Source: a marine actinobacterium PHSC20C1
Lineage (GTDB): Bacteria > Actinomycetota > Actinomycetes > Actinomycetales > Microbacteriaceae
Direction of reading: 5' to 3'
DNA: 55,390 nucleotides
NCBI GenBank assembly: GCA_000153145.1
Contig: CH672415.1
Span: 2,716,798 to 2,772,187, forward strand
Numbering within the stretch: position 1 is the first letter of the stretch; each line of letters begins with the position of its first letter. The translations under genes were made by a program, and so were the position numbers. Positions 1 to 55,390 of this stretch are shown piece after piece. A model generated the notes under the pieces. The model had not been told where the DNA came from, made no database searches, and worked only from the letters and a program-made list of their open reading frames with translations.

Positions 1-1340
1 CGATCATTGGTGTCGCTTTACCTGATATTCAAAGAGATCTTGGCTTCACTCCAGAGTCTCTGTCGTGGGTGTTTAACGCTTACGTTGTCGCTTTCGGTGG
101 CCTTCTCCTTTTGGGGGGCCGTCTTTCGGATGCCTTTGGCGCTCGCAAGATCTTTGTGTTGGGTTGGCTCGTGCTAATTGCGGGGTCATTGCTGGCGGGT
201 GCCGCTAGCAATGTTGGACTCGAGATTGCCGGCCGCGCAATTCAGGGCGCTGGCTCTGCGATGATCGCGCCGGCGGCACTCACTTTGTTGATGATGCTCT
301 TTGGTGGCACTCCAGACCTTCCGAAGGCTTTCGCTTTCTATGGTGCTGCTGCACCTATCGGCGGCACTGCTGGGGTCTTCCTTGGCGGAGTGCTCACGGA
401 GTATGCGAGCTGGCCTTGGGTCTTCTATGCGACTATTCCGATTGCGGTCTTTGTGCTCGCTTTTACAGCGTCGACGCTTCCCCGTACGGTCCGCAATTCT
501 TCTGGTTCGATTGATATCAGTGGAGCTCTCACTGTGACGATTGGGCTTGCGGCAATTGTTTATGCCGTTGTCAATGCTGCTGAGGCTGGTTGGCTTACGG
601 TTCCGACTGTCAGCGGTCTGGTTGGGGGCCTTGTCCTTCTGGTGATTTTCTTCATCATCCAGGCTCGACGCCGTAATCCGTTGTTGCGTCTTGGCTTGCT
701 CCGCGCACCTTTGCTTGGCGCCGCAAACGGCGCACAGTTGCTGTTGGGTGCGGCTTGGGTGTCGATGTGGTTCTTCTTGAACTTGTATCTTCAGCAGGTT
801 CTTGGGGCGACTGCTTTCGCTGCTGGTGCTGCGCTTCTTCCGATGACTGGTCTTGTTGTTCTCGTCATGATCGCGTGGGCCCCTCGACTTCAGCAGCGGT
901 TTGGCGCGAGGTCGATGATTGTCTCTGGTCTGCTTTTGCTTGCTGGTGGACTTGTTTGGCTTTCGTTCGTTCGCCCTGATGGTAGTTATGGCATCGATGT
1001 TTTGCCTGCTTCGCTCTTGGCTGCTCTTGGTATGTCTCTTGCGTTTATCCCTTCGCTTGGTACTGCTATCAATGCGGCACCGCCTGCTGAGGCTGGGGTT
1101 GCTTCGGGTCTGGTTAGCACTAGTTACCAGATTGGTTCCGCGCTTGGACTGGCGGTTCTCACGGCGATTGTGTACAGCATCTCTGGCACTGATCCGTCCC
1201 GCGTGGAGTTGACGGCGGGGTATTCCGCAGCCTTCTTAGGTGCAGGAATTATTGCTCTTGCTGGGGCTGCGATTACGGCTGTTGCGATGCGTGGGTCTCG
1301 GGTTTCGACGCCGGCGGCTGACGAGTCGGTTTCGGTTTAG
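1..1340 (+). CDS. MFS drug exporter, DHA2 family (5' end outside window)
   Basis: Proton-driven multidrug efflux protein of the major facilitator superfamily, in the cytoplasmic membrane. The reading frame is open back to base 3 and encodes IIGVALPDIQRDLGF before the first in-window start-like codon (GTG, base 69). This is the usual end of TM1 in DHA2 exporters and is followed by NAYVVAFGGLLLLGGRLSD, the TM2/loop 2-3 signature. The true start is therefore upstream of the window and base 69 is not the start. The rest is a run of hydrophobic helices with a basic loop (QARRRNPLLRL) near the middle, consistent with a 14-helix protein. The substrate cannot be told. Third codon positions are unusually rich in T compared with genes from 3 kb onward. 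Confidence 0.9.
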   Translation, partial: IIGVALPDIQRDLGFTPESLSWVFNAYVVAFGGLLLLGGRLSDAFGARKIFVLGWLVLIAGSLLAGAASNVGLEIAGRAIQGAGSAMIAPAALTLLMMLFGGTPDLPKAFAFYGAAAPIGGTAGVFLGGVLTEYASWPWVFYATIPIAVFVLAFTASTLPRTVRNSSGSIDISGALTVTIGLAAIVYAVVNAAEAGWLTVPTVSGLVGGLVLLVIFFIIQARRRNPLLRLGLLRAPLLGAANGAQLLLGAAWVSMWFFLNLYLQQVLGATAFAAGAALLPMTGLVVLVMIAWAPRLQQRFGARSMIVSGLLLLAGGLVWLSFVRPDGSYGIDVLPASLLAALGMSLAFIPSLGTAINAAPPAEAGVASGLVSTSYQIGSALGLAVLTAIVYSISGTDPSRVELTAGYSAAFLGAGIIALAGAAITAVAMRGSRVSTPAADESVSV

Positions 1341-1348
1341 GTGCTCGG

Positions 1349-1367
1349 GGAACCGTTTTTGGGTTCC
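1349..1367 (+). terminator. Possible weak terminator hairpin after the DHA2 exporter
   Basis: GGAACC, a 7-base loop containing TTTTT, then GGTTCC, starting 9 bases after the exporter stop codon. The stem is only 6 bp and the following tract (TTGCTTGTGTTGTCG) is T-rich but broken, so this could be a weak terminator or chance. Confidence 0.35.
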
Positions 1368-1423
1368 TTGCTTGTGTTGTCGTTCGCTTTTTCTTCGGTT
1401 TTTTGAGGTGAGGGAGGTTTGAA

Positions 1424-1540
1424 ATGTGCTCTATTCAGCCAGTTTTTGTCGACAATGGTTCATCTGACGCTCGGAGTGCTACGCAGTCCGTTGCGAGCTT
1501 GATGCCTGGTTCGATTGCGGTGTTGCTTTCTACTCGCTAA
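1424..1540 (+). CDS. Possible small protein, 38 residues, unknown function
   Basis: ATG at 1424 is preceded by a strong ribosome-binding site, AGGGAGG at 1411-1417, with 6 bases between. The frame stays open to TAA at 1538-1540 and encodes a neutral 38-residue peptide starting MCSIQPVFVDNGSS and ending VLLSTR. I recognise no family. It lies in an otherwise empty 323-base stretch (1341-1663) between the exporter and the convergent PKD-like gene. GC-rich overlapping inverted repeats (CAGCGG/CCGCTG and ACCGCAG/CTGCGGT) follow its stop at about 1540-1573. The case for translation rests on the ribosome-binding site alone. Confidence 0.35.
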   Translation: MCSIQPVFVDNGSSDARSATQSVASLMPGSIAVLLSTR

Positions 1541-1663
1541 CCGCAGCGGCTGTGCCGCTGTGATCTGCGGTGGTGCCGGATCTGTTTTGCAGGATGCAGG
1601 ATGGGTCCGGCATTTGCGGCGTTATGGAGTTGGTGGGGTGTGTTCGCTGCCGGTGGTTGTTGT

Positions 1664-2491
1664 TTAGCAGCCAATGCCGGTGGGGTTGGTGTTGCAGTCT
1701 TGGTTGACGAGCACTGTGGTTGCGTGTCCTGCGGTTGCGGTGAGTGGTGGGGCTGCGATGTTGAGGGTCCCAATGACGTTTCGCCAGTTGGTGCCTGCGA
1801 CGCGGTATTCGGCGGCGTAGGTAACGGTGAGGGTGATTGTGTAGGTGCCGGGTTCGTTGTAGCTGTGGCTGGTCGGCGTTGGGTCGAATTCGGCAATTTT
1901 TTGTTTCGCCCAGGTTGTGCCTGCGATGCTGAGGGTGGCGGTGGTGCCGTCGCCATAGTTCCAGTTGTAGGCGACTGGGGTGAACCGCACTTGGGCTGTG
2001 CCGCCGAACAGTGTTCCGTCGACGATGTGGGCGGATGCGTTGGCGTAGAAGTTGGTGGCGAGTCCGACGATCATCCACTGGTTGGGTTGCATGCTGGCGC
2101 TTGGCGATTGCGGGCGGAATGTTGCAATGTCGGAGATCGTAACAGGGCCAGTCTCGTCGCTTGCAGGCGGGGTCCACGGCACACACGGAAGTCGCTGAAG
2201 ATCACACCAGCTCTCCCCCACAGAGTTGACTGGCTCTATCGGAGCTTCAAAGCTGACACCACCGGCAGAGTTGCCCTCTGGTGCGGTGCCGCCCGTCGCG
2301 GGCACCTCGGTTGATGCGCCGAGCTCGACGGCTTCTTCGCCGATCTCTGCGGTCGCGCACGATCCGTCAACCTGCGATTCAAAGCTACAGGCGAACGCAG
2401 GTGATGGGACGAACGCAGACCCAAGCACTATTAGCGCGCAAAGCAGAAAGATTGCCGACGTAAGCGCGGTTGGTCGGTTATGGGTCAACAA
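1664..2491 (-). CDS. Secreted protein with PKD-like domain
   Basis: Exported protein of 275 residues with no known activity. The N-terminus has a short basic start, a hydrophobic stretch (about 13-33) and a likely cleavage site after SPAFA, so a Sec signal peptide is probable. Residues about 165-250 resemble a PKD/Ig-like fold: NWNYGDGT is a version of the WDFGDG motif, and HSYNEPGTYTITLTV is the typical last strands. Such domains mediate protein or carbohydrate contacts at the cell surface. The start codon overlaps the end of the upstream lipoprotein gene by 7 bases, so the two are probably translated together. No sortase motif or second membrane segment is visible. Confidence 0.7.
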   Translation of the reverse strand: MLTHNRPTALTSAIFLLCALIVLGSAFVPSPAFACSFESQVDGSCATAEIGEEAVELGASTEVPATGGTAPEGNSAGGVSFEAPIEPVNSVGESWCDLQRLPCVPWTPPASDETGPVTISDIATFRPQSPSASMQPNQWMIVGLATNFYANASAHIVDGTLFGGTAQVRFTPVAYNWNYGDGTTATLSIAGTTWAKQKIAEFDPTPTSHSYNEPGTYTITLTVTYAAEYRVAGTNWRNVIGTLNIAAPPLTATAGHATTVLVNQDCNTNPTGIGC

Positions 2492-3036
2492 GTCTCGCTA
2501 CTCCATAGGTCACGAGCGGAGACCAGCAACGACTTCGAATCTGGGTTGAAGTCGAATACCACTTGCATCGTTGTGGGAGGTATTGGCTCGTCGGGGGCAA
2601 TCTTCTCGCCATCTCTGTAAATCGACAGTCCCGAGAGGTCATCACAAAGGTAGACCGCGATCATTTCGCTTGATGAACTGTCTCGCGAGTATCGCTGCAG
2701 AACAATTTGGTCGAAGGATTGTGTGCCAAGTAGGTATCGACCATCCGCGACTCGATCTTCGAACTCGGAGAGGAGTTCCATCAAATGGCCACCACTCGCC
2801 ACGGTGTACAAAGCGGATGGATCTGATGCGTCCGGACGGTACGACTCACGCATGACTCGCACGTACTCCGCATAGGCCTCCTCGGCCGCGGCGAGAGCTT
2901 CCTCGTCGGTCGCGTAGGGCGCAACGAACGTGGAAGAGGGCTCGGGAGGGGTGCTCGCGTCGGAAGGCGCGCATCCGCTCAGCAAAGCCAAAAGGAGCGC
3001 GCCGCCCGCCGCATGTACGAGGTTCGGTAGCCGCAT
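2485..3036 (-). CDS. Predicted lipoprotein, unknown function
   Basis: A 183-residue protein with a lipoprotein signal peptide: MRLPNLVHAAGGALLLALLSGC, lipobox LLSGC with Cys22 as lipid anchor, followed by a Ser/Pro/Thr-rich linker. The mature part starts with an alanine/glutamate-rich helix (YATDEEALAAAEEAYAEYVRVM), a layout I associate with small NTF2-like or uncharacterised actinobacterial lipoproteins. No catalytic motif is seen. It is the first gene of a two-gene unit with the PKD-like secreted protein and overlaps it by 7 bases, which suggests that the two work together at the cell envelope. Confidence 0.7.
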   Translation of the reverse strand: MRLPNLVHAAGGALLLALLSGCAPSDASTPPEPSSTFVAPYATDEEALAAAEEAYAEYVRVMRESYRPDASDPSALYTVASGGHLMELLSEFEDRVADGRYLLGTQSFDQIVLQRYSRDSSSSEMIAVYLCDDLSGLSIYRDGEKIAPDEPIPPTTMQVVFDFNPDSKSLLVSARDLWSSETC

Positions 3037-3130
3037 AGAACGACGCTAAGCATCTGCCAAGAAATGAGCGCTCAACTTTCCACAGCCAAAAGCAGAAACG
3101 CGACGCGCAACTAGTTAGGCTTGCGGAACA

Positions 3131-4333
3131 ATGACAGTCACAGGATCTTGGGAACGCGCCGCCAACGGCGCCATGCTACTCGGCACCGATGGCCAGTTGA
3201 GCCAAACAATTTTCGCCGAAATGTCGGCACTTGCCGTCAGTACGGGCGCCATCAATTTAGGCCAAGGCTTCCCAGATGAAGACGGTCCCATCGAAGTGTT
3301 GGAGGCCGCCCGGAAAGCCATCAGCGACGGCGTCAACCAATACCCGCCCGGCAATGGTTTGCCTGTACTACGCAACGCCATCTCCGAGCACCAAGAGCGT
3401 TTCTACGGCATTGAGATTGATCCTGACACTGAAGTGCTCGCCACCGCCGGCGCAACTGAAGCGCTTGCCGCCACGATCCTCGCCCTCACCAACGAAGGCG
3501 ATGAGGTGATCACGCTCGAACCCTTCTACGACGCCTACGGCGCAATGATCAACTACGCGCGCGCCACCCACGTGACCGTACCGTTGCGGGCCCCCGACTT
3601 TCAACCCAACCACGATGACATCCGGGCCGCATTCAGCGGGCGCACCCGACTCATCATCCTCAACAGCCCACACAATCCAACCGGCAGCGTGCTCGACCGC
3701 GAAACGCTCGAACTCGTCGTCGAACTAGCGCACAAATTTGATGCCCTCATTGTCACTGACGAAGTGTACGAACACATCACTTTCGGCCACGAACACATCC
3801 CCATCGCAAGCCTGCCTGGCGCATTCGATCGCACGATCAGCATTAGTAGTGGCGGCAAGACGTTCAACACCACCGGCTGGAAGATTGGCTGGATAACCGC
3901 ACCTCAGCCGATCCTGCAAGCGATCATGGCCGTCAAGCAGTACCTCACCTACGTCAACGGCGCACCACTCCAACCCGCAATCGCAGTCGGCCTCGGGCTA
4001 CCAGATGACTACTTCGAGGGACTCGCCAGCGGCCTTGCTCGCAAACGGGACACCCTCGGTGCTGGCCTGCGCAGTGCTGGCTTCGAAGTCACCACACCCC
4101 AAGCTGGCTACTTCATCATTGCGGATGCCGCACCCCTCGGAGTGACCGACGCCGCCGAATTTTGCCGAACACTTCCCGAACTTGCGGGAGTAGTTGGCAT
4201 CCCCGTCACCGCCTTCGTGCACCCCGAAAACCACGGTGACTACAACACACTCATCCGCTTCGCCTTCTGCAAGCAGACCGACGTGCTCGACCGTGCTGCC
4301 GCCCAACTCTCCGGAATGAAACTGCGCCACTAA
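3131..4333 (+). CDS. Class I/II PLP-dependent aminotransferase
   Basis: Fold-type I aminotransferase, 400 residues. The PLP lysine is K243 in SISSGGKTFN. NSPHNPTG (about 178-185) and TDEVYEH (about 209-215) are the conserved cofactor-binding segments, and NTLIRFAF near the end holds the carboxylate-binding Arg. The INLGQGFPDEDGP start is typical of the kynurenine/glutamine/methionine aminotransferase group (YbdL-like) and of the related succinyldiaminopimelate aminotransferase DapC of Actinobacteria. Substrate choice between these cannot be made from sequence by eye. It converges on an omega-amidase-like gene 12 bases away, the pairing expected for a glutamine or methionine transaminase/omega-amidase couple. 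None of the five shared operator sites lies upstream. Confidence 0.85.
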   Translation: MTVTGSWERAANGAMLLGTDGQLSQTIFAEMSALAVSTGAINLGQGFPDEDGPIEVLEAARKAISDGVNQYPPGNGLPVLRNAISEHQERFYGIEIDPDTEVLATAGATEALAATILALTNEGDEVITLEPFYDAYGAMINYARATHVTVPLRAPDFQPNHDDIRAAFSGRTRLIILNSPHNPTGSVLDRETLELVVELAHKFDALIVTDEVYEHITFGHEHIPIASLPGAFDRTISISSGGKTFNTTGWKIGWITAPQPILQAIMAVKQYLTYVNGAPLQPAIAVGLGLPDDYFEGLASGLARKRDTLGAGLRSAGFEVTTPQAGYFIIADAAPLGVTDAAEFCRTLPELAGVVGIPVTAFVHPENHGDYNTLIRFAFCKQTDVLDRAAAQLSGMKLRH

Positions 4334-4345
4334 ATCGTGCGAGCG

Positions 4346-5161
4346 CTAGCGCTCCTCACGCGGGTGAACGCCATAACGGCGCAACTCGAGCGCAGGGTTG
4401 ATAGCCCGAACCTCATCAAGGCGTGAGTGCTCAATGTGGGCGACCGCGACATCCGTTCGTTCGCCAATCGTCACAAGCTCGACCCCCATAGGGTCGACAA
4501 CCATACTGTGCCCGACCCCAATCGGCGGCGCATGATCTGCAGCCGCCACAAAGATCGTGTTCTCAATCGCGCGGGCCGTGAGTAGGGTGCGCCAATGGTA
4601 TTCCTTCAACGGACCACGCACCCACTCGGCAGGCACCACAATGAGGTTGGCGCCGGCATCCACAAGTCGGCGTGACACCTCAGGAAAACGGATGTCGTAG
4701 CAAGTCTGCAAACCGACGGTGAAGCCCTCCCAAGTGAAGGTTTCCGGCGCACCAATCGAACCCGGAATCACCCAGTCAGATTCGCGCTGGCCAAAAGCGT
4801 CGTAGAGGTGCTGCTTGCGGTAGGTCGCCACCACAGCACCCGTCGGAGCGATCGCGACCAGGGTGTTTGAGAAGCGTTTCTCTTCGTCTGCAGATTCCAA
4901 CATTCCCGCAGCGACATGAATCCGCAATCGTTGCGCCAACGATGTCAATGCTTGAACGAACGGGCCGTCGAGCGGTTCAGCCGCAGCCAACCAGTCGTCG
5001 CCCATTGTCGGTGTGAAGTAGGCCGAATATTCGGGAAACACCACAAAATTGGCGCCACGTTCTACCGCGCGCTCAGCGAGCTGAGTCACCGTGGCGATGT
5101 TCTCATCGCGATCGGCACCGGGAGCAAACTGGGCTACAGCGACAGTCGAAGCGGAAGTCAT
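4346..5161 (-). CDS. Carbon-nitrogen hydrolase, omega-amidase/Nit-like
   Basis: Nitrilase-superfamily amidase of 271 residues. The Glu-Lys-Cys triad is visible: E44 (VVFPEYSAYF), K116 (TYRKQHLYDAF) and C154 (LQTCYDIRFPE). The YRKxHLYDAFG and CYDIRFPE signatures fit the Nit1/Nit2 branch (omega-amidase, deaminated-glutathione amidase) rather than true nitrilases. It lies 55 bases downstream of the ferredoxin reductase gene on the same strand with no obvious terminator between, so it may be the last gene of the hpaE operon. It could then act on an amide intermediate of that pathway, or on alpha-ketoglutaramate/alpha-ketosuccinamate made by the convergent aminotransferase. Confidence 0.85.
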   Translation of the reverse strand: MTSASTVAVAQFAPGADRDENIATVTQLAERAVERGANFVVFPEYSAYFTPTMGDDWLAAAEPLDGPFVQALTSLAQRLRIHVAAGMLESADEEKRFSNTLVAIAPTGAVVATYRKQHLYDAFGQRESDWVIPGSIGAPETFTWEGFTVGLQTCYDIRFPEVSRRLVDAGANLIVVPAEWVRGPLKEYHWRTLLTARAIENTIFVAAADHAPPIGVGHSMVVDPMGVELVTIGERTDVAVAHIEHSRLDEVRAINPALELRRYGVHPREER

Positions 5162-5216
5162 GACTCCAGCCTACGACCCACCCGCCAGAGCTAGCGGAAA
5201 ACCAGCACAAATGCGA

Positions 5217-6443
5217 TCAGTTGCCACCCTCAGCGATCTGCTTGCGATACGGCAGCAGTGCAGCTTTCATGCCAACACCAAGAACGCCGACAAGACGATC
5301 GTCGCGGTAGTAACCCACGGCAACCTGATCCGCAAGATCTCCCTCAAGGATGCGGATGTCGTCATCCGACACCAAACCCAACAGCCCATAAGCCTGCAGC
5401 TTGATCTCAAATTGATTCGACCAGAACGATGGCATCGGAGCGAACGGTTTCGCCACAACGTCGTCGAACGAACCGTCATCGGCCAAGTGCGCGGCCAGAA
5501 CGGCCCCAGCACGTTTGCCGGTGTCAGTGGGAATGTTCCAATGCTCAATACGGCGCGGAACATCATCGAACATCGGGTTCGGGAAGCGAGCAATATCGCC
5601 GACCACGTAGACATCATCGCGGGCCCTACCATCGGCAGTCACCGCACGCATCGCGTTATCGGCGAGCACACCATCGCTCAGGTCGAGCCCTGAGCCCTCA
5701 AGCCACTCGATGTTGCAGTCCGAGCCAACCGACTCAATCACCACATCTGCCTCAATCACGCGGCCATCACTCAACTCAACAGACTCGACCGAAGCCCCGC
5801 CGTTGATGGCAGCAACAGTCACGCCAGAGAAAATTTCCACGCCCTCAGCGTTGAGACGTCGGCGCATTTCTTTAGCAACCAGATCACCCAACGGACGGAT
5901 CATCGGCTCAACACTCGGAGTCACAATCGTGACCGAGCAACCAAGTTTGCTCGCCGTCGCACTCAGCTCGCAGCCCAAGAAGCCCGAACCGACAACAACA
6001 ACCCGCGCACCCACAGTGAGCTCCGCGCGCAACGCCATCGCGTCATCCAGCGAACGAACAACGTGACGGCCAGCAATAGGCGCGAAGTCCAGGCGGCGCG
6101 CACGCAGACCCGTCGCGATAACGAGCGCACGCCACTCCTGCACGTTGCCGTCATCCGTCGTCAGTGTGCGAGCAGCAAGATCGACCGCGGATGCCCGCAC
6201 CCCGAGCATCCACTCAACATCACCCATCTCGGCTCGCGACGGAAACGCCACAGCCTCGTGGGTCACGTCAGTGGCCAACACCTCCTTAGAGAGAGGCGGA
6301 CGGTTATAGGGCGCATGGAGTTCGTCACCCACTACGCGGATAGCACCGGTGTAGCCCGAACGGCGAAGAGACTCCGCCGCCCGCAGCCCACCCATCGCCG
6401 CACCGACAATGACGACAGGTGCGGCGGGGTTGGCCTCAGACAC
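5217..6443 (-). CDS. FAD-dependent ferredoxin reductase
   Basis: NAD(P)H-dependent flavoprotein of the putidaredoxin/rhodocoxin reductase type, which passes electrons to the small ferredoxin encoded just upstream and so to an oxygenase. Seen: N-terminal FAD dinucleotide fold VVIVGAAMGGLRAAESLRR, YNRPPLSKE, a second dinucleotide fold VVVVGSGFLGCELSA for NAD(P)H, and DVYVVGDIARFPN near the C-terminal FAD site. I chose the GTG at 6443 (408 residues) because it shares one base with the ferredoxin stop codon (TAGTG) and puts the Rossmann motif close to the N-terminus. The longer frame from 6476 adds only out-of-family residues. The likely electron acceptor is the P450 at 10643, which has the same predicted operator. 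Confidence 0.9.
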   Translation of the reverse strand: MSEANPAAPVVIVGAAMGGLRAAESLRRSGYTGAIRVVGDELHAPYNRPPLSKEVLATDVTHEAVAFPSRAEMGDVEWMLGVRASAVDLAARTLTTDDGNVQEWRALVIATGLRARRLDFAPIAGRHVVRSLDDAMALRAELTVGARVVVVGSGFLGCELSATASKLGCSVTIVTPSVEPMIRPLGDLVAKEMRRRLNAEGVEIFSGVTVAAINGGASVESVELSDGRVIEADVVIESVGSDCNIEWLEGSGLDLSDGVLADNAMRAVTADGRARDDVYVVGDIARFPNPMFDDVPRRIEHWNIPTDTGKRAGAVLAAHLADDGSFDDVVAKPFAPMPSFWSNQFEIKLQAYGLLGLVSDDDIRILEGDLADQVAVGYYRDDRLVGVLGVGMKAALLPYRKQIAEGGN

Positions 6444-6634
6444 TATTCGACGATTCGAATGGCCTGCATCGGGCACACGTCTACAGCGGCTTCAATGTTG
6501 TCGCGCTCAGAGTCTGGCGCTTCAGCCACATACTCAAGTTTGTCGTCGTCGTTGAGCTTGAAGTTGTCGGGTGCCTCGAACACGCACTGCCCATAGTGCT
6601 GGCACTGGTTCATGTCGACTTCGATTTTGATCAT
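6443..6634 (-). CDS. Ferredoxin, [3Fe-4S] P450-type
   Basis: A 63-residue electron carrier. The cluster ligands are C11 and C17 in CQHYGQC and C54 in DVCPMQAI. The position that would hold the fourth cysteine of a [4Fe-4S] ferredoxin is occupied by other residues, with His13 nearby. This is the pattern of the short actinobacterial ferredoxins that serve cytochromes P450. It is followed by its reductase with a one-base overlap and preceded by the FAH-family gene with two bases between, so it is made with the meta-cleavage enzymes. Electron transfer to the P450 at 10643 is inferred from shared regulation and from the absence of another oxygenase in the locus. Confidence 0.9.
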   Translation of the reverse strand: MIKIEVDMNQCQHYGQCVFEAPDNFKLNDDDKLEYVAEAPDSERDNIEAAVDVCPMQAIRIVE

Positions 6635-6636
6635 CG

Positions 6637-7509
6637 TTATTCCTCAACTCTCGACGGGTAGAGATCCTTAGAAGGAGTTCGAATACCTCGGAACTCCCAG
6701 TCGCCACCCATTGCGGTCGACATTACCTCTTCACTCTGGGTCGGCTGTGCACCCACGTCGGTGCGGATCGGAGTCGGCCCGGTAACAATGCGGTTTGTGA
6801 GCTTTCCGAGCCCCTCAACTTCGACCTCGACGACATCGCCAGGCTGCACCGGACGAGAGAACGCCGGCGTACCCGAGAACAGCATGTCGCCCGGGCTCAA
6901 GGTAATCGTTCGAGCGATATCGGCGACAAGGTAGTTCATGTCCCACTCCATGTTGTCGGTGTTGTCGTCTTGCTTGACCTCACCGTTCACAATGGTGCGC
7001 AACTGCTTGCCACGGAAATCCCAGTCAGTAACGAGACCGGGGCCGACGGGGGCGAGCGTGTCGCTGCCTTTGACGCGCAGCATTGATCCGGCATCCGTGT
7101 CTCGGAAATCGTGCAGCCCGTAGTCGTTTCCGATCGAATAGCCAGCAATGTAATCGCTAGCCTCCTCGGGAGAAACGTTGCGGCAGGTGCGGCCGATCAC
7201 GATGACGATTTCGCCTTCGAAGTTCAACCACTTGCAGCCCTCGGGGCGCACAACATCACCCTTGTGGGTGTTGAGGGCGGTAACCGGCTTCTGAAAGTAA
7301 GTCGGAGCCGACGGCAGCTTGGTCATGAATTCTTCCGTGCGACTTGCGTAGTTCAAGTGCACGGCAATGATCTTGCTCGGTTCGGTCGGCGGCAAATGGA
7401 TAGCGTCGTCGACACCAACCTCGCGGCCATCACCTGCGACGAGAGTGTCGCCGTGGCGAGTTACCTGCGTCGGGTATCCATCAAGAAGTACTCTGCGGAG
7501 TTCAGTCAC
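6637..7509 (-). CDS. Fumarylacetoacetate hydrolase-family protein, HpaG-like
   Basis: FAH-fold metal-dependent enzyme, probably the isomerase or decarboxylase that acts on the open-ring acid made by HpaD and HpaE. Seen: NFEGEIVIVIGR with metal-binding E98/E100, GYSIGNDYGLHDFRD with D119, and KGSDTLAPVGP, all characteristic of this fold. E. coli HpaG carries two such domains. This protein (290 residues) has one, so it should do only one of the two HpaG reactions unless it is promiscuous. I chose GTG at 7509, which overlaps the hpaD stop by 8 bases. An ATG at 7524 is possible but has its purine tract too close. About 35 residues after the fold are extra. Confidence 0.85.
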   Translation of the reverse strand: MTELRRVLLDGYPTQVTRHGDTLVAGDGREVGVDDAIHLPPTEPSKIIAVHLNYASRTEEFMTKLPSAPTYFQKPVTALNTHKGDVVRPEGCKWLNFEGEIVIVIGRTCRNVSPEEASDYIAGYSIGNDYGLHDFRDTDAGSMLRVKGSDTLAPVGPGLVTDWDFRGKQLRTIVNGEVKQDDNTDNMEWDMNYLVADIARTITLSPGDMLFSGTPAFSRPVQPGDVVEVEVEGLGKLTNRIVTGPTPIRTDVGAQPTQSEEVMSTAMGGDWEFRGIRTPSKDLYPSRVEE

Positions 7510-8413
7510 GAGAGAGAACCACATCCTTTGCTGCCGGGAAGCCACCTTCTGGCTTCGGGAACCATACGTGCACCTGACCGGTGCCGATCGAATTTTCGTA
7601 CTCGCTGTACATCACGCCAGGAGCGGTGCATTCGTCTTCACCAATTGCTCCAGCGGTCATCAGCCAGTGACCAAACATGGCCTCAGGGCGAACCTTGTGG
7701 AAGGCAGGCATCGTCTCCAACACCTTCGCGTGGTTGCCTTCCTTGAACCAGTCAAGGCGCTCGTAGTCTGCCTCTCGGGCAGCATCAGAGAAGATGTGCG
7801 CCGGGTCGGCCATCTCGTGCTTGCGAAGATCGCGAAGCTTGAAGAAGGTGTGCGACAACGCACCTGAAGCCAGCAGGATGACGCGGCGATCACTCTTGGC
7901 AATAGCTTCGCCAATCGCACGCCCCGCGCGCAAGAAATCTTCATCAGTGGCGGTCTGACAGATCGAGACGCTCACCCACTTCTTGCCTGGCAGGCCCTTA
8001 CCGAGGTAGTCCCACAGGTTGATCGTGGCGTACATGATCGGCAAGTGTTCGTCATCGATCGGGGTGATCCAGGTGCCGTTCTTTTCGGCCTGCTCCCCCA
8101 TGAGCTTCGCGAGCTCAGGGTCACCCTGGAAGTCGTACGGAACGCCGCTCATCCCCCGCGGCAGCTCCTCCGAGGTGAACTTGCCGTGGCGGCGCTCGTG
8201 CGCGGTAACGACGAATTCAACCGTGGTTGCCCAGTGGCTGTCGAGTACGACAACAGTGTCGTAATCGTCATTCTCGAAGTAGTCCTTGCGGAGTCGTTCG
8301 AGTCCATCTACGAGCGTTGAATCTTTGCCTTCGTTGAGTTCCATACGGATCTCTTTTGGCAACATGATCGTGGGCACGTGAGCGATTAGCCCAACACCAA
8401 CAACTTCTCCCAT
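7502..8413 (-). CDS. hpaD: Extradiol dioxygenase, homoprotocatechuate 2,3-dioxygenase type (LigB superfamily)
   Basis: Ring-cleaving dioxygenase of 303 residues. By comparison with my memory of E. coli HpaD, the matching landmarks are HVPTI near the N-terminus, VVLDSHW (iron-site His region), SEELP, LASGALSHTF (active-site Ser-His) and the C-terminal GTGQVHVWFP. This makes a type III (LigB-like), Fe(II)-dependent enzyme cleaving 3,4-dihydroxyphenylacetate next to the catechol hydroxyls the best guess. The open frame runs upstream to 8566, but the ATG at 8413 is two bases after the hpaE stop, has GGAAGG in front, and starts the family-like sequence MGEVVGVGLIAHVP. A related 2-aminophenol dioxygenase is the main alternative. 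Confidence 0.85.
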   Translation of the reverse strand: MGEVVGVGLIAHVPTIMLPKEIRMELNEGKDSTLVDGLERLRKDYFENDDYDTVVVLDSHWATTVEFVVTAHERRHGKFTSEELPRGMSGVPYDFQGDPELAKLMGEQAEKNGTWITPIDDEHLPIMYATINLWDYLGKGLPGKKWVSVSICQTATDEDFLRAGRAIGEAIAKSDRRVILLASGALSHTFFKLRDLRKHEMADPAHIFSDAAREADYERLDWFKEGNHAKVLETMPAFHKVRPEAMFGHWLMTAGAIGEDECTAPGVMYSEYENSIGTGQVHVWFPKPEGGFPAAKDVVLSRD

Positions 8414-8415
8414 GA

Positions 8416-9879
8416 CTATTCCTTCCATCCGTTCGGCGAAACCACCGTGTTCTTTACATCTGCGTAGAAATCGAACGACCAGGTGCCGCCCTCGCGACCA
8501 ACACCTGACTTCTTTGAGCCACCGAATGGTGCTCGCAAGTCGCGCACGAAGAAGCAGTTGACCCAAATTGTGCCGGCCACTAGTTGCTTAGCGATCGCAT
8601 CAGCGTGGTCGCGGTTTCCAGATACGAGGATCGCGGCCAGACCGAATTCGGTGCCGTTTGCCATCGCGACGACTTCGTCGTCTGTGCTGAACGTTTGCAT
8701 CGTCAGTACCGGTCCGAAAACTTCCTGGGTGACAATCTCGCTGCCGACCTCGGGGTCTTTCACGAGCGTGGGAGCAAAGTAGAGTCCGCCGAGTTCAGCG
8801 TTCGGTGATCCACCGACAACGATGTTCGCGCCGCCATCTTTTGCACGGTCAACAAACCCCTTGATGCGTTCGAAGTGAACACGGTGAACCTGCGGGCCAA
8901 TATCAGTTTCGATATCTCGAGGGTCACCCTGACGCAGGGTCGCAACCTTCGCTTTGAATGCTTCGGCAAAGGCATCCGCAATGTTTTCGTGGACGAGGAT
9001 GCGTGTGCCAGAGAGGCACACCTGCCCGGCGTTGTCGTACTGTTCGACCGCGAGAGTTGCTGCCAGCTCGAGGTCGGCGTCTTCCATAACGATGCATGGG
9101 CTCTTGCCGCCGAGCTCGAAGCTGCACGGGGTGAGGTTGTCTGCTGCTGCGCGGGCAATCGACTTGGCCGTTGGGACCGAGCCGGTAAACGAGATGCGGC
9201 TGAGATCGGGGTGGGCGACGAGTGAGGCGCCCGCTTCTTTGCCGTAGCCCTGAACAACATTGAACACACCGGCCGGAAGGCCAGCTTCGGCAGTGATGTC
9301 GGCGAGGAGCGACGCGGTGAGCGGCGTCCACTCGGCCGGCTTCAGCACGACGGTGTCGCCGGCGGCGAGCGCCGGGGCTATCTTCCAGGTGGCGAGCATG
9401 AGCGGCGCGTTCCAGGGGGTGATGAGGGCGGCGACGCCGGAGGGATCCCACGAGACGTGGTTGTTGTGGCCGCGAGTTTCAAAGTCCGGATGTCCGAGCT
9501 CGTTTACGAGGTAGTCGGCGAAGAATCGGAAGTTGTGGGCCACTCGCGGCATGACGCCGCGCAGGTGGCTGCGGAGGAGCGCACCGTTGTCCATCGTTTC
9601 GACGTTGGCGAGGTCGCTCACGCGTTCTTCGACGAGATCGGCGATCTTGTGCAGGATTGCGGCACGGTCCTGGGGGCTTGTGGCGGCCCATCCGGGGAAG
9701 GCCGCTCGAGCTGCGGCAACGGCGAGGTCGATCTCTCGTTGGCCACCGCGGGCGATTTCGCCAAGGTTGCTGCCATCGATGGGCGACGTGTTGGTGAAGG
9801 TCTCGTCGGAGGCTACGCGCTCTCCGTTGATGAAATGCCGGGTATCGACGGTTACCCCGGCTACTTGAACGTTGGTCAT
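8416..9879 (-). CDS. hpaE: 5-carboxymethyl-2-hydroxymuconate semialdehyde dehydrogenase-like ALDH
   Basis: NAD-dependent aldehyde dehydrogenase, 487 residues, the full usual length. Catalytic residues are N157 (LITPWNAP), E255 (FELGGKSP) and C288 (GQVCLSGTR), and the C-terminal APFGGSKKSGVGREGG is intact. Being directly before an HpaD-type ring-cleavage gene and an HpaG-like gene points to oxidation of the semialdehyde released by ring cleavage. The close relative 2-aminomuconate semialdehyde dehydrogenase cannot be excluded by eye. It is the first gene of the operon hpaE-hpaD-FAH-ferredoxin-reductase(-amidase). A predicted promoter (9933-9961) and operator (9912-9929) lie just upstream. Confidence 0.88.
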   Translation of the reverse strand: MTNVQVAGVTVDTRHFINGERVASDETFTNTSPIDGSNLGEIARGGQREIDLAVAAARAAFPGWAATSPQDRAAILHKIADLVEERVSDLANVETMDNGALLRSHLRGVMPRVAHNFRFFADYLVNELGHPDFETRGHNNHVSWDPSGVAALITPWNAPLMLATWKIAPALAAGDTVVLKPAEWTPLTASLLADITAEAGLPAGVFNVVQGYGKEAGASLVAHPDLSRISFTGSVPTAKSIARAAADNLTPCSFELGGKSPCIVMEDADLELAATLAVEQYDNAGQVCLSGTRILVHENIADAFAEAFKAKVATLRQGDPRDIETDIGPQVHRVHFERIKGFVDRAKDGGANIVVGGSPNAELGGLYFAPTLVKDPEVGSEIVTQEVFGPVLTMQTFSTDDEVVAMANGTEFGLAAILVSGNRDHADAIAKQLVAGTIWVNCFFVRDLRAPFGGSKKSGVGREGGTWSFDFYADVKNTVVSPNGWKE

Positions 9880-9911
9880 AGTGGTCCCGTCTCGAATCGC
9901 TCGCCGTTAAG

Positions 9912-9929
9912 TCATTCGGATGCTAATGA
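9912..9929. promoter_or_regulatory. Operator site 1 of 5, upstream of hpaE
   Basis: TCATTCG-GATG-CTAATGA, lying within a longer perfect 9-bp inverted repeat TAAGTCATT...AATGACTTA at 9908-9916 and 9925-9933. It lies 33 bases before the hpaE start and touches the predicted -10 box, where a bound repressor would block transcription. It aligns with four further sites at 10608, 14459, 17298 and 17370. Confidence 0.7.
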
Positions 9930-9932
9930 CTT

Positions 9933-9961
9933 ACTCTAGCGAGTGATTCCAGCCCAAACAA
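9933..9961 (-). promoter_or_regulatory. Predicted hpaE operon promoter
   Basis: On the minus strand, TTGTTT (9956-9961), a 17-base spacer and TAGAGT (9933-9938) form a plausible sigma-70-type promoter. It ends directly at the operator palindrome. The -35 box is a weak match and the call rests on spacing and position. Confidence 0.45.
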
Positions 9962-10001
9962 GCGTTAGCGGCAACCAACCACCGAAAAATGTGAAGGAAC
10001 G

Positions 10002-10502
10002 CTAGTTTTTTGGCTCGACGCCAGCGGTGATCAAGCGCAGCATCTCTGCGAGTTCTTCGCGCTTCGAGGGGTCGACAGGCCCCGTGACAGCCTGCTCTTG
10101 GACGTTGAAGGCTGGAAAGAGTTCGACCATGAGTTCGCGGCCGTTGTCTGTCAGCTTCACAACAACAAGGCGACCATCGGTGTCGCTGCGTTCGCGAGTG
10201 AGCCAGCCGCGACGTTCGAGCGTCGACAGAACCCCGGTGAGAGTGGCTTTCGAAAATCCGCCTTCGAGCGCGATCTGACGTGTCTCGATGGGCTCCCAGA
10301 TCCACGTAACCCAGAGAACAACAAACGCCGTCCACGAGAGATTGTGCTCAGACAACACCGTGCGCTCAAAGTGGTTGCGCACAGCATTGGCTGCACGGAA
10401 CAGGTTGGAGGCTACAGCCATCGCAGAGTAATCGAGCGGCAGCCCGCCAACGCGTGCTTGTACTTGACGTTCAGTTTGAGTCAGTGTGTGTGGTCCGGCC
10501 AC
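10002..10502 (-). CDS. MarR-family transcriptional regulator, HpaR-like
   Basis: Winged-helix DNA-binding protein of 166 residues. The core runs from LFRAANAVRNHFE through the recognition region TRQIALEGGFSKATLTGVLSTLERRGWLTRERSDTDGR, in which the DxR wing (SDTDGR) is clear. It then has a C-terminal dimerisation helix. MarR proteins bind dyad sites of roughly this size and usually release DNA on binding a phenolic ligand. The gene sits behind the hpaE operon and is divergent from the P450 unit. It is the only regulator in the locus, so it is the best candidate to bind the five shared 18-bp sites. GTG start at 10502 with AGGGG 7 bases upstream. It could also be an activator or have ligands other than homoprotocatechuate. 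Confidence 0.85.
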   Translation of the reverse strand: MAGPHTLTQTERQVQARVGGLPLDYSAMAVASNLFRAANAVRNHFERTVLSEHNLSWTAFVVLWVTWIWEPIETRQIALEGGFSKATLTGVLSTLERRGWLTRERSDTDGRLVVVKLTDNGRELMVELFPAFNVQEQAVTGPVDPSKREELAEMLRLITAGVEPKN

Positions 10503-10607
10503 GGAGGGTCCCCTCGCTCGCGTTTAGCTGCGGTTACTCTATCCAACCCGAAGCGATCTGAAAGTTATTCTGCCTAAGCACTCGCAGAAACACCCCGATG
10601 TGGCATA

Positions 10608-10625
10608 TTGTTTGTATCCAAACAA
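10608..10625. promoter_or_regulatory. Operator site 2 of 5, upstream of the P450 gene
   Basis: TTGTTTG-TATC-CAAACAA, a perfect 7-4-7 inverted repeat and the most symmetric of the five sites. It ends 6 bases before the P450 ribosome-binding site (GGAGG, 10632-10636) and lies in the region shared with the divergent MarR gene, so it could serve both. Confidence 0.72.
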
Positions 10626-10642
10626 CCCATCGGAGGATTGAG

Positions 10643-11896
10643 TTGACTTCAACGGCGAACGTCACCCTGGCAGACCTAGATCTTTTCGAGAACGGCACAC
10701 CGTGGCACGTTTTCGACAAACTTCGAACAGATGCACCCGTGCACTGGTCAGAAGAGCCAGCCCCCAACCACGGCTTCTGGTCCCTCACTCGGTACCACGA
10801 CATCGTGTCTGTACTGCGAGACACTGAGACGTTCTCGAGCGAGCGTGGCACAGTCAACCTCGAAGAACTCGACGCAGATCAAATCGAGGCACGCAAGTCG
10901 ATGCTCGAAACCGACGGCGTGCGACACCGGGCGCTTCGCCGCCTCATGCAGGGTGAATTCACCCCCAAGGCCGTCGCCGGATATGAGACCTTCCTCCGTG
11001 GTCTCACCGCGAGCACCCTTGATGCGGCATTCGCGAACAAGGAGTTTGAATTCGTCGATCAGGTTGCGGCCGACTTCCCCATCCGTGTGCTCGCCAAGAT
11101 GCTTGATGTCCCTGACACTGACATTTATAAGCTCATTGACTGGGGCAACCGGATGATCGGAAACGACGATCCCGAACACGCCGATGTTCTGGCGAGCTCC
11201 GCCGAGAGCGAAGAGTTTCGGCTCTTGCCCTTCCGCTCCCCCGCTGCCCGCGAAGTATTCGAATATGGCAACGACCTAGCGAACCAGCGTCGCGGCAAAG
11301 ACGGCACTGACCTTGTGTCTCGCCTGGTCAATCAAACGCCGATGGATGGAGAGGCGCTCAGCGAGCGCGACTTCAACAGTTATTTCTTGCTGCTTGTCGT
11401 CGCCGGCAACGAAACGACCCGCCACACGATCACTCACTCCATGAACTACCTCATGGACAATCCAGACCAGATGGCTCTGTTGCAAGAAAAGCCTGAGCTA
11501 ATCCCGTGGGCTGTTGAAGAGTTCCTGCGCATGGCAAGCCCCGTGTATCACTTCCGCCGCACTGCGACGAAAGACACCGAAATTAATGGTCAAGCGATCA
11601 AAGAAGGTCAGAAGGTTGTCACGTGGTTCGCCGCAGGCAACCGTGACCCCGAAGTCTTCGAAGACCCCTACAAGATGGATGTCACCCGCAACCCGAACGA
11701 GCACATGGCGTTCGGCCGCGGTGGCCCGCACATGTGTCTCGGAAACTCTCTTGCTCGCCTAGAGATCCGTATCATGTTCGAGAACCTGTTGCCCCGGATC
11801 TCCGGCATGACGAAGCTCAGTGAGCCAGATCGTCTGCGCAGCAATTTCGTCAACGGAATCAAACGACTCCCGGTACGCGTCGAATTAGCGAAGTAG
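10643..11896 (+). CDS. Cytochrome P450
   Basis: Soluble class I haem monooxygenase, 417 residues. Seen: I-helix oxygen-binding AGNETTR (254-260), the E-x-x-R pair in EEFLR (293-296), and the haem-binding loop FGRGGPHMCLG with thiolate Cys at about 365. The fold matches bacterial P450s of the CYP124/125/142 or terpene/alkyl-oxidising groups, so the substrate is not settled. I chose the TTG at 10643 because GGAGG sits 6 bases upstream and the predicted operator would otherwise lie inside the gene. The ATG at 10598 has no ribosome-binding site. Electrons probably come from the ferredoxin and reductase at 5.2-6.6 kb. The decarboxylase gene follows after 12 bases. Confidence 0.92.
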   Translation: MTSTANVTLADLDLFENGTPWHVFDKLRTDAPVHWSEEPAPNHGFWSLTRYHDIVSVLRDTETFSSERGTVNLEELDADQIEARKSMLETDGVRHRALRRLMQGEFTPKAVAGYETFLRGLTASTLDAAFANKEFEFVDQVAADFPIRVLAKMLDVPDTDIYKLIDWGNRMIGNDDPEHADVLASSAESEEFRLLPFRSPAAREVFEYGNDLANQRRGKDGTDLVSRLVNQTPMDGEALSERDFNSYFLLLVVAGNETTRHTITHSMNYLMDNPDQMALLQEKPELIPWAVEEFLRMASPVYHFRRTATKDTEINGQAIKEGQKVVTWFAAGNRDPEVFEDPYKMDVTRNPNEHMAFGRGGPHMCLGNSLARLEIRIMFENLLPRISGMTKLSEPDRLRSNFVNGIKRLPVRVELAK

Positions 11897-11908
11897 CGAA
11901 GTAGGCAC

Positions 11909-13279
11909 ATGAGCGAGGTACGCCCCCAAGGTCGAGCCCATGCAGTGTGGGGCGATGAAACTGAAGTAGTACAACTCGCCCTCGACTGGACCGCGAAGCG
12001 GATGGTTCGCGAGACCGATCCGTTGTCAACAGCTCGGCCCGCCGCCGAGCTGAAGGCAGCGGTCGGCGAAGCAATCCGCCCGGAAGGAATCGGTGGCGCA
12101 GAAGCGCTCCGCATTTTTGACGAGGTGCTTGAGCCAGCAACGCGAGCCCAAGACGATCCGCTGAACTTGGCGTACATCGCCGCAGCGCCAACACGGGCTG
12201 CTGTCGCGTTCGATCTCGTAACGAGCGCTGCCAACATCTTTGGTGGGCTATGGGAATCGGGCGCTGGAGCGATCTTTGCCGAGAACCAGGCACTCCAGTG
12301 GATTATCGGGCTGCTCGATTGGCCAGACACCGCCGGTGGAGCCTTCGTCTCTGGGGGCACCTCTGGCAACCTCTCCGCTCTCATGACAGCGCGCGAAACC
12401 GCCAAGACACGTCGCGGCGGTCGCCCGGCCGGCGGCTGGCAGCTGGCCTGCACCACCAATGCGCACTCGTCGATCCAGTCGGCAGCGAAAGCGCTCGACG
12501 TTGACGTCGTCGATGTACCGATCGATGACCGCGGGCACATGACCGGCGCTGCCCTGCGAGCCATTCTTGAACAGTCACCCAACGTGTTCGCTGTCGTGGC
12601 ATCCGCGGGAACGACCAATGAGGGGCTCGTGGACGATCTGGCGGACATTGCCGATGTCTGCGAAGAGTTTGGTGTGTGGATGCACGTCGATGGCGCCTAC
12701 GGCGGTGCGGGGCTCGCGGCCCCGAGCATCCGCCACGTGTTTGATGGCATTGAACGTGCCGACAGCTTTATCGTCGACCCGCACAAGTGGCTGTTTGCCC
12801 CCTACGACTGCTGTGCGCTCGTGTATCGCGAGCCAGAACTTGCGCGAGCAGTTCATTCTCAGCACGCCAGCTACCTCGACGCCATTGATCGCAACGAGTG
12901 GAACCCGAGCGAACTCGCCTTGCACTTGTCCCGACGCGTGCGGGGACTGCCGCTGTGGTTCAGCCTTGCCACCCACGGCACCGACAAATATCGGGATGCG
13001 ATCGAAAGTTCCGTCACGACGGCACGCGAAGTTGCCGAGAGAATTCGGTCTAGCGAATTCTTAGAACTCGTGCGCGAGCCAGAGCTCTCGGTGCTGTTGT
13101 TCGTGCGCACTGGCTGGACAGCAGAGCAGTACTCCGCGTGGTCTAAGCAAGCTGCTCACGACGGTGTGATCCTCTGTGTGCCGACAACTTGGCGCGGCCA
13201 GAGTGTGCTGCGTCTCGCCTTCGTCAACCCTGATACTGAATCGGCTGAGGTGATGACAGCAATCGAAACGCTGCGCTAG
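11909..13279 (+). CDS. Group II PLP-dependent decarboxylase (aromatic amino acid decarboxylase family)
   Basis: Fold-type I PLP enzyme of 456 residues. The internal aldimine lysine is K293 in SFIVDPHKWLFAPYDC. The cofactor-stacking and phosphate-binding parts are VSGGTSGNLSAL (148-159), TNAHSSIQ (173-180) and MHVDGAYGG (259-267). The family contains aromatic amino acid, glutamate and diaminobutyrate decarboxylases as well as plant-type aldehyde synthases. The segment SYLDAIDRNEWNPSELALHL, which should hold the flexible catalytic loop, is short. By eye I find no tyrosine there equivalent to the loop Tyr of aromatic decarboxylases. It is co-transcribed with the P450, so it probably feeds or drains the same pathway. 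The substrate is unknown. Confidence 0.82.
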   Translation: MSEVRPQGRAHAVWGDETEVVQLALDWTAKRMVRETDPLSTARPAAELKAAVGEAIRPEGIGGAEALRIFDEVLEPATRAQDDPLNLAYIAAAPTRAAVAFDLVTSAANIFGGLWESGAGAIFAENQALQWIIGLLDWPDTAGGAFVSGGTSGNLSALMTARETAKTRRGGRPAGGWQLACTTNAHSSIQSAAKALDVDVVDVPIDDRGHMTGAALRAILEQSPNVFAVVASAGTTNEGLVDDLADIADVCEEFGVWMHVDGAYGGAGLAAPSIRHVFDGIERADSFIVDPHKWLFAPYDCCALVYREPELARAVHSQHASYLDAIDRNEWNPSELALHLSRRVRGLPLWFSLATHGTDKYRDAIESSVTTAREVAERIRSSEFLELVREPELSVLLFVRTGWTAEQYSAWSKQAAHDGVILCVPTTWRGQSVLRLAFVNPDTESAEVMTAIETLR

Positions 13280-13346
13280 GCACGGTCTGCGGTAGCTTTG
13301 CCCCACGGCGCAGTGTGGCCGACCAGTGCACGAAAGGCGTGACGAC

Positions 13347-13682
13347 ATGAACGCGACAGTTTCTTTGACCGAATTAGCGGAAACAGAATTAGCGAGTGCT
13401 GTCGCGTCGAATAATGGACGCAGCGCCGTGACAGTACGTGGCGGGCGAGACTCGCAACTACGTCAGACCGTGATGGCCCTGCGTGCCGGCGAGGGCTTGG
13501 ATGAGCACTCAAGCCCCGGCGAGGCGACCCTCCAGGTGCTCGTCGGGCGCGTCACACTTCGTTCGGGCGATCAATCGTGGGCCGGCGTTGCCGGAGATCT
13601 CCTCCCGATTCCAGATACCGTTCATGCCCTTGATGCGCTCGAAGACTCAGTAATCCTGCTTACGGTAGCGAAGGCGCACTAA
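13347..13682 (+). CDS. Small cupin-domain protein
   Basis: A 111-residue single-domain cupin. MALRAGEGLDEHSSPGEATLQVLVGRVTLRSG gives the first cupin motif (G-x5-H-x3-4-E-x6-G), and DLLPIPDTVHALDALEDSVILL gives the second, with a His. Such proteins may bind a metal and act as small isomerases or decarboxylases, or may sense ligands. The ATG at 13347 has AAAGG upstream; the frame extends upstream to 13326 without a better start. It follows the decarboxylase after 67 bases on the same strand and overlaps the end of the convergent amidotransferase gene by 4 bases. Its role in the locus is unknown. Confidence 0.65.
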   Translation: MNATVSLTELAETELASAVASNNGRSAVTVRGGRDSQLRQTVMALRAGEGLDEHSSPGEATLQVLVGRVTLRSGDQSWAGVAGDLLPIPDTVHALDALEDSVILLTVAKAH

Positions 13683-14386
13683 GCGAGTTTTGCTACGCGG
13701 TCGAGGAATGCATCAACAAGATCGGCAGTGCGCTGACCGGCTACGCCCTCTTCTGCACGAGTCTGAGCAAGCATGACTTCGGCGCTCTGGCCATCGGCAA
13801 CAACTTCATCAATGCCGCCCTGGTCGAGCCAGCCTGTCAAGATCGCGGTGTTTAGTTCAGGATGGAATTGCACGGCAAGACTGCGGCCATATACGAATGC
13901 TTGAGGCGCCACAGGGTTACGGGCAATCTCAACTGCACCCTCGGGCATCGTCCATTGGTCGTAGTGAAATTGGAACCATGGCCCATTCGAGACCAACGAA
14001 GTGTCATCGCTGTGGATTGCTGTCCAGCCGATCTCGGACTTTACGCCGCGAGCGACGGTGCCGCCGAGAGCTCTGGCGATCAACTGACCACCAAAACAAA
14101 TACCGAGCACCGGGATGTCCGCTTCGATGGTTTTTCGAACCCACTCAAGTTCTGGAGCTAACCAACGGCCGATGCACGCGTCATCCCACGCACCCCACGG
14201 CGCACCCATCGGGATCACGAGGTCGTACTGGGAGGCATCCGGAAATTCGAAGTCGACATTGGGGGTCTCAAAATTTTCTTCGGTGACGACCATGATCTCG
14301 TCGATCTCGAAGCCCCGTTCGCGCAGGCGATCTCCCACTGGTCCACTCGCGGTGACGTGATCGTGCTGCACCAAAAGTGCTCTCAT
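13679..14386 (-). CDS. Class I glutamine amidotransferase-like hydrolase
   Basis: Stand-alone GATase1-fold protein, 235 residues. The nucleophile C97 (LGICFGGQ) and the His-Glu pair H175/E177 (VQFHPEL) are present, so the glutaminase-type triad is complete. No synthase domain is attached. Free-standing members next to a glutamine-synthetase-like ligase are known from aniline-type amine degradation (AtdA2/TdnT), where they hydrolyse gamma-glutamyl amides. The divergent gene at 14496 is exactly such a ligase. A GMP-synthase-like or general stress amidotransferase role is the alternative. On the minus strand GAAAGG lies 7 bases before the ATG. The divergent region holds operator site 3. Confidence 0.8.
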   Translation of the reverse strand: MRALLVQHDHVTASGPVGDRLRERGFEIDEIMVVTEENFETPNVDFEFPDASQYDLVIPMGAPWGAWDDACIGRWLAPELEWVRKTIEADIPVLGICFGGQLIARALGGTVARGVKSEIGWTAIHSDDTSLVSNGPWFQFHYDQWTMPEGAVEIARNPVAPQAFVYGRSLAVQFHPELNTAILTGWLDQGGIDEVVADGQSAEVMLAQTRAEEGVAGQRTADLVDAFLDRVAKLA

Positions 14387-14419
14387 CTGTATACCTTTCA
14401 GGTAAATTCTCGCGAGGAG

Positions 14420-14450
14420 TGGACAGCTACACCGCTGTGTGGCTTAGTAT
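14420..14450 (+). promoter_or_regulatory. Possible promoter of the glutamine-synthetase-like gene
   Basis: TGGACA (14420-14425) and TAGTAT (14445-14450) resemble -35 and -10 boxes, but the 19-base spacer is longer than usual. Operator site 3 begins 8 bases downstream, close to where transcription would start. Confidence 0.3.
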
Positions 14451-14458
14451 CTCACTAA

Positions 14459-14476
14459 TCGTTCAGTGCCGAACGA
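14459..14476. promoter_or_regulatory. Operator site 3 of 5, between the amidotransferase and ligase genes
   Basis: TCGTTCA-GTGC-CGAACGA. It lies within an 8-bp perfect inverted repeat AATCGTTC...GAACGATT with a 6-base spacer. The outer arms match site 5 closely, while the GATA centre is replaced by GTGC. It sits 19 bases before the ligase start and could repress both divergent genes. Confidence 0.65.
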
Positions 14477-14495
14477 TTTATTTTTCGGAGGAAGA

Positions 14496-15842
14496 ATGAC
14501 TCTCGACATAGCAGCGCTTCAAGCAGACTTGCAGGCAAAAGGGATCGATGTTCTGCGCCTGATTTTCCCGGATGTGCTGGGGATTACCCGCTCAAAAGAT
14601 CTCCTCGTCAGCCAATTGCACCGAGCCAAGTCTCCGCTGTTTTGCCAAGGCGTTTGGGTGACAACCACTGGCGGCGATGTGCTTGACGGAAACGACATCA
14701 TGTCCTCCGGCCTTCCCGACCTCCTCACCCAAATTGATCCCGACACCCTCACGATCATGCCGTGGGAACCCGGTGTGGCGCTCGTTATCGGTGACGCTTT
14801 CAACCCTGACCACAGCGTGAGCGAAATCGCGCCGCGGTCGGTACTGCAAAACGTGATCGCCGAATACGCCGCCCTCGGCCTCACACCGACAGTCGGCCCC
14901 GAACTCGAGTTCTACATCGCCAACTACGACGAAGAGAACGGTTGGAGCCGCAGCCTCAGCCGCACCGGCCGCGTTTACACGACCGGCGAGCATGTAGATC
15001 CGGGTGGGGAGTTCCTGAACCTCATGCGCATGCTCGACGGCATGGACATCGGCGTCTTCGCCGGAAACCACGAATTCAGCCCCTCACAGTACGAAATCAA
15101 CCTGTGGCACAGCGAAGCACTGGATGCTGCCGACCGAACGTTCCTGTTTAAGACGGCCGTGCGCGACATCGTCGCACGTACAGGCAAGCACGCGCTCTTC
15201 GTCGGCAAGCCTTGGGATGACGAAGGCGGCAGCGGATTCCACCTCCACTTTTCGGTCGTCGACAAAGACGGAAACAACATCATGTCGGATGGCGGCTCTG
15301 GGCTCTCAGAGGTTGCCAACCACATGATCGGCGGAATCCTCGCCCACGCCGGCGCGCTGGCCGCACTCTCAAACCCAACCGTGAACGCCTACAAACGCCT
15401 CGGGCCCGACACTCTGGCTCCGTACCGCGCAAATTGGGGCCACGATAACCGCAGCGCGATGCTGCGGGTACCGCCCGAGCGCGGCGCGGGCACGCGATTG
15501 GAAGTCCGTCTCGGCGACCCAGCCGCCAACCCGTACCTTCTGATTGCATCCACGCTCGCCGCCGGACTCGATGGCATCAAGCGCAAGCTCACCGCGCCGG
15601 CAGCCGTCGAGGGTTGGGCCTACGAAGACGCGTCAGCCCCCATCCTTCCGATGACCCTCACCGCCGCTCTTGACGCCTTAGACGCCGACACAGCGATGCG
15701 AGAGACCATGGGCAGCACGGTCATCGACGTGTTTAGCGTGCTCAAGCGGGACGAAGTGAGACGCTACGAAGACTCAGTCGCAGACAACAACACTCGGGAT
15801 ATTAGCCAATGGGAGATCGACGAGTACTTCGCCGACTACTAA
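14496..15842 (+). CDS. Glutamine-synthetase-like gamma-glutamyl-amine ligase
   Basis: ATP-dependent glutamate ligase of the glutamine synthetase fold, 448 residues. The N-terminal beta-grasp part reads VLRLIFPDVLGITRSKDL. The ATP/glutamate site is GPELEFYI, GNHEFSPSQYEINL, GSGFHLHFS, NRSAMLRVPPERGAGTRLEVRLGDPAANPYL. The FPDxxGxxRSKxL start and shorter length are typical of actinobacterial GS-like proteins that glutamylate amines (PuuA, GlnA3, GlnA4, IpuC, AtdA1 types) rather than ammonia. The ATG at 14496 follows GGAGG directly. The divergent amidotransferase and the permease with the same operator support a role in amine catabolism. The amine is unknown: polyamine, ethanolamine and aromatic amines all fit. 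Confidence 0.85.
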   Translation: MTLDIAALQADLQAKGIDVLRLIFPDVLGITRSKDLLVSQLHRAKSPLFCQGVWVTTTGGDVLDGNDIMSSGLPDLLTQIDPDTLTIMPWEPGVALVIGDAFNPDHSVSEIAPRSVLQNVIAEYAALGLTPTVGPELEFYIANYDEENGWSRSLSRTGRVYTTGEHVDPGGEFLNLMRMLDGMDIGVFAGNHEFSPSQYEINLWHSEALDAADRTFLFKTAVRDIVARTGKHALFVGKPWDDEGGSGFHLHFSVVDKDGNNIMSDGGSGLSEVANHMIGGILAHAGALAALSNPTVNAYKRLGPDTLAPYRANWGHDNRSAMLRVPPERGAGTRLEVRLGDPAANPYLLIASTLAAGLDGIKRKLTAPAAVEGWAYEDASAPILPMTLTAALDALDADTAMRETMGSTVIDVFSVLKRDEVRRYEDSVADNNTRDISQWEIDEYFADY

Positions 15843-15876
15843 ACACAATGTCAGCAGTCGAGGGCACACTGACTGC

Positions 15877-16461
15877 ATGAGAAATGTCGCCTTGTTCCAT
15901 TCAGTACTTGGCGCGCGGGCGGGTGTTCACGACGCCGCCGATCGTCTGCGCTCTGAGGGTCACGACGTCACCGTTGTCGATCAGTACGATGGTCGAATTT
16001 TCGACTCCTACGACGAAGCAATTGAGTTCGCTGAGGCCGTTGGCTATCCAGCACTCATGAGCATCGCCGCACAGGCGGTTGAACACCTGCCCGATGGTTT
16101 TATCGCGGGCGGGTTCTCGAACGGTGGTGGAATGGCCGAGTACGTGGCAACGCAAAGGGTTGTCTCGGGCGTACTCATGCTCTCCGGCGCGCTGGACTTG
16201 TCAATGCTCGGCGTCGAGACTTGGCCTGCTCAAGTCCCGGCCCAGATTCACTACGCGCTCGATGATCCTTTCCGGAGCCAGACCGAAATCGACGCGGTCG
16301 CGCAGCTGGTGCGCGCAGCTGGCGCAGTTGTCGAGGTGTTCGACTACCCGGGCGCGGGCCACCTGTTCACCGACAGCTCGCTGCCCGCGGAGTTCGACGC
16401 GGAATCCACTGAGTTGCTGTGGTCCCGCGTTCTCCCGTTCTGCGCTTCTCCCCCGGCCTAA
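15877..16461 (+). CDS. Dienelactone hydrolase-family alpha/beta hydrolase
   Basis: Small alpha/beta hydrolase of 194 residues. The nucleophile elbow is GGFSNGGG with S81, the acid is D129 or D130 (YALDDPF), and the His is H162 (GAGHLF). Classical dienelactone hydrolases use Cys at the nucleophile position, so this Ser version may act as an esterase or on another lactone. It starts 34 bases after the glutamine-synthetase-like gene and is probably co-transcribed under operator site 3. It might open a lactone or ester intermediate of the pathway. No substrate can be assigned. Confidence 0.75.
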   Translation: MRNVALFHSVLGARAGVHDAADRLRSEGHDVTVVDQYDGRIFDSYDEAIEFAEAVGYPALMSIAAQAVEHLPDGFIAGGFSNGGGMAEYVATQRVVSGVLMLSGALDLSMLGVETWPAQVPAQIHYALDDPFRSQTEIDAVAQLVRAAGAVVEVFDYPGAGHLFTDSSLPAEFDAESTELLWSRVLPFCASPPA

Positions 16462-16466
16462 TCCGG

Positions 16467-17276
16467 CTAGATTGCTTGCGAGCGGTCTTCTACGAGGTCG
16501 CCACCGTTGAAGGTGACACCAATTTCGCGGTAGTAGCCACCGAGGATTTCTTCGACGGGCAGGATCGAGTGCAGCTCATCCCACTGCGAGTCGCCTAGGT
16601 GGAGCTCGGCGTCGCCCTTCCAGGTCTCGCCAATCTCGACATCGGTGCCGCCCATGGTGATGAGCTGGTCGAGTGACATGCCAGCATCCTTGCTGATGGA
16701 CGGCATGAAACGGCTGTGCAGCATCTTGTGTCCGTTAACAAAACCGTTGCTCTCGGCAGGCTCGCGCAGTGTGACAACGGCGGAGGCGAGACGGTGGTCG
16801 TAGGCCGCGATGGTGGCACCAAGCTGGCCACCGTTCTCAAGCTTGGGAGTTGCCTTGCCTGCGTTGAACACACGCGTGACAGCAATGTTGCCGAGCTTCT
16901 TGGGGTACCCCTGGAACCAACCACGGCCAATCGCGAAGTCCTTGGTCACCCAGATGGCGACACAACGGCTGTACACGATGCCCTTGTGCGAGCAGCGCAC
17001 GACCATGAAGGCCTCTAGGTACTGGGAGCGCACAGGATCGAGCAGTTCTAGGCCACCGGTGCTGCACGACTGCCAGTCGGCCCACACGATGGCGACGGCA
17101 CCAGGCTGTTCAGGGGCGAGGTCAATATCGGGCGGAAGGATCGCACGTACGTTGGCTGGATCGGTCAGATACTCGACGGTGAGTAGCGTTCCCGAGTAGT
17201 ACCAGGGCATCTCAGGCACGAGCGAACTCGACCCTTGGGGAGTGAGCGGAGGAAGGAATCCTTTGAGTTCGGTCAT
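16467..17276 (-). CDS. Acetoacetate decarboxylase-family protein
   Basis: A 269-residue protein of the ADC fold. The Schiff-base lysine region is kept: GWFQGYPKKLGN with K126/K127, corresponding to the catalytic Lys pair of Clostridium acetoacetate decarboxylase. The surrounding order (MPWYYSGT, TVEYLTDPANVRAILPPDIDL, YLEAFMVVRC) also fits. Family members include decarboxylases and aldolase-dehydratases acting on 2-oxo acids. It converges on the hydrolase gene with only 5 bases between and has its own upstream region with operator site 4. In this locus it may act on a ring-cleavage product, filling a step for which no HpaH/HpaI genes are seen. That is inference. Confidence 0.8.
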   Translation of the reverse strand: MTELKGFLPPLTPQGSSSLVPEMPWYYSGTLLTVEYLTDPANVRAILPPDIDLAPEQPGAVAIVWADWQSCSTGGLELLDPVRSQYLEAFMVVRCSHKGIVYSRCVAIWVTKDFAIGRGWFQGYPKKLGNIAVTRVFNAGKATPKLENGGQLGATIAAYDHRLASAVVTLREPAESNGFVNGHKMLHSRFMPSISKDAGMSLDQLITMGGTDVEIGETWKGDAELHLGDSQWDELHSILPVEEILGGYYREIGVTFNGGDLVEDRSQAI

Positions 17277-17297
17277 GCGCCAGAGTGTAGCCCAAAA

Positions 17298-17315
17298 CGG
17301 TTCGTATCCAAATGA
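17298..17315. promoter_or_regulatory. Operator site 4 of 5, upstream of the acetoacetate decarboxylase-like gene
   Basis: On the minus strand TCATTTG-GATA-CGAACCG. The left arm and centre match the consensus well and the last two bases deviate. It ends 22 bases before the start of the gene at 17276 and 54 bases from site 5. Confidence 0.6.
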
Positions 17316-17329
17316 ATTTACCTAATCAC

Positions 17330-17335
17330 TTGACT
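17330..17335 (+). promoter_or_regulatory. Possible -35 box of the permease gene
   Basis: TTGACT is a good -35 match, upstream of operator site 5, but only a weak -10 (CATTGT, 17354-17359) is present at suitable distance. It is reported because it lies in the divergent region that carries two operator sites. Confidence 0.3.
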
Positions 17336-17369
17336 AAGTCGTCCTGTCTTCGCCATTGTTTAACCCAAC

Positions 17370-17387
17370 TCGTTCGGATACGGACGA
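17370..17387. promoter_or_regulatory. Operator site 5 of 5, upstream of the permease gene
   Basis: TCGTTCG-GATA-CGGACGA, a 7-4-7 dyad with one mismatch between arms. It lies 31 bases before the permease ATG and downstream of the possible -35 box. Confidence 0.68.
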
Positions 17388-17418
17388 ATTGATATAGAAC
17401 TCAACGAGGAGTTTCACC

Positions 17419-18915
17419 ATGGCGCTTGACCAAAAATCCCAAGAAAGCCCAGATCGGACCCTGCGCAAAGGGCGACTCGGCGTAATCGGAATCGTATTCT
17501 TCGTCGTGGCCGCAGCTGCGCCTCTGGTCGGAATGACCGGTGCAGTTCCCGTCGCAATCGTGCTCGGTAACGGAGCAGCAGCCCCCGGCGCCTACCTATT
17601 CGCTGGCATCGTCCTTCTCCTCTTCAGCGTCGGCTACGCCGCAATGAGCCAGCGTGTGACCAATACTGGAGCGTTCTTCGCCTACATCGGTCGCGGACTC
17701 GGGCGCAATGCCGGAATCGCTGCCTCGTTCGTTTCGGTACTTGCGTACCTCACGATTCAGCTCGCTATCTACGGATTCTTCGGCGGCGTCATGGCCGGCC
17801 AAGTTGGCCTCCTCCCCTGGTGGGGCTGGACACTCCTCGCGTGGCTCGTCGTTACCGCGCTCTCACTGCTTCGCGTCGACATCGGAGCCAAGCTTCTCGG
17901 TGTTTTGATGCTCGCAGAACTCACCGTTCTCGTGATTGCGGCGGTTGCAATCCTCATCGACGGCGGCCCCGAGGGACTCAACTGGGGTGCTTCTTTCTCG
18001 CCCGACCTGATTCTGGCCGGTGGCCTTGCTGGTTCCGCCGGAATCGCGTTCGCTTTCGCATTCGCCTCGTTCATCGGATTCGAAGCAACAGCAATCTACG
18101 GCGAAGAAAGCAAAGACCCGAAGCGCGCCGTACCGCGCGCAACGTACCTTGCAGTCGGCCTGATCACGGTGCTTTTCGCGTTCACCGCATTCGCACTCGT
18201 CACCGGCATGGGTGCTTCAAACGTCATCGAAGAAACGCTTGAGCGCTCTGCGGGCCTTGAAGACCCAGCCGCGGTGCTCTTCTCTCTCGCCAGCCAATAC
18301 GTTGGTCCGTGGCTCGCCACCATCATGAGCATCCTCGTACTCTCGAGCTTGTTCGCCGGACTGCTCGCATTCCAGAACGCTGCAAGCCGCTACCTCTTCG
18401 CCCTCGGCCGCGGTGGCGTGCTGGCGAGCTCAGTGGGAACCGTGAACGGTCGCGGAGCTCCCAGCCGCGCATCCATCATCGTGTCGATCATTACCGGCGC
18501 TGTTATGTTCCTGTTTGCCGTCTTCCAGCTCGACCCCATCAGCAACATGTTCTTCTGGTTCAGCGGTCTCGCGGTTGTCGCGATTGTGCTGATCGAAGCA
18601 CTCGTGTGCATCGCGATCATCCGGTTCTTCCTGCAGAACAAGGGTACCGAAAACGTTTTCGTCACGATGATCGCGCCGATCCTGGCATTCATCGGCCTCG
18701 TACTCGCCGAGTACCTGTTGATGTCACGATTCGGATTGCTCGCCGGTGAGCTTACCCTCACTGCGGGAGTCGACCCCACCGTGACCGCGTTCGGACTCAA
18801 CGCATTCGGTTGGTTCCTCGTGCTGTCACCATTCATCGTTCTGGTGATCGGCTACGTAGTTTCGCTGGTCCGTAAGAACGTCAACGAAGAACTACTGCAG
18901 GACGTAATTTCTTAA
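17419..18915 (+). CDS. APC-family amino acid/amine permease
   Basis: Cytoplasmic-membrane transporter of the amino acid-polyamine-organocation superfamily, 498 residues, about 12 hydrophobic segments. TM1 contains the unwound substrate motif (VVAAAAPLVGMTGAVPVAI), and FAFASFIGFEATAIYGEESKDPKRAVPRATY is the classic TM6-loop region of this family. GAGGAG lies 7 bases before the ATG. It shares the predicted operator with the P450, ligase and meta-cleavage genes, so it probably imports the pathway substrate (amino acid or amine). A strong terminator follows 15 bases after the stop. Which substrate it carries is not visible. Confidence 0.9.
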   Translation: MALDQKSQESPDRTLRKGRLGVIGIVFFVVAAAAPLVGMTGAVPVAIVLGNGAAAPGAYLFAGIVLLLFSVGYAAMSQRVTNTGAFFAYIGRGLGRNAGIAASFVSVLAYLTIQLAIYGFFGGVMAGQVGLLPWWGWTLLAWLVVTALSLLRVDIGAKLLGVLMLAELTVLVIAAVAILIDGGPEGLNWGASFSPDLILAGGLAGSAGIAFAFAFASFIGFEATAIYGEESKDPKRAVPRATYLAVGLITVLFAFTAFALVTGMGASNVIEETLERSAGLEDPAAVLFSLASQYVGPWLATIMSILVLSSLFAGLLAFQNAASRYLFALGRGGVLASSVGTVNGRGAPSRASIIVSIITGAVMFLFAVFQLDPISNMFFWFSGLAVVAIVLIEALVCIAIIRFFLQNKGTENVFVTMIAPILAFIGLVLAEYLLMSRFGLLAGELTLTAGVDPTVTAFGLNAFGWFLVLSPFIVLVIGYVVSLVRKNVNEELLQDVIS

Positions 18916-18930
18916 GACCTGCAAACGAGG

Positions 18931-18960
18931 GGCCCCGACACTGCAGTGTCGGGGTCTTTC
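18931..18960 (+). terminator. Rho-independent terminator, bidirectional
   Basis: CCCCGACACTG immediately followed by its complement CAGTGTCGGGG (18933-18954), then TCTTTC. It lies between the convergent permease and sulfurtransferase genes and closes the catabolic locus. Confidence 0.85.
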
Positions 18961-18964
18961 GGCG

Positions 18965-19825
18965 TTAAGGGGTAGAACCGGTCGCTACTGGCCGCTCCGG
19001 CTGGTTAGCCCACGCCGACCACGATCCGGCAAACAAGGCAGGGCGGAAACCCGCGACCGTCAGCGCGAGAGCATCGTGGGCGGCTGTGATACCTGACCCA
19101 CAGTAGACGCCAACCGCATGATCGACACTCACGCCGAGCGCCTCGTAGCGTTCGCGCAGCAGTTCGGCATCGAGAAACTGGCCAGCATCGTTGAGGTTGC
19201 CAGCGGTGGGCGCGCTGATTGCGCCGGGGATGTGACCGGCACGCGGATCGATAGGCTCCGTCTCGCCCCGGTAGCGTTCGCCCGCCCGCGCATCCAGCAG
19301 CACGCCCGTGTCGGCGAGCGCGGCAGCATCGTCGGCGCTCAGCACTGGCTCATGACCCACGCTGAGAGTGACTGTACCGGGCTGCACATTCGTGTTGTCC
19401 GTTGAACCCATAGCAAGTGGATGCCCCGCCGCCGTCCACGCAGACAACGCCCCGTCGAGCACTTGAACGTTCTCGACACCCATGTAGCGCAACAGCCACC
19501 AGGCACGGCACGCGGTGAGACTGTTCCAGTCGTCGTATACGACGACAGTGTCCCCTGCGTTGAGCCCCCAACGGCGAGCGGCGGCTTGCAAGTCCACAAC
19601 AGTCGGCAATGGATGACGCCCCTCCTGCGGTTGCCCGTGACGGGCGAGTTCAGTCTCGAGATCCACATAGACAGCGCCAGGAATGTGACCAGCCTCGTAC
19701 AGCGGCAACCCCGCTGGCCCGCCAAGACTCCACCGCACATCGAGTACACGTACGGGCATTCCGCCCTGTGACGCGACGTCGAGCAGCTCAACTAGTTCGT
19801 TCGCGGTTACGAGGGGGTGTGGCAT
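18965..19825 (-). CDS. sseA: 3-mercaptopyruvate/thiosulfate sulfurtransferase
   Basis: Two-rhodanese-domain sulfurtransferase of 286 residues that moves sulfur from 3-mercaptopyruvate or thiosulfate to an acceptor via a cysteine persulfide. Domain 1 is about 5-130 (LDVRWSLGG, YEAGHIPGAVYVD) and is inactive. Domain 2 is about 155-280 with the active-site loop CGSGITA, C242. CGSG[IV]TA is the mercaptopyruvate type, while CRKGVTA is typical of thiosulfate enzymes. I chose the ATG at 19825 (MPHPLVTANEL). The 30 residues in front in the open frame read into the divergent promoter and do not look like the family. Confidence 0.88.
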   Translation of the reverse strand: MPHPLVTANELVELLDVASQGGMPVRVLDVRWSLGGPAGLPLYEAGHIPGAVYVDLETELARHGQPQEGRHPLPTVVDLQAAARRWGLNAGDTVVVYDDWNSLTACRAWWLLRYMGVENVQVLDGALSAWTAAGHPLAMGSTDNTNVQPGTVTLSVGHEPVLSADDAAALADTGVLLDARAGERYRGETEPIDPRAGHIPGAISAPTAGNLNDAGQFLDAELLRERYEALGVSVDHAVGVYCGSGITAAHDALALTVAGFRPALFAGSWSAWANQPERPVATGSTP

Positions 19826-19950
19826 CCGTGGCTCCGATCGTGGTGTGACTCCATGATCGCATTCGCGCAACGCGGGGTCGGCCTCGCGCCCTCCTTCAGT
19901 CCTGCCGAGCCGCACTCCCGCTCGCCAGCAATTCGGCTTACGCTGAAGGC

Positions 19951-22155
19951 ATGCTCACCCCACCTGAAGCCGCGAAGGTTCCCACGGAACGCATCCAGCA
20001 TGGCGACCACTACGTCGACAATTACGAATGGATGCGCGACAAAGAGAACCCCAACACTCTCGCGCACCTTCATGCCGAGAACGCCTTCACATCGGCACGC
20101 ACAAGCCACCTCAGTGTTTTGCAAGAGCAAATCTTTGAAGAGATCAAGGCCCGCACTCAAGAAACCGATTTGAGCGTTCCTGTGCGGCGCGGCCACTGGT
20201 GGTACTTCAACCGCACCGAAGAGGGCAAGCAGTACTCGATTCACTGCCGCGCCCCCATCACGGATGCCGACGACTGGACTCCACCGACGATTGCCGTGCC
20301 GGACGCTGGCACTGCGGCTAGCTCTGCTGCCGCCCCAACGACGCTGCCAGGTGAGCAGATCCTCCTCGACGACAACGTCGAAGCTGAGGGTCACGACTTC
20401 TTCAGCCTTGGATCTTTCTCGCTCAGCGACGATGGCACCCTGCTGCTCTACGGCGTCGATGTTGAAGGCGATGAGCGTTACACCCTGCGCGTCCGCCAAC
20501 TCGGCGGCTCCCCCGCTGCGAGCGCCGGCTCTGCCACGGCAACCAACATCGCGCGCTTCAGTTCTGCCGATGACCTGCCCGACGAGATTCCCGGTACCGC
20601 TGGCGGTGCGCTCCTGGACGCCACAGGTCACTACATTTTCTATACGACGGTGGATGACGCGTGGCGCCCCGATACCGTCTGGCGTTATGAGTTGGGTACT
20701 GCTGCGGCATCCGCGGTGCAAGTTTTTCATGAGCCAGATGAAAGCTTTTGGGTGGGCGTTGGCCGAACGCGCAGTGGCAAGTATTTAGCTATCGAGGCTG
20801 GTTCTCGTCTGACAAGTGAGACCCGCCTGCTCGACACGAGCGACCCCACGGGTGAGTTTGAGATCGTGTGGCCGCGCGAAGTTGGCGTCGAATATGACGT
20901 TGAACACGTGGTCGTTGGCACTCAAGATCGACTACTGATTGTTCACAACAAGAACGCGATCAACTTTGAGCTCGTGAGCGTCGCAGCGGCTGATGCCCGG
21001 GGTGAGCGCCGCGTCATCCTCCCGCACAACGAAGCTGTTCGCCTTGAGGGCGTGGATGCGTTCAAAGACTTCGTGGCGATCGAGTACCGCCGCGAGGGCC
21101 TTACCCGTGTGGCGATTGCGATCGTTCCGAAGCATGGCGGACGGTACGAAGACATTCCCCACGAGCTGAAGTTCGACGACGAACTCTTCACCGTTGGCCT
21201 TAGCTCCAACCCCGAATGGAACCAGCCGAGCATCCGCCTCAATTACGGCAGCTTCGTCACCCCCACAATCGTGTACGACTACCTTGTGGATGACAACGAG
21301 CTCGTCGTGCGCAAACAGCAGCCGGTGCTTGGCCGTTTCGACCCCGCGCTGTACACGCAACGTCGGGAATGGGCTACTGCCTCCGATGGCACTCGCGTGC
21401 CGATCTCACTCGTGTACCGCAACGACCTCGTCGCACCCGGCACCCCGGCGCCGACAGTGCTCCACGGTTACGGTTCCTACGAGATCAGTATCGACCCCAG
21501 CTTCGCTGTCGGCCGTCTGAGCCTGCTCGACCGCGGCATGGTGTTCGCCGTCGCTCACGTACGCGGTGGCGGGGAGCTAGGGCGCACCTGGTATGAGGGC
21601 GGCAAGATGCTCCACAAGCGCAACACGTTCACCGACTTCGTGGCGTGCGCTCGGCACCTCATCGATATCGATGTCACGTCTAGCGATCGCCTCGTTGCTG
21701 AGGGCGGAAGCGCCGGCGGCCTACTCATGGGTGCCGTCGCCAACCTGGCTCCGCAACTATTCTCGGGAATTCTCGCGGTCGTCCCCTTCGTTGACCCGCT
21801 CACGTCGATTCTCGACCCTTCGTTGCCGCTGACGGTCATCGAGTGGGATGAGTGGGGCGACCCCCTCCACAACGAGGAGGTCTACCACTACATGAAGTCG
21901 TACTCACCGCTCGAAAACGTGCACGATGTCCACTACCCGCGCATTCTCGCCGTGACCTCGCTCAACGACACCCGCGTGCTCTACGTCGAGCCAGCAAAAT
22001 GGGTTGCGCGACTGCGTGAGGTGGGGGCGGATGCTCTGCTCAAGACCGAGATGGCGGCAGGCCACGGCGGCGTCTCCGGCCGCTATGACGCCTGGCGTGA
22101 GCGAGCCTTCAACTATGCGTGGATGGTGGATGTGACCCGCACCTCATCGCACTAA
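19951..22155 (+). CDS. ptrB: Oligopeptidase B, S9A family
   Basis: Cytoplasmic serine peptidase that cuts short peptides after basic residues. It has 734 residues, near the usual length. The N-terminal part has the family signature HGDHYVDNYEWMRDKENP followed by a beta-propeller domain (about 80-430). The catalytic domain holds S587 (EGGSAGGLLMG), D673 (SLNDTRV) and H705 (GHGGVSGR). Oligopeptidase B is favoured over prolyl oligopeptidase by the N-terminal DxYxWMRD and the VRGGGELGRTWY segment. It is divergent from the sulfurtransferase and followed by convergent nadE. Confidence 0.9.
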   Translation: MLTPPEAAKVPTERIQHGDHYVDNYEWMRDKENPNTLAHLHAENAFTSARTSHLSVLQEQIFEEIKARTQETDLSVPVRRGHWWYFNRTEEGKQYSIHCRAPITDADDWTPPTIAVPDAGTAASSAAAPTTLPGEQILLDDNVEAEGHDFFSLGSFSLSDDGTLLLYGVDVEGDERYTLRVRQLGGSPAASAGSATATNIARFSSADDLPDEIPGTAGGALLDATGHYIFYTTVDDAWRPDTVWRYELGTAAASAVQVFHEPDESFWVGVGRTRSGKYLAIEAGSRLTSETRLLDTSDPTGEFEIVWPREVGVEYDVEHVVVGTQDRLLIVHNKNAINFELVSVAAADARGERRVILPHNEAVRLEGVDAFKDFVAIEYRREGLTRVAIAIVPKHGGRYEDIPHELKFDDELFTVGLSSNPEWNQPSIRLNYGSFVTPTIVYDYLVDDNELVVRKQQPVLGRFDPALYTQRREWATASDGTRVPISLVYRNDLVAPGTPAPTVLHGYGSYEISIDPSFAVGRLSLLDRGMVFAVAHVRGGGELGRTWYEGGKMLHKRNTFTDFVACARHLIDIDVTSSDRLVAEGGSAGGLLMGAVANLAPQLFSGILAVVPFVDPLTSILDPSLPLTVIEWDEWGDPLHNEEVYHYMKSYSPLENVHDVHYPRILAVTSLNDTRVLYVEPAKWVARLREVGADALLKTEMAAGHGGVSGRYDAWRERAFNYAWMVDVTRTSSH

Positions 22156-22183
22156 TCGGGCTCGTTAGGGGCGTACTAGCGCG

Positions 22184-23008
22184 CTACTCGGTCCACCACT
22201 CGTCATACATCGACACCGGTACGGTGCGCTTGTGGCGGGAGTTCAGATACTTCGTCTCGATCTCGACGGCGACTTCGGCGGGCACATCGCGGCCCTCGAG
22301 GTAGTCATCGATGTGTTCGTAGGTGACGCCGAGGTTGTCTTCGTCGGCCTGGCCGGGCGTGTGGTCGAGCAGGTCAGCGGTCGGCACCTTTTCATAAAGG
22401 CGCTCGGGAGCATTGAGGTGCTTGAGCAGCTGCTTGCCCTGACGTTTGGTGAGCGCACTGAGCGGCAACACGTCAGCACCTCCATCACCGAACTTCGTAA
22501 AGAATCCCGTAACCGCTTCGGCCGCATGATCCGTACCGACTACGAGATAGCCGAGCTGCCCCGCAATCGCGTACTGCGCCACCATGCGCTCACGGGCTTT
22601 CACGTTGCCCTTGTTGAAGTCCGTGATTGGCTCGCCTAGGGCATCCGCAAATTCTGCGGCAATGCCATCGACTGCACGTTGGATGTTAAATGTCACTTCT
22701 CGGTCTGCTTCGATAAAATCGAGCGCCAATTGCGCATCGTCCTCGTCGTGCTGCACCCCGTGCGGCAGCCTCACAGCGACAAATTGCACCTCGGTACCTT
22801 CCGCGCGCAGTTCAGCGACCGCCAGCTGGCAGAGACGACCAGCGAGCGAGGAGTCTTGCCCACCGCTGATGCCCAGTACGAGACCTTTGGCGTGCGACGT
22901 CTTCAGGTATTCCTTGAGAAAGTCGATGCGCATGCGAATCTGCTCGGCAGCGTCGATCGAGGGTTGGGTGTTCAAGTCGTAGATGATGCGCGCCTGCAAC
23001 GGTGTCAT
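22184..23008 (-). CDS. nadE: Ammonia-dependent NAD+ synthetase
   Basis: Final step of NAD+ biosynthesis: ATP-dependent amidation of nicotinic acid adenine dinucleotide. It has 274 residues. The PP-loop motif SGGQDS is at 48-53, [10 protein letters not shown] and [26 protein letters not shown] are the NaAD/ATP site, and SRHKRTVP lies near the end. There is no N-terminal nitrilase-like glutaminase domain, so it is the short NH3-using form. Housekeeping gene, convergent with ptrB. Confidence 0.95.
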
Positions 23009-23119
23009 GGCTTAAATCTAACCCCGGCAGACGTCAATAGGATTACTCAGCTTCCATAGCGCCCGGTACCGCGCTGGGATAGCCTGAAACTTTTACGCGC
23101 ACGAAACACAGGAGCCCCG

Positions 23120-23392
23120 ATGATCGACCAGCTACTTCGCCCCAAGATTGCCTTCTGGACCGGAGCCGCCCTTACGCTCGCCAGTTTCATTGTGTTCAAT
23201 TTTTTACTTCCGGCCCTTTACCTCGCCGTACAGTCGATCTACTTCCCGATGACCCAGCAGTTCGTCGGGGCTCTCACCGCGGGCGTTGAATCTCTAGGCC
23301 AGCTTGCACGCCTTTTCGGCCCCGTTCTGGTGGTTGGCGCCCTCGTCCTCCTGAAGATCGAACGTGCGGCTGCGACAACGCCCCGCGACTAG
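23120..23392 (+). CDS. Small membrane protein, unknown function
   Basis: A 90-residue protein with two probable membrane helices (about 12-36 and 60-80) separated by a short segment containing a conserved-looking YFPMTQQFVG. AGGAG lies 6 bases before the ATG. I recognise no family. It is divergent from nadE and convergent with the VOC gene. Confidence 0.6.
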   Translation: MIDQLLRPKIAFWTGAALTLASFIVFNFLLPALYLAVQSIYFPMTQQFVGALTAGVESLGQLARLFGPVLVVGALVLLKIERAAATTPRD

Positions 23393-23424
23393 ACCCTGCG
23401 GCGCTGCTAAAACTCGCGCGCAAA

Positions 23425-23817
23425 CTAGACGAGCTCCTGTGCGATCTCCCATGGCAGCCCCGACGGGTCGAGGAACAGCGCAGTTCGGCGACCCCACGGC
23501 CGATCGCCTGGACCGTTCACCAGCTCAACGCCACGCTCGCGCAATTCCGCGCACACCGCATCCACATCGGCGACGTTCACGGTGAGCATGACGGATGCCG
23601 CAGCACCTGCTTGCGCAACCGGAGCTGGAGTCATGAGGTCATCGGCCTCAGTGCGCGCCAGAAGGTTTACGACGAGCGATCCAACCTGAAACATGCACGA
23701 CTCCTCTTCGTCGTACACGATGGTCGCCGCGAACACGGCGACATAGAACTCGCGGGAGGCCGCGACGTCGTCGGTAAACACGGTGATTGCTTCAACGTTA
23801 TTAAGAGCCTCGATCAC
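23425..23817 (-). CDS. Glyoxalase/VOC-family protein
   Basis: A 130-residue protein with the beta-alpha-beta-beta-beta vicinal oxygen chelate fold: ITVFTDDVAASREFYVAVF, then MFQVGSLVVNLLARTEADDL, and a second half VMLTVNVADVDAVCAELRERGVELVNGP... WGRRTALFLDPSGLPWEIAQ. The C-terminal DPSGLPWEI is the usual last strand. Such proteins are isomerases, dioxygenases or resistance proteins and the exact role is open. I chose GTG at 23817, with GGGGAG 5 bases upstream; the open frame continues to 23952 without family-like sequence. Confidence 0.75.
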   Translation of the reverse strand: MIEALNNVEAITVFTDDVAASREFYVAVFAATIVYDEEESCMFQVGSLVVNLLARTEADDLMTPAPVAQAGAAASVMLTVNVADVDAVCAELRERGVELVNGPGDRPWGRRTALFLDPSGLPWEIAQELV

Positions 23818-24025
23818 GAACACTCCCCTTTTCCACGAGAACCTCGTCAACCACGCACAACGCGAACTGATGTGTGCCCGAGAATAGCTTCCCTCGTCGA
23901 CACCTGCTCCGGCAACCCCGTAATCGAAGCAGCCCGAGTTTCGGTCCGCCACTATCGGCGCACACCAGCCACGAATACACTGATCGCAATAGCCGCGGGG
24001 GTGGCCTTAGCGAGGGGGACACGAG

Positions 24026-24529
24026 TTGGCGCGACAGTGGGACTCTGAGCAGGATGAGTGGACTGTGTATGGCGGGCACGCGCCGCCCAACGACACCGAG
24101 AAGACTCGCTGGCGAGAAGCAGTCGACGGCGACACTCCCCCGGTACGACTCATCGCCAATTCCCCACTCTGGTTTTGGGGAACTATCGGCATCCTCTTCG
24201 CATTTTCCACCCGAAATCCGCTTGCCAACACCGCAATCGTCCTGGCCGTCGTCGTAGGGATTATCGTCCTCCTGAACGCAGCGTTTCGCGACCGTACGCT
24301 TCTTACAGAACGTGGCGCGGTTCCGGTTGCGTCACCACTGTGGATGCTTCTGAGTCCCGTTGCCTATCTCATCGCCCGCAAACGTGCGCTGAAGTCGATT
24401 CCCGGCAATCGCTACGGCTTCCTAGGCTGGTATCTCGTTGGCCTCGGCGCGGCCATCGGCTGCGTAATGTTCTTTGTCGCCGTGAGGGGCCTCATTGCCG
24501 CTGCGGGAGATGTAATTCCAGCCTCATAA
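24026..24529 (+). CDS. Hypothetical membrane protein
   Basis: A 167-residue protein with a hydrophilic N-terminal 45 residues and three likely membrane helices (about 48-63, 67-85 and 132-158), plus a hydrophobic stretch at about 100-117. TTG start with GAGGGGG 8 bases upstream. I recognise no family. It is followed by the terminator and tRNA gene on the other strand. Confidence 0.55.
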   Translation: MARQWDSEQDEWTVYGGHAPPNDTEKTRWREAVDGDTPPVRLIANSPLWFWGTIGILFAFSTRNPLANTAIVLAVVVGIIVLLNAAFRDRTLLTERGAVPVASPLWMLLSPVAYLIARKRALKSIPGNRYGFLGWYLVGLGAAIGCVMFFVAVRGLIAAAGDVIPAS

Positions 24530-24572
24530 GGTGGAACGGGTTCAGCAGAAAGCACGCCCTCGGGTTAACGCA

Positions 24573-24606
24573 AAAAATCCCGGCCTCAGAGGAGACCGGG
24601 ATTTTT
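24573..24606 (-). terminator. Terminator of the tRNA-fMet gene (bidirectional)
   Basis: AAAAATCCCGG (24573-24583) pairs with CCGGGATTTTT (24596-24606) around a 12-base loop. On the minus strand the stem is followed by a run of T. It begins 5 bases after the tRNA 3' end and can also stop the membrane-protein transcript from the left. Confidence 0.85.
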
Positions 24607-24611
24607 ATACG

Positions 24612-24688
24612 TGGTTGCGGGGACAGGATTTGAACCTGCGACCTCTGGGTTATGAGCCCAGCGAGCTACCGAACTGCTCCACCCCGCG
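24612..24688 (-). tRNA. Initiator tRNA-Met (anticodon CAT)
   Basis: A 77-base cloverleaf on the minus strand including an encoded CCA. The acceptor is CGCGGGG paired with CCCCGCA, giving the C1:A72 mismatch of bacterial initiator tRNA. The anticodon stem CTGGG/CCCAG contains the three G:C pairs of initiators, the anticodon loop is CTCATAA, and the T arm reads GCAGGTTCAAATCCTGT. These features identify it as formylmethionine tRNA rather than elongator. Confidence 0.95.
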
Positions 24689-24776
24689 GCGTGTAATAAA
24701 GACTAACACAGGGTGAAGAGGGCGAAAACCGAACTCAGCGGGCTCACACTTTCGTGCAAGCCCGCCACGCTATCCG

Positions 24777-27665
24777 CTAGCCCTTGATGGCTGCGAGTGC
24801 CCGTTCGATCGCGGCAACCATGAGATCGTCCGCTTCAGCTGCGGCAACGAGATCGTTGGCTGCGTAGGCAGCCTGACGAGCAGCGAAAGCCGTCTTGTAG
24901 TCAGCAAGTGCCTTGTCCAATGCCGCGTTATCGCTCGGCGTTCCCGGGTCAACGGGAGCGTCCGGGTCAACGGGAGCATCCGGATCAACCGGCGTCTCAG
25001 GAGCGGTCGGATCAACATCTCCGTCACCAGCCTCAGCACCGGAGTCTCCACCGAACAGCGAGTCAAGCGCCTGATCGAGGGTGTCCTCGAAGGCGATCTC
25101 ATCACCGAAGGAGACAAGCACCTTGCGCAGTAGTGGGTACTGGGTTCCGCTCGTCGACTGAACATAGACGGGCTGGACATACAGCAGTCCACCACCAACA
25201 GGCAGCGTCAGGAGGTTACCGAGCCTAACCTCGGTCTCACCTCGCTGAAGCAGGGCGAGCTGGTTGGCCACAATCGTGTCCGTGTTGAAGCTGTTCTGAA
25301 CCTGGCCTGGGCCTGGAACCGTGTCTTTCTTGGGCAAGTTCAACAGGGTGAGCTTGCCGTAATCGGGCCCAGCATCCGAATTGGCGGTCAAATAACCCGT
25401 CAACACGCTTCGACTCGCATCGGCCGTTCCCTTAGGAATAAAGGTCGAGTAGATCGTGAACGCCGGATCATCAGTACCGGGTACCTGCATTGTCAGGTAG
25501 TACGGCGGCTGAAGTGAGCCAGTAGTCGATACCGGGTCTTCCGGGCTAACCCACTGGTCATCGCTTGAGTAGAACGAGCCAGCGTTAGTGATGTGGAACG
25601 AGCCCAGAATTTCGCGCTGCACCTTGAACAGGTCAGACGGGTAGCGCACGTGATCAAGCAGTTCAACGCTCATTTCGCTCTGCGAAAGCAACGTGTTGGG
25701 GAACACCTTGTTCCACGTCTCCAGAACTGGATCTTGGTCATCCCACGCGTACAGTTTCACCGAACCGTCATAAGCATCAACGGTTGCCTTCACCGAGTTG
25801 CGGATGTAGTTGATGTCATCAAGTGCAAACTGCGGCGCCGGCGTGTAGGTGTCTGCAATCGCGCTCGAAAGCTGCTCGACCTGCGAATACGGGTAGTTTG
25901 CCCCTGTTGTGTAACCGTCAACGATCCACACGATGCGGCCATCAACGATTGCGGGATAAACGTCGCTGTCGAGCGTGAGGTAAGGAGCGACCTTTTCGAC
26001 GCGCTGGAGCGGCTCGCGGTCGTACAGGATTTGCGACTCATCTGTCACTGCAGACGAGAGGAAGATCTGTTCTGACTGGAACTTGATCGCGTAGACGAGC
26101 TTCTTGAAAATGTTGTCAAGCACCGGCCCACCATCGGCCTCGAAGGTCGTGGTCGCGTTCTGGTTGCTGTCTTCGCCGCCAGAGGGGAAGTCGAGCTCGA
26201 GGTCATCTGCACCACTGGGTGCTCCAACGATCGAGTACTCCGGCGACTTCTCACCGAAGTAAACGCGCGGCTCGAAGTCACCCAACTTTCCTGTGCTGGG
26301 GATACCTGATTGCAGGAACACGGGCTGACCATCAGCCGCGCGCTGGTTACCGAATGCCGCGACAATGCCATAACCGTGGGTGTAAACAACCGTGTTGTTG
26401 TACCACGACTGCGAATCGCCGAGACCGGACTGGTTCAACTCACGTACCGCAATAACGGTGTCCTGAGTCTCGCCGTCAATGTCATAGCGGTCAACGTCGA
26501 GGTGGCTGTCGAACTGGTAGTACTGCTTGAACTGTTCGAGCTGTGCGAACGCCTGCGGCGCAATTGCGGGGTCGAGGATGCGGATGTTGGCCGTGGTCGT
26601 CGCGTCTTCGCGCAGTGCTCCAGATTCGGCATCCGTTGTAGCGCTATACGGGATCTCTTCGACATCGTCGACGCCGTACGCATCACGAGTTGCGGCAATG
26701 CTTCGATCTATATATTCCGATTCGTAGGTACGCGCGTTCGGATCAACCTGGAACCGCTGAACGACCCACGGGTAAAGGTTTCCCACGACTAGACCGCTGA
26801 CCAACAACAGCGCTGTACCGATCATGGGCAGACGCCAGCGGCCAATGATCGCCGTAACGATGAACAGAATGGCAACGATCGCTGCGATGCCCGCAAGGAT
26901 GGCGCGGCCGGGGATCGTGGCATTTGCCTCGGTATAGCTGGCACCGGTCTGCAAGAAGCCCTGACTGGCTGAATACAGGGTCGTGAACTGGTCGAGCCAA
27001 ATGCTGAGCGCCTGAAGAGCGAAGAACAGTCCAGCGGTGATTGCCAGCTGGATGCGAGCGGATCGCGAGATTCGAACTTCACGCCCGTGAACGCTGAGCG
27101 CTCCGTAGAGGTAGCTCGTTGCCAGTGCGCCGACAAACGAAACCAACAACACAGCCGACGCGAAGCCAACAATGCCGTGGTACATGGGGAGTTCGTAGAA
27201 GTAGAAACCAATGTCGAGCCCGAACTGCGGGTCCACCTGATTGAATGAGCTGCGGTTGAGCCACTGGAGGGCTACCGGCCAGCTACTGGATGCGGAAACA
27301 CCACCGAAGACACCGAGGAGAACCGGAATACCCACCATTGCGAGCTTGCGCAGCGGTTCAACAACCTGCTGGTAACCCTCAAGCTGGGCGTTGAGCTTCG
27401 CGTAGATCGGGCGGGCACGGAACGCAACCAAAAGGCTGATTCCCACCGGAACAGCCATCGCAACAAATCCGATTGCGAACATTACGGCTGTGGCAATCCA
27501 CTGAGTGGTAAGTACCTGCAGATAGCCGGCCTGGCTAAACCAGAGCACATCCGCATAGAGATTGGAGAACAAGAAGAAAGCTACGACGATGACGGCGAGA
27601 ATGATCGCCGTGATCGTAAACGCTTTCCTCGTTTTGCTTGGGGGTGATTGGGTTTGGCTCGACAC
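24777..27665 (-). CDS. UPF0182 family large membrane protein
   Basis: A 962-residue integral membrane protein of the actinobacterial UPF0182 family, function unknown. The N-terminal 320 residues hold about seven membrane helices (first at 14-34, FTITAIILAVIVVAFFLFSNLY). A long extracytoplasmic region follows, with family-typical segments such as NIRILDP, QFDSHLDVDRYDIDG and LLYVQPVYVQS. The C-terminal tail is acidic and Pro-rich with short tandem repeats, then a final Ala-rich helix. It corresponds to Rv3193c in the M. tuberculosis order and lies next to the PDZ/Lon-like gene as there. A role in the envelope is likely but unproven. Confidence 0.9.
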   Translation of the reverse strand: MSSQTQSPPSKTRKAFTITAIILAVIVVAFFLFSNLYADVLWFSQAGYLQVLTTQWIATAVMFAIGFVAMAVPVGISLLVAFRARPIYAKLNAQLEGYQQVVEPLRKLAMVGIPVLLGVFGGVSASSSWPVALQWLNRSSFNQVDPQFGLDIGFYFYELPMYHGIVGFASAVLLVSFVGALATSYLYGALSVHGREVRISRSARIQLAITAGLFFALQALSIWLDQFTTLYSASQGFLQTGASYTEANATIPGRAILAGIAAIVAILFIVTAIIGRWRLPMIGTALLLVSGLVVGNLYPWVVQRFQVDPNARTYESEYIDRSIAATRDAYGVDDVEEIPYSATTDAESGALREDATTTANIRILDPAIAPQAFAQLEQFKQYYQFDSHLDVDRYDIDGETQDTVIAVRELNQSGLGDSQSWYNNTVVYTHGYGIVAAFGNQRAADGQPVFLQSGIPSTGKLGDFEPRVYFGEKSPEYSIVGAPSGADDLELDFPSGGEDSNQNATTTFEADGGPVLDNIFKKLVYAIKFQSEQIFLSSAVTDESQILYDREPLQRVEKVAPYLTLDSDVYPAIVDGRIVWIVDGYTTGANYPYSQVEQLSSAIADTYTPAPQFALDDINYIRNSVKATVDAYDGSVKLYAWDDQDPVLETWNKVFPNTLLSQSEMSVELLDHVRYPSDLFKVQREILGSFHITNAGSFYSSDDQWVSPEDPVSTTGSLQPPYYLTMQVPGTDDPAFTIYSTFIPKGTADASRSVLTGYLTANSDAGPDYGKLTLLNLPKKDTVPGPGQVQNSFNTDTIVANQLALLQRGETEVRLGNLLTLPVGGGLLYVQPVYVQSTSGTQYPLLRKVLVSFGDEIAFEDTLDQALDSLFGGDSGAEAGDGDVDPTAPETPVDPDAPVDPDAPVDPGTPSDNAALDKALADYKTAFAARQAAYAANDLVAAAEADDLMVAAIERALAAIKG
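24943..24996 (-). repeat. Three 18-bp in-frame tandem repeats
   Basis: Three consecutive 18-bp units starting CCGGGTCAACGGGAGC (the third is diverged) inside the UPF0182 gene. They encode repeated DPDAPV-type hexapeptides in the tail of the protein. Copy number could vary by slippage without breaking the frame. Confidence 0.75.
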
Positions 27666-27788
27666 AGTACTTCGCTCCTGAAATTGGGGGCCTAGCGGTA
27701 TCTTAAAGGTCTTTCGTGGGCGCGGGGCGGTTGATCGCTCTCAGCGTCAATCGAGAACAATCAACTAGTGACCCTCACCCGGCATTAT

Positions 27789-28901
27789 TCAACTTGCACT
27801 ACAAGACGGAAGTCCATTGCCACTCAGTCCGGCACGAATGCTGGCGAGCGCTACAAGAGCATCGTCAAGGTCATCAACGGCGTAAACGGTGAGGCCCTTG
27901 GGTATATTGCCTACGACCTCATCACAGTTCTCGATGGGCGCGAAGAAATAGCTGGCTCCAGAATCGCGAGCGCCATACATTTTCTGCTGGATTCCACCGA
28001 TGGGTCCGACATCGCCGGTCGCGGTAATCGTGCCGGTGCCGGCGATCGCGTTCCCCCCGTTGATGGCGCCAGGGGTGAGCTTGTCGATAATTCCAAGCGC
28101 AAACATCATCCCAGCGCTTGGGCCACCGACGTTCTCCAACTGAATCTTGACGTCGACCGGGAAGTTGTACGCACTACCAACGACGACCCCGATAACCGCG
28201 ATGGGTTCTTCGCCTTCGGTCAGCGTCGGTGTGATTTCAGCGGTCTGCTCTTCACCTTCACGTTCAAAAATGACCGTCGCGGCCGCGCTCGTGCCATTGG
28301 CGGCGATGGCATCGCGCAATCCTGGTACGTCAGCGAATGTTTCACCGTTGACACTGCGGATAATGTCGCCAGCCTGAAGCACGCCTTCTGACGGTCCGTC
28401 CTTAGTGGTCTCCGCAACTGTGAGCGTTGCATCGAACTCGTAACCAAGGTCGGAGAGAGCGGCCGCAATCGCTTCCTGCTGCGAACTTTCCATTTGGATG
28501 CGGCCAGCTTCGGTCGAATCTTCTATCGTCACGCCGGGTGGGTAGACGGCTTCAACCGGAACAATCGCCCGACTGCGGTCTAGGTACGCCGCACCGACTT
28601 CAAACCAGCTCAGTGGCGATTCGGGGTTTCCCTGCACGTTGACGGTGAGCATCGATAGCGCACCCTCGGTGGGATACGTCGTTTCGACCGGGATCTGGAT
28701 GAGCGGCACGAGGTCACCGTCGATGTTGACGTCGCCCAAAGTGTCGTACACGGGGCCCGGTTGCTCGATGATGTACGGCGATGGAACAAGTGTTGCTAAC
28801 AGTGTGCCCACGAGCGCAACACTGAGAATCAGCCACCCCAGCCAGCCGCTTTGGGCTCGACGCGATGAAGGTTCGGGACGATTATCAGTAAACAGGGCCA
28901 C
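27789..28901 (-). CDS. PDZ-domain Lon-like serine protease, S16 family
   Basis: Membrane-anchored protease of 370 residues. One N-terminal helix (about 20-41) is followed by an extracytoplasmic region with a PDZ domain (about 150-235, SEGVLQAGDIIRSVNGETF) and a Lon-type proteolytic domain. The catalytic dyad is S262 (GGPSAGMMFALG) and K307 (GGIQQKMYGA). There is no ATPase domain. It matches the YlbL/Rv3194c family and lies between UPF0182 and the divergent DUF2342 gene, as in mycobacteria. It is probably involved in envelope protein quality control or processing. Confidence 0.92.
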   Translation of the reverse strand: MALFTDNRPEPSSRRAQSGWLGWLILSVALVGTLLATLVPSPYIIEQPGPVYDTLGDVNIDGDLVPLIQIPVETTYPTEGALSMLTVNVQGNPESPLSWFEVGAAYLDRSRAIVPVEAVYPPGVTIEDSTEAGRIQMESSQQEAIAAALSDLGYEFDATLTVAETTKDGPSEGVLQAGDIIRSVNGETFADVPGLRDAIAANGTSAAATVIFEREGEEQTAEITPTLTEGEEPIAVIGVVVGSAYNFPVDVKIQLENVGGPSAGMMFALGIIDKLTPGAINGGNAIAGTGTITATGDVGPIGGIQQKMYGARDSGASYFFAPIENCDEVVGNIPKGLTVYAVDDLDDALVALASIRAGLSGNGLPSCSAS

Positions 28902-29009
28902 CTAGATCCTTACGGGGTGGAAGCGGTGTTCGCCACAGGCGCACGGTAAGAGTTACTAGCCTAGGTCAAAACTCAGCCGCGCACGGCATCGAGCGGCTAG
29001 CGTTAATCC

Positions 29010-30353
29010 ATGGCTGACGATGCTGACAACAATTCCGAAGACGAGTTCCGCGACATGATGCGCGAGTTCCTCTCGGGCGATGGAGAAATCGACCCGGCGA
29101 AACTAGCTGCCGCAGCGGGATTGCCCAATGATCCTGCGATGATCCAGCAGCTGCTCAATCAGCTCCAAAACGCGCTCGGCAAGAGCGGCGATGGCATCAA
29201 TTGGGATATCGCCCTCGAACAGGCGAAGAACATTGCTAGCCAAAGCACTGTTGTGTCTTTGCCCGCCGAGCGCACCAAGCTGGAGCAAGCACTCCACGTT
29301 GCCTCCTTGTGGCTCAATGAAGTGACCGACATCTCTGAGCTCACTGTCGAGCCCAAGCTGCTCAGCCGTAGCGAGTGGGTCACGATCACTATGCCGATTT
29401 GGACGCAGCTGGCCGAACCTGTTGCCACCTCTATTTCCAACTCGCTTACCGATGTTCTCAAGCAGAATGCTCCAGAAGAGATGTCCGAGATGCTCGACGG
29501 AGCGAGCAAAGTAATGCGCGACATTGGCGGCACGCTGTTCGCTATGCAGCTCGGTCAGGTAGTTGGCCAGCTCTCGAGCGAAGTCGTTTCGGGTGGCGAT
29601 ATTGGCATCCCGCTCTTTGATGAACAGCAGGCGGCGCTGGTTCCTCAAAGTGTCTTCGCGTTTGGCAACGGACTGGACCTCCCTGATGATGAGATTCATC
29701 TCTACTTGGCTGTTCGCGAACTTGCCCATGCCCGACTCTTCCGGCACGCACGCTGGTTGCGGCTGCAGCTGCTCACGTCAATCACGGCGTATGCCCACGA
29801 CATCCACATTGATTCGGAGGCGATTGCCGAGCTTGCGAGCGGCTTCGACCCGAACAATCCTGAAGAGTTGCGCGACGCAATGACTAACGGATCACTTATT
29901 CCCCCGAAGAGCGAAGATCAGCGTGAAGCGCTCGAACGCCTCGAAACTGTGCTCGCCCTCGTCGAAGGCTGGGTTGATGTGGTTACCGCTGCGGCGACAT
30001 CCAGACTCCCCTCGCGTGGTGCGATCGCTGAGACAGTGCGCCGACGCCGGGCTTCCGGCGGACCAGCCGAATCGGCTTTTGCGACCCTCGTGGGGCTAGA
30101 GCTTCGTCCACGCCGACTGCGTGAAGCCGCGGCGATGTGGCAGCACGTGAGTGATGAGCTGGGTGCTGAGCAGCGCGATGCGCTCTGGTCTCACCCCGAT
30201 CTCATGCCGACAGCGGCCGACATCGATGATCCTGCCGCGCTGGTGGCTCGACTTCGCGATGGCGGGCAAACTCCCGACGACATCGATCAGGCGATTGACG
30301 CTCTGCTGAACGATGAATCTGGTGACCGCCCTCACGAGCGTGACAACAATTAG
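29010..30353 (+). CDS. DUF2342 zinc-metalloprotease-like protein
   Basis: A 447-residue cytoplasmic protein of the DUF2342 family (sometimes named F420-biosynthesis associated or zinc-dependent metalloprotease), homologous to Rv3195. The candidate metal site is RELAHARLFRHARWLR, with E237 and H240 and a second His close by, rather than a classical HExxH. An acidic N-terminus is followed by a mostly helical body. Divergent from the Lon-like protease and followed after 88 bases by the E1-like gene. Activity is unproven. Confidence 0.85.
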   Translation: MADDADNNSEDEFRDMMREFLSGDGEIDPAKLAAAAGLPNDPAMIQQLLNQLQNALGKSGDGINWDIALEQAKNIASQSTVVSLPAERTKLEQALHVASLWLNEVTDISELTVEPKLLSRSEWVTITMPIWTQLAEPVATSISNSLTDVLKQNAPEEMSEMLDGASKVMRDIGGTLFAMQLGQVVGQLSSEVVSGGDIGIPLFDEQQAALVPQSVFAFGNGLDLPDDEIHLYLAVRELAHARLFRHARWLRLQLLTSITAYAHDIHIDSEAIAELASGFDPNNPEELRDAMTNGSLIPPKSEDQREALERLETVLALVEGWVDVVTAAATSRLPSRGAIAETVRRRRASGGPAESAFATLVGLELRPRRLREAAAMWQHVSDELGAEQRDALWSHPDLMPTAADIDDPAALVARLRDGGQTPDDIDQAIDALLNDESGDRPHERDNN

Positions 30354-30441
30354 TCCACGCCTCGGAGCGGTCATCGTAAGTCGGTTTTTGGCTGTGGATT
30401 CTTCTTACTGACCAATCGGACAGTGTGCGCTAATAGGGCAC

Positions 30442-31332
30442 ATGATCCTGCGCGTTGACCCCCGACTCCCCCTCGTGTGGCGCTCTCCTACGAGCGCGCA
30501 ATTCGGTATCGACCCGCCCGCCGTGGTGCTCCGCCACGTCACCGAGAATCAAGAGAAGATCCTCTCCGCGCTCGTTTCCGGCATCAGCCGCAGTGGTCTC
30601 GGAATGCTTTCGCGTTCGCACCCCGAGGAGTGCGATGATCTGCTCGACGCGCTTTCTCGAGTGCTCGTCGCCACACCGCCACAAGCCCCAAGCGCTCACG
30701 TTGCGGTGCTCGGCAGTGGCTCGCTCGCGGAATCGATTGCACGAACCCTCGCCGCGAGCGGAGCAAGTGTTAGCGTCGCCGAACACGCGGAAGAACTAGC
30801 CAACCCCGACCCTGACCTTGCGATCTTGGTCGGCCACTTCGTCATTGCACCCTCCGTGCACTCTCACTGGTTACGTCGTGACGTTCCGCATCTTTCCGTA
30901 GTGATCTCAGACTCCGGGGCTGAGATCGGCCCCGTCGTTACTCCAGGCATTACGGGATGCCTACTGTGCGTCGAGCTCCACCGTCGCGATGCCGATTCGG
31001 CGTGGCCCGCGATCGCGACTCAACTCATCGGCCGCTCCTCGCACGCTGAAACCCCGGTGTTAATCGCAGAGGCCGCTGCAGAAGCAAGTCGCATGGCGCT
31101 GCACCGCCTGGGTCGAGCTGGCTACACGGTCTATGACCAGACCCCGGCCGACGCAACGTCATCCGTTCGCATCGATTTTGCTACGGGTCGCCGAGACGAG
31201 AGCCTACGCTTTCGGCACCCCGAGTGCGGGTGCCAGCAGGTCGGCACCGTCGCTAGTGTTGGGTCCGATCGCGCACGTCTTCCAGAAAGCGACTGGGGGC
31301 ACGACGCCCAGCCCGACCTGTTTGCGCGCTAG
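30442..31332 (+). CDS. ThiF/E1-like Rossmann protein with zinc-type cysteines
   Basis: A 296-residue protein resembling the E1-like (ThiF/MoeB/cyclodehydratase leader-binding) superfamily. VAVLGSGSLAESIARTL at about 87-103 is the dinucleotide-type loop. C173 and C176 (GCLLCVELHRRD) with C262 and C264 (HPECGCQ) form a CxxC...CxC set that could hold zinc. The usual E1 adenylation residues are not obvious, so it may bind but not adenylate. It is at the position of Rv3196 between DUF2342 and uvrD2. Its last 80 bases overlap the convergent uvrD2 gene. Function unknown. Confidence 0.7.
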   Translation: MILRVDPRLPLVWRSPTSAQFGIDPPAVVLRHVTENQEKILSALVSGISRSGLGMLSRSHPEECDDLLDALSRVLVATPPQAPSAHVAVLGSGSLAESIARTLAASGASVSVAEHAEELANPDPDLAILVGHFVIAPSVHSHWLRRDVPHLSVVISDSGAEIGPVVTPGITGCLLCVELHRRDADSAWPAIATQLIGRSSHAETPVLIAEAAAEASRMALHRLGRAGYTVYDQTPADATSSVRIDFATGRRDESLRFRHPECGCQQVGTVASVGSDRARLPESDWGHDAQPDLFAR

Positions 31333-32944
31333 CCGACCACGACATCCCTAGCGATCGTCGAGCACGCGTGATGCCGACGTAAAGTAGTCGCCGCTCCTCA
31401 TCGATGGCTTCGGGAGTGCGGGCATAGCTGATCGGCAACAGGCCTTCGTTGAGTCCGATGATGTGTACGCAGTCCCACTCCAAGCCCTTTGCCGAGTGCA
31501 GGGTGGCAAGGTTTACGGCCGAGCGCAATGGCTCATTGTTGCTGCTTTGACGGTCAACGAGGTCGGCAACGAACTCCCGCAACGTCATTTCGGCGGCGGC
31601 GTCTTCAGCGAGTCGCATGATGACGTTGAGGGATTCCCACCGATCGCGAACGGCACCAGCGCTCTCGGGGGGTTCCTGCGACCATCCGATCGATCTAAGT
31701 ACGTCACTGACCGACTTGAATAGCGGTTCAACCGCAGTCGTGATGGATGCTCCGCGCAACAACATGATCGCCTCTTTGACCTCTCGCTGATCAAAGAATC
31801 GGGTTGCTCCCCTCACAAGAAAAGGCACGCCTGCTGCGGTCAACGCAGCTTCGATCGCTTGTGACTGAGCATTGATGCGATAGAGCACAGCAATCTCTTC
31901 TGGGCTTGCGCCCGCCGCAATTTGTCCGGCAACTGCTTCAGCCACTGCAGCGGCTTCAGCTTGGTCGTCGTCGAATCCGGTGACAGCGGGCGTCGCTGAG
32001 TGCTCGGAAGTGGCTGACCGAAGAGTGAGCGCTCCTGGCTGGTTGGCCATTAGCTTGTTTGCGGTGTGCACGATCTCGGGTGTTGAGCGGTAGTTGCGCT
32101 CCAACCGCAGCACTACCGCGTTGTCGTGATGGGACGCAAACCTCAGCAAGAAGTCCGGGCTGGCACCCGCGAAAGAGTAAATGGTTTGGCTGACATCGCC
32201 GACAACGCAGAGGTCATCCCGGTCACCGACCCACAGCCGTAATAGTTCGTGCTGAAGCGGCGAAACGTCCTGATATTCGTCGACGACGAAGAACCGGTAT
32301 TGCTCTCGTACCTGCTGCGCGATCCGTGGTTCCGATTCGATCATCCCTGCCGCTGCTAGGAGCACATCCTCGAAGTCGATCTGTCGACGTGCGTCCTTAG
32401 TCGCCTCGTAGGCGGTGTGCAGTTCAACCATTCGATCGACCGTGAGTGCAGCCGGCTGCGTTCGCTCGGCGTTGCCGTATTGCTCGATCGACATTCGCGA
32501 CGTTTTGCGCCACTCGATCTCGGCAGCGACATCCCGCAGCGTCGCAGTGTCTACCTTGAGTTTTAACGAATCGGCGGCATGCGCAATCATCCGCGCCTTG
32601 CCCTCCAACAGTCGTGGCATAGTGCCGCCAATGGTCTGCGGCCAAAACGCATTCAACTGCGAGAGTGCTGAGGCGTGGAATGTTCGAGCGGCAACACCCT
32701 CTGCCCCGAGGGTGCGGAGTCGCGTACGCAGCTCCCCCGCGGCTCGGTTGGTAAAGGTCAACGCCATCACACGGCCGGGCGGGTAGACACCGGTTGCAAC
32801 GCCATAGGCGATCCTGTGGGTAATCGCTCGCGTCTTTCCTGTGCCGGCTCCTGCGAGCAAACAGACCGGGCCGAGAAGTGTTTCTGCAGCCTGGCGCTGG
32901 CCCTCATCGAGAGCGTCAAGAAGTTGGTTTGCGTCTAATGTCAC
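31253..32944 (-). CDS. uvrD2: UvrD-like DNA helicase, UvrD2 type (short)
   Basis: Superfamily 1A 3'-5' DNA helicase, 563 residues. Motif I is AGAGTGKT (about 31-38), motif II VVDEYQD, motif III GDVSQTIYSFAGA, motif IV RNYRS, motif V TLHSAKGLEWD and motif VI YVGITRARR. It ends about 30 residues after motif VI. Mycobacterial UvrD2 continues into an HRDC domain and a four-cysteine C-terminal region, both absent here. Its ATG overlaps the nudC stop (ATGA), so the two are probably co-translated. The 3' end overlaps the E1-like gene by 80 bases, tail to tail. Confidence 0.88.
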   Translation of the reverse strand: MTLDANQLLDALDEGQRQAAETLLGPVCLLAGAGTGKTRAITHRIAYGVATGVYPPGRVMALTFTNRAAGELRTRLRTLGAEGVAARTFHASALSQLNAFWPQTIGGTMPRLLEGKARMIAHAADSLKLKVDTATLRDVAAEIEWRKTSRMSIEQYGNAERTQPAALTVDRMVELHTAYEATKDARRQIDFEDVLLAAAGMIESEPRIAQQVREQYRFFVVDEYQDVSPLQHELLRLWVGDRDDLCVVGDVSQTIYSFAGASPDFLLRFASHHDNAVVLRLERNYRSTPEIVHTANKLMANQPGALTLRSATSEHSATPAVTGFDDDQAEAAAVAEAVAGQIAAGASPEEIAVLYRINAQSQAIEAALTAAGVPFLVRGATRFFDQREVKEAIMLLRGASITTAVEPLFKSVSDVLRSIGWSQEPPESAGAVRDRWESLNVIMRLAEDAAAEMTLREFVADLVDRQSSNNEPLRSAVNLATLHSAKGLEWDCVHIIGLNEGLLPISYARTPEAIDEERRLLYVGITRARRSLGMSWSASAQTGRAGRRAPSRFLEDVRDRTQH

Positions 32945-33867
32945 GGTTGCTCGTCAATCGGCTGGCCGTACCAGTGCTCAATAATTGCGCGCGCAATAGA
33001 AGAGTGCCCTGGCAATCGAATGTCGTTCAAAGACTGTGAAAGTTCATCGCGGCTGAACCAGCGCAGGTCAAGAATCTCGGTGCCGTCTGGCGTTCCCGAT
33101 CCTGAGAAGCCTGGCGCGACGGATGCCGTAAACCCGAGCATGAGCGACGCCGGAAATGGCCAAGGCTGGCTGCCCAAGTAAACGGGGTCAACTACCGGAA
33201 CTCCCGATTCTTCAAGGATTTCGCGCTGAACCGCGGACTCCAGAGATTCCCCTGGCTCGACGAATCCGGCCAAGAGCGAATATCGGTTGGATTCCCATAG
33301 CGCGTTTGAGCCGAGAAGTAGTCGGTCGTCGTTATCGGTAACTCCGACGATGATTGCGGGGTCTGTGCGCGGAAAGACTTCCAGCTTGGATGCAACGTCT
33401 CGACGCACCCATCCGGCCTTCTCCACGACGGTCGGCTCCCCTGTACGCGGTGAAAACAGATGGGAGGAATGCCAGTTCAGAATGGCAAGTGCCTCAGTGA
33501 AGAGCCCGGCATCCCGGTCGCTCAACTGGGTAGCGATGGAGCGTAGGTTTCCCCAGTTCGCTTCCGCGAAGTGACCAGCGTCCTGCAACTCAACGGTGAC
33601 GATGGGCGTACCAACAGGCTCGGGGCTAGTGGTCGACATTGACCGTCCGAGATACACGCTTGTGTGACCACGCTCGATAGCATCCGGCCGCAGCAATGCC
33701 AGCGATCCATCGGCGGCCAATAGTGCTGAGCCATCAAAAACCGGCAAAACCCTAGTTGTCGTATCGCGCCACAAGCGGTCAAGAAGACGAGGATCTTCCC
33801 TAGCAAGATGGTCACGATCTATTTCATATCGCGACAGTGGCAGTCGCGAAAGAAAAGTCTGTGACAT
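32941..33867 (-). CDS. nudC: NudC-type NAD(H)/NAD-RNA pyrophosphatase lacking zinc cysteines
   Basis: Nudix hydrolase of 308 residues that cleaves NADH or removes NAD caps from RNA. The Nudix box GFVEPGESLE...REILEESGV spans 201-223, and the NudC-specific SQPWPFPAS follows at 233-241. The zinc ribbon seen in E. coli NudC should lie at 141-160, but here the segment reads HSSHLFSPRTGEPTVVEKAGWVRRD: the FCxxCG cysteines are Ser and Thr and the later Cys is Asp. I chose the ATG at 33867 (MSQTFLSRLP); upstream residues of the open frame are antisense to the next gene. Same position as Rv3199c. Confidence 0.88.
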   Translation of the reverse strand: MSQTFLSRLPLSRYEIDRDHLAREDPRLLDRLWRDTTTRVLPVFDGSALLAADGSLALLRPDAIERGHTSVYLGRSMSTTSPEPVGTPIVTVELQDAGHFAEANWGNLRSIATQLSDRDAGLFTEALAILNWHSSHLFSPRTGEPTVVEKAGWVRRDVASKLEVFPRTDPAIIVGVTDNDDRLLLGSNALWESNRYSLLAGFVEPGESLESAVQREILEESGVPVVDPVYLGSQPWPFPASLMLGFTASVAPGFSGSGTPDGTEILDLRWFSRDELSQSLNDIRLPGHSSIARAIIEHWYGQPIDEQP

Positions 33868-33934
33868 GTATCGACCCCGTCCCAAGTGCGTGGCGTGCGG
33901 CAAATGCGCGTCAGAGCAACCTACCCTGAGTGTT

Positions 33935-34936
33935 ATGGCCAGATCACATCTCACTCTAGCCGCGCTGGCGACCTCTGCAGTCGAGGGACTCGATGTTGCC
34001 GCAGCCGCACCGTTCGGCACCGGCAACGGCAATGACTTCGACGCCGCCCTCGTCACTGGGCGCGACGGGAAGCACTGGATTATCCGAGTGCCCCGCAACA
34101 CTTCTGCAGAAAATGCACAGTCAGCTGACCTGGTCGCTCTCCGAGCGCTGAGCGCTGGGGTGCGCACCCGCCTGCCCTTCGCTGTCACTAGCTATGCCGG
34201 TCAGGTACCCGTCGGCCAAACTCGCGGAATCGTCTACGAATTTGTCTACGGCAGCAAGGTGCCAATGCGCTCCTACACAACCGGGGCCAGTTCTCTCTCC
34301 GCATCAATTGGTTCTGCCATTGCTGCGATCCATAGCTTGCCGACAAGCTTTGTGGCGGATGCTGGACTCCCCGTACAGACTGCTGGCGAATGCCTTCGAG
34401 CCTGCATCTCCATCATTGATCGTGCTGCAGCTACCAAGTTGGTCCCCGCAGCCCTCCTCGATCGCTGGCGCGAAGCATCCGCAGACTCAAAGCTCTGGCA
34501 GTTCCAGCCAACAGTTGTGAATGGTTCGCTCGTCTCTGATTCCTTCTTGAGCACGAATAATGTCGTCACCGGCGTACTGGGTTGGCAAGACATCAAAGTC
34601 GGCGACCCGGCAACTGATCTTCAGTGGCTCCTGGGCCCCCGCAATGACGCCATCATCGACTCCGCATTTGGTGCCTACGCGGATGCTCGGGGTGCTGGAG
34701 ATCGCCAGCTCAAGCAGCGCGCCACCTTCTATGCCGAACTCTCGGTTGCTAAGTGGTTGCTGCACGGCACCGAAGTGCGCAGTACCGAAATTGTGGACGA
34801 TGCGGTTGAAATGTTGACCACTCTTCTTGACGACATCCGCGATGATGTCATGAACCCCATCAGCGCCAACACAATGCCAACGATGGCCGTCGATGAGGTA
34901 GAGGCCATGCTGCGCAAGGACAACCGCGCAGGCTAG
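33935..34936 (+). CDS. APH/macrolide-phosphotransferase-fold protein, probably inactive kinase
   Basis: A 333-residue protein with the layout of aminoglycoside/macrolide phosphotransferases: N-lobe with AALVTGRDGKHWIIRVPR, hinge YEFVYG and C-lobe. The catalytic loop HGDxxxxN reads NGSLVSDS (196-203), so His, the catalytic Asp and the Asn are all replaced. The metal-binding IDWxD segment reads LGWQDIKVGDPATDLQWL with Gly216 in place of Asp. It therefore probably cannot transfer phosphate and should not be called a resistance gene. Divergent from nudC. The ATG at 33935 (MARSHLTLAALA) fits the family start better than the one at 33866. It ends 4 bases inside the convergent MFS gene. Confidence 0.75.
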   Translation: MARSHLTLAALATSAVEGLDVAAAAPFGTGNGNDFDAALVTGRDGKHWIIRVPRNTSAENAQSADLVALRALSAGVRTRLPFAVTSYAGQVPVGQTRGIVYEFVYGSKVPMRSYTTGASSLSASIGSAIAAIHSLPTSFVADAGLPVQTAGECLRACISIIDRAAATKLVPAALLDRWREASADSKLWQFQPTVVNGSLVSDSFLSTNNVVTGVLGWQDIKVGDPATDLQWLLGPRNDAIIDSAFGAYADARGAGDRQLKQRATFYAELSVAKWLLHGTEVRSTEIVDDAVEMLTTLLDDIRDDVMNPISANTMPTMAVDEVEAMLRKDNRAG

Positions 34937-36321
34937 CCCCCTGAGTTGGACCGCTGCGTCTTCGAGATGTCGATGATCGTGATCGGCTCAGTGATTGTTC
35001 GCGAACGGTGATGAGGCACGATGGCAATCCAACGGCCGTTGCGTCGCGGAGCTACCTTGACGGTGAGTCGCCCTGATCGCGCCAAGACGATTGAAATCAC
35101 GATTGCCACTACCGCGGGCACTCCACCAGCAATAACGAAAGCTATTTTTGCGCCCAGAAGTTCGGCGATTGTTCCCATCAGCGGTCCACCGATCGCTTGT
35201 CCTCCGAGAATCACCATGACCCAGAACGCCATGACTCGACCGCGGATGACGATGTTCGAAGACAACTGCACCATCGTTTCGGCGGCTGTCATCAACAGCA
35301 GCCGGCTGAGGCCAACCCCAATAAGTACGCCCAAGAACAGCCCATAAATCGGAACGATGCCGGCAAGCATCATCATTACGCCGTAGAGCACCGCACCAAA
35401 GATGATCGTGCGCAGTCGCAAACTCGATCGACGAGCAGATGCCAGGGCGCCGAGTAGTGCCCCGATCGCGGCTAGAGAGTTGTAGAGGCCATAACCACTA
35501 GCGCCGGTGTCGTACACGGTGTTAGCCATCGCGGCGAGCAGCGTGGGCATGGGCATCCCGAACACGGCGATTACGAAAACCATCACCATGGTCCAGAACA
35601 GAGTTGGCTTGTTGCGAATGTAGCGCGCGGCCTCGCGAATCTGGCCTTTTGATTCTGGCGCCCGCGGGGCGATCAGCAATTCGCTCTTTCGCATGGACGC
35701 CAAGATGATGACACCAATGACAACGGCGACGGCGTTGATACCGATAGCCCAACCGGAGCCAGCGGCGACGATGAGCGCACCGCTGAGCGCCGGACCGAGG
35801 AAGGCACCCGAGTGGAAGATCGACGCGTTGAGGCTGATTGCATTACGCAAGTGGCGCGGACCAACGAGTTCGTTCACAAAGACGGCACGAGCGGGATTAT
35901 CGAAAACTTGAATGATGCCCATCAGCAAGACGAGCAGGTAGACGAGCCACAGCTGCGCTACTCCAGCAATCGTGACTATCGCGAGGGCAAGGCTTAGGAC
36001 CCCAATGATTGATTGCGCAACCATGAGCGTCGCACGCTTGTCAAAGCGGTCGGCGATGACGCCTGCGTAGGCCCCGAGAACGATCGTGGGAGTGAACTGA
36101 ATTGCAATCGTCAAGCCGACGAGCGCAACGTTGCCTGTCAACTCCAGCACAAGCCAGTCAACCGCGATGCGCTGAACCCAGGCAGCCGTGTACGCAATGA
36201 ACTGAGCAATCACATAAAGACGGTAATTGTGAAGTCGTAGCGAGCTAAAAGTGTCACGCCAGAGTGGGCGTTGCATGACGGCCGAGATCGGCACAGTTGC
36301 CGGAGAAGTCTCAGATGTCAT
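34933..36321 (-). CDS. MFS exporter, DHA3/EntS-like
   Basis: A 462-residue major facilitator of the MFS_3 (enterobactin exporter-like) group with about 12 membrane helices. Marker segments are FSSLRLHNYRLYVIAQFIAYTAAWVQRIAVDWLVLELTG in TM1 and GAYAGVIADRFDKR in loop 2-3. The hydrophilic C-terminal tail is basic. GAGGG lies 7 bases before the ATG at 36321, which I prefer to the upstream frame start at 36366. It is divergent from a LysR gene with a dyad between, the usual layout for a regulated exporter. The substrate is unknown. Confidence 0.88.
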   Translation of the reverse strand: MTSETSPATVPISAVMQRPLWRDTFSSLRLHNYRLYVIAQFIAYTAAWVQRIAVDWLVLELTGNVALVGLTIAIQFTPTIVLGAYAGVIADRFDKRATLMVAQSIIGVLSLALAIVTIAGVAQLWLVYLLVLLMGIIQVFDNPARAVFVNELVGPRHLRNAISLNASIFHSGAFLGPALSGALIVAAGSGWAIGINAVAVVIGVIILASMRKSELLIAPRAPESKGQIREAARYIRNKPTLFWTMVMVFVIAVFGMPMPTLLAAMANTVYDTGASGYGLYNSLAAIGALLGALASARRSSLRLRTIIFGAVLYGVMMMLAGIVPIYGLFLGVLIGVGLSRLLLMTAAETMVQLSSNIVIRGRVMAFWVMVILGGQAIGGPLMGTIAELLGAKIAFVIAGGVPAVVAIVISIVLARSGRLTVKVAPRRNGRWIAIVPHHRSRTITEPITIIDISKTQRSNSGG

Positions 36322-36385
36322 TGCCACACCCTCAACCGTATTGTCTCCGCGCTCATTCCGGTGCATAATCGAGCCTATAAATTCA

Positions 36386-36400
36386 ATTACGTTTCGTAAT
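36386..36400. promoter_or_regulatory. Probable LysR-type binding site
   Basis: ATTACG-TTT-CGTAAT, a perfect dyad with the T-N11-A shape of LysR boxes (TTACGTTTCGTAA). It lies 8 bases before the LysR start and 64 bases from the MFS start, suited to autoregulation and control of the exporter. Confidence 0.6.
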
Positions 36401-36408
36401 GGAGAACT

Positions 36409-37257
36409 GTGTTCGACCCCGTGTTGCTGAAGTCGTTTGTCGCTCTAGCCGACACTCTTAGCTTCACGGATGCCGCTCGGACGCTCAGCTTGAGCCAGCC
36501 GACCATCAGCCAGCACATTCGCAAGCTCGAGACCGCCGCAGGCCGCACTCTCGTGGTGCGCGACACCCGCGCTGTGTCCCTGACGGACAACGGCGAAGCG
36601 ATGCTGGGTTTCGCCCGCGCTATCCTCGCCGAAGTAGATCAGGCGATGAAGTATTTCACCGGCTCCGCAATGCGGGGTCGACTCCGGTTCGGTTCTGCCG
36701 ATGACCTCGCGCTCAATGAGCTACCGGGAATTCTGCGAAATTTTCGCCAGCTTTACCCGCAAATCAATCTCGAGCTGACCGTGAGCCAAAGCGGCGCCCT
36801 CGTCCGTCGCCTTCAGGCTGGACAACTTGACCTGATTTTTGTCAAACAGGACACTGGCGTCGAGGGCGGACGACTCGTCCGCCGCGACCGGATGGTGTGG
36901 ATGGGCCACAAGAGCACGGTTCTAGAGACGGCGGGGCCTGTTCCGCTGATTGCGTACCAAGCGCCCAGTCTGGGACGCACCTACGCAATGCGGGCCCTTG
37001 AAGCGAATGGCCGAACGTGGCGGATTACGTGCAATGTGAAAGAAGTGAACGGCGCTCTTGCTGCCGTTCGAGCGGGAATCGGAATTACTGTGTTTCCGCA
37101 GTCGCTAATCCCTGTGGACCTTGCTCAACTTCCTGCGACTTTTGAGTTGCCAGAACTTGGGGATGTCGACTTTGTTTTGCTCGACAACCCACTGGCGGCT
37201 AGAGAACCGATCGATGCGCTCAGCACCGCGATCTTGAGTCGCCCGGCGCTGCTGTAG
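36409..37257 (+). CDS. LysR-family transcriptional regulator
   Basis: A 282-residue regulator. The N-terminal winged helix-turn-helix is complete (LLKSFVALADTLSFTDAARTLSLSQPTISQHIRKLE), followed by the linker helix and a type 2 periplasmic-binding-like effector domain starting at GRLRFGSADDLAL. GTG start with GGAG 4 bases upstream. Divergent from the MFS exporter, which is the likely target. The inducer is unknown. Confidence 0.92.
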   Translation: MFDPVLLKSFVALADTLSFTDAARTLSLSQPTISQHIRKLETAAGRTLVVRDTRAVSLTDNGEAMLGFARAILAEVDQAMKYFTGSAMRGRLRFGSADDLALNELPGILRNFRQLYPQINLELTVSQSGALVRRLQAGQLDLIFVKQDTGVEGGRLVRRDRMVWMGHKSTVLETAGPVPLIAYQAPSLGRTYAMRALEANGRTWRITCNVKEVNGALAAVRAGIGITVFPQSLIPVDLAQLPATFELPELGDVDFVLLDNPLAAREPIDALSTAILSRPALL

Positions 37258-37300
37258 TTAAGATCATCGCGCAACGCTCCCCCTGCTCCTCCGCTACTCC

Positions 37301-40300
37301 TTAAAGCGGGCTGCCGCCAAAGCTCGGCGCGGCACCGACCGAGCGTGCCCAGGCTTCACGCAGTTCAGTCTCGCTATAAATGTGTTCTGGGCGAATGACG
37401 GTGTCGTCTGCAACGAAATAGAAGGCTGCGTCAATCCTTTCTGGAGCGATGCCTTTCCACTGCGCATAGGCGAGGCGATAGAGCGCAAGCTGCAACTGCT
37501 TGGCTTCAAGGTCTGCTGCATCACGCGGCGCGCGGCCCGTTTTCCAGTCAACGATCTCGTACCGGTCGCCATCGGCATAGACGGCATCAATCTTGCAGAT
37601 GATTACACGATCGCCGAAGGGGACGTGGATCTCGATCTCGACATCCACAGGTTTACGAGTCGCCCAGGCTGAGCGCTCGAACGTAGCTTGGAGCTGCGAA
37701 AGCTTCTCGGCATCGGCTGCGCCGTCGACATCCGCGCCATCGATCTCTAGGGACAGCGCGTCAAGAGTTTCGGCTGAAGCGGAGGTTCCGAAACGTGCCT
37801 CAACCCATTCGTGAAATTGGGTTCCCAGTCGCGTCGCACGGTAGGGCTTCTCCGGCATTGGCCTGCGCAGCGACAGTGCAACCGCTTCGGGGTCGGCAAT
37901 GTAGTCCTTGAACCGCGAGGCAGGGATGCGCTGCGGCAACGGTGTGCGTTGCCCTTCGCTGGCCGCCCGGTTCCGTTCGGCTACCAGTAGCTCGATCTCG
38001 TGCGACCACAGCCCGTCGGCGCCAGGGTCGGCGGTCGTAACGAGCTGGGCGGCAGCTTCGACGGTCGCGCGGCGATTACCGAGCGGATCAAACGGCCACA
38101 GCGGGTCTACAACATCGTTGAGCGTGGGGTTCTCATCGTTGACGGGGTCGCTCGGCAGCTCGCCAATCAATTCGCGCTCTTCGAGTTCTTGCAGGAAGGT
38201 GCTCGGTGCTTGAGGTTTGCTTCGGCTCGACCAGAATGATCCGGTGAGCAGCAGATTGTCACGAGCACGAGTGATCGCAACGTACCCGAGTCGACGTTCT
38301 TCTGCTTGGTGGCGGTCAGCCAACGCTGCCTTGAACTCTTTAAGGGAACCGTCGAAGTCAGACTGGTACTGCGCGTTCTCCCATTCGAGTTCGGGCAATT
38401 CGGCAGCATCGCCGCGGAAGGCGAATGGCAGCTTGCCAAACGAGACCCACCCTTTGCCTTCTCGCGAGGCTGCCGGCACTTCGCCGTCGACAAGTCGCGG
38501 CACGGCAACGAGGTCCCATTCCAAACCCTTGGACGCATGGATGGTCAGTAACTGCACCGTACCCGCTTCGGCATCATCACTGCGGGGGCCCATCATGTCT
38601 TGCTGGGCGGCACGTCGTAGCCAAGAGAGGAAGCTGCTGAGATTCGCGTGATCATCACTCGCGAGGAACCCGGCGAGCTCGTCATGGAAGGCGTACAGGT
38701 TGGCCATGCCCTGCGCTTGAGGGCGACTCGCCACGACCTCGATGTCGAGAAGCAGCTCTTGTTCGAGAAGGCGCACAAGGTCGCCGAGTTCGAGCCCGGC
38801 GCGCGAACGGAAGAAGGCCATCTGCTTGGCGGCATCCTTGAGACGCGAAAGACCCTCGGGGCTGAAATTCTCCAGTTGCGAGTGGCTGACAGGCGCTTCA
38901 CCAACAAAATCGAGCGCGTCGACGATGGATGCCGAATCGTCAACCGCGACGGAATCCTTCACACGCTGTTTCACTTCGTCACTCAACGCTTGCTGCGTGA
39001 CGGAACGGCTCAGCAGCCACCGTGAAAGATCAGCGAGCGCGTGCAGGTCGCGCGTGCCAATCGACCAGCGTGCACCCGAGAGCAGCCGAATGAGTTCTGA
39101 GCCGGCCGAGGGATCGTGAATAACGGTGAGAGCGCTGACGAGGTCGACGATTTCGGGCGTCGACAGGAGGCCACCAATTCCGAGCACATGGTACGGAATC
39201 TCGTGGGCACCGAGCGCGGTTGCAAAGCGATCCATGTCGCTGCGGCGACGGAACAGGATGGCGGCGGTGGGAGGTTCGGGAGCTGCGGCATCCGGATCGG
39301 GGTTGTAGTGATTCCACGCTTGCGGAGCGAGGGCACGGGCGAACCACATGGCGACCCCGCGCGCTTCTTCGTCGATGTGTTCGTAGTAGTAGGCGTCGAC
39401 GGCACCCGCGGGGGCTTCGGGGCGCGCTCCGAGCGACTCGACGCGCACGGGCGAGCGGGCACTGAGCGGTTGCACGATGACGTTAGCCGCGTCAAGCACG
39501 GAGGTTGCGTTACGCCAGCTTGTGGAGAGCGCAAAGTAGTGGGCATCGGCGGTTTCGGTGAAGTCACGGCTAAAGCGGGCTAGGTTCGCGGCGCTTGCTC
39601 CACGCCAACCATAAATCGACTGGTGTGGGTCGCCGACGGCCATCACCGGATGATTGCCGAAAAGGCGGGCGAGCAATCGCGTTTGCACGACGCTCGTGTC
39701 TTGATATTCATCAAGAAGTACGACGCGATAGCGATCTTGGTAGTGATCGACGACATCCTGTGACCGCTCGGCGACCTCGAGCGCAAGCGCCACCTGGTCG
39801 CTGAATTCGAGCAAGCCTTGGGCCCTCTTCTGCTGCGCATACTGCACGGCCAAATCAAGCAAAGGGGCGAGCGAGCCGATCTCGTTGACCGCATCGGTCA
39901 CGGACGCGTAGGGCGTCTTCTTGCGCGCCGTGTCGGCATAGGGAAGCTCTGAAATCTGGGTGAAGCGCTTGGCGTAGGCGGCGACGTCATCCGCATGCGC
40001 GACGTTATCGCTCAGAGCATGGCTGAGGTCGAGCACGGCCTCGGTGAGCCCATTGATGGACTTTTCGAGCCCCACGAGCCGGTCATCCGTGCTCGCGACC
40101 ACGAGCTTGCGGGCGAGCTGCCATGACGAAGGATCGTTGAGCAGCGTCGATTCGGGTTCGCGTCCAATGAGCAGCGCGTTCTCGCTAAACAGCGCACTCG
40201 CGAAGGAGTTATAGGTGGAGATCGTCGGTTGATCGAACTCGATCGAGGCTGTCTCCGGCGTTGCTTCGAACCGTTCAGGGTGCCGGTTCTGCACGTCGCG

Positions 40301-40561
40301 CAGAATCGCGATTCGCTCGCTCACACGCTTGCTGAGCGATCCCGCCGCTTTGCGCGTGAAAGTGAGGCCCAGAACTTGGTCGGGGCTCACAAAGTTGTTG
40401 GCGACGAGCCAAACCACACGACTGGCCATCGTGTCGGTCTTGCCGCTGCCTGCACCCGCGACAACGAGCGCGGGTGAGAGGGGTGCTTCGATCACGACTT
40501 GCTGCTGGGCGGTCGGAGCATGAATGCCCATGAGACCAGCAAGGTCAACGGAAGAGATCAT
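37301..40561 (-). CDS. adnB: AdnB-type helicase-nuclease subunit
   Basis: Subunit of the actinobacterial AdnAB double-strand-break resection complex. It has 1086 residues: an N-terminal SF1A motor with Walker A VAGAGSGKT, Walker B LLDEYQD, GDPHQSIYGWRGA and VAITRARDNLLLT, then a C-terminal RecB-like nuclease with RLGTQFHEWVEARFG, DAVYADGDRYEIVDWKTGRAP and QLALYRLAYA. All motor residues look intact. I chose the ATG at 40561, which overlaps the adnA stop as ATGA. The longer open frame to 40612 reads into adnA. Orthologue of Rv3201c by order and domains. Confidence 0.9.
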   Translation of the reverse strand: MISSVDLAGLMGIHAPTAQQQVVIEAPLSPALVVAGAGSGKTDTMASRVVWLVANNFVSPDQVLGLTFTRKAAGSLSKRVSERIAILRDVQNRHPERFEATPETASIEFDQPTISTYNSFASALFSENALLIGREPESTLLNDPSSWQLARKLVVASTDDRLVGLEKSINGLTEAVLDLSHALSDNVAHADDVAAYAKRFTQISELPYADTARKKTPYASVTDAVNEIGSLAPLLDLAVQYAQQKRAQGLLEFSDQVALALEVAERSQDVVDHYQDRYRVVLLDEYQDTSVVQTRLLARLFGNHPVMAVGDPHQSIYGWRGASAANLARFSRDFTETADAHYFALSTSWRNATSVLDAANVIVQPLSARSPVRVESLGARPEAPAGAVDAYYYEHIDEEARGVAMWFARALAPQAWNHYNPDPDAAAPEPPTAAILFRRRSDMDRFATALGAHEIPYHVLGIGGLLSTPEIVDLVSALTVIHDPSAGSELIRLLSGARWSIGTRDLHALADLSRWLLSRSVTQQALSDEVKQRVKDSVAVDDSASIVDALDFVGEAPVSHSQLENFSPEGLSRLKDAAKQMAFFRSRAGLELGDLVRLLEQELLLDIEVVASRPQAQGMANLYAFHDELAGFLASDDHANLSSFLSWLRRAAQQDMMGPRSDDAEAGTVQLLTIHASKGLEWDLVAVPRLVDGEVPAASREGKGWVSFGKLPFAFRGDAAELPELEWENAQYQSDFDGSLKEFKAALADRHQAEERRLGYVAITRARDNLLLTGSFWSSRSKPQAPSTFLQELEERELIGELPSDPVNDENPTLNDVVDPLWPFDPLGNRRATVEAAAQLVTTADPGADGLWSHEIELLVAERNRAASEGQRTPLPQRIPASRFKDYIADPEAVALSLRRPMPEKPYRATRLGTQFHEWVEARFGTSASAETLDALSLEIDGADVDGAADAEKLSQLQATFERSAWATRKPVDVEIEIHVPFGDRVIICKIDAVYADGDRYEIVDWKTGRAPRDAADLEAKQLQLALYRLAYAQWKGIAPERIDAAFYFVADDTVIRPEHIYSETELREAWARSVGAAPSFGGSPL

Positions 40562-43500
40562 CGGGCGCTCACCGCCGGAACAACGTGGATACGGCAATTG
40601 CCGAAGCTCCACGGGTCGGTGCAGTGACTGCTCACTCGCGCTACGAATACGCTGCCGGCCATCCCGCGGGCATCCTCGATCACGCGCTGTCGAAAAAGTT
40701 CGAGCTCCTCGTCGTTCATTGGTTGTTGCTTGGGGTCGACGTAGTCACGGGTCTTTGCCGAGGGCGAGAGCACGACGAGCTTGGCCCCACCGTTCTCGAG
40801 CCCCTCGGGCACTCCCTCGACCGCTCCCGACGCGAACGCAAGTTGGTAGGCCGCGAGTTGCGGATGATCGGCAACAGCCTTATCGGTCGATGGCTCGTTC
40901 TTGCCGGTCTTGAGGTCGACAATCACGGCGGTGGTTCCGCCATACATTTCGACGCGGTCAATCTTTCCGCTCAGTAGGGCCTGCTCGAGTGGCAGCGTGA
41001 ATCCCATTTCGTTGCTAATGAGCTCTCCCCCATTTGCAGTGAAATCGCGCAGGTAGGTCGCGAGGTGTTGCGTGAGTTTCTTCGCTCGCAGCTTCTCGGC
41101 CTCCGACTGCCAACTGGCTTCAAAACTCATCTCGCTCCAGCGATCTTCGACAGCCTTGAAGAGAGCCTCGGCGTTGAAATCGGTAGCAGTCTCCGCGACA
41201 CCGTGGATGAGCGTGCCGAGGTTCGATGCCGTGTTCGAAGTCGATCCTCCCAACTGGTCGATAGCCCAGTGCAGCGGACAACTCTCAAAAGACTCCATGC
41301 GCGATGGTGATACTCGCACTTTGGCATCTGGTTCGCTTAAATCAACCAACGGCGCAGTAGTGCTCGGCGAGCGCAATCCGTACCAGGAACTCGGGTCGGC
41401 ACCCGGCACACCCTCCCGGGCTAAGCGCGCAAGAGATGACGCGGCAGCTCCCGGATTTGCCGACGTCGTCAGTTCACGTCGAAGCACACCGACGAGCCCG
41501 CGCAAACTGAGCGGTGGTCGAGCCCGCACCGGCTCATCGGGTGAGGGAATCAGAGTCAAGAATGGAGATGGCATGTTGTCATCGCCCTCGACTGCTGTGA
41601 CCAACACTTCGCGAGTGGCGCGGGAAATCGCTTGGGCAAACATCCGAAGTTCATCGTGCAACACCTCGCGGCGCCGGTCGGCAACTGCAAGCTTTTCCCC
41701 TGCGAGAACGCGGGGCAGATCGTGCGCCCCCAGGAGGGAACCGCGCACGCGAAGATTCGGCCACACGTTCTCTTGCACTCCGGCAACAACAACAACATCG
41801 AACTCTTGGCCGATTACGGATGCTGGCGTTCCGACTGTCACAGAGTCAACGATGGAGCGCGCGGCGAGCGTGTCTTCTGCGACGTCAGCCGAGAGCCACT
41901 CGGTCAGGAAAACGTTGGCTGGGGCATCCGGTCGACGTTCGACAAATCGTTTTGCTGAGGAAAAAAGTGCAACAACGGCGTCGAGGTGGCGATTGGCTTC
42001 TTCGGCAACAACACCAGAGCCGAGCGCCTGCGTGAACCACCGATCGGCGAGCCCACTTCGCTGCCACGCTCCCCAGAGCAATTCTTCGATGGTGTCGCCA
42101 GCGGCACCCGCCGCAGCAGTTTCGTGCAAGTTTTTCGCTACCGCAGCTGCCTGACGTGAAACACGGGTTTCGATTGATGTGAAGCCAGCAGGAGCAGCGA
42201 GTGCTTGAGCGATCAGTTGATCGGCAGAGTCATAAATTTCTGCGCCGAGAGCTTCATGACGCAACGCCGCTTTCAGACGACGCAGCGACACCGCATCAAA
42301 ACCGCCAACGGAACTCGACAGTAGCTCGACCGCTGACGCCGCATCCAACGTTCGGCGCTCCAACGCCAACTCAAGCAACACGATGAGGCCGTTCACACTG
42401 AACTCGTCGCGAACCGCACTGCGGGCACTCGACACACTCGTAACGACCTCGAGAGTACGCAGTTGCCGCGCGAGCGAAGGAATCAATGAGCCTGTGCGCA
42501 CAATCACGGCCATTCGAGACCACGGCACCGATTCGAGCACGTGCTTTTCGCGCAAGTGTCGCGCAATGAAAGCGACCTCTTCGGCAGGGGTCGACAGCTG
42601 AAAACTGTGGATGCTCGACGGCTCCGTCGCAACCGACATCGACTTTCGTTGCTCGATGAGCCCAGAAACACCGACACGCTGGGTCACATCGATGACGGCT
42701 GAGCGCAGCGAAGCACTGTGGCGGTGAACGGAAGAAAGAAACAGCGTCTGGCAGTTCTCTAGCTCAAGTTGCTCCGCCCACCGCGAGAGGACGCCTGGCT
42801 GAGCACCACGGAATGAGCCGGTAGTGAGATCAGGGTCGCCGAAGCCAATGATCGTAATACCGCGAGTTGCCAGAGCGCGCAGCAGCGAGATAGTGGCCTC
42901 TGTGAGCTCGTGGGCATCATCCACGATCACCAGCCGCAGACGATCGACGGCAGCGTAGTGCCCCTCGGCAATGAGTGCCGCAGCTTCGGCAAGCAGCTCA
43001 CTCGCATCAAAATGTCGATCACGGTAGCTGGCCTTGACGGCATCGTAAACAGAAATGAAGGCGGATGCGGCAACCCACTCCGGCCGATCGTTGCGTTCGC
43101 CCAACTGCGCGAGGTCGCGGGGCGTGACACCAAACTCGACACAGCGCATCATGAGATCTCGAAGCTCGGTGCGGAAGCCCCGCAACCGTCGAACCTCAGC
43201 ATCGAGATGGGAAGGCCACGGCGCACCACTGCCGTCAGCGATTTCGCCAGCCAGCAGCTCAGCAATAATTTGGTCTTGCTCGGCGCCGGTGAGCAGGGTT
43301 GGTGCGCCATCCCCAGCAACAGCGGCTGCCTCGCGGATAACTTCGAACGCAAGAGAGTTTGCGGTTCTGGCCATCGGACCGAGCGTCGGAGCGTCAATAC
43401 GGCTTGCGAGTCGATCTCTCAGCGCTGTCGCACTCTGGCGTGTGGCCGAGAGCACAACGATCTGTTCAGGCGACCAGCCACGAGAATGAACTCGTTCGGC

Positions 43501-43659
43501 AACAACCTCAACGAGAGTTTCGGTCTTGCCCGAGCCTGGCGCTCCGACAACAATTGCGCTGACTCCCTCGTCGAGTTCGACAACGACACGTTGCGAATCG
43601 TCGAGCGTATGCGGCTCGGGAGCCGCGACATCCGAACGCTCGGGGAGCAAATTGACCAT
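40558..43659 (-). CDS. adnA: AdnA-type helicase-nuclease subunit
   Basis: Partner subunit of AdnAB, 1033 residues. Walker A is GAPGSGKTET (39-48). The Walker B position reads IVDDAHEL, i.e. Asp-Asp rather than the Asp-Glu of active SF1 motors. The C-terminal nuclease has SPSRMESFESCPLHWAI, LGTLIHGVAE, GKIDRVEMY...VIVDLKTGK and QLAAYQLAF. The Fe-S region shows one Cys in the nuclease start and two in HCTDPWSFGNC, fewer than the four of the AddB-type cluster. In mycobacteria AdnB is the leading motor, so a weakened AdnA motor is plausible. Divergent from the DUF3107 gene. Confidence 0.9.
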   Translation of the reverse strand: MVNLLPERSDVAAPEPHTLDDSQRVVVELDEGVSAIVVGAPGSGKTETLVEVVAERVHSRGWSPEQIVVLSATRQSATALRDRLASRIDAPTLGPMARTANSLAFEVIREAAAVAGDGAPTLLTGAEQDQIIAELLAGEIADGSGAPWPSHLDAEVRRLRGFRTELRDLMMRCVEFGVTPRDLAQLGERNDRPEWVAASAFISVYDAVKASYRDRHFDASELLAEAAALIAEGHYAAVDRLRLVIVDDAHELTEATISLLRALATRGITIIGFGDPDLTTGSFRGAQPGVLSRWAEQLELENCQTLFLSSVHRHSASLRSAVIDVTQRVGVSGLIEQRKSMSVATEPSSIHSFQLSTPAEEVAFIARHLREKHVLESVPWSRMAVIVRTGSLIPSLARQLRTLEVVTSVSSARSAVRDEFSVNGLIVLLELALERRTLDAASAVELLSSSVGGFDAVSLRRLKAALRHEALGAEIYDSADQLIAQALAAPAGFTSIETRVSRQAAAVAKNLHETAAAGAAGDTIEELLWGAWQRSGLADRWFTQALGSGVVAEEANRHLDAVVALFSSAKRFVERRPDAPANVFLTEWLSADVAEDTLAARSIVDSVTVGTPASVIGQEFDVVVVAGVQENVWPNLRVRGSLLGAHDLPRVLAGEKLAVADRRREVLHDELRMFAQAISRATREVLVTAVEGDDNMPSPFLTLIPSPDEPVRARPPLSLRGLVGVLRRELTTSANPGAAASSLARLAREGVPGADPSSWYGLRSPSTTAPLVDLSEPDAKVRVSPSRMESFESCPLHWAIDQLGGSTSNTASNLGTLIHGVAETATDFNAEALFKAVEDRWSEMSFEASWQSEAEKLRAKKLTQHLATYLRDFTANGGELISNEMGFTLPLEQALLSGKIDRVEMYGGTTAVIVDLKTGKNEPSTDKAVADHPQLAAYQLAFASGAVEGVPEGLENGGAKLVVLSPSAKTRDYVDPKQQPMNDEELELFRQRVIEDARGMAGSVFVARVSSHCTDPWSFGNCRIHVVPAVSAR

Positions 43660-43733
43660 GAATCAACGTTATCTGGATGCGCTGACAGAGAACGGGACAT
43701 TCATCGTCTCTGGTTGTGTCGTAATCTGGGCTC

Positions 43734-43958
43734 GTGGACATAAGCATCGGTATCAACAACAGCCCCCGTGAAATCAACTTCGAGTCGGCACAGACGTCGA
43801 GCGAGGTTGAATCGATCATTGCCGAGGCATTGAACTCGGACGCCAAGTATGTGAGTCTTCGCGACGCCAAAGGCAAGCTTTACATCGTTCCGACCACGGC
43901 TGTTGCCTACGTCGAGCTTGGTGAAGAAGAGTCACGCCGCGTCGGATTTGTGGCCTAG
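43734..43958 (+). CDS. DUF3107 family protein
   Basis: A 74-residue actinobacterial protein homologous to Rv3208A (TB9.4). It starts with GTG: MDISIGINNSPREINFES, ending YIVPTTAVAYVELGEEE. Predicted small alpha/beta fold, function unknown. It lies divergent from adnA and is followed after one base by a small membrane protein gene. Position and neighbours agree with the mycobacterial order. Confidence 0.88.
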   Translation: MDISIGINNSPREINFESAQTSSEVESIIAEALNSDAKYVSLRDAKGKLYIVPTTAVAYVELGEEESRRVGFVA

Positions 43959-43959
43959 C

Positions 43960-44250
43960 GTGGAACTTCTCTTCGTTACGGTCATCGGTGCGTCGATCGC
44001 CGCAATCTTGAGATACCTCTTGCCATCACGTGGCATGTACGGCAGCGCACTGCTGCCCGCAGTTGGTGCTGCAGTAACCGCAACGGTTTGGGTCGCCCTC
44101 GTCTGGGTCGGTCTCACCTTCGACGGAACTTGGATCTGGGTCGCAAGTCTCGTGGCCGGTGGTGGTGCAGCACTCGCGACAGCGCTACTGCTTCCTCGCT
44201 ACCGTGAGGCTGCCGATGTGCGCGCCTTCGAAGAACTCTCGCGCCGCTAG
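43960..44250 (+). CDS. Small membrane protein next to DUF3107
   Basis: A 96-residue protein with three membrane helices (about 2-20, 29-50 and 57-77) and a charged C-terminal tail (LPRYREAADVRAFEELSRR). GTG start at 43960 directly after the DUF3107 stop. The open frame continues upstream in the DUF3107 gene but is a shadow there. Probably co-transcribed with DUF3107. Function unknown. Confidence 0.65.
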   Translation: MELLFVTVIGASIAAILRYLLPSRGMYGSALLPAVGAAVTATVWVALVWVGLTFDGTWIWVASLVAGGGAALATALLLPRYREAADVRAFEELSRR

Positions 44251-44260
44251 GCGACTCTGA

Positions 44261-44977
44261 CTAGGCCGTGAGGCCGAGGGCATCCATTCGACGCGTGTGC
44301 GCCGCAATAAGTTCGCCAAATACCGGTTCGACCTGTGCCTCGGTCGACCGTGTGTGATCGGGAAAAACGAGTGCAGAGCGTGCGGCGAGCATCATGTCGC
44401 CGACAAGCCGACGACCCCACATCGCCAGTCTCGAATCAAGTCGTGGGTTCGCGTCGATCGCGGCTTGCAAGAATTCGGCAAGCACCTTTTCGCCAGATTC
44501 TCCTCGGAAGATTGCAACCAAGCGAGTGTGGGATTCTGCCGGAAGGCCCTCTGCCAGTCGCGCATAGAAATCATCAAAGAAACCAGCACTGAGGTACGCC
44601 GTTATTAACGACTCATACCAGTCTGCACCGCGAGCAACGCGCTCAAACTCATCAAACGCATCGGTAAACGGGTCCATCACTTCGGCCGGCGATCCTCCCG
44701 CTTTCGTGATCTCCGCAACCAGCGCGCGGTGCTTGCCAAGCGAGAGTTCTGCCGCCTGACCGATCGCCGTCTTCGCAGCAGTCGTAGGCGCATTCGAAAT
44801 GACTCGGGACAGCGTCTCAAAGATCATGAGCTGAACGTAAGCCGCCCGACCTAGGAAACCAAGGAGGTCTGGGGCGAACTCCGCAAGCGCCACTTTTTCG
44901 GTCGGCGAATCGTCGGAGCGAGACCGAAGGCGAGGCACCTCGATGCGTCCTGACTTGCGTGTAAACCACTTAACCAC
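44261..44977 (-). CDS. Ferritin-like fold protein, MiaE-like
   Basis: A 238-residue mostly helical protein of the actinobacterial ferritin-like group (Rv3210c-like, sometimes annotated as tRNA hydroxylase MiaE). Helix-forming segments with candidate ligands include LGRAAYVQLMIFETLSRV, SLGKHRALVAEI, WYESLITAYLSAGFFDDFYARLAEGL, and GRRLVGDMMLAARSAL. The four-helix di-iron ligands are not all clear by eye, so the activity is uncertain. Divergent from the RhlE-like helicase, as in M. tuberculosis Rv3210c-Rv3211. Confidence 0.75.
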   Translation of the reverse strand: MVKWFTRKSGRIEVPRLRSRSDDSPTEKVALAEFAPDLLGFLGRAAYVQLMIFETLSRVISNAPTTAAKTAIGQAAELSLGKHRALVAEITKAGGSPAEVMDPFTDAFDEFERVARGADWYESLITAYLSAGFFDDFYARLAEGLPAESHTRLVAIFRGESGEKVLAEFLQAAIDANPRLDSRLAMWGRRLVGDMMLAARSALVFPDHTRSTEAQVEPVFGELIAAHTRRMDALGLTA

Positions 44978-45152
44978 GCAGCTAGCTTAGAGCGTGTTTG
45001 TGGTAGGCGCGGCTGCGACGACTCGCCTCGCCGCCGCCCTTCACGGCTTCAGCCCAGTCCGATCCGCTAAACTTCGGGCATCCCCCCGAATCTGGAGGGG
45101 GTCCGGCGCCCCAGGTCAAAGAGGGCGCATCGCACCTAGACGGGCTTCATAC

Positions 45153-46652
45153 GTGACTTTCTCAGAACTCAACATCGATCAGGACATGGTCGATGCTCTT
45201 GCAACCAAGGGCATCCTCGAACCGTTCCCGATTCAAACTCAAACTATCCCGATGGGCTTGGCTGGCCAGGACATCATCGGTCAGGCCAAGACTGGTACCG
45301 GTAAGACTCTCGGTTTTGGGCTCCCTGTGCTCCAGTCGCTCGGCATCAACCCTGAGCCTGGCGTTAAGGCGCTCATCGTTGTTCCTACCCGCGAACTGTG
45401 CGTTCAGGTTGCCGAAGACCTCGTGCTTGCGGCATCGAACCGTTCCACCAAGATCGCCGCGATCTATGGTGGCAAGGCATACGAGGGTCAGGTTGAGCAG
45501 ATCAAGGATGGCGCTCAAGTCATCGTTGGCACGCCCGGCCGTTTGCTGGACCTCGCAAGCCAGCGCATGCTGTCGCTGAAAGACATCAAGGTCATGGTCT
45601 TGGATGAGGCAGACAAGATGCTCGACCTCGGCTTCCTTGCCGACATCGAGAAGCTGTTTGCGCAGACTCCGCCTACTCGCCACACGATGCTGTTCTCCGC
45701 AACGATGCCGGGCCCGATTGTTGCCCTCGCTCGTCGCTTCATGAACAAGCCGATTCACATCCGCGCCACTGACCCCGATGAGGGCTTGACGCAGAAAAAC
45801 ATCAAGCACGTTGTGTACCGCGCCCATAACCTCGACAAAGACGAGGTCATTGCGCGCATCCTGCAGTCAGAGGGTCGCGGCAAGACAGTTGTCTTCACGC
45901 GAACCAAGCGTGCCGCCGCCAAGTTGGTCGAAGAGCTCAACGACCGTGGCTTCAACGCCGCGGCTGTGCACGGTGACCTCAATCAAGAGCAGCGCGAACG
46001 CGCCATGGCAGCATTCAAGGCTGGCAAGAAGGACATTCTGATCGCGACGGATGTTGCGGCTCGCGGTATCGACGTCAACGACGTTACGCACGTGATCAAC
46101 CACACCATTCCCGACGACCATGACACGTACCTGCACCGCGCTGGCCGTACCGGTCGTGCAGGAAAGACGGGTGTTGCCGTAACGTTCGTCGACTGGGCGG
46201 ACATGCTCAAGTGGACGCACATCAACAAGGCTCTCGACATGGGTATCCCCGAGCCAACCGAAACTTACTCGTCAAGCCCCCACCTCTACTCGGAGCTCGA
46301 TATTCCCGAGGGAACGAAGGGCCGCCTTCCCGGTTCCCACGCCCCTGCTGTGCGCGCGGCAGCTCCGGCTAGCGCTGGTGCTCGTGGTGGTTCAGGTGGT
46401 GGCCGCGGCCGTGACTCGCAACGCTCAGGCGACTCTTCATCGCGACCGCCGCGCAATCGCTCGCGCTCAACTGGATCTGATTCGGGTTCAAGCAGCGATT
46501 CAGCTTCTGTCACGAGCGCTCGCGCTTCCGATGAGAATGTTCGCCCCGAGGGTGGCGGAACGCACGATGGTGGCGCTCCTGCACGTCGCAAGCGCACTCG
46601 CCGTCGTCGCGGCGGAAACGAAGGCGCACCTACTGCGCCTCCCACTTCGTAA
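45153..46652 (+). CDS. DEAD-box RNA helicase, RhlE-like
   Basis: ATP-dependent RNA helicase of 499 residues. Seen: Q motif region (FSELNIDQDMVDAL...PFPIQTQTIP), motif I AKTGTGKT, PTRELC, motif II VLDEADKMLD, motif III SAT, and motif VI HRAGRTGRAGK. It has a low-complexity C-terminal tail rich in Gly, Ser and Arg that ends in a basic cluster (RRKRTRRRR), likely to bind RNA. I chose GTG at 45153. The open frame extends to 44994 through non-family sequence. The 175 bases to the divergent ferritin-like gene hold a CCCCC...GGGGG hairpin (about 45080-45105) in the possible leader. Orthologue position of Rv3211. Confidence 0.88.
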   Translation: MTFSELNIDQDMVDALATKGILEPFPIQTQTIPMGLAGQDIIGQAKTGTGKTLGFGLPVLQSLGINPEPGVKALIVVPTRELCVQVAEDLVLAASNRSTKIAAIYGGKAYEGQVEQIKDGAQVIVGTPGRLLDLASQRMLSLKDIKVMVLDEADKMLDLGFLADIEKLFAQTPPTRHTMLFSATMPGPIVALARRFMNKPIHIRATDPDEGLTQKNIKHVVYRAHNLDKDEVIARILQSEGRGKTVVFTRTKRAAAKLVEELNDRGFNAAAVHGDLNQEQRERAMAAFKAGKKDILIATDVAARGIDVNDVTHVINHTIPDDHDTYLHRAGRTGRAGKTGVAVTFVDWADMLKWTHINKALDMGIPEPTETYSSSPHLYSELDIPEGTKGRLPGSHAPAVRAAAPASAGARGGSGGGRGRDSQRSGDSSSRPPRNRSRSTGSDSGSSSDSASVTSARASDENVRPEGGGTHDGGAPARRKRTRRRRGGNEGAPTAPPTS

Positions 46653-46674
46653 CTCGCGCTAGATCAACTTCTCA

Positions 46675-46703
46675 AGAAAGCCCCACCCTGTGTGGGGCTT
46701 TCT
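46675..46703. terminator. Rho-independent terminator, bidirectional
   Basis: AGAAAGCCCCAC, loop CCTGT, GTGGGGCTTTCT: a perfect 12-bp stem between the convergent helicase and MFS genes, with A- and T-rich ends serving both strands. Confidence 0.88.
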
Positions 46704-46730
46704 GCGTGTGAGGGCCGCCCTCAGCCGCCC

Positions 46731-48128
46731 TCAGCTGCGCTCGGCGGGCTCGACGGCTGGCGCTGACACCGCATTGCCGATGTACTGCTTCGAAAGGAGT
46801 CGATACGACTTTGTGGAGAACGCCCCAATGGCCACTACGACCATTGCCAAACCCGCCACGAGGAAGACCAGCGCAATTCCTCGGGCCGCTCCTTCGCCGA
46901 GCAACCAGCCGAAGGTGTCTTTCCCGGCCCGCGAATCCATAAACGGGATGATGAGAAATTGGGCGATTGGTGCGATTGCGAAAGCAGTGATCGGGGCGGC
47001 TGCGGCTTCGAATGCTTGGGCGAATCCGAACACGCGGCCCTGCGTTCGAAACGGCACGATCTTTTGAATGACGGTCTGCTCAGCGGCTTCGACTGCTGGC
47101 ACAAGCGTCATGTAGAGGAGGATTCCGCCAGCATAAAGCCACCACCAGTCGCGAATCGTGAACATTGCACCAAGGATTCCCATCAGCCCAACGAGAAACA
47201 GCATCGTTCGAATCGGATTGCGGCCAAGGCCGAATTTCGCCACCAGAAGCCCACCGATAATGAATCCGCTCGATGAAACACCGAGCACGATTCCCCAGAG
47301 TTCAACCGGAAAGAGTTCGAGGCCGTAGGGATCCATCAGTGCTAAGTAGACGCCGCCGATCAGGTTGTTGAACGTCGAGAAAATGATGAGCGCGAATAGC
47401 CCTGTCGCGGCCCGAACAGCACGAATACTTCCTCGTAGGTCAACGAGGGGCGACGCTCCGCCGAGTTCCGGCTCTGGTTTGTCTTCCGGGATGCGCAACA
47501 TCGTCAGGTGCACGAGAGCGGCGGCCGACAGGACGATCGAAATCACCAAGGTCCAGCCCATCCCGAGCAGTCCGATCGAGAGTCCGCTGAACACACTCGT
47601 GACCAAAAAGGAGAGGCCTTGGACTGTGCCGACCATGCCGTTTGCATTTGCGTGCCGCTCCTGAGGTACCAGCAGCGTCACTGTCGTTGACAGCGCGATG
47701 TTTCGCATATTCTCAATGACCGCGCCGAACAGTATGATTCCCGCGAAGATCCAATACATGGGCCCGCCGAGGTCGAGCAAGACAGACTCAGGGAACATCG
47801 CGTAGAGCAATCCCGCGATGCCGAATGCGACGAGCGTGACCATTCCCGCGAAAAGCATGACGACGTGTTTGCGGTGCCGGTCAACAATGGTGCCAAACAC
47901 CATCGAGAAAATGGCGACCAGAAGCATATAGGCGCCGCCAATAATGCCGGTCGCAAGCACTGACCTAGTCTCGAGGTAGACCCAGAACGTTAGCGCGAAC
48001 CACAGGTAGCTCGTCGTCACATTCGCCACTGCAGTATTGACAAGAATTTGCAGGAACGTGCTCATACCTCCGGGAACCTGACCTCGCGCGGGGGTCGTGG
48101 CGGATGAGGTTTCATTGAACTCAACCAT
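46731..48128 (-). CDS. MFS transporter, DHA3-like
   Basis: A 465-residue major facilitator with about 12 membrane helices. TM1-2 is TTSYLWFALTFWVYLETRSVLATG, loop 2-3 FGTIVDRHRKH, and IENMRNIALSTTVTLLVPQERHANANGMVGTVQGLSFLV is the DHA3 TM4-5 region. It is probably a drug or siderophore exporter; the substrate is unknown. The ATG at 48128 lacks a clear ribosome-binding site, and the Met 21 residues downstream is an alternative, though its GGAGG is only one base away. Confidence 0.82.
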   Translation of the reverse strand: MVEFNETSSATTPARGQVPGGMSTFLQILVNTAVANVTTSYLWFALTFWVYLETRSVLATGIIGGAYMLLVAIFSMVFGTIVDRHRKHVVMLFAGMVTLVAFGIAGLLYAMFPESVLLDLGGPMYWIFAGIILFGAVIENMRNIALSTTVTLLVPQERHANANGMVGTVQGLSFLVTSVFSGLSIGLLGMGWTLVISIVLSAAALVHLTMLRIPEDKPEPELGGASPLVDLRGSIRAVRAATGLFALIIFSTFNNLIGGVYLALMDPYGLELFPVELWGIVLGVSSSGFIIGGLLVAKFGLGRNPIRTMLFLVGLMGILGAMFTIRDWWWLYAGGILLYMTLVPAVEAAEQTVIQKIVPFRTQGRVFGFAQAFEAAAAPITAFAIAPIAQFLIIPFMDSRAGKDTFGWLLGEGAARGIALVFLVAGLAMVVVAIGAFSTKSYRLLSKQYIGNAVSAPAVEPAERS

Positions 48129-48249
48129 TCGCTGATTTTACACATCTCGCCGTGTTTTGCCGCGGCAAATTGGGGCACTGGTTTTATCGGAATATCAGGC
48201 GCACAATAGAAAAGTGTTCCTCAGCGCACGGTAGCTAAGGAGGAGAACA

Positions 48250-48984
48250 ATGCCGGTGCACCAGAAGAGCGCTTCACCAGACTTCATTCCCGTTCTCTCC
48301 GCAGGGCGTCATCGAAACCCACGCCGGGGTGGATGTTTCATGGAGTTCGCCTCGTACCTTGCCGGAGAAAAGTGGAGCGACCATCCCCCTTGCACTCACC
48401 CAGCGCTCGCCCTTTTAGCGCGAATGGTCAACGACTGCACCTCTGACCGAGGCCGGTCGGAACTGGTTGAACTCATCCCTTCGGTGATCGGCGTGACCAG
48501 TGCGGACCCTCGTGTAGAACTCCGCATCGCGCTACGCGCTGCAATAATGGCGCTACCTGTCGCCAGCGAGGGGCGTCAACGGGCACTGGCCGTTGGAATC
48601 ATCTCAACGCAGGCTCGGTTGGCCGAGCTCGAACCCTTCGTCGGGGCTACGCTGGCCAGCGATGTTGCTTCCGCTTTCGCGCAAGCGCCAGCAGCCGAAC
48701 AGTGGGCGAAGAAGTTCAGCGCTCAGTACCGCGTCGAGGGGCACGGTCCCGCCGTTACGCGCATGACCGGCTCCATCATCCGCACGGCTGTGCTTGGCAT
48801 CGCGGATGGCTGCACGCCTCGAGCAGACCAGCGAATGCGGGAACTGCTCCGGAGCGCAATTGAGGATTGCCGGGTCATCGCCGATGGCAACACCTATTGT
48901 CGTAGCGAGTCGGCTACGCGTCGGAGAGCGGTCGCTGACTCGGTCAGCAGCCGTTGGCTTACGCAGACTTCACGAAGCTCTTGA
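48250..48984 (+). CDS. Conserved actinobacterial hypothetical protein
   Basis: A 244-residue soluble protein with an excellent ribosome-binding site (AAGGAGGAG, 5 bases before the ATG). The N-terminal segment FIPVLSAGRHRNPRRGGCFMEFASYLAGEKWSDHPPCTHPALA is strikingly motif-rich (R-H-R-N-P-R-R-G, a Cys, then D-H-P-x-C-T-H-P). I recall this from uncharacterised actinobacterial proteins and it could bind metal or nucleic acid. The rest is helical and Ala/Arg-rich. The last 25 residues look less constrained, and another frame stays open from 48884, so the end may be affected by a frameshift. Function unknown. Confidence 0.65.
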   Translation: MPVHQKSASPDFIPVLSAGRHRNPRRGGCFMEFASYLAGEKWSDHPPCTHPALALLARMVNDCTSDRGRSELVELIPSVIGVTSADPRVELRIALRAAIMALPVASEGRQRALAVGIISTQARLAELEPFVGATLASDVASAFAQAPAAEQWAKKFSAQYRVEGHGPAVTRMTGSIIRTAVLGIADGCTPRADQRMRELLRSAIEDCRVIADGNTYCRSESATRRRAVADSVSSRWLTQTSRSS

Positions 48985-49136
48985 CGCGCGCGCAAGACTC
49001 ACCGTTCTGAAGCGAGAGCTTCCCGCGGTTGTGGCGCGACTGATGTCACTTCCTGATACCTCCGCATATGCGTCGCTCTGCTCGCCCACCTCAGCCCGTG
49101 GTCTGTACAGTGTGAGACGGCGTGGAACATCCAGTG

Positions 49137-49877
49137 TTAAGGACGCCGCGCGGACGATGCGTGTGCCAGAGCGGACTCGCTGCGGCATCCGACGATCGCT
49201 GGCGCTTGCCGAATGAGAGCATCATTGGTGATTGCCTCCACCATGAAGAGGGCGAAATCGGTGCGGCGAGTGAGGTTACTCTCCAAGATCGGTGAGCCGA
49301 CAGCGGAACTCCAGACCGGAAGCCCTTCACTCTCACCCTCTTCGAGATCGCTCCCCCGCACGAGCGTCCAACGGGTGTCACTCGCGAAGATGCGTTCGGC
49401 TGCACGAGACTGGTCGGCGATGTCGACTGCGCGCGCGGCCCTCGCGAGCCAGGATGCGATGGCCACCGTCGCGAGGAAGCGTCGCGAGTAAACATCGGCA
49501 GCACTCGCCCGCACGTGCCACCCACACGAGAAGATCAGCCGCGCCCCGGCCGGTGCGAACTCTATGACGGCTTGCGCGGTGCGTGAAGAATAATCCCGCA
49601 CTCCCCAGGGCGCGAGAACTGTCAATACTGCGGTGCAGCCCTCGACGGCACGCTCGATCACGCTGCGGTCGGAAGTCTCTCCCGGGATCACCGTGATGCG
49701 ATCGCCGAAGTGGTCGAGTTTCGCCACGCTCTTCGGGCGGCAGACACCAACCACCTCGTAACCATGCTCGAGAGCATGGGCGGCCAAGTACTGGCCGAGC
49801 TTGCCGGAGATGCCGACGATGCACACGCGCTGACGTGGTGTCTCGTGGGCGGGGCGAATGTTTGCGGGGTTGGTCAT
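49137..49877 (-). CDS. NmrA-like NAD(P)-binding protein
   Basis: Atypical short-chain dehydrogenase/NmrA-type protein, 246 residues. The N-terminal Rossmann loop VCIVGISGKLGQYLAAHAL (about 18-36) has the G-x-x-G-x-x-G form. It continues with DRITVIPGETSDRSVIERAVEGCTAVLTVLAPWG. No canonical Tyr-x3-Lys pair is evident, so it may be a redox sensor or an isomerase/reductase of unknown substrate. It is divergent from a TetR gene with two operators between and is the likely main target of that regulator. Confidence 0.8.
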   Translation of the reverse strand: MTNPANIRPAHETPRQRVCIVGISGKLGQYLAAHALEHGYEVVGVCRPKSVAKLDHFGDRITVIPGETSDRSVIERAVEGCTAVLTVLAPWGVRDYSSRTAQAVIEFAPAGARLIFSCGWHVRASAADVYSRRFLATVAIASWLARAARAVDIADQSRAAERIFASDTRWTLVRGSDLEEGESEGLPVWSSAVGSPILESNLTRRTDFALFMVEAITNDALIRQAPAIVGCRSESALAHASSARRP

Positions 49878-49896
49878 GACTTCCTCTCGAATGAAC

Positions 49897-49927
49897 CTTA
49901 CGGTGTAAGATAACCTTACGCAGTAAG
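49897..49927. promoter_or_regulatory. Twin TetR-type operators
   Basis: Two copies of the palindrome CTTAC-N3-GTAAG, at 49897-49909 and 49915-49927, with repeat starts 18 bases apart, i.e. on nearly the same face of the helix. They lie in the 83-base region between the divergent NmrA-like and TetR genes, so one regulator could control both. Confidence 0.75.
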
Positions 49928-49960
49928 ATAGTCAATACCCCGACCCAGAGGAGCAGGCGA

Positions 49961-50656
49961 GTGGCACAGACTGATCGAGCCCGACCTCCAAAAAAGCGCG
50001 CGCCGATCACTCGCGAGGCAGTCCTCGCCGCCGCCCTCGAACTCGCTGATGCGGAAGGCTCGGCCGCTCTCACGATGCGCAAACTCGCCGATCGCATCGG
50101 GGTGGAAGCCATGTCGATCTACTACCACGTGCCCAACAAGGAGGCGATTCTCACGGGCCTTGTCGACCTCGTGTTCGCCGAGATCGAGCTACCCACCACA
50201 GCACTCGATTGGCGACGCGCCATGCACAAGCGCGCGATCTCCACCCGCAGCGCGCTCGTGCGCCACCGCTGGGCCATTGGCCTCATGGATTCCCGCCGAG
50301 ACCCCGGGCTCGCAACTCTGCGCCACCACGACGCCGTCATTGGCGTGCTCCGCTCTGGAGGGTTCTCGATCGCCGGTGCCGCCCACGCTTTCTCAGCACT
50401 CGACAGCTACATTTATGGCTTTGTTCTTCAAGAGCTCAGCCTGCCGTTCGAAACTTCAGAAGAGCTCACCGAGGTTGCCGAGGAAATCGTCACCGAAATG
50501 CCCGTGGGCGAGTTTCCCCATCTCACCGAAATGGCCGTCGGCCATGCACTGCTACCCGGCTACAGCTATGCGAACGAATTCGAGATCGGTCTCGATCTCA
50601 TCCTCGACTCTCTCGAACAGCGCCTGCCTCTCCCCGACTGGGGCGAAGCAGGCTAG
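49961..50656 (+). CDS. TetR-family transcriptional regulator
   Basis: A 231-residue repressor with the TetR helix-turn-helix [54 protein letters not shown] and a TetR_C-type ligand domain ([42 protein letters not shown]). This is the branch containing the tetracycline repressor, whose members often sense drugs or metabolites. GTG start with GAGGAG upstream. Divergent from the NmrA-like gene across the twin operators. Confidence 0.92.
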
Positions 50657-50661
50657 AGCCG

Positions 50662-51834
50662 CTAGGCCGTCAGCGCCGCAGCAAGCTTCCTGATGATGCG
50701 CTCCAGGATGGGACGCGACGTAGCCAGGTTCATGCGGATGTGGCCAGCACCGACAGCACCATAACCGACACCGCCATTGACTCGGATGCCCGCCTTCTCG
50801 GCCAGCATTTGGGCAAGTTCTGGCTCATCCGAATACGCACGCAAGTCGAGCCACGCCAGGTATGTGCCCTGCATCGGAGCCATGCGTGCCTCAGGCAGGA
50901 GTTCGGCGAGCGCCGCCCGCGCGTACTCGATGTTGCCTTCAATGTATTCACGAACTTCACCCAACCAAGGCTCTCCACCGCGGTAGGCGGCCGTGTTGAG
51001 CCGCATGCCAGGAGTGCTGGCACCGTGGGATGCCATCCAACCGATTGTTTCCCAGAGAGTACGGTCGGCGTCGTTGCTCAAGATGATTTGTGCGCACTTG
51101 AGGCCGGGGAGATTGAACGCCTTTGAGGTGCTCGTCGCGGTAATCGCAACGCGTGCACCGGCATCCGAGACGCTGGCCAACGGCACGTGCTTCGTGCCGA
51201 ACAGGGTGAGCGGCGAATGAATTTCGTCGCTGAAGACTCGGGCCCCGTGAGCGTCAGCGACATCGGCGAGCGCCGACAATTCATCAGCCGCAAAAACCTT
51301 GCCGGTGGGGTTGCCGGGGTTGGCGAGAACAAAAAGGTTCGCGCCCGCAGCGAAGTGGCGAGCGACGTCATCGAGGTCGATTGAGAAACTGCCGTCTTCG
51401 CCGCGCAGCATGGGCGACTCAATGAGCTCTCGGCCGAACATTTTCGGCAGCATGAGGAATGGCATGTACGCGGGCGTCGGCACGATCACCGGCGCACCAG
51501 GCTTACTGAACTCGAGGATGGCAAGCTCTAGCCCTTTGATAACGTCAGCGAGCGGGTGAACATCTGCGGCATCCACGTTCCAGCCGTACTGTTCCTTGTG
51601 CCATTTCGCTGTTGCCTCGTTCATTTCGAGCGCTACGGACTCATTCGGGTACCCAAATTCGAGTCGCTCAGCGATCGCCGCCCACTCAGCCAGTACGGCT
51701 GGTGCGGTGCCAAAGTCCATCTCGGCAACGCCAGCGCACAATAGGTCGCCTTCTGGTGCGGTCCATTTGTTGCTACCGCGACTGCGCAAAAGTTCTGGCG
51801 TGAGGGCATTCCACTGTTCAGCGTTCGTTGCCAT
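50662..51834 (-). CDS. MalY/PatB-type cystathionine beta-lyase (PLP)
   Basis: Fold-type I PLP enzyme of 390 residues. C-S beta-lyases of this group release thiols, pyruvate and ammonia from cystathionine or cysteine conjugates. Seen: AVAEMDF-like start (CAGVAEMDFGTAP), NPGNPTGKVF, FSDEIHSPLT and the PLP-lysine segment TATSTSKAFNLPGLKCA. DEIHxPL and SKxFNLxGL are the MalY/PatB signatures. I chose the ATG at 51834 (MATNAEQWN) with AGGAG 4 bases upstream; the frame further upstream overlaps the PHP gene antisense frames. It converges on the TetR gene with 5 bases between. Confidence 0.88.
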   Translation of the reverse strand: MATNAEQWNALTPELLRSRGSNKWTAPEGDLLCAGVAEMDFGTAPAVLAEWAAIAERLEFGYPNESVALEMNEATAKWHKEQYGWNVDAADVHPLADVIKGLELAILEFSKPGAPVIVPTPAYMPFLMLPKMFGRELIESPMLRGEDGSFSIDLDDVARHFAAGANLFVLANPGNPTGKVFAADELSALADVADAHGARVFSDEIHSPLTLFGTKHVPLASVSDAGARVAITATSTSKAFNLPGLKCAQIILSNDADRTLWETIGWMASHGASTPGMRLNTAAYRGGEPWLGEVREYIEGNIEYARAALAELLPEARMAPMQGTYLAWLDLRAYSDEPELAQMLAEKAGIRVNGGVGYGAVGAGHIRMNLATSRPILERIIRKLAAALTA

Positions 51835-51869
51835 GGGTTCTCCTACTCGGCGGGGGGAATTTGTGGGGT

Positions 51870-52730
51870 TTAGGCTGCGGCGAAGAACGGTTTCGAACCC
51901 GTCGCCCGTGCAATGATCTTGTCGAGCACTTCTGGCTCGGTCGTGTTCTCGGCGAGCTGGTTGGGTTTTCCGACTCCGTGATAGTCGCTCGCGCCTGTGG
52001 CTTCGAGACCATATTTTGCGCACAACTCGAGCAGAAATTCTCTGCCCTCTGGAGAGTTGTCGCGATGGTTTACTTCGAGCCCAAATAGTCCCTCATCGGC
52101 GAGCGACTTGATCACGGATCCGGTCAATTGCCGGTATTTTCCGTGAGCTGCCGGATGCGCGAGCACAGGCACTCCGCCGGCGGCGACGATCATCTTCACT
52201 CCCTCGAGCGGGCTTGGCGCGTAATACTTTTCGTAGTAGCCACCTTGCCAGTGCAGGATGCTCTCGAACGCTGCACTGCGATTGACGACGTGCCCTTTGC
52301 GTACAAGCGCGTCAGCGATGTGGGGACGTCCGAGGGTCGTGCCGTCTGAGGACTCAGCAAGTACGTCATCCCAGGTCAGGTCGTAGTCCTGGGATATCTT
52401 CTCAACGATGCGCTCGGCCCGACGAAGTCGCCCATCTCGAATTCGCGCAGTCTCGGTGACGATCGTGCGATTGAGCGGATCGAAGAGGTACGCCAATACG
52501 TGCACGCTTGCCGGTCCGTAGTTTGTGCTCAATTCCATGCCCGGAATCACATTGATCCCCGAGACGGATGCTGCAGCGATAGCTTCTTGCCACCCCGCCG
52601 TCGAGTCGTGGTCAGTGATGGCCACAGTTCCGAGTCCAGCTCGTGCTGCGGACCGAATCAACTGCGTTGGCGTTTCGGTGCCGTCAGAGACCGCACTATG
52701 AGTGTGCAGGTCAATCGGTGTGTTGGGCAT
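51870..52730 (-). CDS. PHP-domain phosphoesterase
   Basis: Metal-dependent phosphoesterase of 286 residues related to RNase AM (YciV) and 3',5'-nucleotide bisphosphate phosphatases. Metal-ligand motifs are IDLHTHSAVSDGTETP (about 6-21), AITDHDST (37-44), PGMELST, a mid-protein GRPHIADALV, VLAHPAAHG and the C-terminal GASDYHG. The full set suggests an active three-metal enzyme. It is on the same strand as the MalY gene 35 bases downstream and divergent from the EEP gene. Confidence 0.88.
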   Translation of the reverse strand: MPNTPIDLHTHSAVSDGTETPTQLIRSAARAGLGTVAITDHDSTAGWQEAIAAASVSGINVIPGMELSTNYGPASVHVLAYLFDPLNRTIVTETARIRDGRLRRAERIVEKISQDYDLTWDDVLAESSDGTTLGRPHIADALVRKGHVVNRSAAFESILHWQGGYYEKYYAPSPLEGVKMIVAAGGVPVLAHPAAHGKYRQLTGSVIKSLADEGLFGLEVNHRDNSPEGREFLLELCAKYGLEATGASDYHGVGKPNQLAENTTEPEVLDKIIARATGSKPFFAAA

Positions 52731-52763
52731 TGTGCAAGCCTATTGCTCTATGCTCAGGTCGCT

Positions 52764-53777
52764 ATGTTTCAACGCATCCTATCCGCGACCTTTATCGTCG
52801 CCATCGCCGTCGCCCTCGTCATTGCTGCGTGGCCTCAGTTGTTTTCGCTTGAGCAGACTGCAGGTGTCGCTCAAGTGGTTTCGCTGCGCGGTCTCGCTGC
52901 GGCCGTCGCTCTTGTCGCCGTGTTGGGCCTGACGCTGATTTCTCTACTTTCGGTACGGATGCACCGCTTCACTGCATCGTTAGCCGTCGTTGCGCTTGTC
53001 TTTAGCGCTCTCACGGTGGCGGTGCTCGCGACTCGGGGTTTCGGTAGTCCTGGCTTCGAGACCAAGGCAGATAGCGATGTCACTGTGCTCTCGTGGAACA
53101 CACTTGGCGAAGCCCCTGGGGCAACCGCGGTCGCCGATTTGGCGCTTGTCAATGAAGCGGATGTCGTGACTCTGCCCGAAACTACCCGCGAGTTCGGTTT
53201 CGAGGTTGCCCAATTGCTGTCAGCGGCGGGCAGACCGATGTGGGTGCACACGCTCGCGTACGACGAAATCTCTAAATCTCGCTCGACAACGGTGCTCATC
53301 AGCGTCGATCTTGGCGAGTATGACGTCGATACGTCGACTCGCACCACTTCGACGCTTCCAAGTCTCGTGGCGACTCCTCAGGACGGCGTTGGCCCCACGA
53401 TTGTCGCAGTGCACGCCGTTGCGCCGATCACTGGCGAGATGTCTAACTGGCGTAGCGACCTCGAATGGCTTGCCGAACAGTGCCGGTCGACAAATGTGAT
53501 CATGGCTGGCGACTTCAATTCAACGATCGACCACTATGCCTCATTGACTGATGGGAGTGAGTACGCGTTGGGGAGTTGCCGGGATGCCGCATCCGTTTCG
53601 GATAATGCCGCTGTCGGTACGTGGCCTACACAATTGCCATCGCTTCTTGGTGCCCCCATTGACCACGTGATGGCGTCGAGCGAGTGGACCGTTACTGGAA
53701 TGCGGGTTATTGAGTCACACGATGGTTTCGGCAGCGATCACCGCCCCATTCTGGCCACTCTCTCACCTACTCAATAG
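52764..53777 (+). CDS. Membrane-anchored endonuclease/exonuclease/phosphatase-family protein
   Basis: A 337-residue protein with three N-terminal membrane helices (about 5-21, 32-53 and 59-79) followed by an extracytoplasmic EEP domain. Seen in order: VLSWNTLGEAPG, VVTLPETTREF, IVAVHAVAP, IMAGDFNSTIDH and GSDHRPILATL, the standard metal and catalytic segments of DNase I/sphingomyelinase-like enzymes. The natural substrate outside the cell is unknown. ATG at 52764 chosen because the hydrophobic segment starts there; the open frame to 52500 is antisense to the PHP gene. Followed after 34 bases by pepP. Confidence 0.85.
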   Translation: MFQRILSATFIVAIAVALVIAAWPQLFSLEQTAGVAQVVSLRGLAAAVALVAVLGLTLISLLSVRMHRFTASLAVVALVFSALTVAVLATRGFGSPGFETKADSDVTVLSWNTLGEAPGATAVADLALVNEADVVTLPETTREFGFEVAQLLSAAGRPMWVHTLAYDEISKSRSTTVLISVDLGEYDVDTSTRTTSTLPSLVATPQDGVGPTIVAVHAVAPITGEMSNWRSDLEWLAEQCRSTNVIMAGDFNSTIDHYASLTDGSEYALGSCRDAASVSDNAAVGTWPTQLPSLLGAPIDHVMASSEWTVTGMRVIESHDGFGSDHRPILATLSPTQ

Positions 53778-53811
53778 TGCGTTTTCGTCGCTCCCGAGGG
53801 ACACTAGAGGT

Positions 53812-55290
53812 ATGGCAGATTCTCCGGCTCCGAGCCCCCGTGCAACCTCTAACCGTTCTACGACTCCGCAGTCTTCGGGCTTCAGCGATTACATCTCTTC
53901 TGGATGGGCTGAACGTGTCGACGCTGAGGTAGTTCCTCGCGAGCAGTCTGCTTTTGCGGCAGACCGTCGTGAGCGCATTTCGCAGCTTCACGCCGGTAAG
54001 CGCCTCATTGTTCCTGCCGGTGCTTCCAAAGTTCGTTCGAACGATACTGACTACCCGTTCCGCGCTCATTCCACGTTCGCTCACCTCACAGGGTGGGGTT
54101 CTGATGTTGTTCCTGGCAGTGTGCTCGTCATGGAGCCGACAATCTCAGGTCACGTGGCCACGCTCTACTTCCGTCCAGCTGCTGGCCGTGACACCAATGA
54201 GTTCTACGCCAACCCGGATGTTGGTGAATTTTGGACCGGACCGCGTCCGTCCCTCGACAATGTGGCAACCGATCTCGGCCTCGCGACTCTGCCGCTTGCA
54301 GAGTTCGAAGCCGTGCTTGATCTCGTCGATGCGAGCACTCTGATCGTTCGCGATGCTGACCGCGACGTGACTGATCAGGTCGATGGCCGCCGCCTCTTGA
54401 CCGCTGACTCTGAGGCTCTCGAACACGATGGTGACGACGAGCTGAGCCGTGATTTGAGCGAGTTGCGTCTTGTTAAGGATGCCTATGAGGTTGCCGAGAT
54501 GCGTGCGGCTGTAGACGCAACGCAGCAGGGTTTCAATGATGTCATTGCCGACCTGCCGAACATCGTTGAGCACGCTCGAGGTGAGCGTCTTGTTGAGGGC
54601 ACGTTCAACCGTCGCGCTCGTGCTGAAGGAAACACTGTCGGTTACGACACGATCTCCGCTTCTGGACCGCATGCATGTGTATTGCACTGGACCCGCAATG
54701 ACGGCCCGGTGAAACCTGGCGACCTGATCCTGATTGATGCCGGCATCGAACTCGACAGCTACTACACGGCTGACATCACTCGCACGCTTCCGATCAGTGG
54801 AACTTTCAGCGAAGTACAGCGTCGCGTCTACAACGCCGTGCTGGAAGCTGCAGACGCCGCATTTGCGATCGTGCGCCCCGGAATCAAGTTCCGCGACGTG
54901 CACGCCGAGGCAATGCGCGTGATCGCGGAGAAGACCGCCGAGTGGGGCCTGTTGCCTGTCTCTGCCGAGGAGTCCCTCAAGCCAGACAACCAGTTCCACC
55001 GCCGCTACATGGTGCACGGAACGTCCCACCACCTCGGGATCGACGTCCACGACTGTGCTGCGGCACGTCGCGAGATGTACCTCGACGGCGTACTTGAGCC
55101 CGGTATGGTCTTCACGATCGAACCAGGCCTCTACTTCCAGCCAGATGACCTCACCGTGCCCGAGGAATACCGTGGCATCGGTGTGCGAATCGAAGACGAC
55201 ATTGTCGTTACCGAAGATGGTGCTGAAAACATGTCGGTCAACATCCCACGTACTGCGGATGCCGTCGAAGCGTGGCTCGCACGCGCCTAA
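53812..55290 (+). CDS. pepP: Xaa-Pro aminopeptidase P
   Basis: Dinuclear-metal (usually Mn) aminopeptidase of the pita-bread fold, 492 residues, removing N-terminal residues before proline. An N-terminal creatinase-like domain is about 60-230. In the catalytic domain the ligands are the two Asp in LIDAGIELDSYYTADITRT, His in HGTSHHLGIDVHD, Glu in FTIEPGLYF and Glu in GVRIEDDIVV. ATG at 53812 (MADSPAPSPRATSN) chosen; the upstream frame is a shadow of the EEP gene end. A Ser/Pro-rich 35-residue extension precedes the fold. Confidence 0.92.
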   Translation: MADSPAPSPRATSNRSTTPQSSGFSDYISSGWAERVDAEVVPREQSAFAADRRERISQLHAGKRLIVPAGASKVRSNDTDYPFRAHSTFAHLTGWGSDVVPGSVLVMEPTISGHVATLYFRPAAGRDTNEFYANPDVGEFWTGPRPSLDNVATDLGLATLPLAEFEAVLDLVDASTLIVRDADRDVTDQVDGRRLLTADSEALEHDGDDELSRDLSELRLVKDAYEVAEMRAAVDATQQGFNDVIADLPNIVEHARGERLVEGTFNRRARAEGNTVGYDTISASGPHACVLHWTRNDGPVKPGDLILIDAGIELDSYYTADITRTLPISGTFSEVQRRVYNAVLEAADAAFAIVRPGIKFRDVHAEAMRVIAEKTAEWGLLPVSAEESLKPDNQFHRRYMVHGTSHHLGIDVHDCAAARREMYLDGVLEPGMVFTIEPGLYFQPDDLTVPEEYRGIGVRIEDDIVVTEDGAENMSVNIPRTADAVEAWLARA

Positions 55291-55298
55291 CGTCTAGG

Positions 55299-55322
55299 GC
55301 GCCACTCTGGCGTTGGTGGCGC
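55299..55322. terminator. Possible terminator hairpin after pepP
   Basis: GCGCCAC and GTGGCGC (7-bp stem) around a 10-base loop, 8 bases after the pepP stop and 8 bases before the end of the convergent partial gene. No T-run follows, so strength is uncertain. Confidence 0.35.
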
Positions 55323-55329
55323 GCGTCAG

Positions 55330-55390
55330 CTAAAGCTCGGCGCGCGCCAGCATCGCCGGAGTGGGGCGGATGAGGTAAGGCGCGTGCGAG
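55330..55390 (-). CDS. C-terminal end of a convergent gene (partial)
   Basis: On the minus strand a frame open from the window edge ends with HAPYLIRPTPAMLARAEL and TAG at 55330-55332. The composition looks like a real protein C-terminus, and the position fits a gene convergent with pepP. From memory, a general stress protein often lies here in Microbacteriaceae. Only about 19 residues are visible, so no product is assigned. Confidence 0.45.
   Translation of the reverse strand, partial: SHAPYLIRPTPAMLARAEL

Follow-up and report, generated by a model that had tools for sequence, protein, structure and literature searches.

The gene cluster at positions 5217-18915 of the window, by which we mean the whole stretch of 55,390 nucleotides from the marine actinobacterium PHSC20C1 analyzed here, probably encodes enzymes for the breakdown of an arylethylamine. 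The substrate would most likely be tyramine (or else dopamine or a close phenethylamine), the glutamyl group added to it would remain attached during ring cleavage, and the route would join the Puu pathway. The genes fall into recognizable families, are linked across related genomes and share a sequence motif in the gaps between them. Every substrate and reaction is inferred from these data; this applies particularly to which amine is used, to what the P450 does and to the seventh step, assigned to an enzyme with the acetoacetate decarboxylase (ADC) fold.

Gene set, conservation and operator-like motif

All genes named in the initial annotation are present, and family matches were found throughout, except for the cupin-like protein (13344-13682, plus strand). 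Relatives were collected with a profile of the ring-cleaving LigB enzyme, giving 80 loci; the counts below refer to the 46 with full flanks, the other 34, shorter than 20.3 kb, being left aside. The identity floor for presence was 38% for the P450, ligase, ADC-fold enzyme, amidotransferase and PuuD, 50% for the PuuC-type dehydrogenase and 60% for the decarboxylase. Within about 10 kb of LigB, the ligase and the ADC-fold gene each occur in 45/46 loci and the P450 in 44/46. The HpaE-like, FAA-like and MarR genes are found in all 46, the APC permease in 41, the amidotransferase and the ferredoxin reductase in 38 each and the ferredoxin in 37, with gene order and orientation differing in the clusters of other families. 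The combination that had been put forward, in which extradiol (meta) cleavage is joined to a P450 and a predicted ligase for gamma-glutamyl-amines, thus recurs as a conserved unit, and the genome comparison proposed along with it links ligase, amidotransferase, P450 and LigB across relatives.

The small DLH-like hydrolase (15877-16461, plus strand; assigned by a family match) was initially counted as a cluster member. It has no match among the 80 relatives and was therefore ruled out as part of the pathway. The cupin-like gene is found in just four of the 46 loci, all Salinibacterium, and the window-type decarboxylase, at ≥60% identity, in nine. A nitrilase/aminotransferase pair at 3131-5161 was also rejected as a core part because the nitrilase is linked in only 9/46 loci. 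None of these nine loci carries PuuD; the nitrilase may replace PuuD in that clade, where clade and gene content are confounded.

As to whether P450 and hpa-like genes occur elsewhere without the ligase, LigB, ligase and P450 stand together in nearly all full-flank relatives, but single clusters at phylum distance depart from this in the fetched 20 kb: L162 lacks the ligase, L157 the P450 and L153 the ring-cleaving genes. In the last (genome G502), the ligase, P450 and ADC-fold gene are present in the 20 kb, HpaE- and FAA-like genes were not found there, and LigB was not found at the cut-off in the genome. The set is less complete in distant classes (L156, L157, L162). This phylum sample covers the neighbourhoods of 5 of 33 lower-scoring LigB loci and 2 of 13 lower-scoring ligase genomes, and relatives of the ring-cleaving gene are present in no fewer than 519 genome stretches, a minority of which was examined. 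Small-genome relatives (1.3-1.8 Mb) have retained the cluster.

The MarR-family regulator (10002-10502, minus strand; PF01047) has HpaR as its best NCBIfam match (54.7 bits, cut-off 121). An operator-like 12-bp palindrome is matched exactly between the MarR and P450 genes (10611..10622) and between the ADC-fold and APC genes (17301..17312), where a second site (17373..17384) carries one mismatch. Upstream of the aldehyde dehydrogenase, TCATTCGGATGCTAATGA (9915..9926) shows two mismatches to the 12-bp core. The palindrome AATCGTTC...GAACGATT (14457..14478), read directly from the sequence before the ligase, does not match the 12-bp pattern at two or fewer mismatches and is a possible diverged operator. 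The single operator family proposed initially stands out weakly in the window itself, where three sites match at ≤1 mismatch and 6/100 shuffles reach that number, and strongly across relatives. There, the pattern taken from the window was counted in gaps of 40-900 bp: the 401 inter-gene gaps of the 80 loci contain 107 sites, compared with an average of 0.85 over 20 shuffles, and 76 convergent gaps contain no site. Sites occur in 12 PuuD/dehydrogenase gaps. The shared motif would represent the operator of the MarR regulator.

Predicted enzymes and the proposed route

The route would begin with import of the amine by the APC-family permease (17419-18915, plus strand) or with its production from an amino acid by the group II PLP decarboxylase (11909-13279, plus strand). 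The permease matches NCBIfam amino acid and ethanolamine permeases, all far under their cut-offs, and probably imports the amine (or amino acid). For the decarboxylase, which is predicted to convert the parent amino acid into the amine, the best NCBIfam model is DABA decarboxylase (169.9 bits, cut-off 900) and the PDB matches are 4obu (generic name, 141 bits), 2qma (DABA, 140 bits) and 7xin (DOPA, 137 bits); judged by these matches, it is without clear aromatic specificity. The Pseudonocardia cluster L110 has a window-type decarboxylase at 70%, while 33/46 full loci have no decarboxylase homologue at ≥30% within reach. In the Streptomyces lunaelactis cluster (L052), the decarboxylase matches best the NCBIfam tyrosine decarboxylase TIGR03811 (129 bits, cut-off 905) and is closest in the PDB to 5hsi, 6ebn and 7cwx, the first and last of which we take to be the tyrosine decarboxylases of lactobacillus and enterococcus. 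Such a tyrosine-decarboxylase-like gene is intact in only this one examined cluster; in L153 it is broken across reading frames, and L128 retains a remnant of it.

Next, the GS-fold ligase (14496..15842, plus strand; PF00120, 312 bits) would add glutamate to the amine, yielding gamma-glutamyl-tyramine. Its start is more likely the ATG at 14496, preceded by GGAGG, than the GTG at 14466 where the open reading frame begins. The protein has the GS catalytic fold and keeps the E. coli GlnA columns E129, E131, E212, E220, H269, R321, R339, R344, E357 and R359, presumably the metal, ATP and glutamate residues. Its ammonium-site columns are changed (Y179 to V, E327 to L and S53 to D, in an alignment with gaps at the flap and around 179). 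PuuA is likewise without GlnA Y179, E327 and S53, with V and Y in the Y179 and E327 columns. The D50 column holds D in the window ligase and varies within its clade. In a tree that left out two short fragments (L110, L156), the ligase lies in a clade of its own, apart from GlnA and from PuuA, which sits on a long branch; three ligases from distant classes form a separate clade. The possibility raised at the outset that it groups with polyamine ligases finds no counterpart in this tree as far as PuuA is concerned, and its 238 bits on the PuuA equivalog model, against a cut-off of 650, place it outside that family. The NpaA1 chain 8wwu scores 198 bits against the ligase, below eleven chains named glutamine synthetase. 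We predict a gamma-glutamyl-amine ligase.

The stand-alone class I amidotransferase (13679-14386, minus strand; PF00117), a predicted gamma-glutamyl-amide hydrolase, has the Cys motif (GICFG) and the His-Glu motif (HPE) in place, in agreement with the complete triad first ascribed to it. The two motifs are found in 55/56 and 56/56 relatives, respectively. The gene is absent from 8/46 loci, five of which have PuuD.

Ring hydroxylation to gamma-glutamyl-dopamine would be carried out by the cytochrome P450 (10598-11896, plus strand, with a probable TTG start at 10643 read from the sequence), together with a single-cluster ferredoxin of 63 aa (6443-6634, minus strand; PF13370, PF13459) and a ferredoxin reductase (5217-6476, minus strand; PF07992, PF14759). 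On this prediction, the P450 would form the catechol when the amine already carries its gamma-glutamyl group. A haem motif is present in 68/71 P450 relatives. The nearest PDB chain is CYP125MRCA, followed by CYP124/CYP125, nearest solved relatives that presumably act on lipids or steroids; a steroid enzyme, as the CYP125-like match might indicate, was set aside on gene context.

The catechol would then be cleaved by the LigB-type, HpaD-like class III extradiol dioxygenase (7502-8413, minus strand), the semialdehyde oxidized by the HpaE-like dehydrogenase (8416-9879, minus strand) and the product decarboxylated and isomerized by the HpaG-C-like enzyme of the FAA hydrolase family (6637-7545, minus strand; PF01557). 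The LigB enzyme shares 29% identity with E. coli HpaD and scores 132 bits on TIGR02298 (cut-off 316). It has the PF02900 domain and the active residues of class III extradiol dioxygenases: His13, His61, His189 and Glu274, which we take to be the two His, the Glu and the catalytic His of this class, are invariant over 14 aligned sequences, and the motifs around them occur in 79, 84, 76 and 79 of 84 loci. In two ligase-clade clusters without LigB, a VOC-fold HpaD-like protein is found in its place. The dehydrogenase matches NCBIfam HpaE best (521.6 bits, cut-off 638) and is 40% identical to E. coli HpaE and 37% to PuuC. The FAA enzyme reaches 203.9 bits on HpaG-C-term (cut-off 276) and more on a generic FAA-family model (220 of 444). 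All Hpa-like genes therefore lie below the NCBIfam cut-offs and outside the HpaD, HpaE and HpaG equivalogs.

A tblastn search of 84 related loci, using the E. coli proteins as queries, found no homologue of HpaF, HpaH, HpaI or HpaB, and the annotated cluster genes of the window belong to families other than HpaF, HpaH and HpaI. For this reason, and because of its similarity to 4zbo/6eej and MppR, we assign the seventh step to the ADC-fold enzyme (16467-17276, minus strand), a putative hydratase-aldolase that would perform hydration and retro-aldol cleavage to pyruvate and gamma-glutamyl-4-aminobutanal. Its closest PDB chains are 6eej and 4zbo, presumably Sbi00515, and MppR (4jm3), the MppR model giving 176 bits (cut-off 380). 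By sequence it belongs to the Sbi00515/MppR type, including what we take to be the active lysine of ADC-superfamily enzymes, in a motif G(Y/F/M)PK that aligns with the closest solved chains and is present in 61/63 relatives.

The homoprotocatechuate route yields pyruvate and OHC-CH2-R. With R = CH2CH2NH-gammaGlu, the same chemistry would thus deliver the substrate of PuuC, gamma-glutamyl-aminobutyraldehyde. A PuuC-type dehydrogenase, followed by a PuuD-type hydrolase or the stand-alone amidotransferase, would lead to glutamate and GABA, with exit of the latter via GabT/GabD. The gamma-glutamyl group would accordingly serve as a protective handle while the ring is cleaved, after which the route merges into the Puu pathway.

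The presence of PuuD-, PuuC- and GabT-type genes in the clusters of relatives suggests that the glutamyl group stays in place during ring cleavage and is not taken off before gamma-glutamyl-GABA has formed. PuuD-type genes (gamma-Glu-GABA hydrolase) occur in 27/46 loci, one (L100) at 38%, near the floor, and the other 26 at ≥45%. The CRG cysteine and HPE motifs are found in 44/44 (CRG in 38 by pattern and in six as TICRG). Against the gamma-Glu-GABA hydrolase model, whose cut-off is 266 bits, the PuuD-type proteins reach 70-92 bits, and that of L106 gave no match at 1e-30. A PuuC-type aldehyde dehydrogenase is present in 9/46 loci; the three scanned (L052, L035 and L106) match NCBIfam PuuC best with 554, 534 and 504 bits (cut-off 850), and the L052 protein shares 50.5% identity with E. 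coli PuuC. Strong GabT (GABA transaminase) matches were obtained in 5 of 84 loci searched. Three of these were scanned and all exceed the TIGR00700 cut-off, with a succinate-semialdehyde-dehydrogenase-like (SSADH-like) gene beside GabT in both loci scanned for it. The PuuC and GabT part of the argument rests on this minority of loci (9/46; 5/84). No PuuB homologue was found in the 84 loci. Neither PuuC- nor PuuD-type genes are present in the window's cluster. Elsewhere in this genome, a puu-like set is located at 2.04 Mb, and the protein most similar to the PuuC type (45%) is encoded at 0.24 Mb. Three congeners were checked, and two of them carry a puu-like ligase-PuuD-dehydrogenase set about 7 kb or less from the APC gene.

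Rival routes and known systems

The initial annotation had drawn an analogy to AtdA1/AtdA2, with the glutamyl group lost at oxidation and the free catechol cleaved. In such an aniline-type route the stand-alone amidotransferase would act at or before ring cleavage, and the free catechol acid would enter the normal homoprotocatechuate pathway. The atd/npa systems do pair a ligase with a stand-alone amidotransferase, according to the excerpt of PMC11335346, and the amidotransferase is common among the full loci (38/46). Yet the PuuD, PuuC and GabT genes of the relatives, which suggest that the glutamyl group is retained, have no place in this route, and we rejected the analogy on that ground. 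The lack of HpaF/H/I homologues in all 84 loci, Hpa-like scores under the Hpa cut-offs and the eight loci missing the amidotransferase, five with PuuD, also argue against it, making it unlikely.

We consider a different arylalkylamine quite improbable, either a hydroxybenzylamine, leading to beta-alanine, or a methoxylated phenethylamine demethylated by the P450. GABA transaminases can also accept beta-alanine, and the P450 reaction is itself only predicted; against this, the PuuC-/PuuD-type genes and the tyrosine-type decarboxylase indicate a two-carbon side chain. The same logic applied to intact tyrosine or DOPA, with gamma-glutamyl-tyrosine ring-opened and gamma-glutamyl-glutamate semialdehyde as end aldehyde, would suit the APC-type permease and the 33 loci without a decarboxylase homologue in reach. 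It appears very unlikely, however, since the window-type decarboxylase (9/46), the tyrosine-decarboxylase-like gene of L052 and the GabT/SSADH-like genes fit a decarboxylated amine.

The arylethylamine route that we favor resembles the E. coli Puu pathway (PuuA-PuuB-PuuC-PuuD-PuuE) in its glutamate-capping ligase, followed by PuuC-type and PuuD-type enzymes, with a GABA transaminase as well in some of the clusters. It differs in that a P450 and ring cleavage would stand in for the amine-side oxidase PuuB, and in a ligase clade separate from PuuA. With the E. coli hpa pathway it has in common enzymes resembling HpaD, HpaE and HpaG and a MarR regulator resembling HpaR, whereas the scores here fall under the curated cut-offs, HpaF/HpaH/HpaI/HpaB were not found in the 84 loci, and the cluster contains in addition a ligase, a P450 and an ADC-fold enzyme; the fetched stretch of E. 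coli hpa genes has none of these three alongside. The Sbi00515/MppR branch comprises the closest solved sequences with an aligned lysine motif, but the MppR score is below its cut-off, and here the cluster would be catabolic, with a predicted cleavage direction. The Atd/Npa oxygenase is a Rieske dioxygenase, in contrast to the P450 here. The aniline/1-naphthylamine systems (AtdA1-A5, NpaA1-A5) likewise combine a GS-fold ligase, a stand-alone amidotransferase and an oxygenase, but their amine nitrogen sits on the ring, and the excerpt mentions no PuuC/PuuD arm (PMC11335346). Streptomyces GlnA4 and GlnA2/GlnA3 glutamylate ethanolamine and polyamines (PMC6529630; see also PMC8998196, PMC5403932); these too are actinobacterial GS-like amine ligases, but without aromatic ring chemistry in the excerpted description (PMC6529630).

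A literature search for a gamma-glutamyl route from tyramine to GABA found no description. We see about an even chance that this is an undescribed, widespread pathway of Actinomycetota in which glutamate serves as protecting group through P450 hydroxylation and ring cleavage, one ADC-fold enzyme replaces hydratase and aldolase, and gamma-glutamyl-GABA is the end point, joining aromatic amine and polyamine catabolism. The cap might keep the amine from cyclizing with the product of ring opening. If true, the model would account for a gene set found in nearly all 46 full-flank relatives from many actinobacterial families, whose enzymes mostly bear generic names, and would assign substrates simultaneously to three orphans: a P450, a GS-like ligase and one branch of the acetoacetate decarboxylase superfamily. 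It would also reveal an actinobacterial use of biogenic amines such as tyramine, including by the small-genome Aurantimicrobium and Rhodoluna relatives, which we take to be freshwater organisms.

Conservation of the gene set

The window forms the final 55 kb of a 2.77-Mb single-contig genome with a completeness of 99.99%. Among the GTDB matches listed, the nearest named relatives are Salinibacterium, with 95–96% identity for LigB, the HpaD-like class III extradiol dioxygenase (7502–8413, minus strand), and we infer that the genome belongs to this genus. The genes listed for 5217–18915 in the initial annotation are present, and family searches agree with their assignments. Most of them match NCBIfam families clearly yet below the curated cut-offs (HpaD, 132 bits with a cut-off of 316; HpaE, 522/638; HpaG-C, 204/276; PuuA, 238/650; MppR, 176/380), indicating relatives of known enzymes rather than identical ones. 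The top solved match of the P450 (10598–11896) is CYP125MRCA at 388 bits, judging by its name presumably a reconstructed ancestor, while natural CYP124/125 enzymes score far lower, at about 249 bits. Outside the cluster, a stretch of about 1.1 kb (1340–2485) with long reading frames of low GC3 looks non-coding, with a decayed gene as the other possibility.

The LigB gene is present in 23 of 199 genomes sampled from the family, including the window's own. The run of dehydrogenase, LigB, FAA-like (HpaG-C-like) enzyme, ferredoxin and reductase is common to all 22 other neighbourhoods, with the ligase in reach in 18 and the P450 in 21. Three of the four neighbourhoods without a ligase lie on short contigs (L039, L042, L047) and the stretch of the fourth, L050, stops at the P450. 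A scan of GTDB genomes yielded at least 519 stretches encoding a LigB relative, from which the best 80 were kept, belonging to Microbacteriaceae, Nocardioides, Streptomyces, Glycomyces, Lentzea, Kineosporia, Ornithinimicrobium, Paractinoplanes and others. Forty-six of the 80 reach a length of 20.3 kb or more (full loci). In these, which share descent and thus do not give independent counts, LigB, the HpaE-like dehydrogenase, the FAA-like enzyme and the MarR regulator are each found in 46, the ligase and the acetoacetate-decarboxylase (ADC)-fold enzyme in 45, the P450 in 44, the APC permease in 41, the amidotransferase and the reductase in 38, the ferredoxin in 37, a PuuD-type hydrolase in 27, and the window-type decarboxylase and a PuuC-type dehydrogenase in nine each. 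Only two full loci fall short of core genes: L128 lacks the P450, and L130 lacks the ligase, the P450 and the ADC-fold gene. The combination of ligase, P450 and meta-cleavage noted in the initial annotation is confirmed, and the set is conserved, with linkage in nearly all full loci.

Gene order and orientation vary from family to family. Four Streptomycetaceae clusters sit on plasmid records, two of these plasmids being several Mb in size; no P450 was found within the 25 kb seen around the Streptomyces lunaelactis plasmid cluster. Two small genes of the window are less widespread. The DLH-like hydrolase (15877–16461), located between the ligase and ADC-fold genes, is unmatched in all 80 relatives scanned and is perhaps a recent insertion. 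A cupin-like protein (13344–13682) with no Pfam or NCBIfam match occurs in four of the 46 full loci, all Salinibacterium.

Across the phylum, LigB reaches at least 540 bits in three of 396 genomes, namely the window's own and two from the same class, and in all three a ligase of at least 667 bits lies within about 6 kb. Another 33 genomes carry LigB at 310–438 bits. In seven neighbourhoods chosen by LigB (two high-scoring, five from these 33), ligase and P450 were each found in six, the ADC-fold and HpaE-like genes in five and the FAA-like gene in four. The gaps are confined to the five low-scoring neighbourhoods (L162 without ligase, L157 without P450) and the ligases of L154, L155 and L157 form a separate clade outside the module clade, so that a similar but less complete set with another ligase branch recurs in other classes. 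One further genome (locus L153) combines a ligase of 620 bits with a P450, an ADC-fold gene and a split stretch resembling tyrosine decarboxylase. No LigB reaches the cut-off anywhere in this genome, and the 20 kb seen contain neither an HpaE-like nor an FAA-like gene; decay, the sole explanation we offer, is a candidate cause of this composition.

Thirteen phylum genomes encode a ligase at 449–502 bits and no LigB at the cut-off. In the two inspected (L160, L161), the cassette comprises ligase, P450, FAA-like, ADC-fold, HpaE-like dehydrogenase and decarboxylase genes together with a VOC-fold protein (PF00903), whose best NCBIfam match is TIGR02295, the other HpaD type that is unrelated to LigB (89 and 91 bits, cut-off 321). 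Their ligases share the clade of the window ligase (33 rows, support 96/91). Finding a different extradiol fold in the place of LigB within the cassette is good evidence for catechol cleavage at that step.

The ligase and its predicted amine substrate

Upon alignment with E. coli GlnA, the ligase retains the residues that we take to serve metal, ATP and glutamate binding. Nearly all module ligases have Val at Tyr179 and Leu at Glu327 (Val and Tyr in PuuA), and a longer, different flap. The column of Asp50 holds Asp in the window ligase and is variable in the module clade, and the alignment is gapped around Asp50 and near 179, making the loss of ammonium-site residues a hint rather than proof. 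In a tree including GlnA, PuuA and puu-like ligases, the module ligases form a well-supported clade. It is separate from GlnA and from a group in which PuuA joins the genus's own puu-like ligases; the latter grouping is unsure since PuuA and a few others have long branches. According to the discussion of PMC6529630, PauA7 of Pseudomonas glutamylates aromatic monoamines.

The simplest reading of the substrate is tyramine, which a single P450 hydroxylation would turn into a catechol; possible alternatives include dopamine, phenethylamine or methoxylated amines. Decarboxylase homologues of at least 30% identity are found near the cluster in 13 of the 46 full loci: nine are of the window type, for which family and PDB matches give no clear specificity, three lie a few kb past the reductase gene (L070, L072, L076), and one is a remnant (L128). 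For the decarboxylase in the S. lunaelactis cluster, the top NCBIfam match is tyrosine decarboxylase, at a score far under the cut-off, and the nearest structures are 5hsi, 6ebn and 7cwx; of these, 5hsi and 7cwx are presumably tyrosine decarboxylases from Lactobacillus brevis and Enterococcus faecalis, respectively. Tyrosine-decarboxylase-like sequence, split over frames or remnant, also occurs inside two clusters (L153:5192–7235; L128:11823–12228). The former cluster has no ring-cleavage genes, the latter no P450. Elsewhere, a few kb outside the cluster, an additional PLP decarboxylase has a neighbouring gene (L037:12022–14545; L041:17799–19899); in L037 this gene matches agmatine deiminase, and the L041 copy groups with it by similarity.

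Proposed steps from ring cleavage to GABA

In the homoprotocatechuate pathway, a catechol bearing a side chain R at position 4 yields pyruvate and OHC-CH2-R; with R = CH2COOH, the latter is succinate semialdehyde. Were the cap to remain on the amine and gamma-glutamyl-dopamine to be the substrate (R = CH2CH2-NH-gamma-glutamyl), the end aldehyde would be gamma-glutamyl-4-aminobutanal, i.e., the substrate of PuuC. The extra PuuC, PuuD and GabT genes of the clusters would then make sense. For the three PuuC-type dehydrogenases scanned, those of L052, L035 and L106, the top NCBIfam model is PuuC, with scores of 554, 534 and 504 bits against a cut-off of 850; the L052 protein shares 50.5% identity with E. 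coli PuuC. The PuuD-type hydrolases carry PF07722 in two scanned proteins, score 70–92 bits in three cases with the gamma-Glu-GABA hydrolase model (cut-off 266), and retain the cysteine and HPE motifs in 44 of 44. Strong PuuE matches occur in five of 84 loci, and the three of these transaminases that were scanned all exceed the cut-off of the GABA transaminase model TIGR00700 (602–623 versus 507 bits). The two Nocardioides clusters scanned each have an SSADH-like gene next to GabT (521 and 523 bits, cut-off 646). A puu-like set of ligase, PuuD and dehydrogenase lies at most about 7 kb from the APC gene in two of three congeners (L173 and L175, not L174), and at 2.04 Mb in the window's own genome.

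The window also encodes an aminotransferase and a nitrilase-family, deaminated-glutathione-amidase-like protein downstream of the reductase gene (3131–5161). The nitrilase is kept in nine of the 46 full loci, all of them without a PuuD-type gene in reach, and might thus replace PuuD there. Beyond the APC gene, L180, L182 and L187 carry another GS-like ligase, an amidotransferase, an alcohol dehydrogenase and two aldehyde dehydrogenases, possibly a second amine pathway.

No homologues of HpaF, HpaH, HpaI or HpaB were found in 84 loci. The ADC-fold enzyme is a candidate for a combined hydratase-aldolase: its nearest solved relatives are 4zbo/6eej, which we take to be Sbi00515, and MppR, and the lysine motif is present in 61 of 63 sequences. 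Relatives of the Sbi00515/MppR type handle pyruvate through a Schiff base. Alternatively, an aldolase could act in trans, as HpcH/HpaI-family genes are present elsewhere in the window's own genome.

A shared motif and the overall reading

A 12-bp core taken from the window, TTYGKATMCRAA, has three sites there at up to one mismatch, a number also reached by 6 of 100 shuffles. In the 401 gaps between module genes of 80 relatives (57 kb), 107 sites were found, whereas 20 mononucleotide shuffles of these gaps gave 0.85 on average. Of the 206 divergent gaps 73 have the motif, as do 19 of the 119 tandem ones and none of the 76 convergent ones; it occurs in 55 of the 80 loci. The richest gaps are APC/ADC-fold (26), P450/MarR (23), MarR/dehydrogenase (17) and PuuD/dehydrogenase (12), the last indicating that the PuuD-type genes have the motif in common with the ring-cleavage operon. 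The MarR protein is its presumed binding partner.

The initial annotation had proposed an aniline-like route, following the atd/npa logic described in a paper on 1-naphthylamine (PMC11335346). Its combination of ligase, P450 and meta-cleavage stands, but the PuuC, PuuD and GabT genes favour an end in GABA over the aniline-like route. No description of such a pathway was found in the open-access literature searched. With all reactions predicted from gene family and context, the cluster would encode a route for arylethylamines in which the glutamyl cap is retained through ring cleavage and which ends in GABA.
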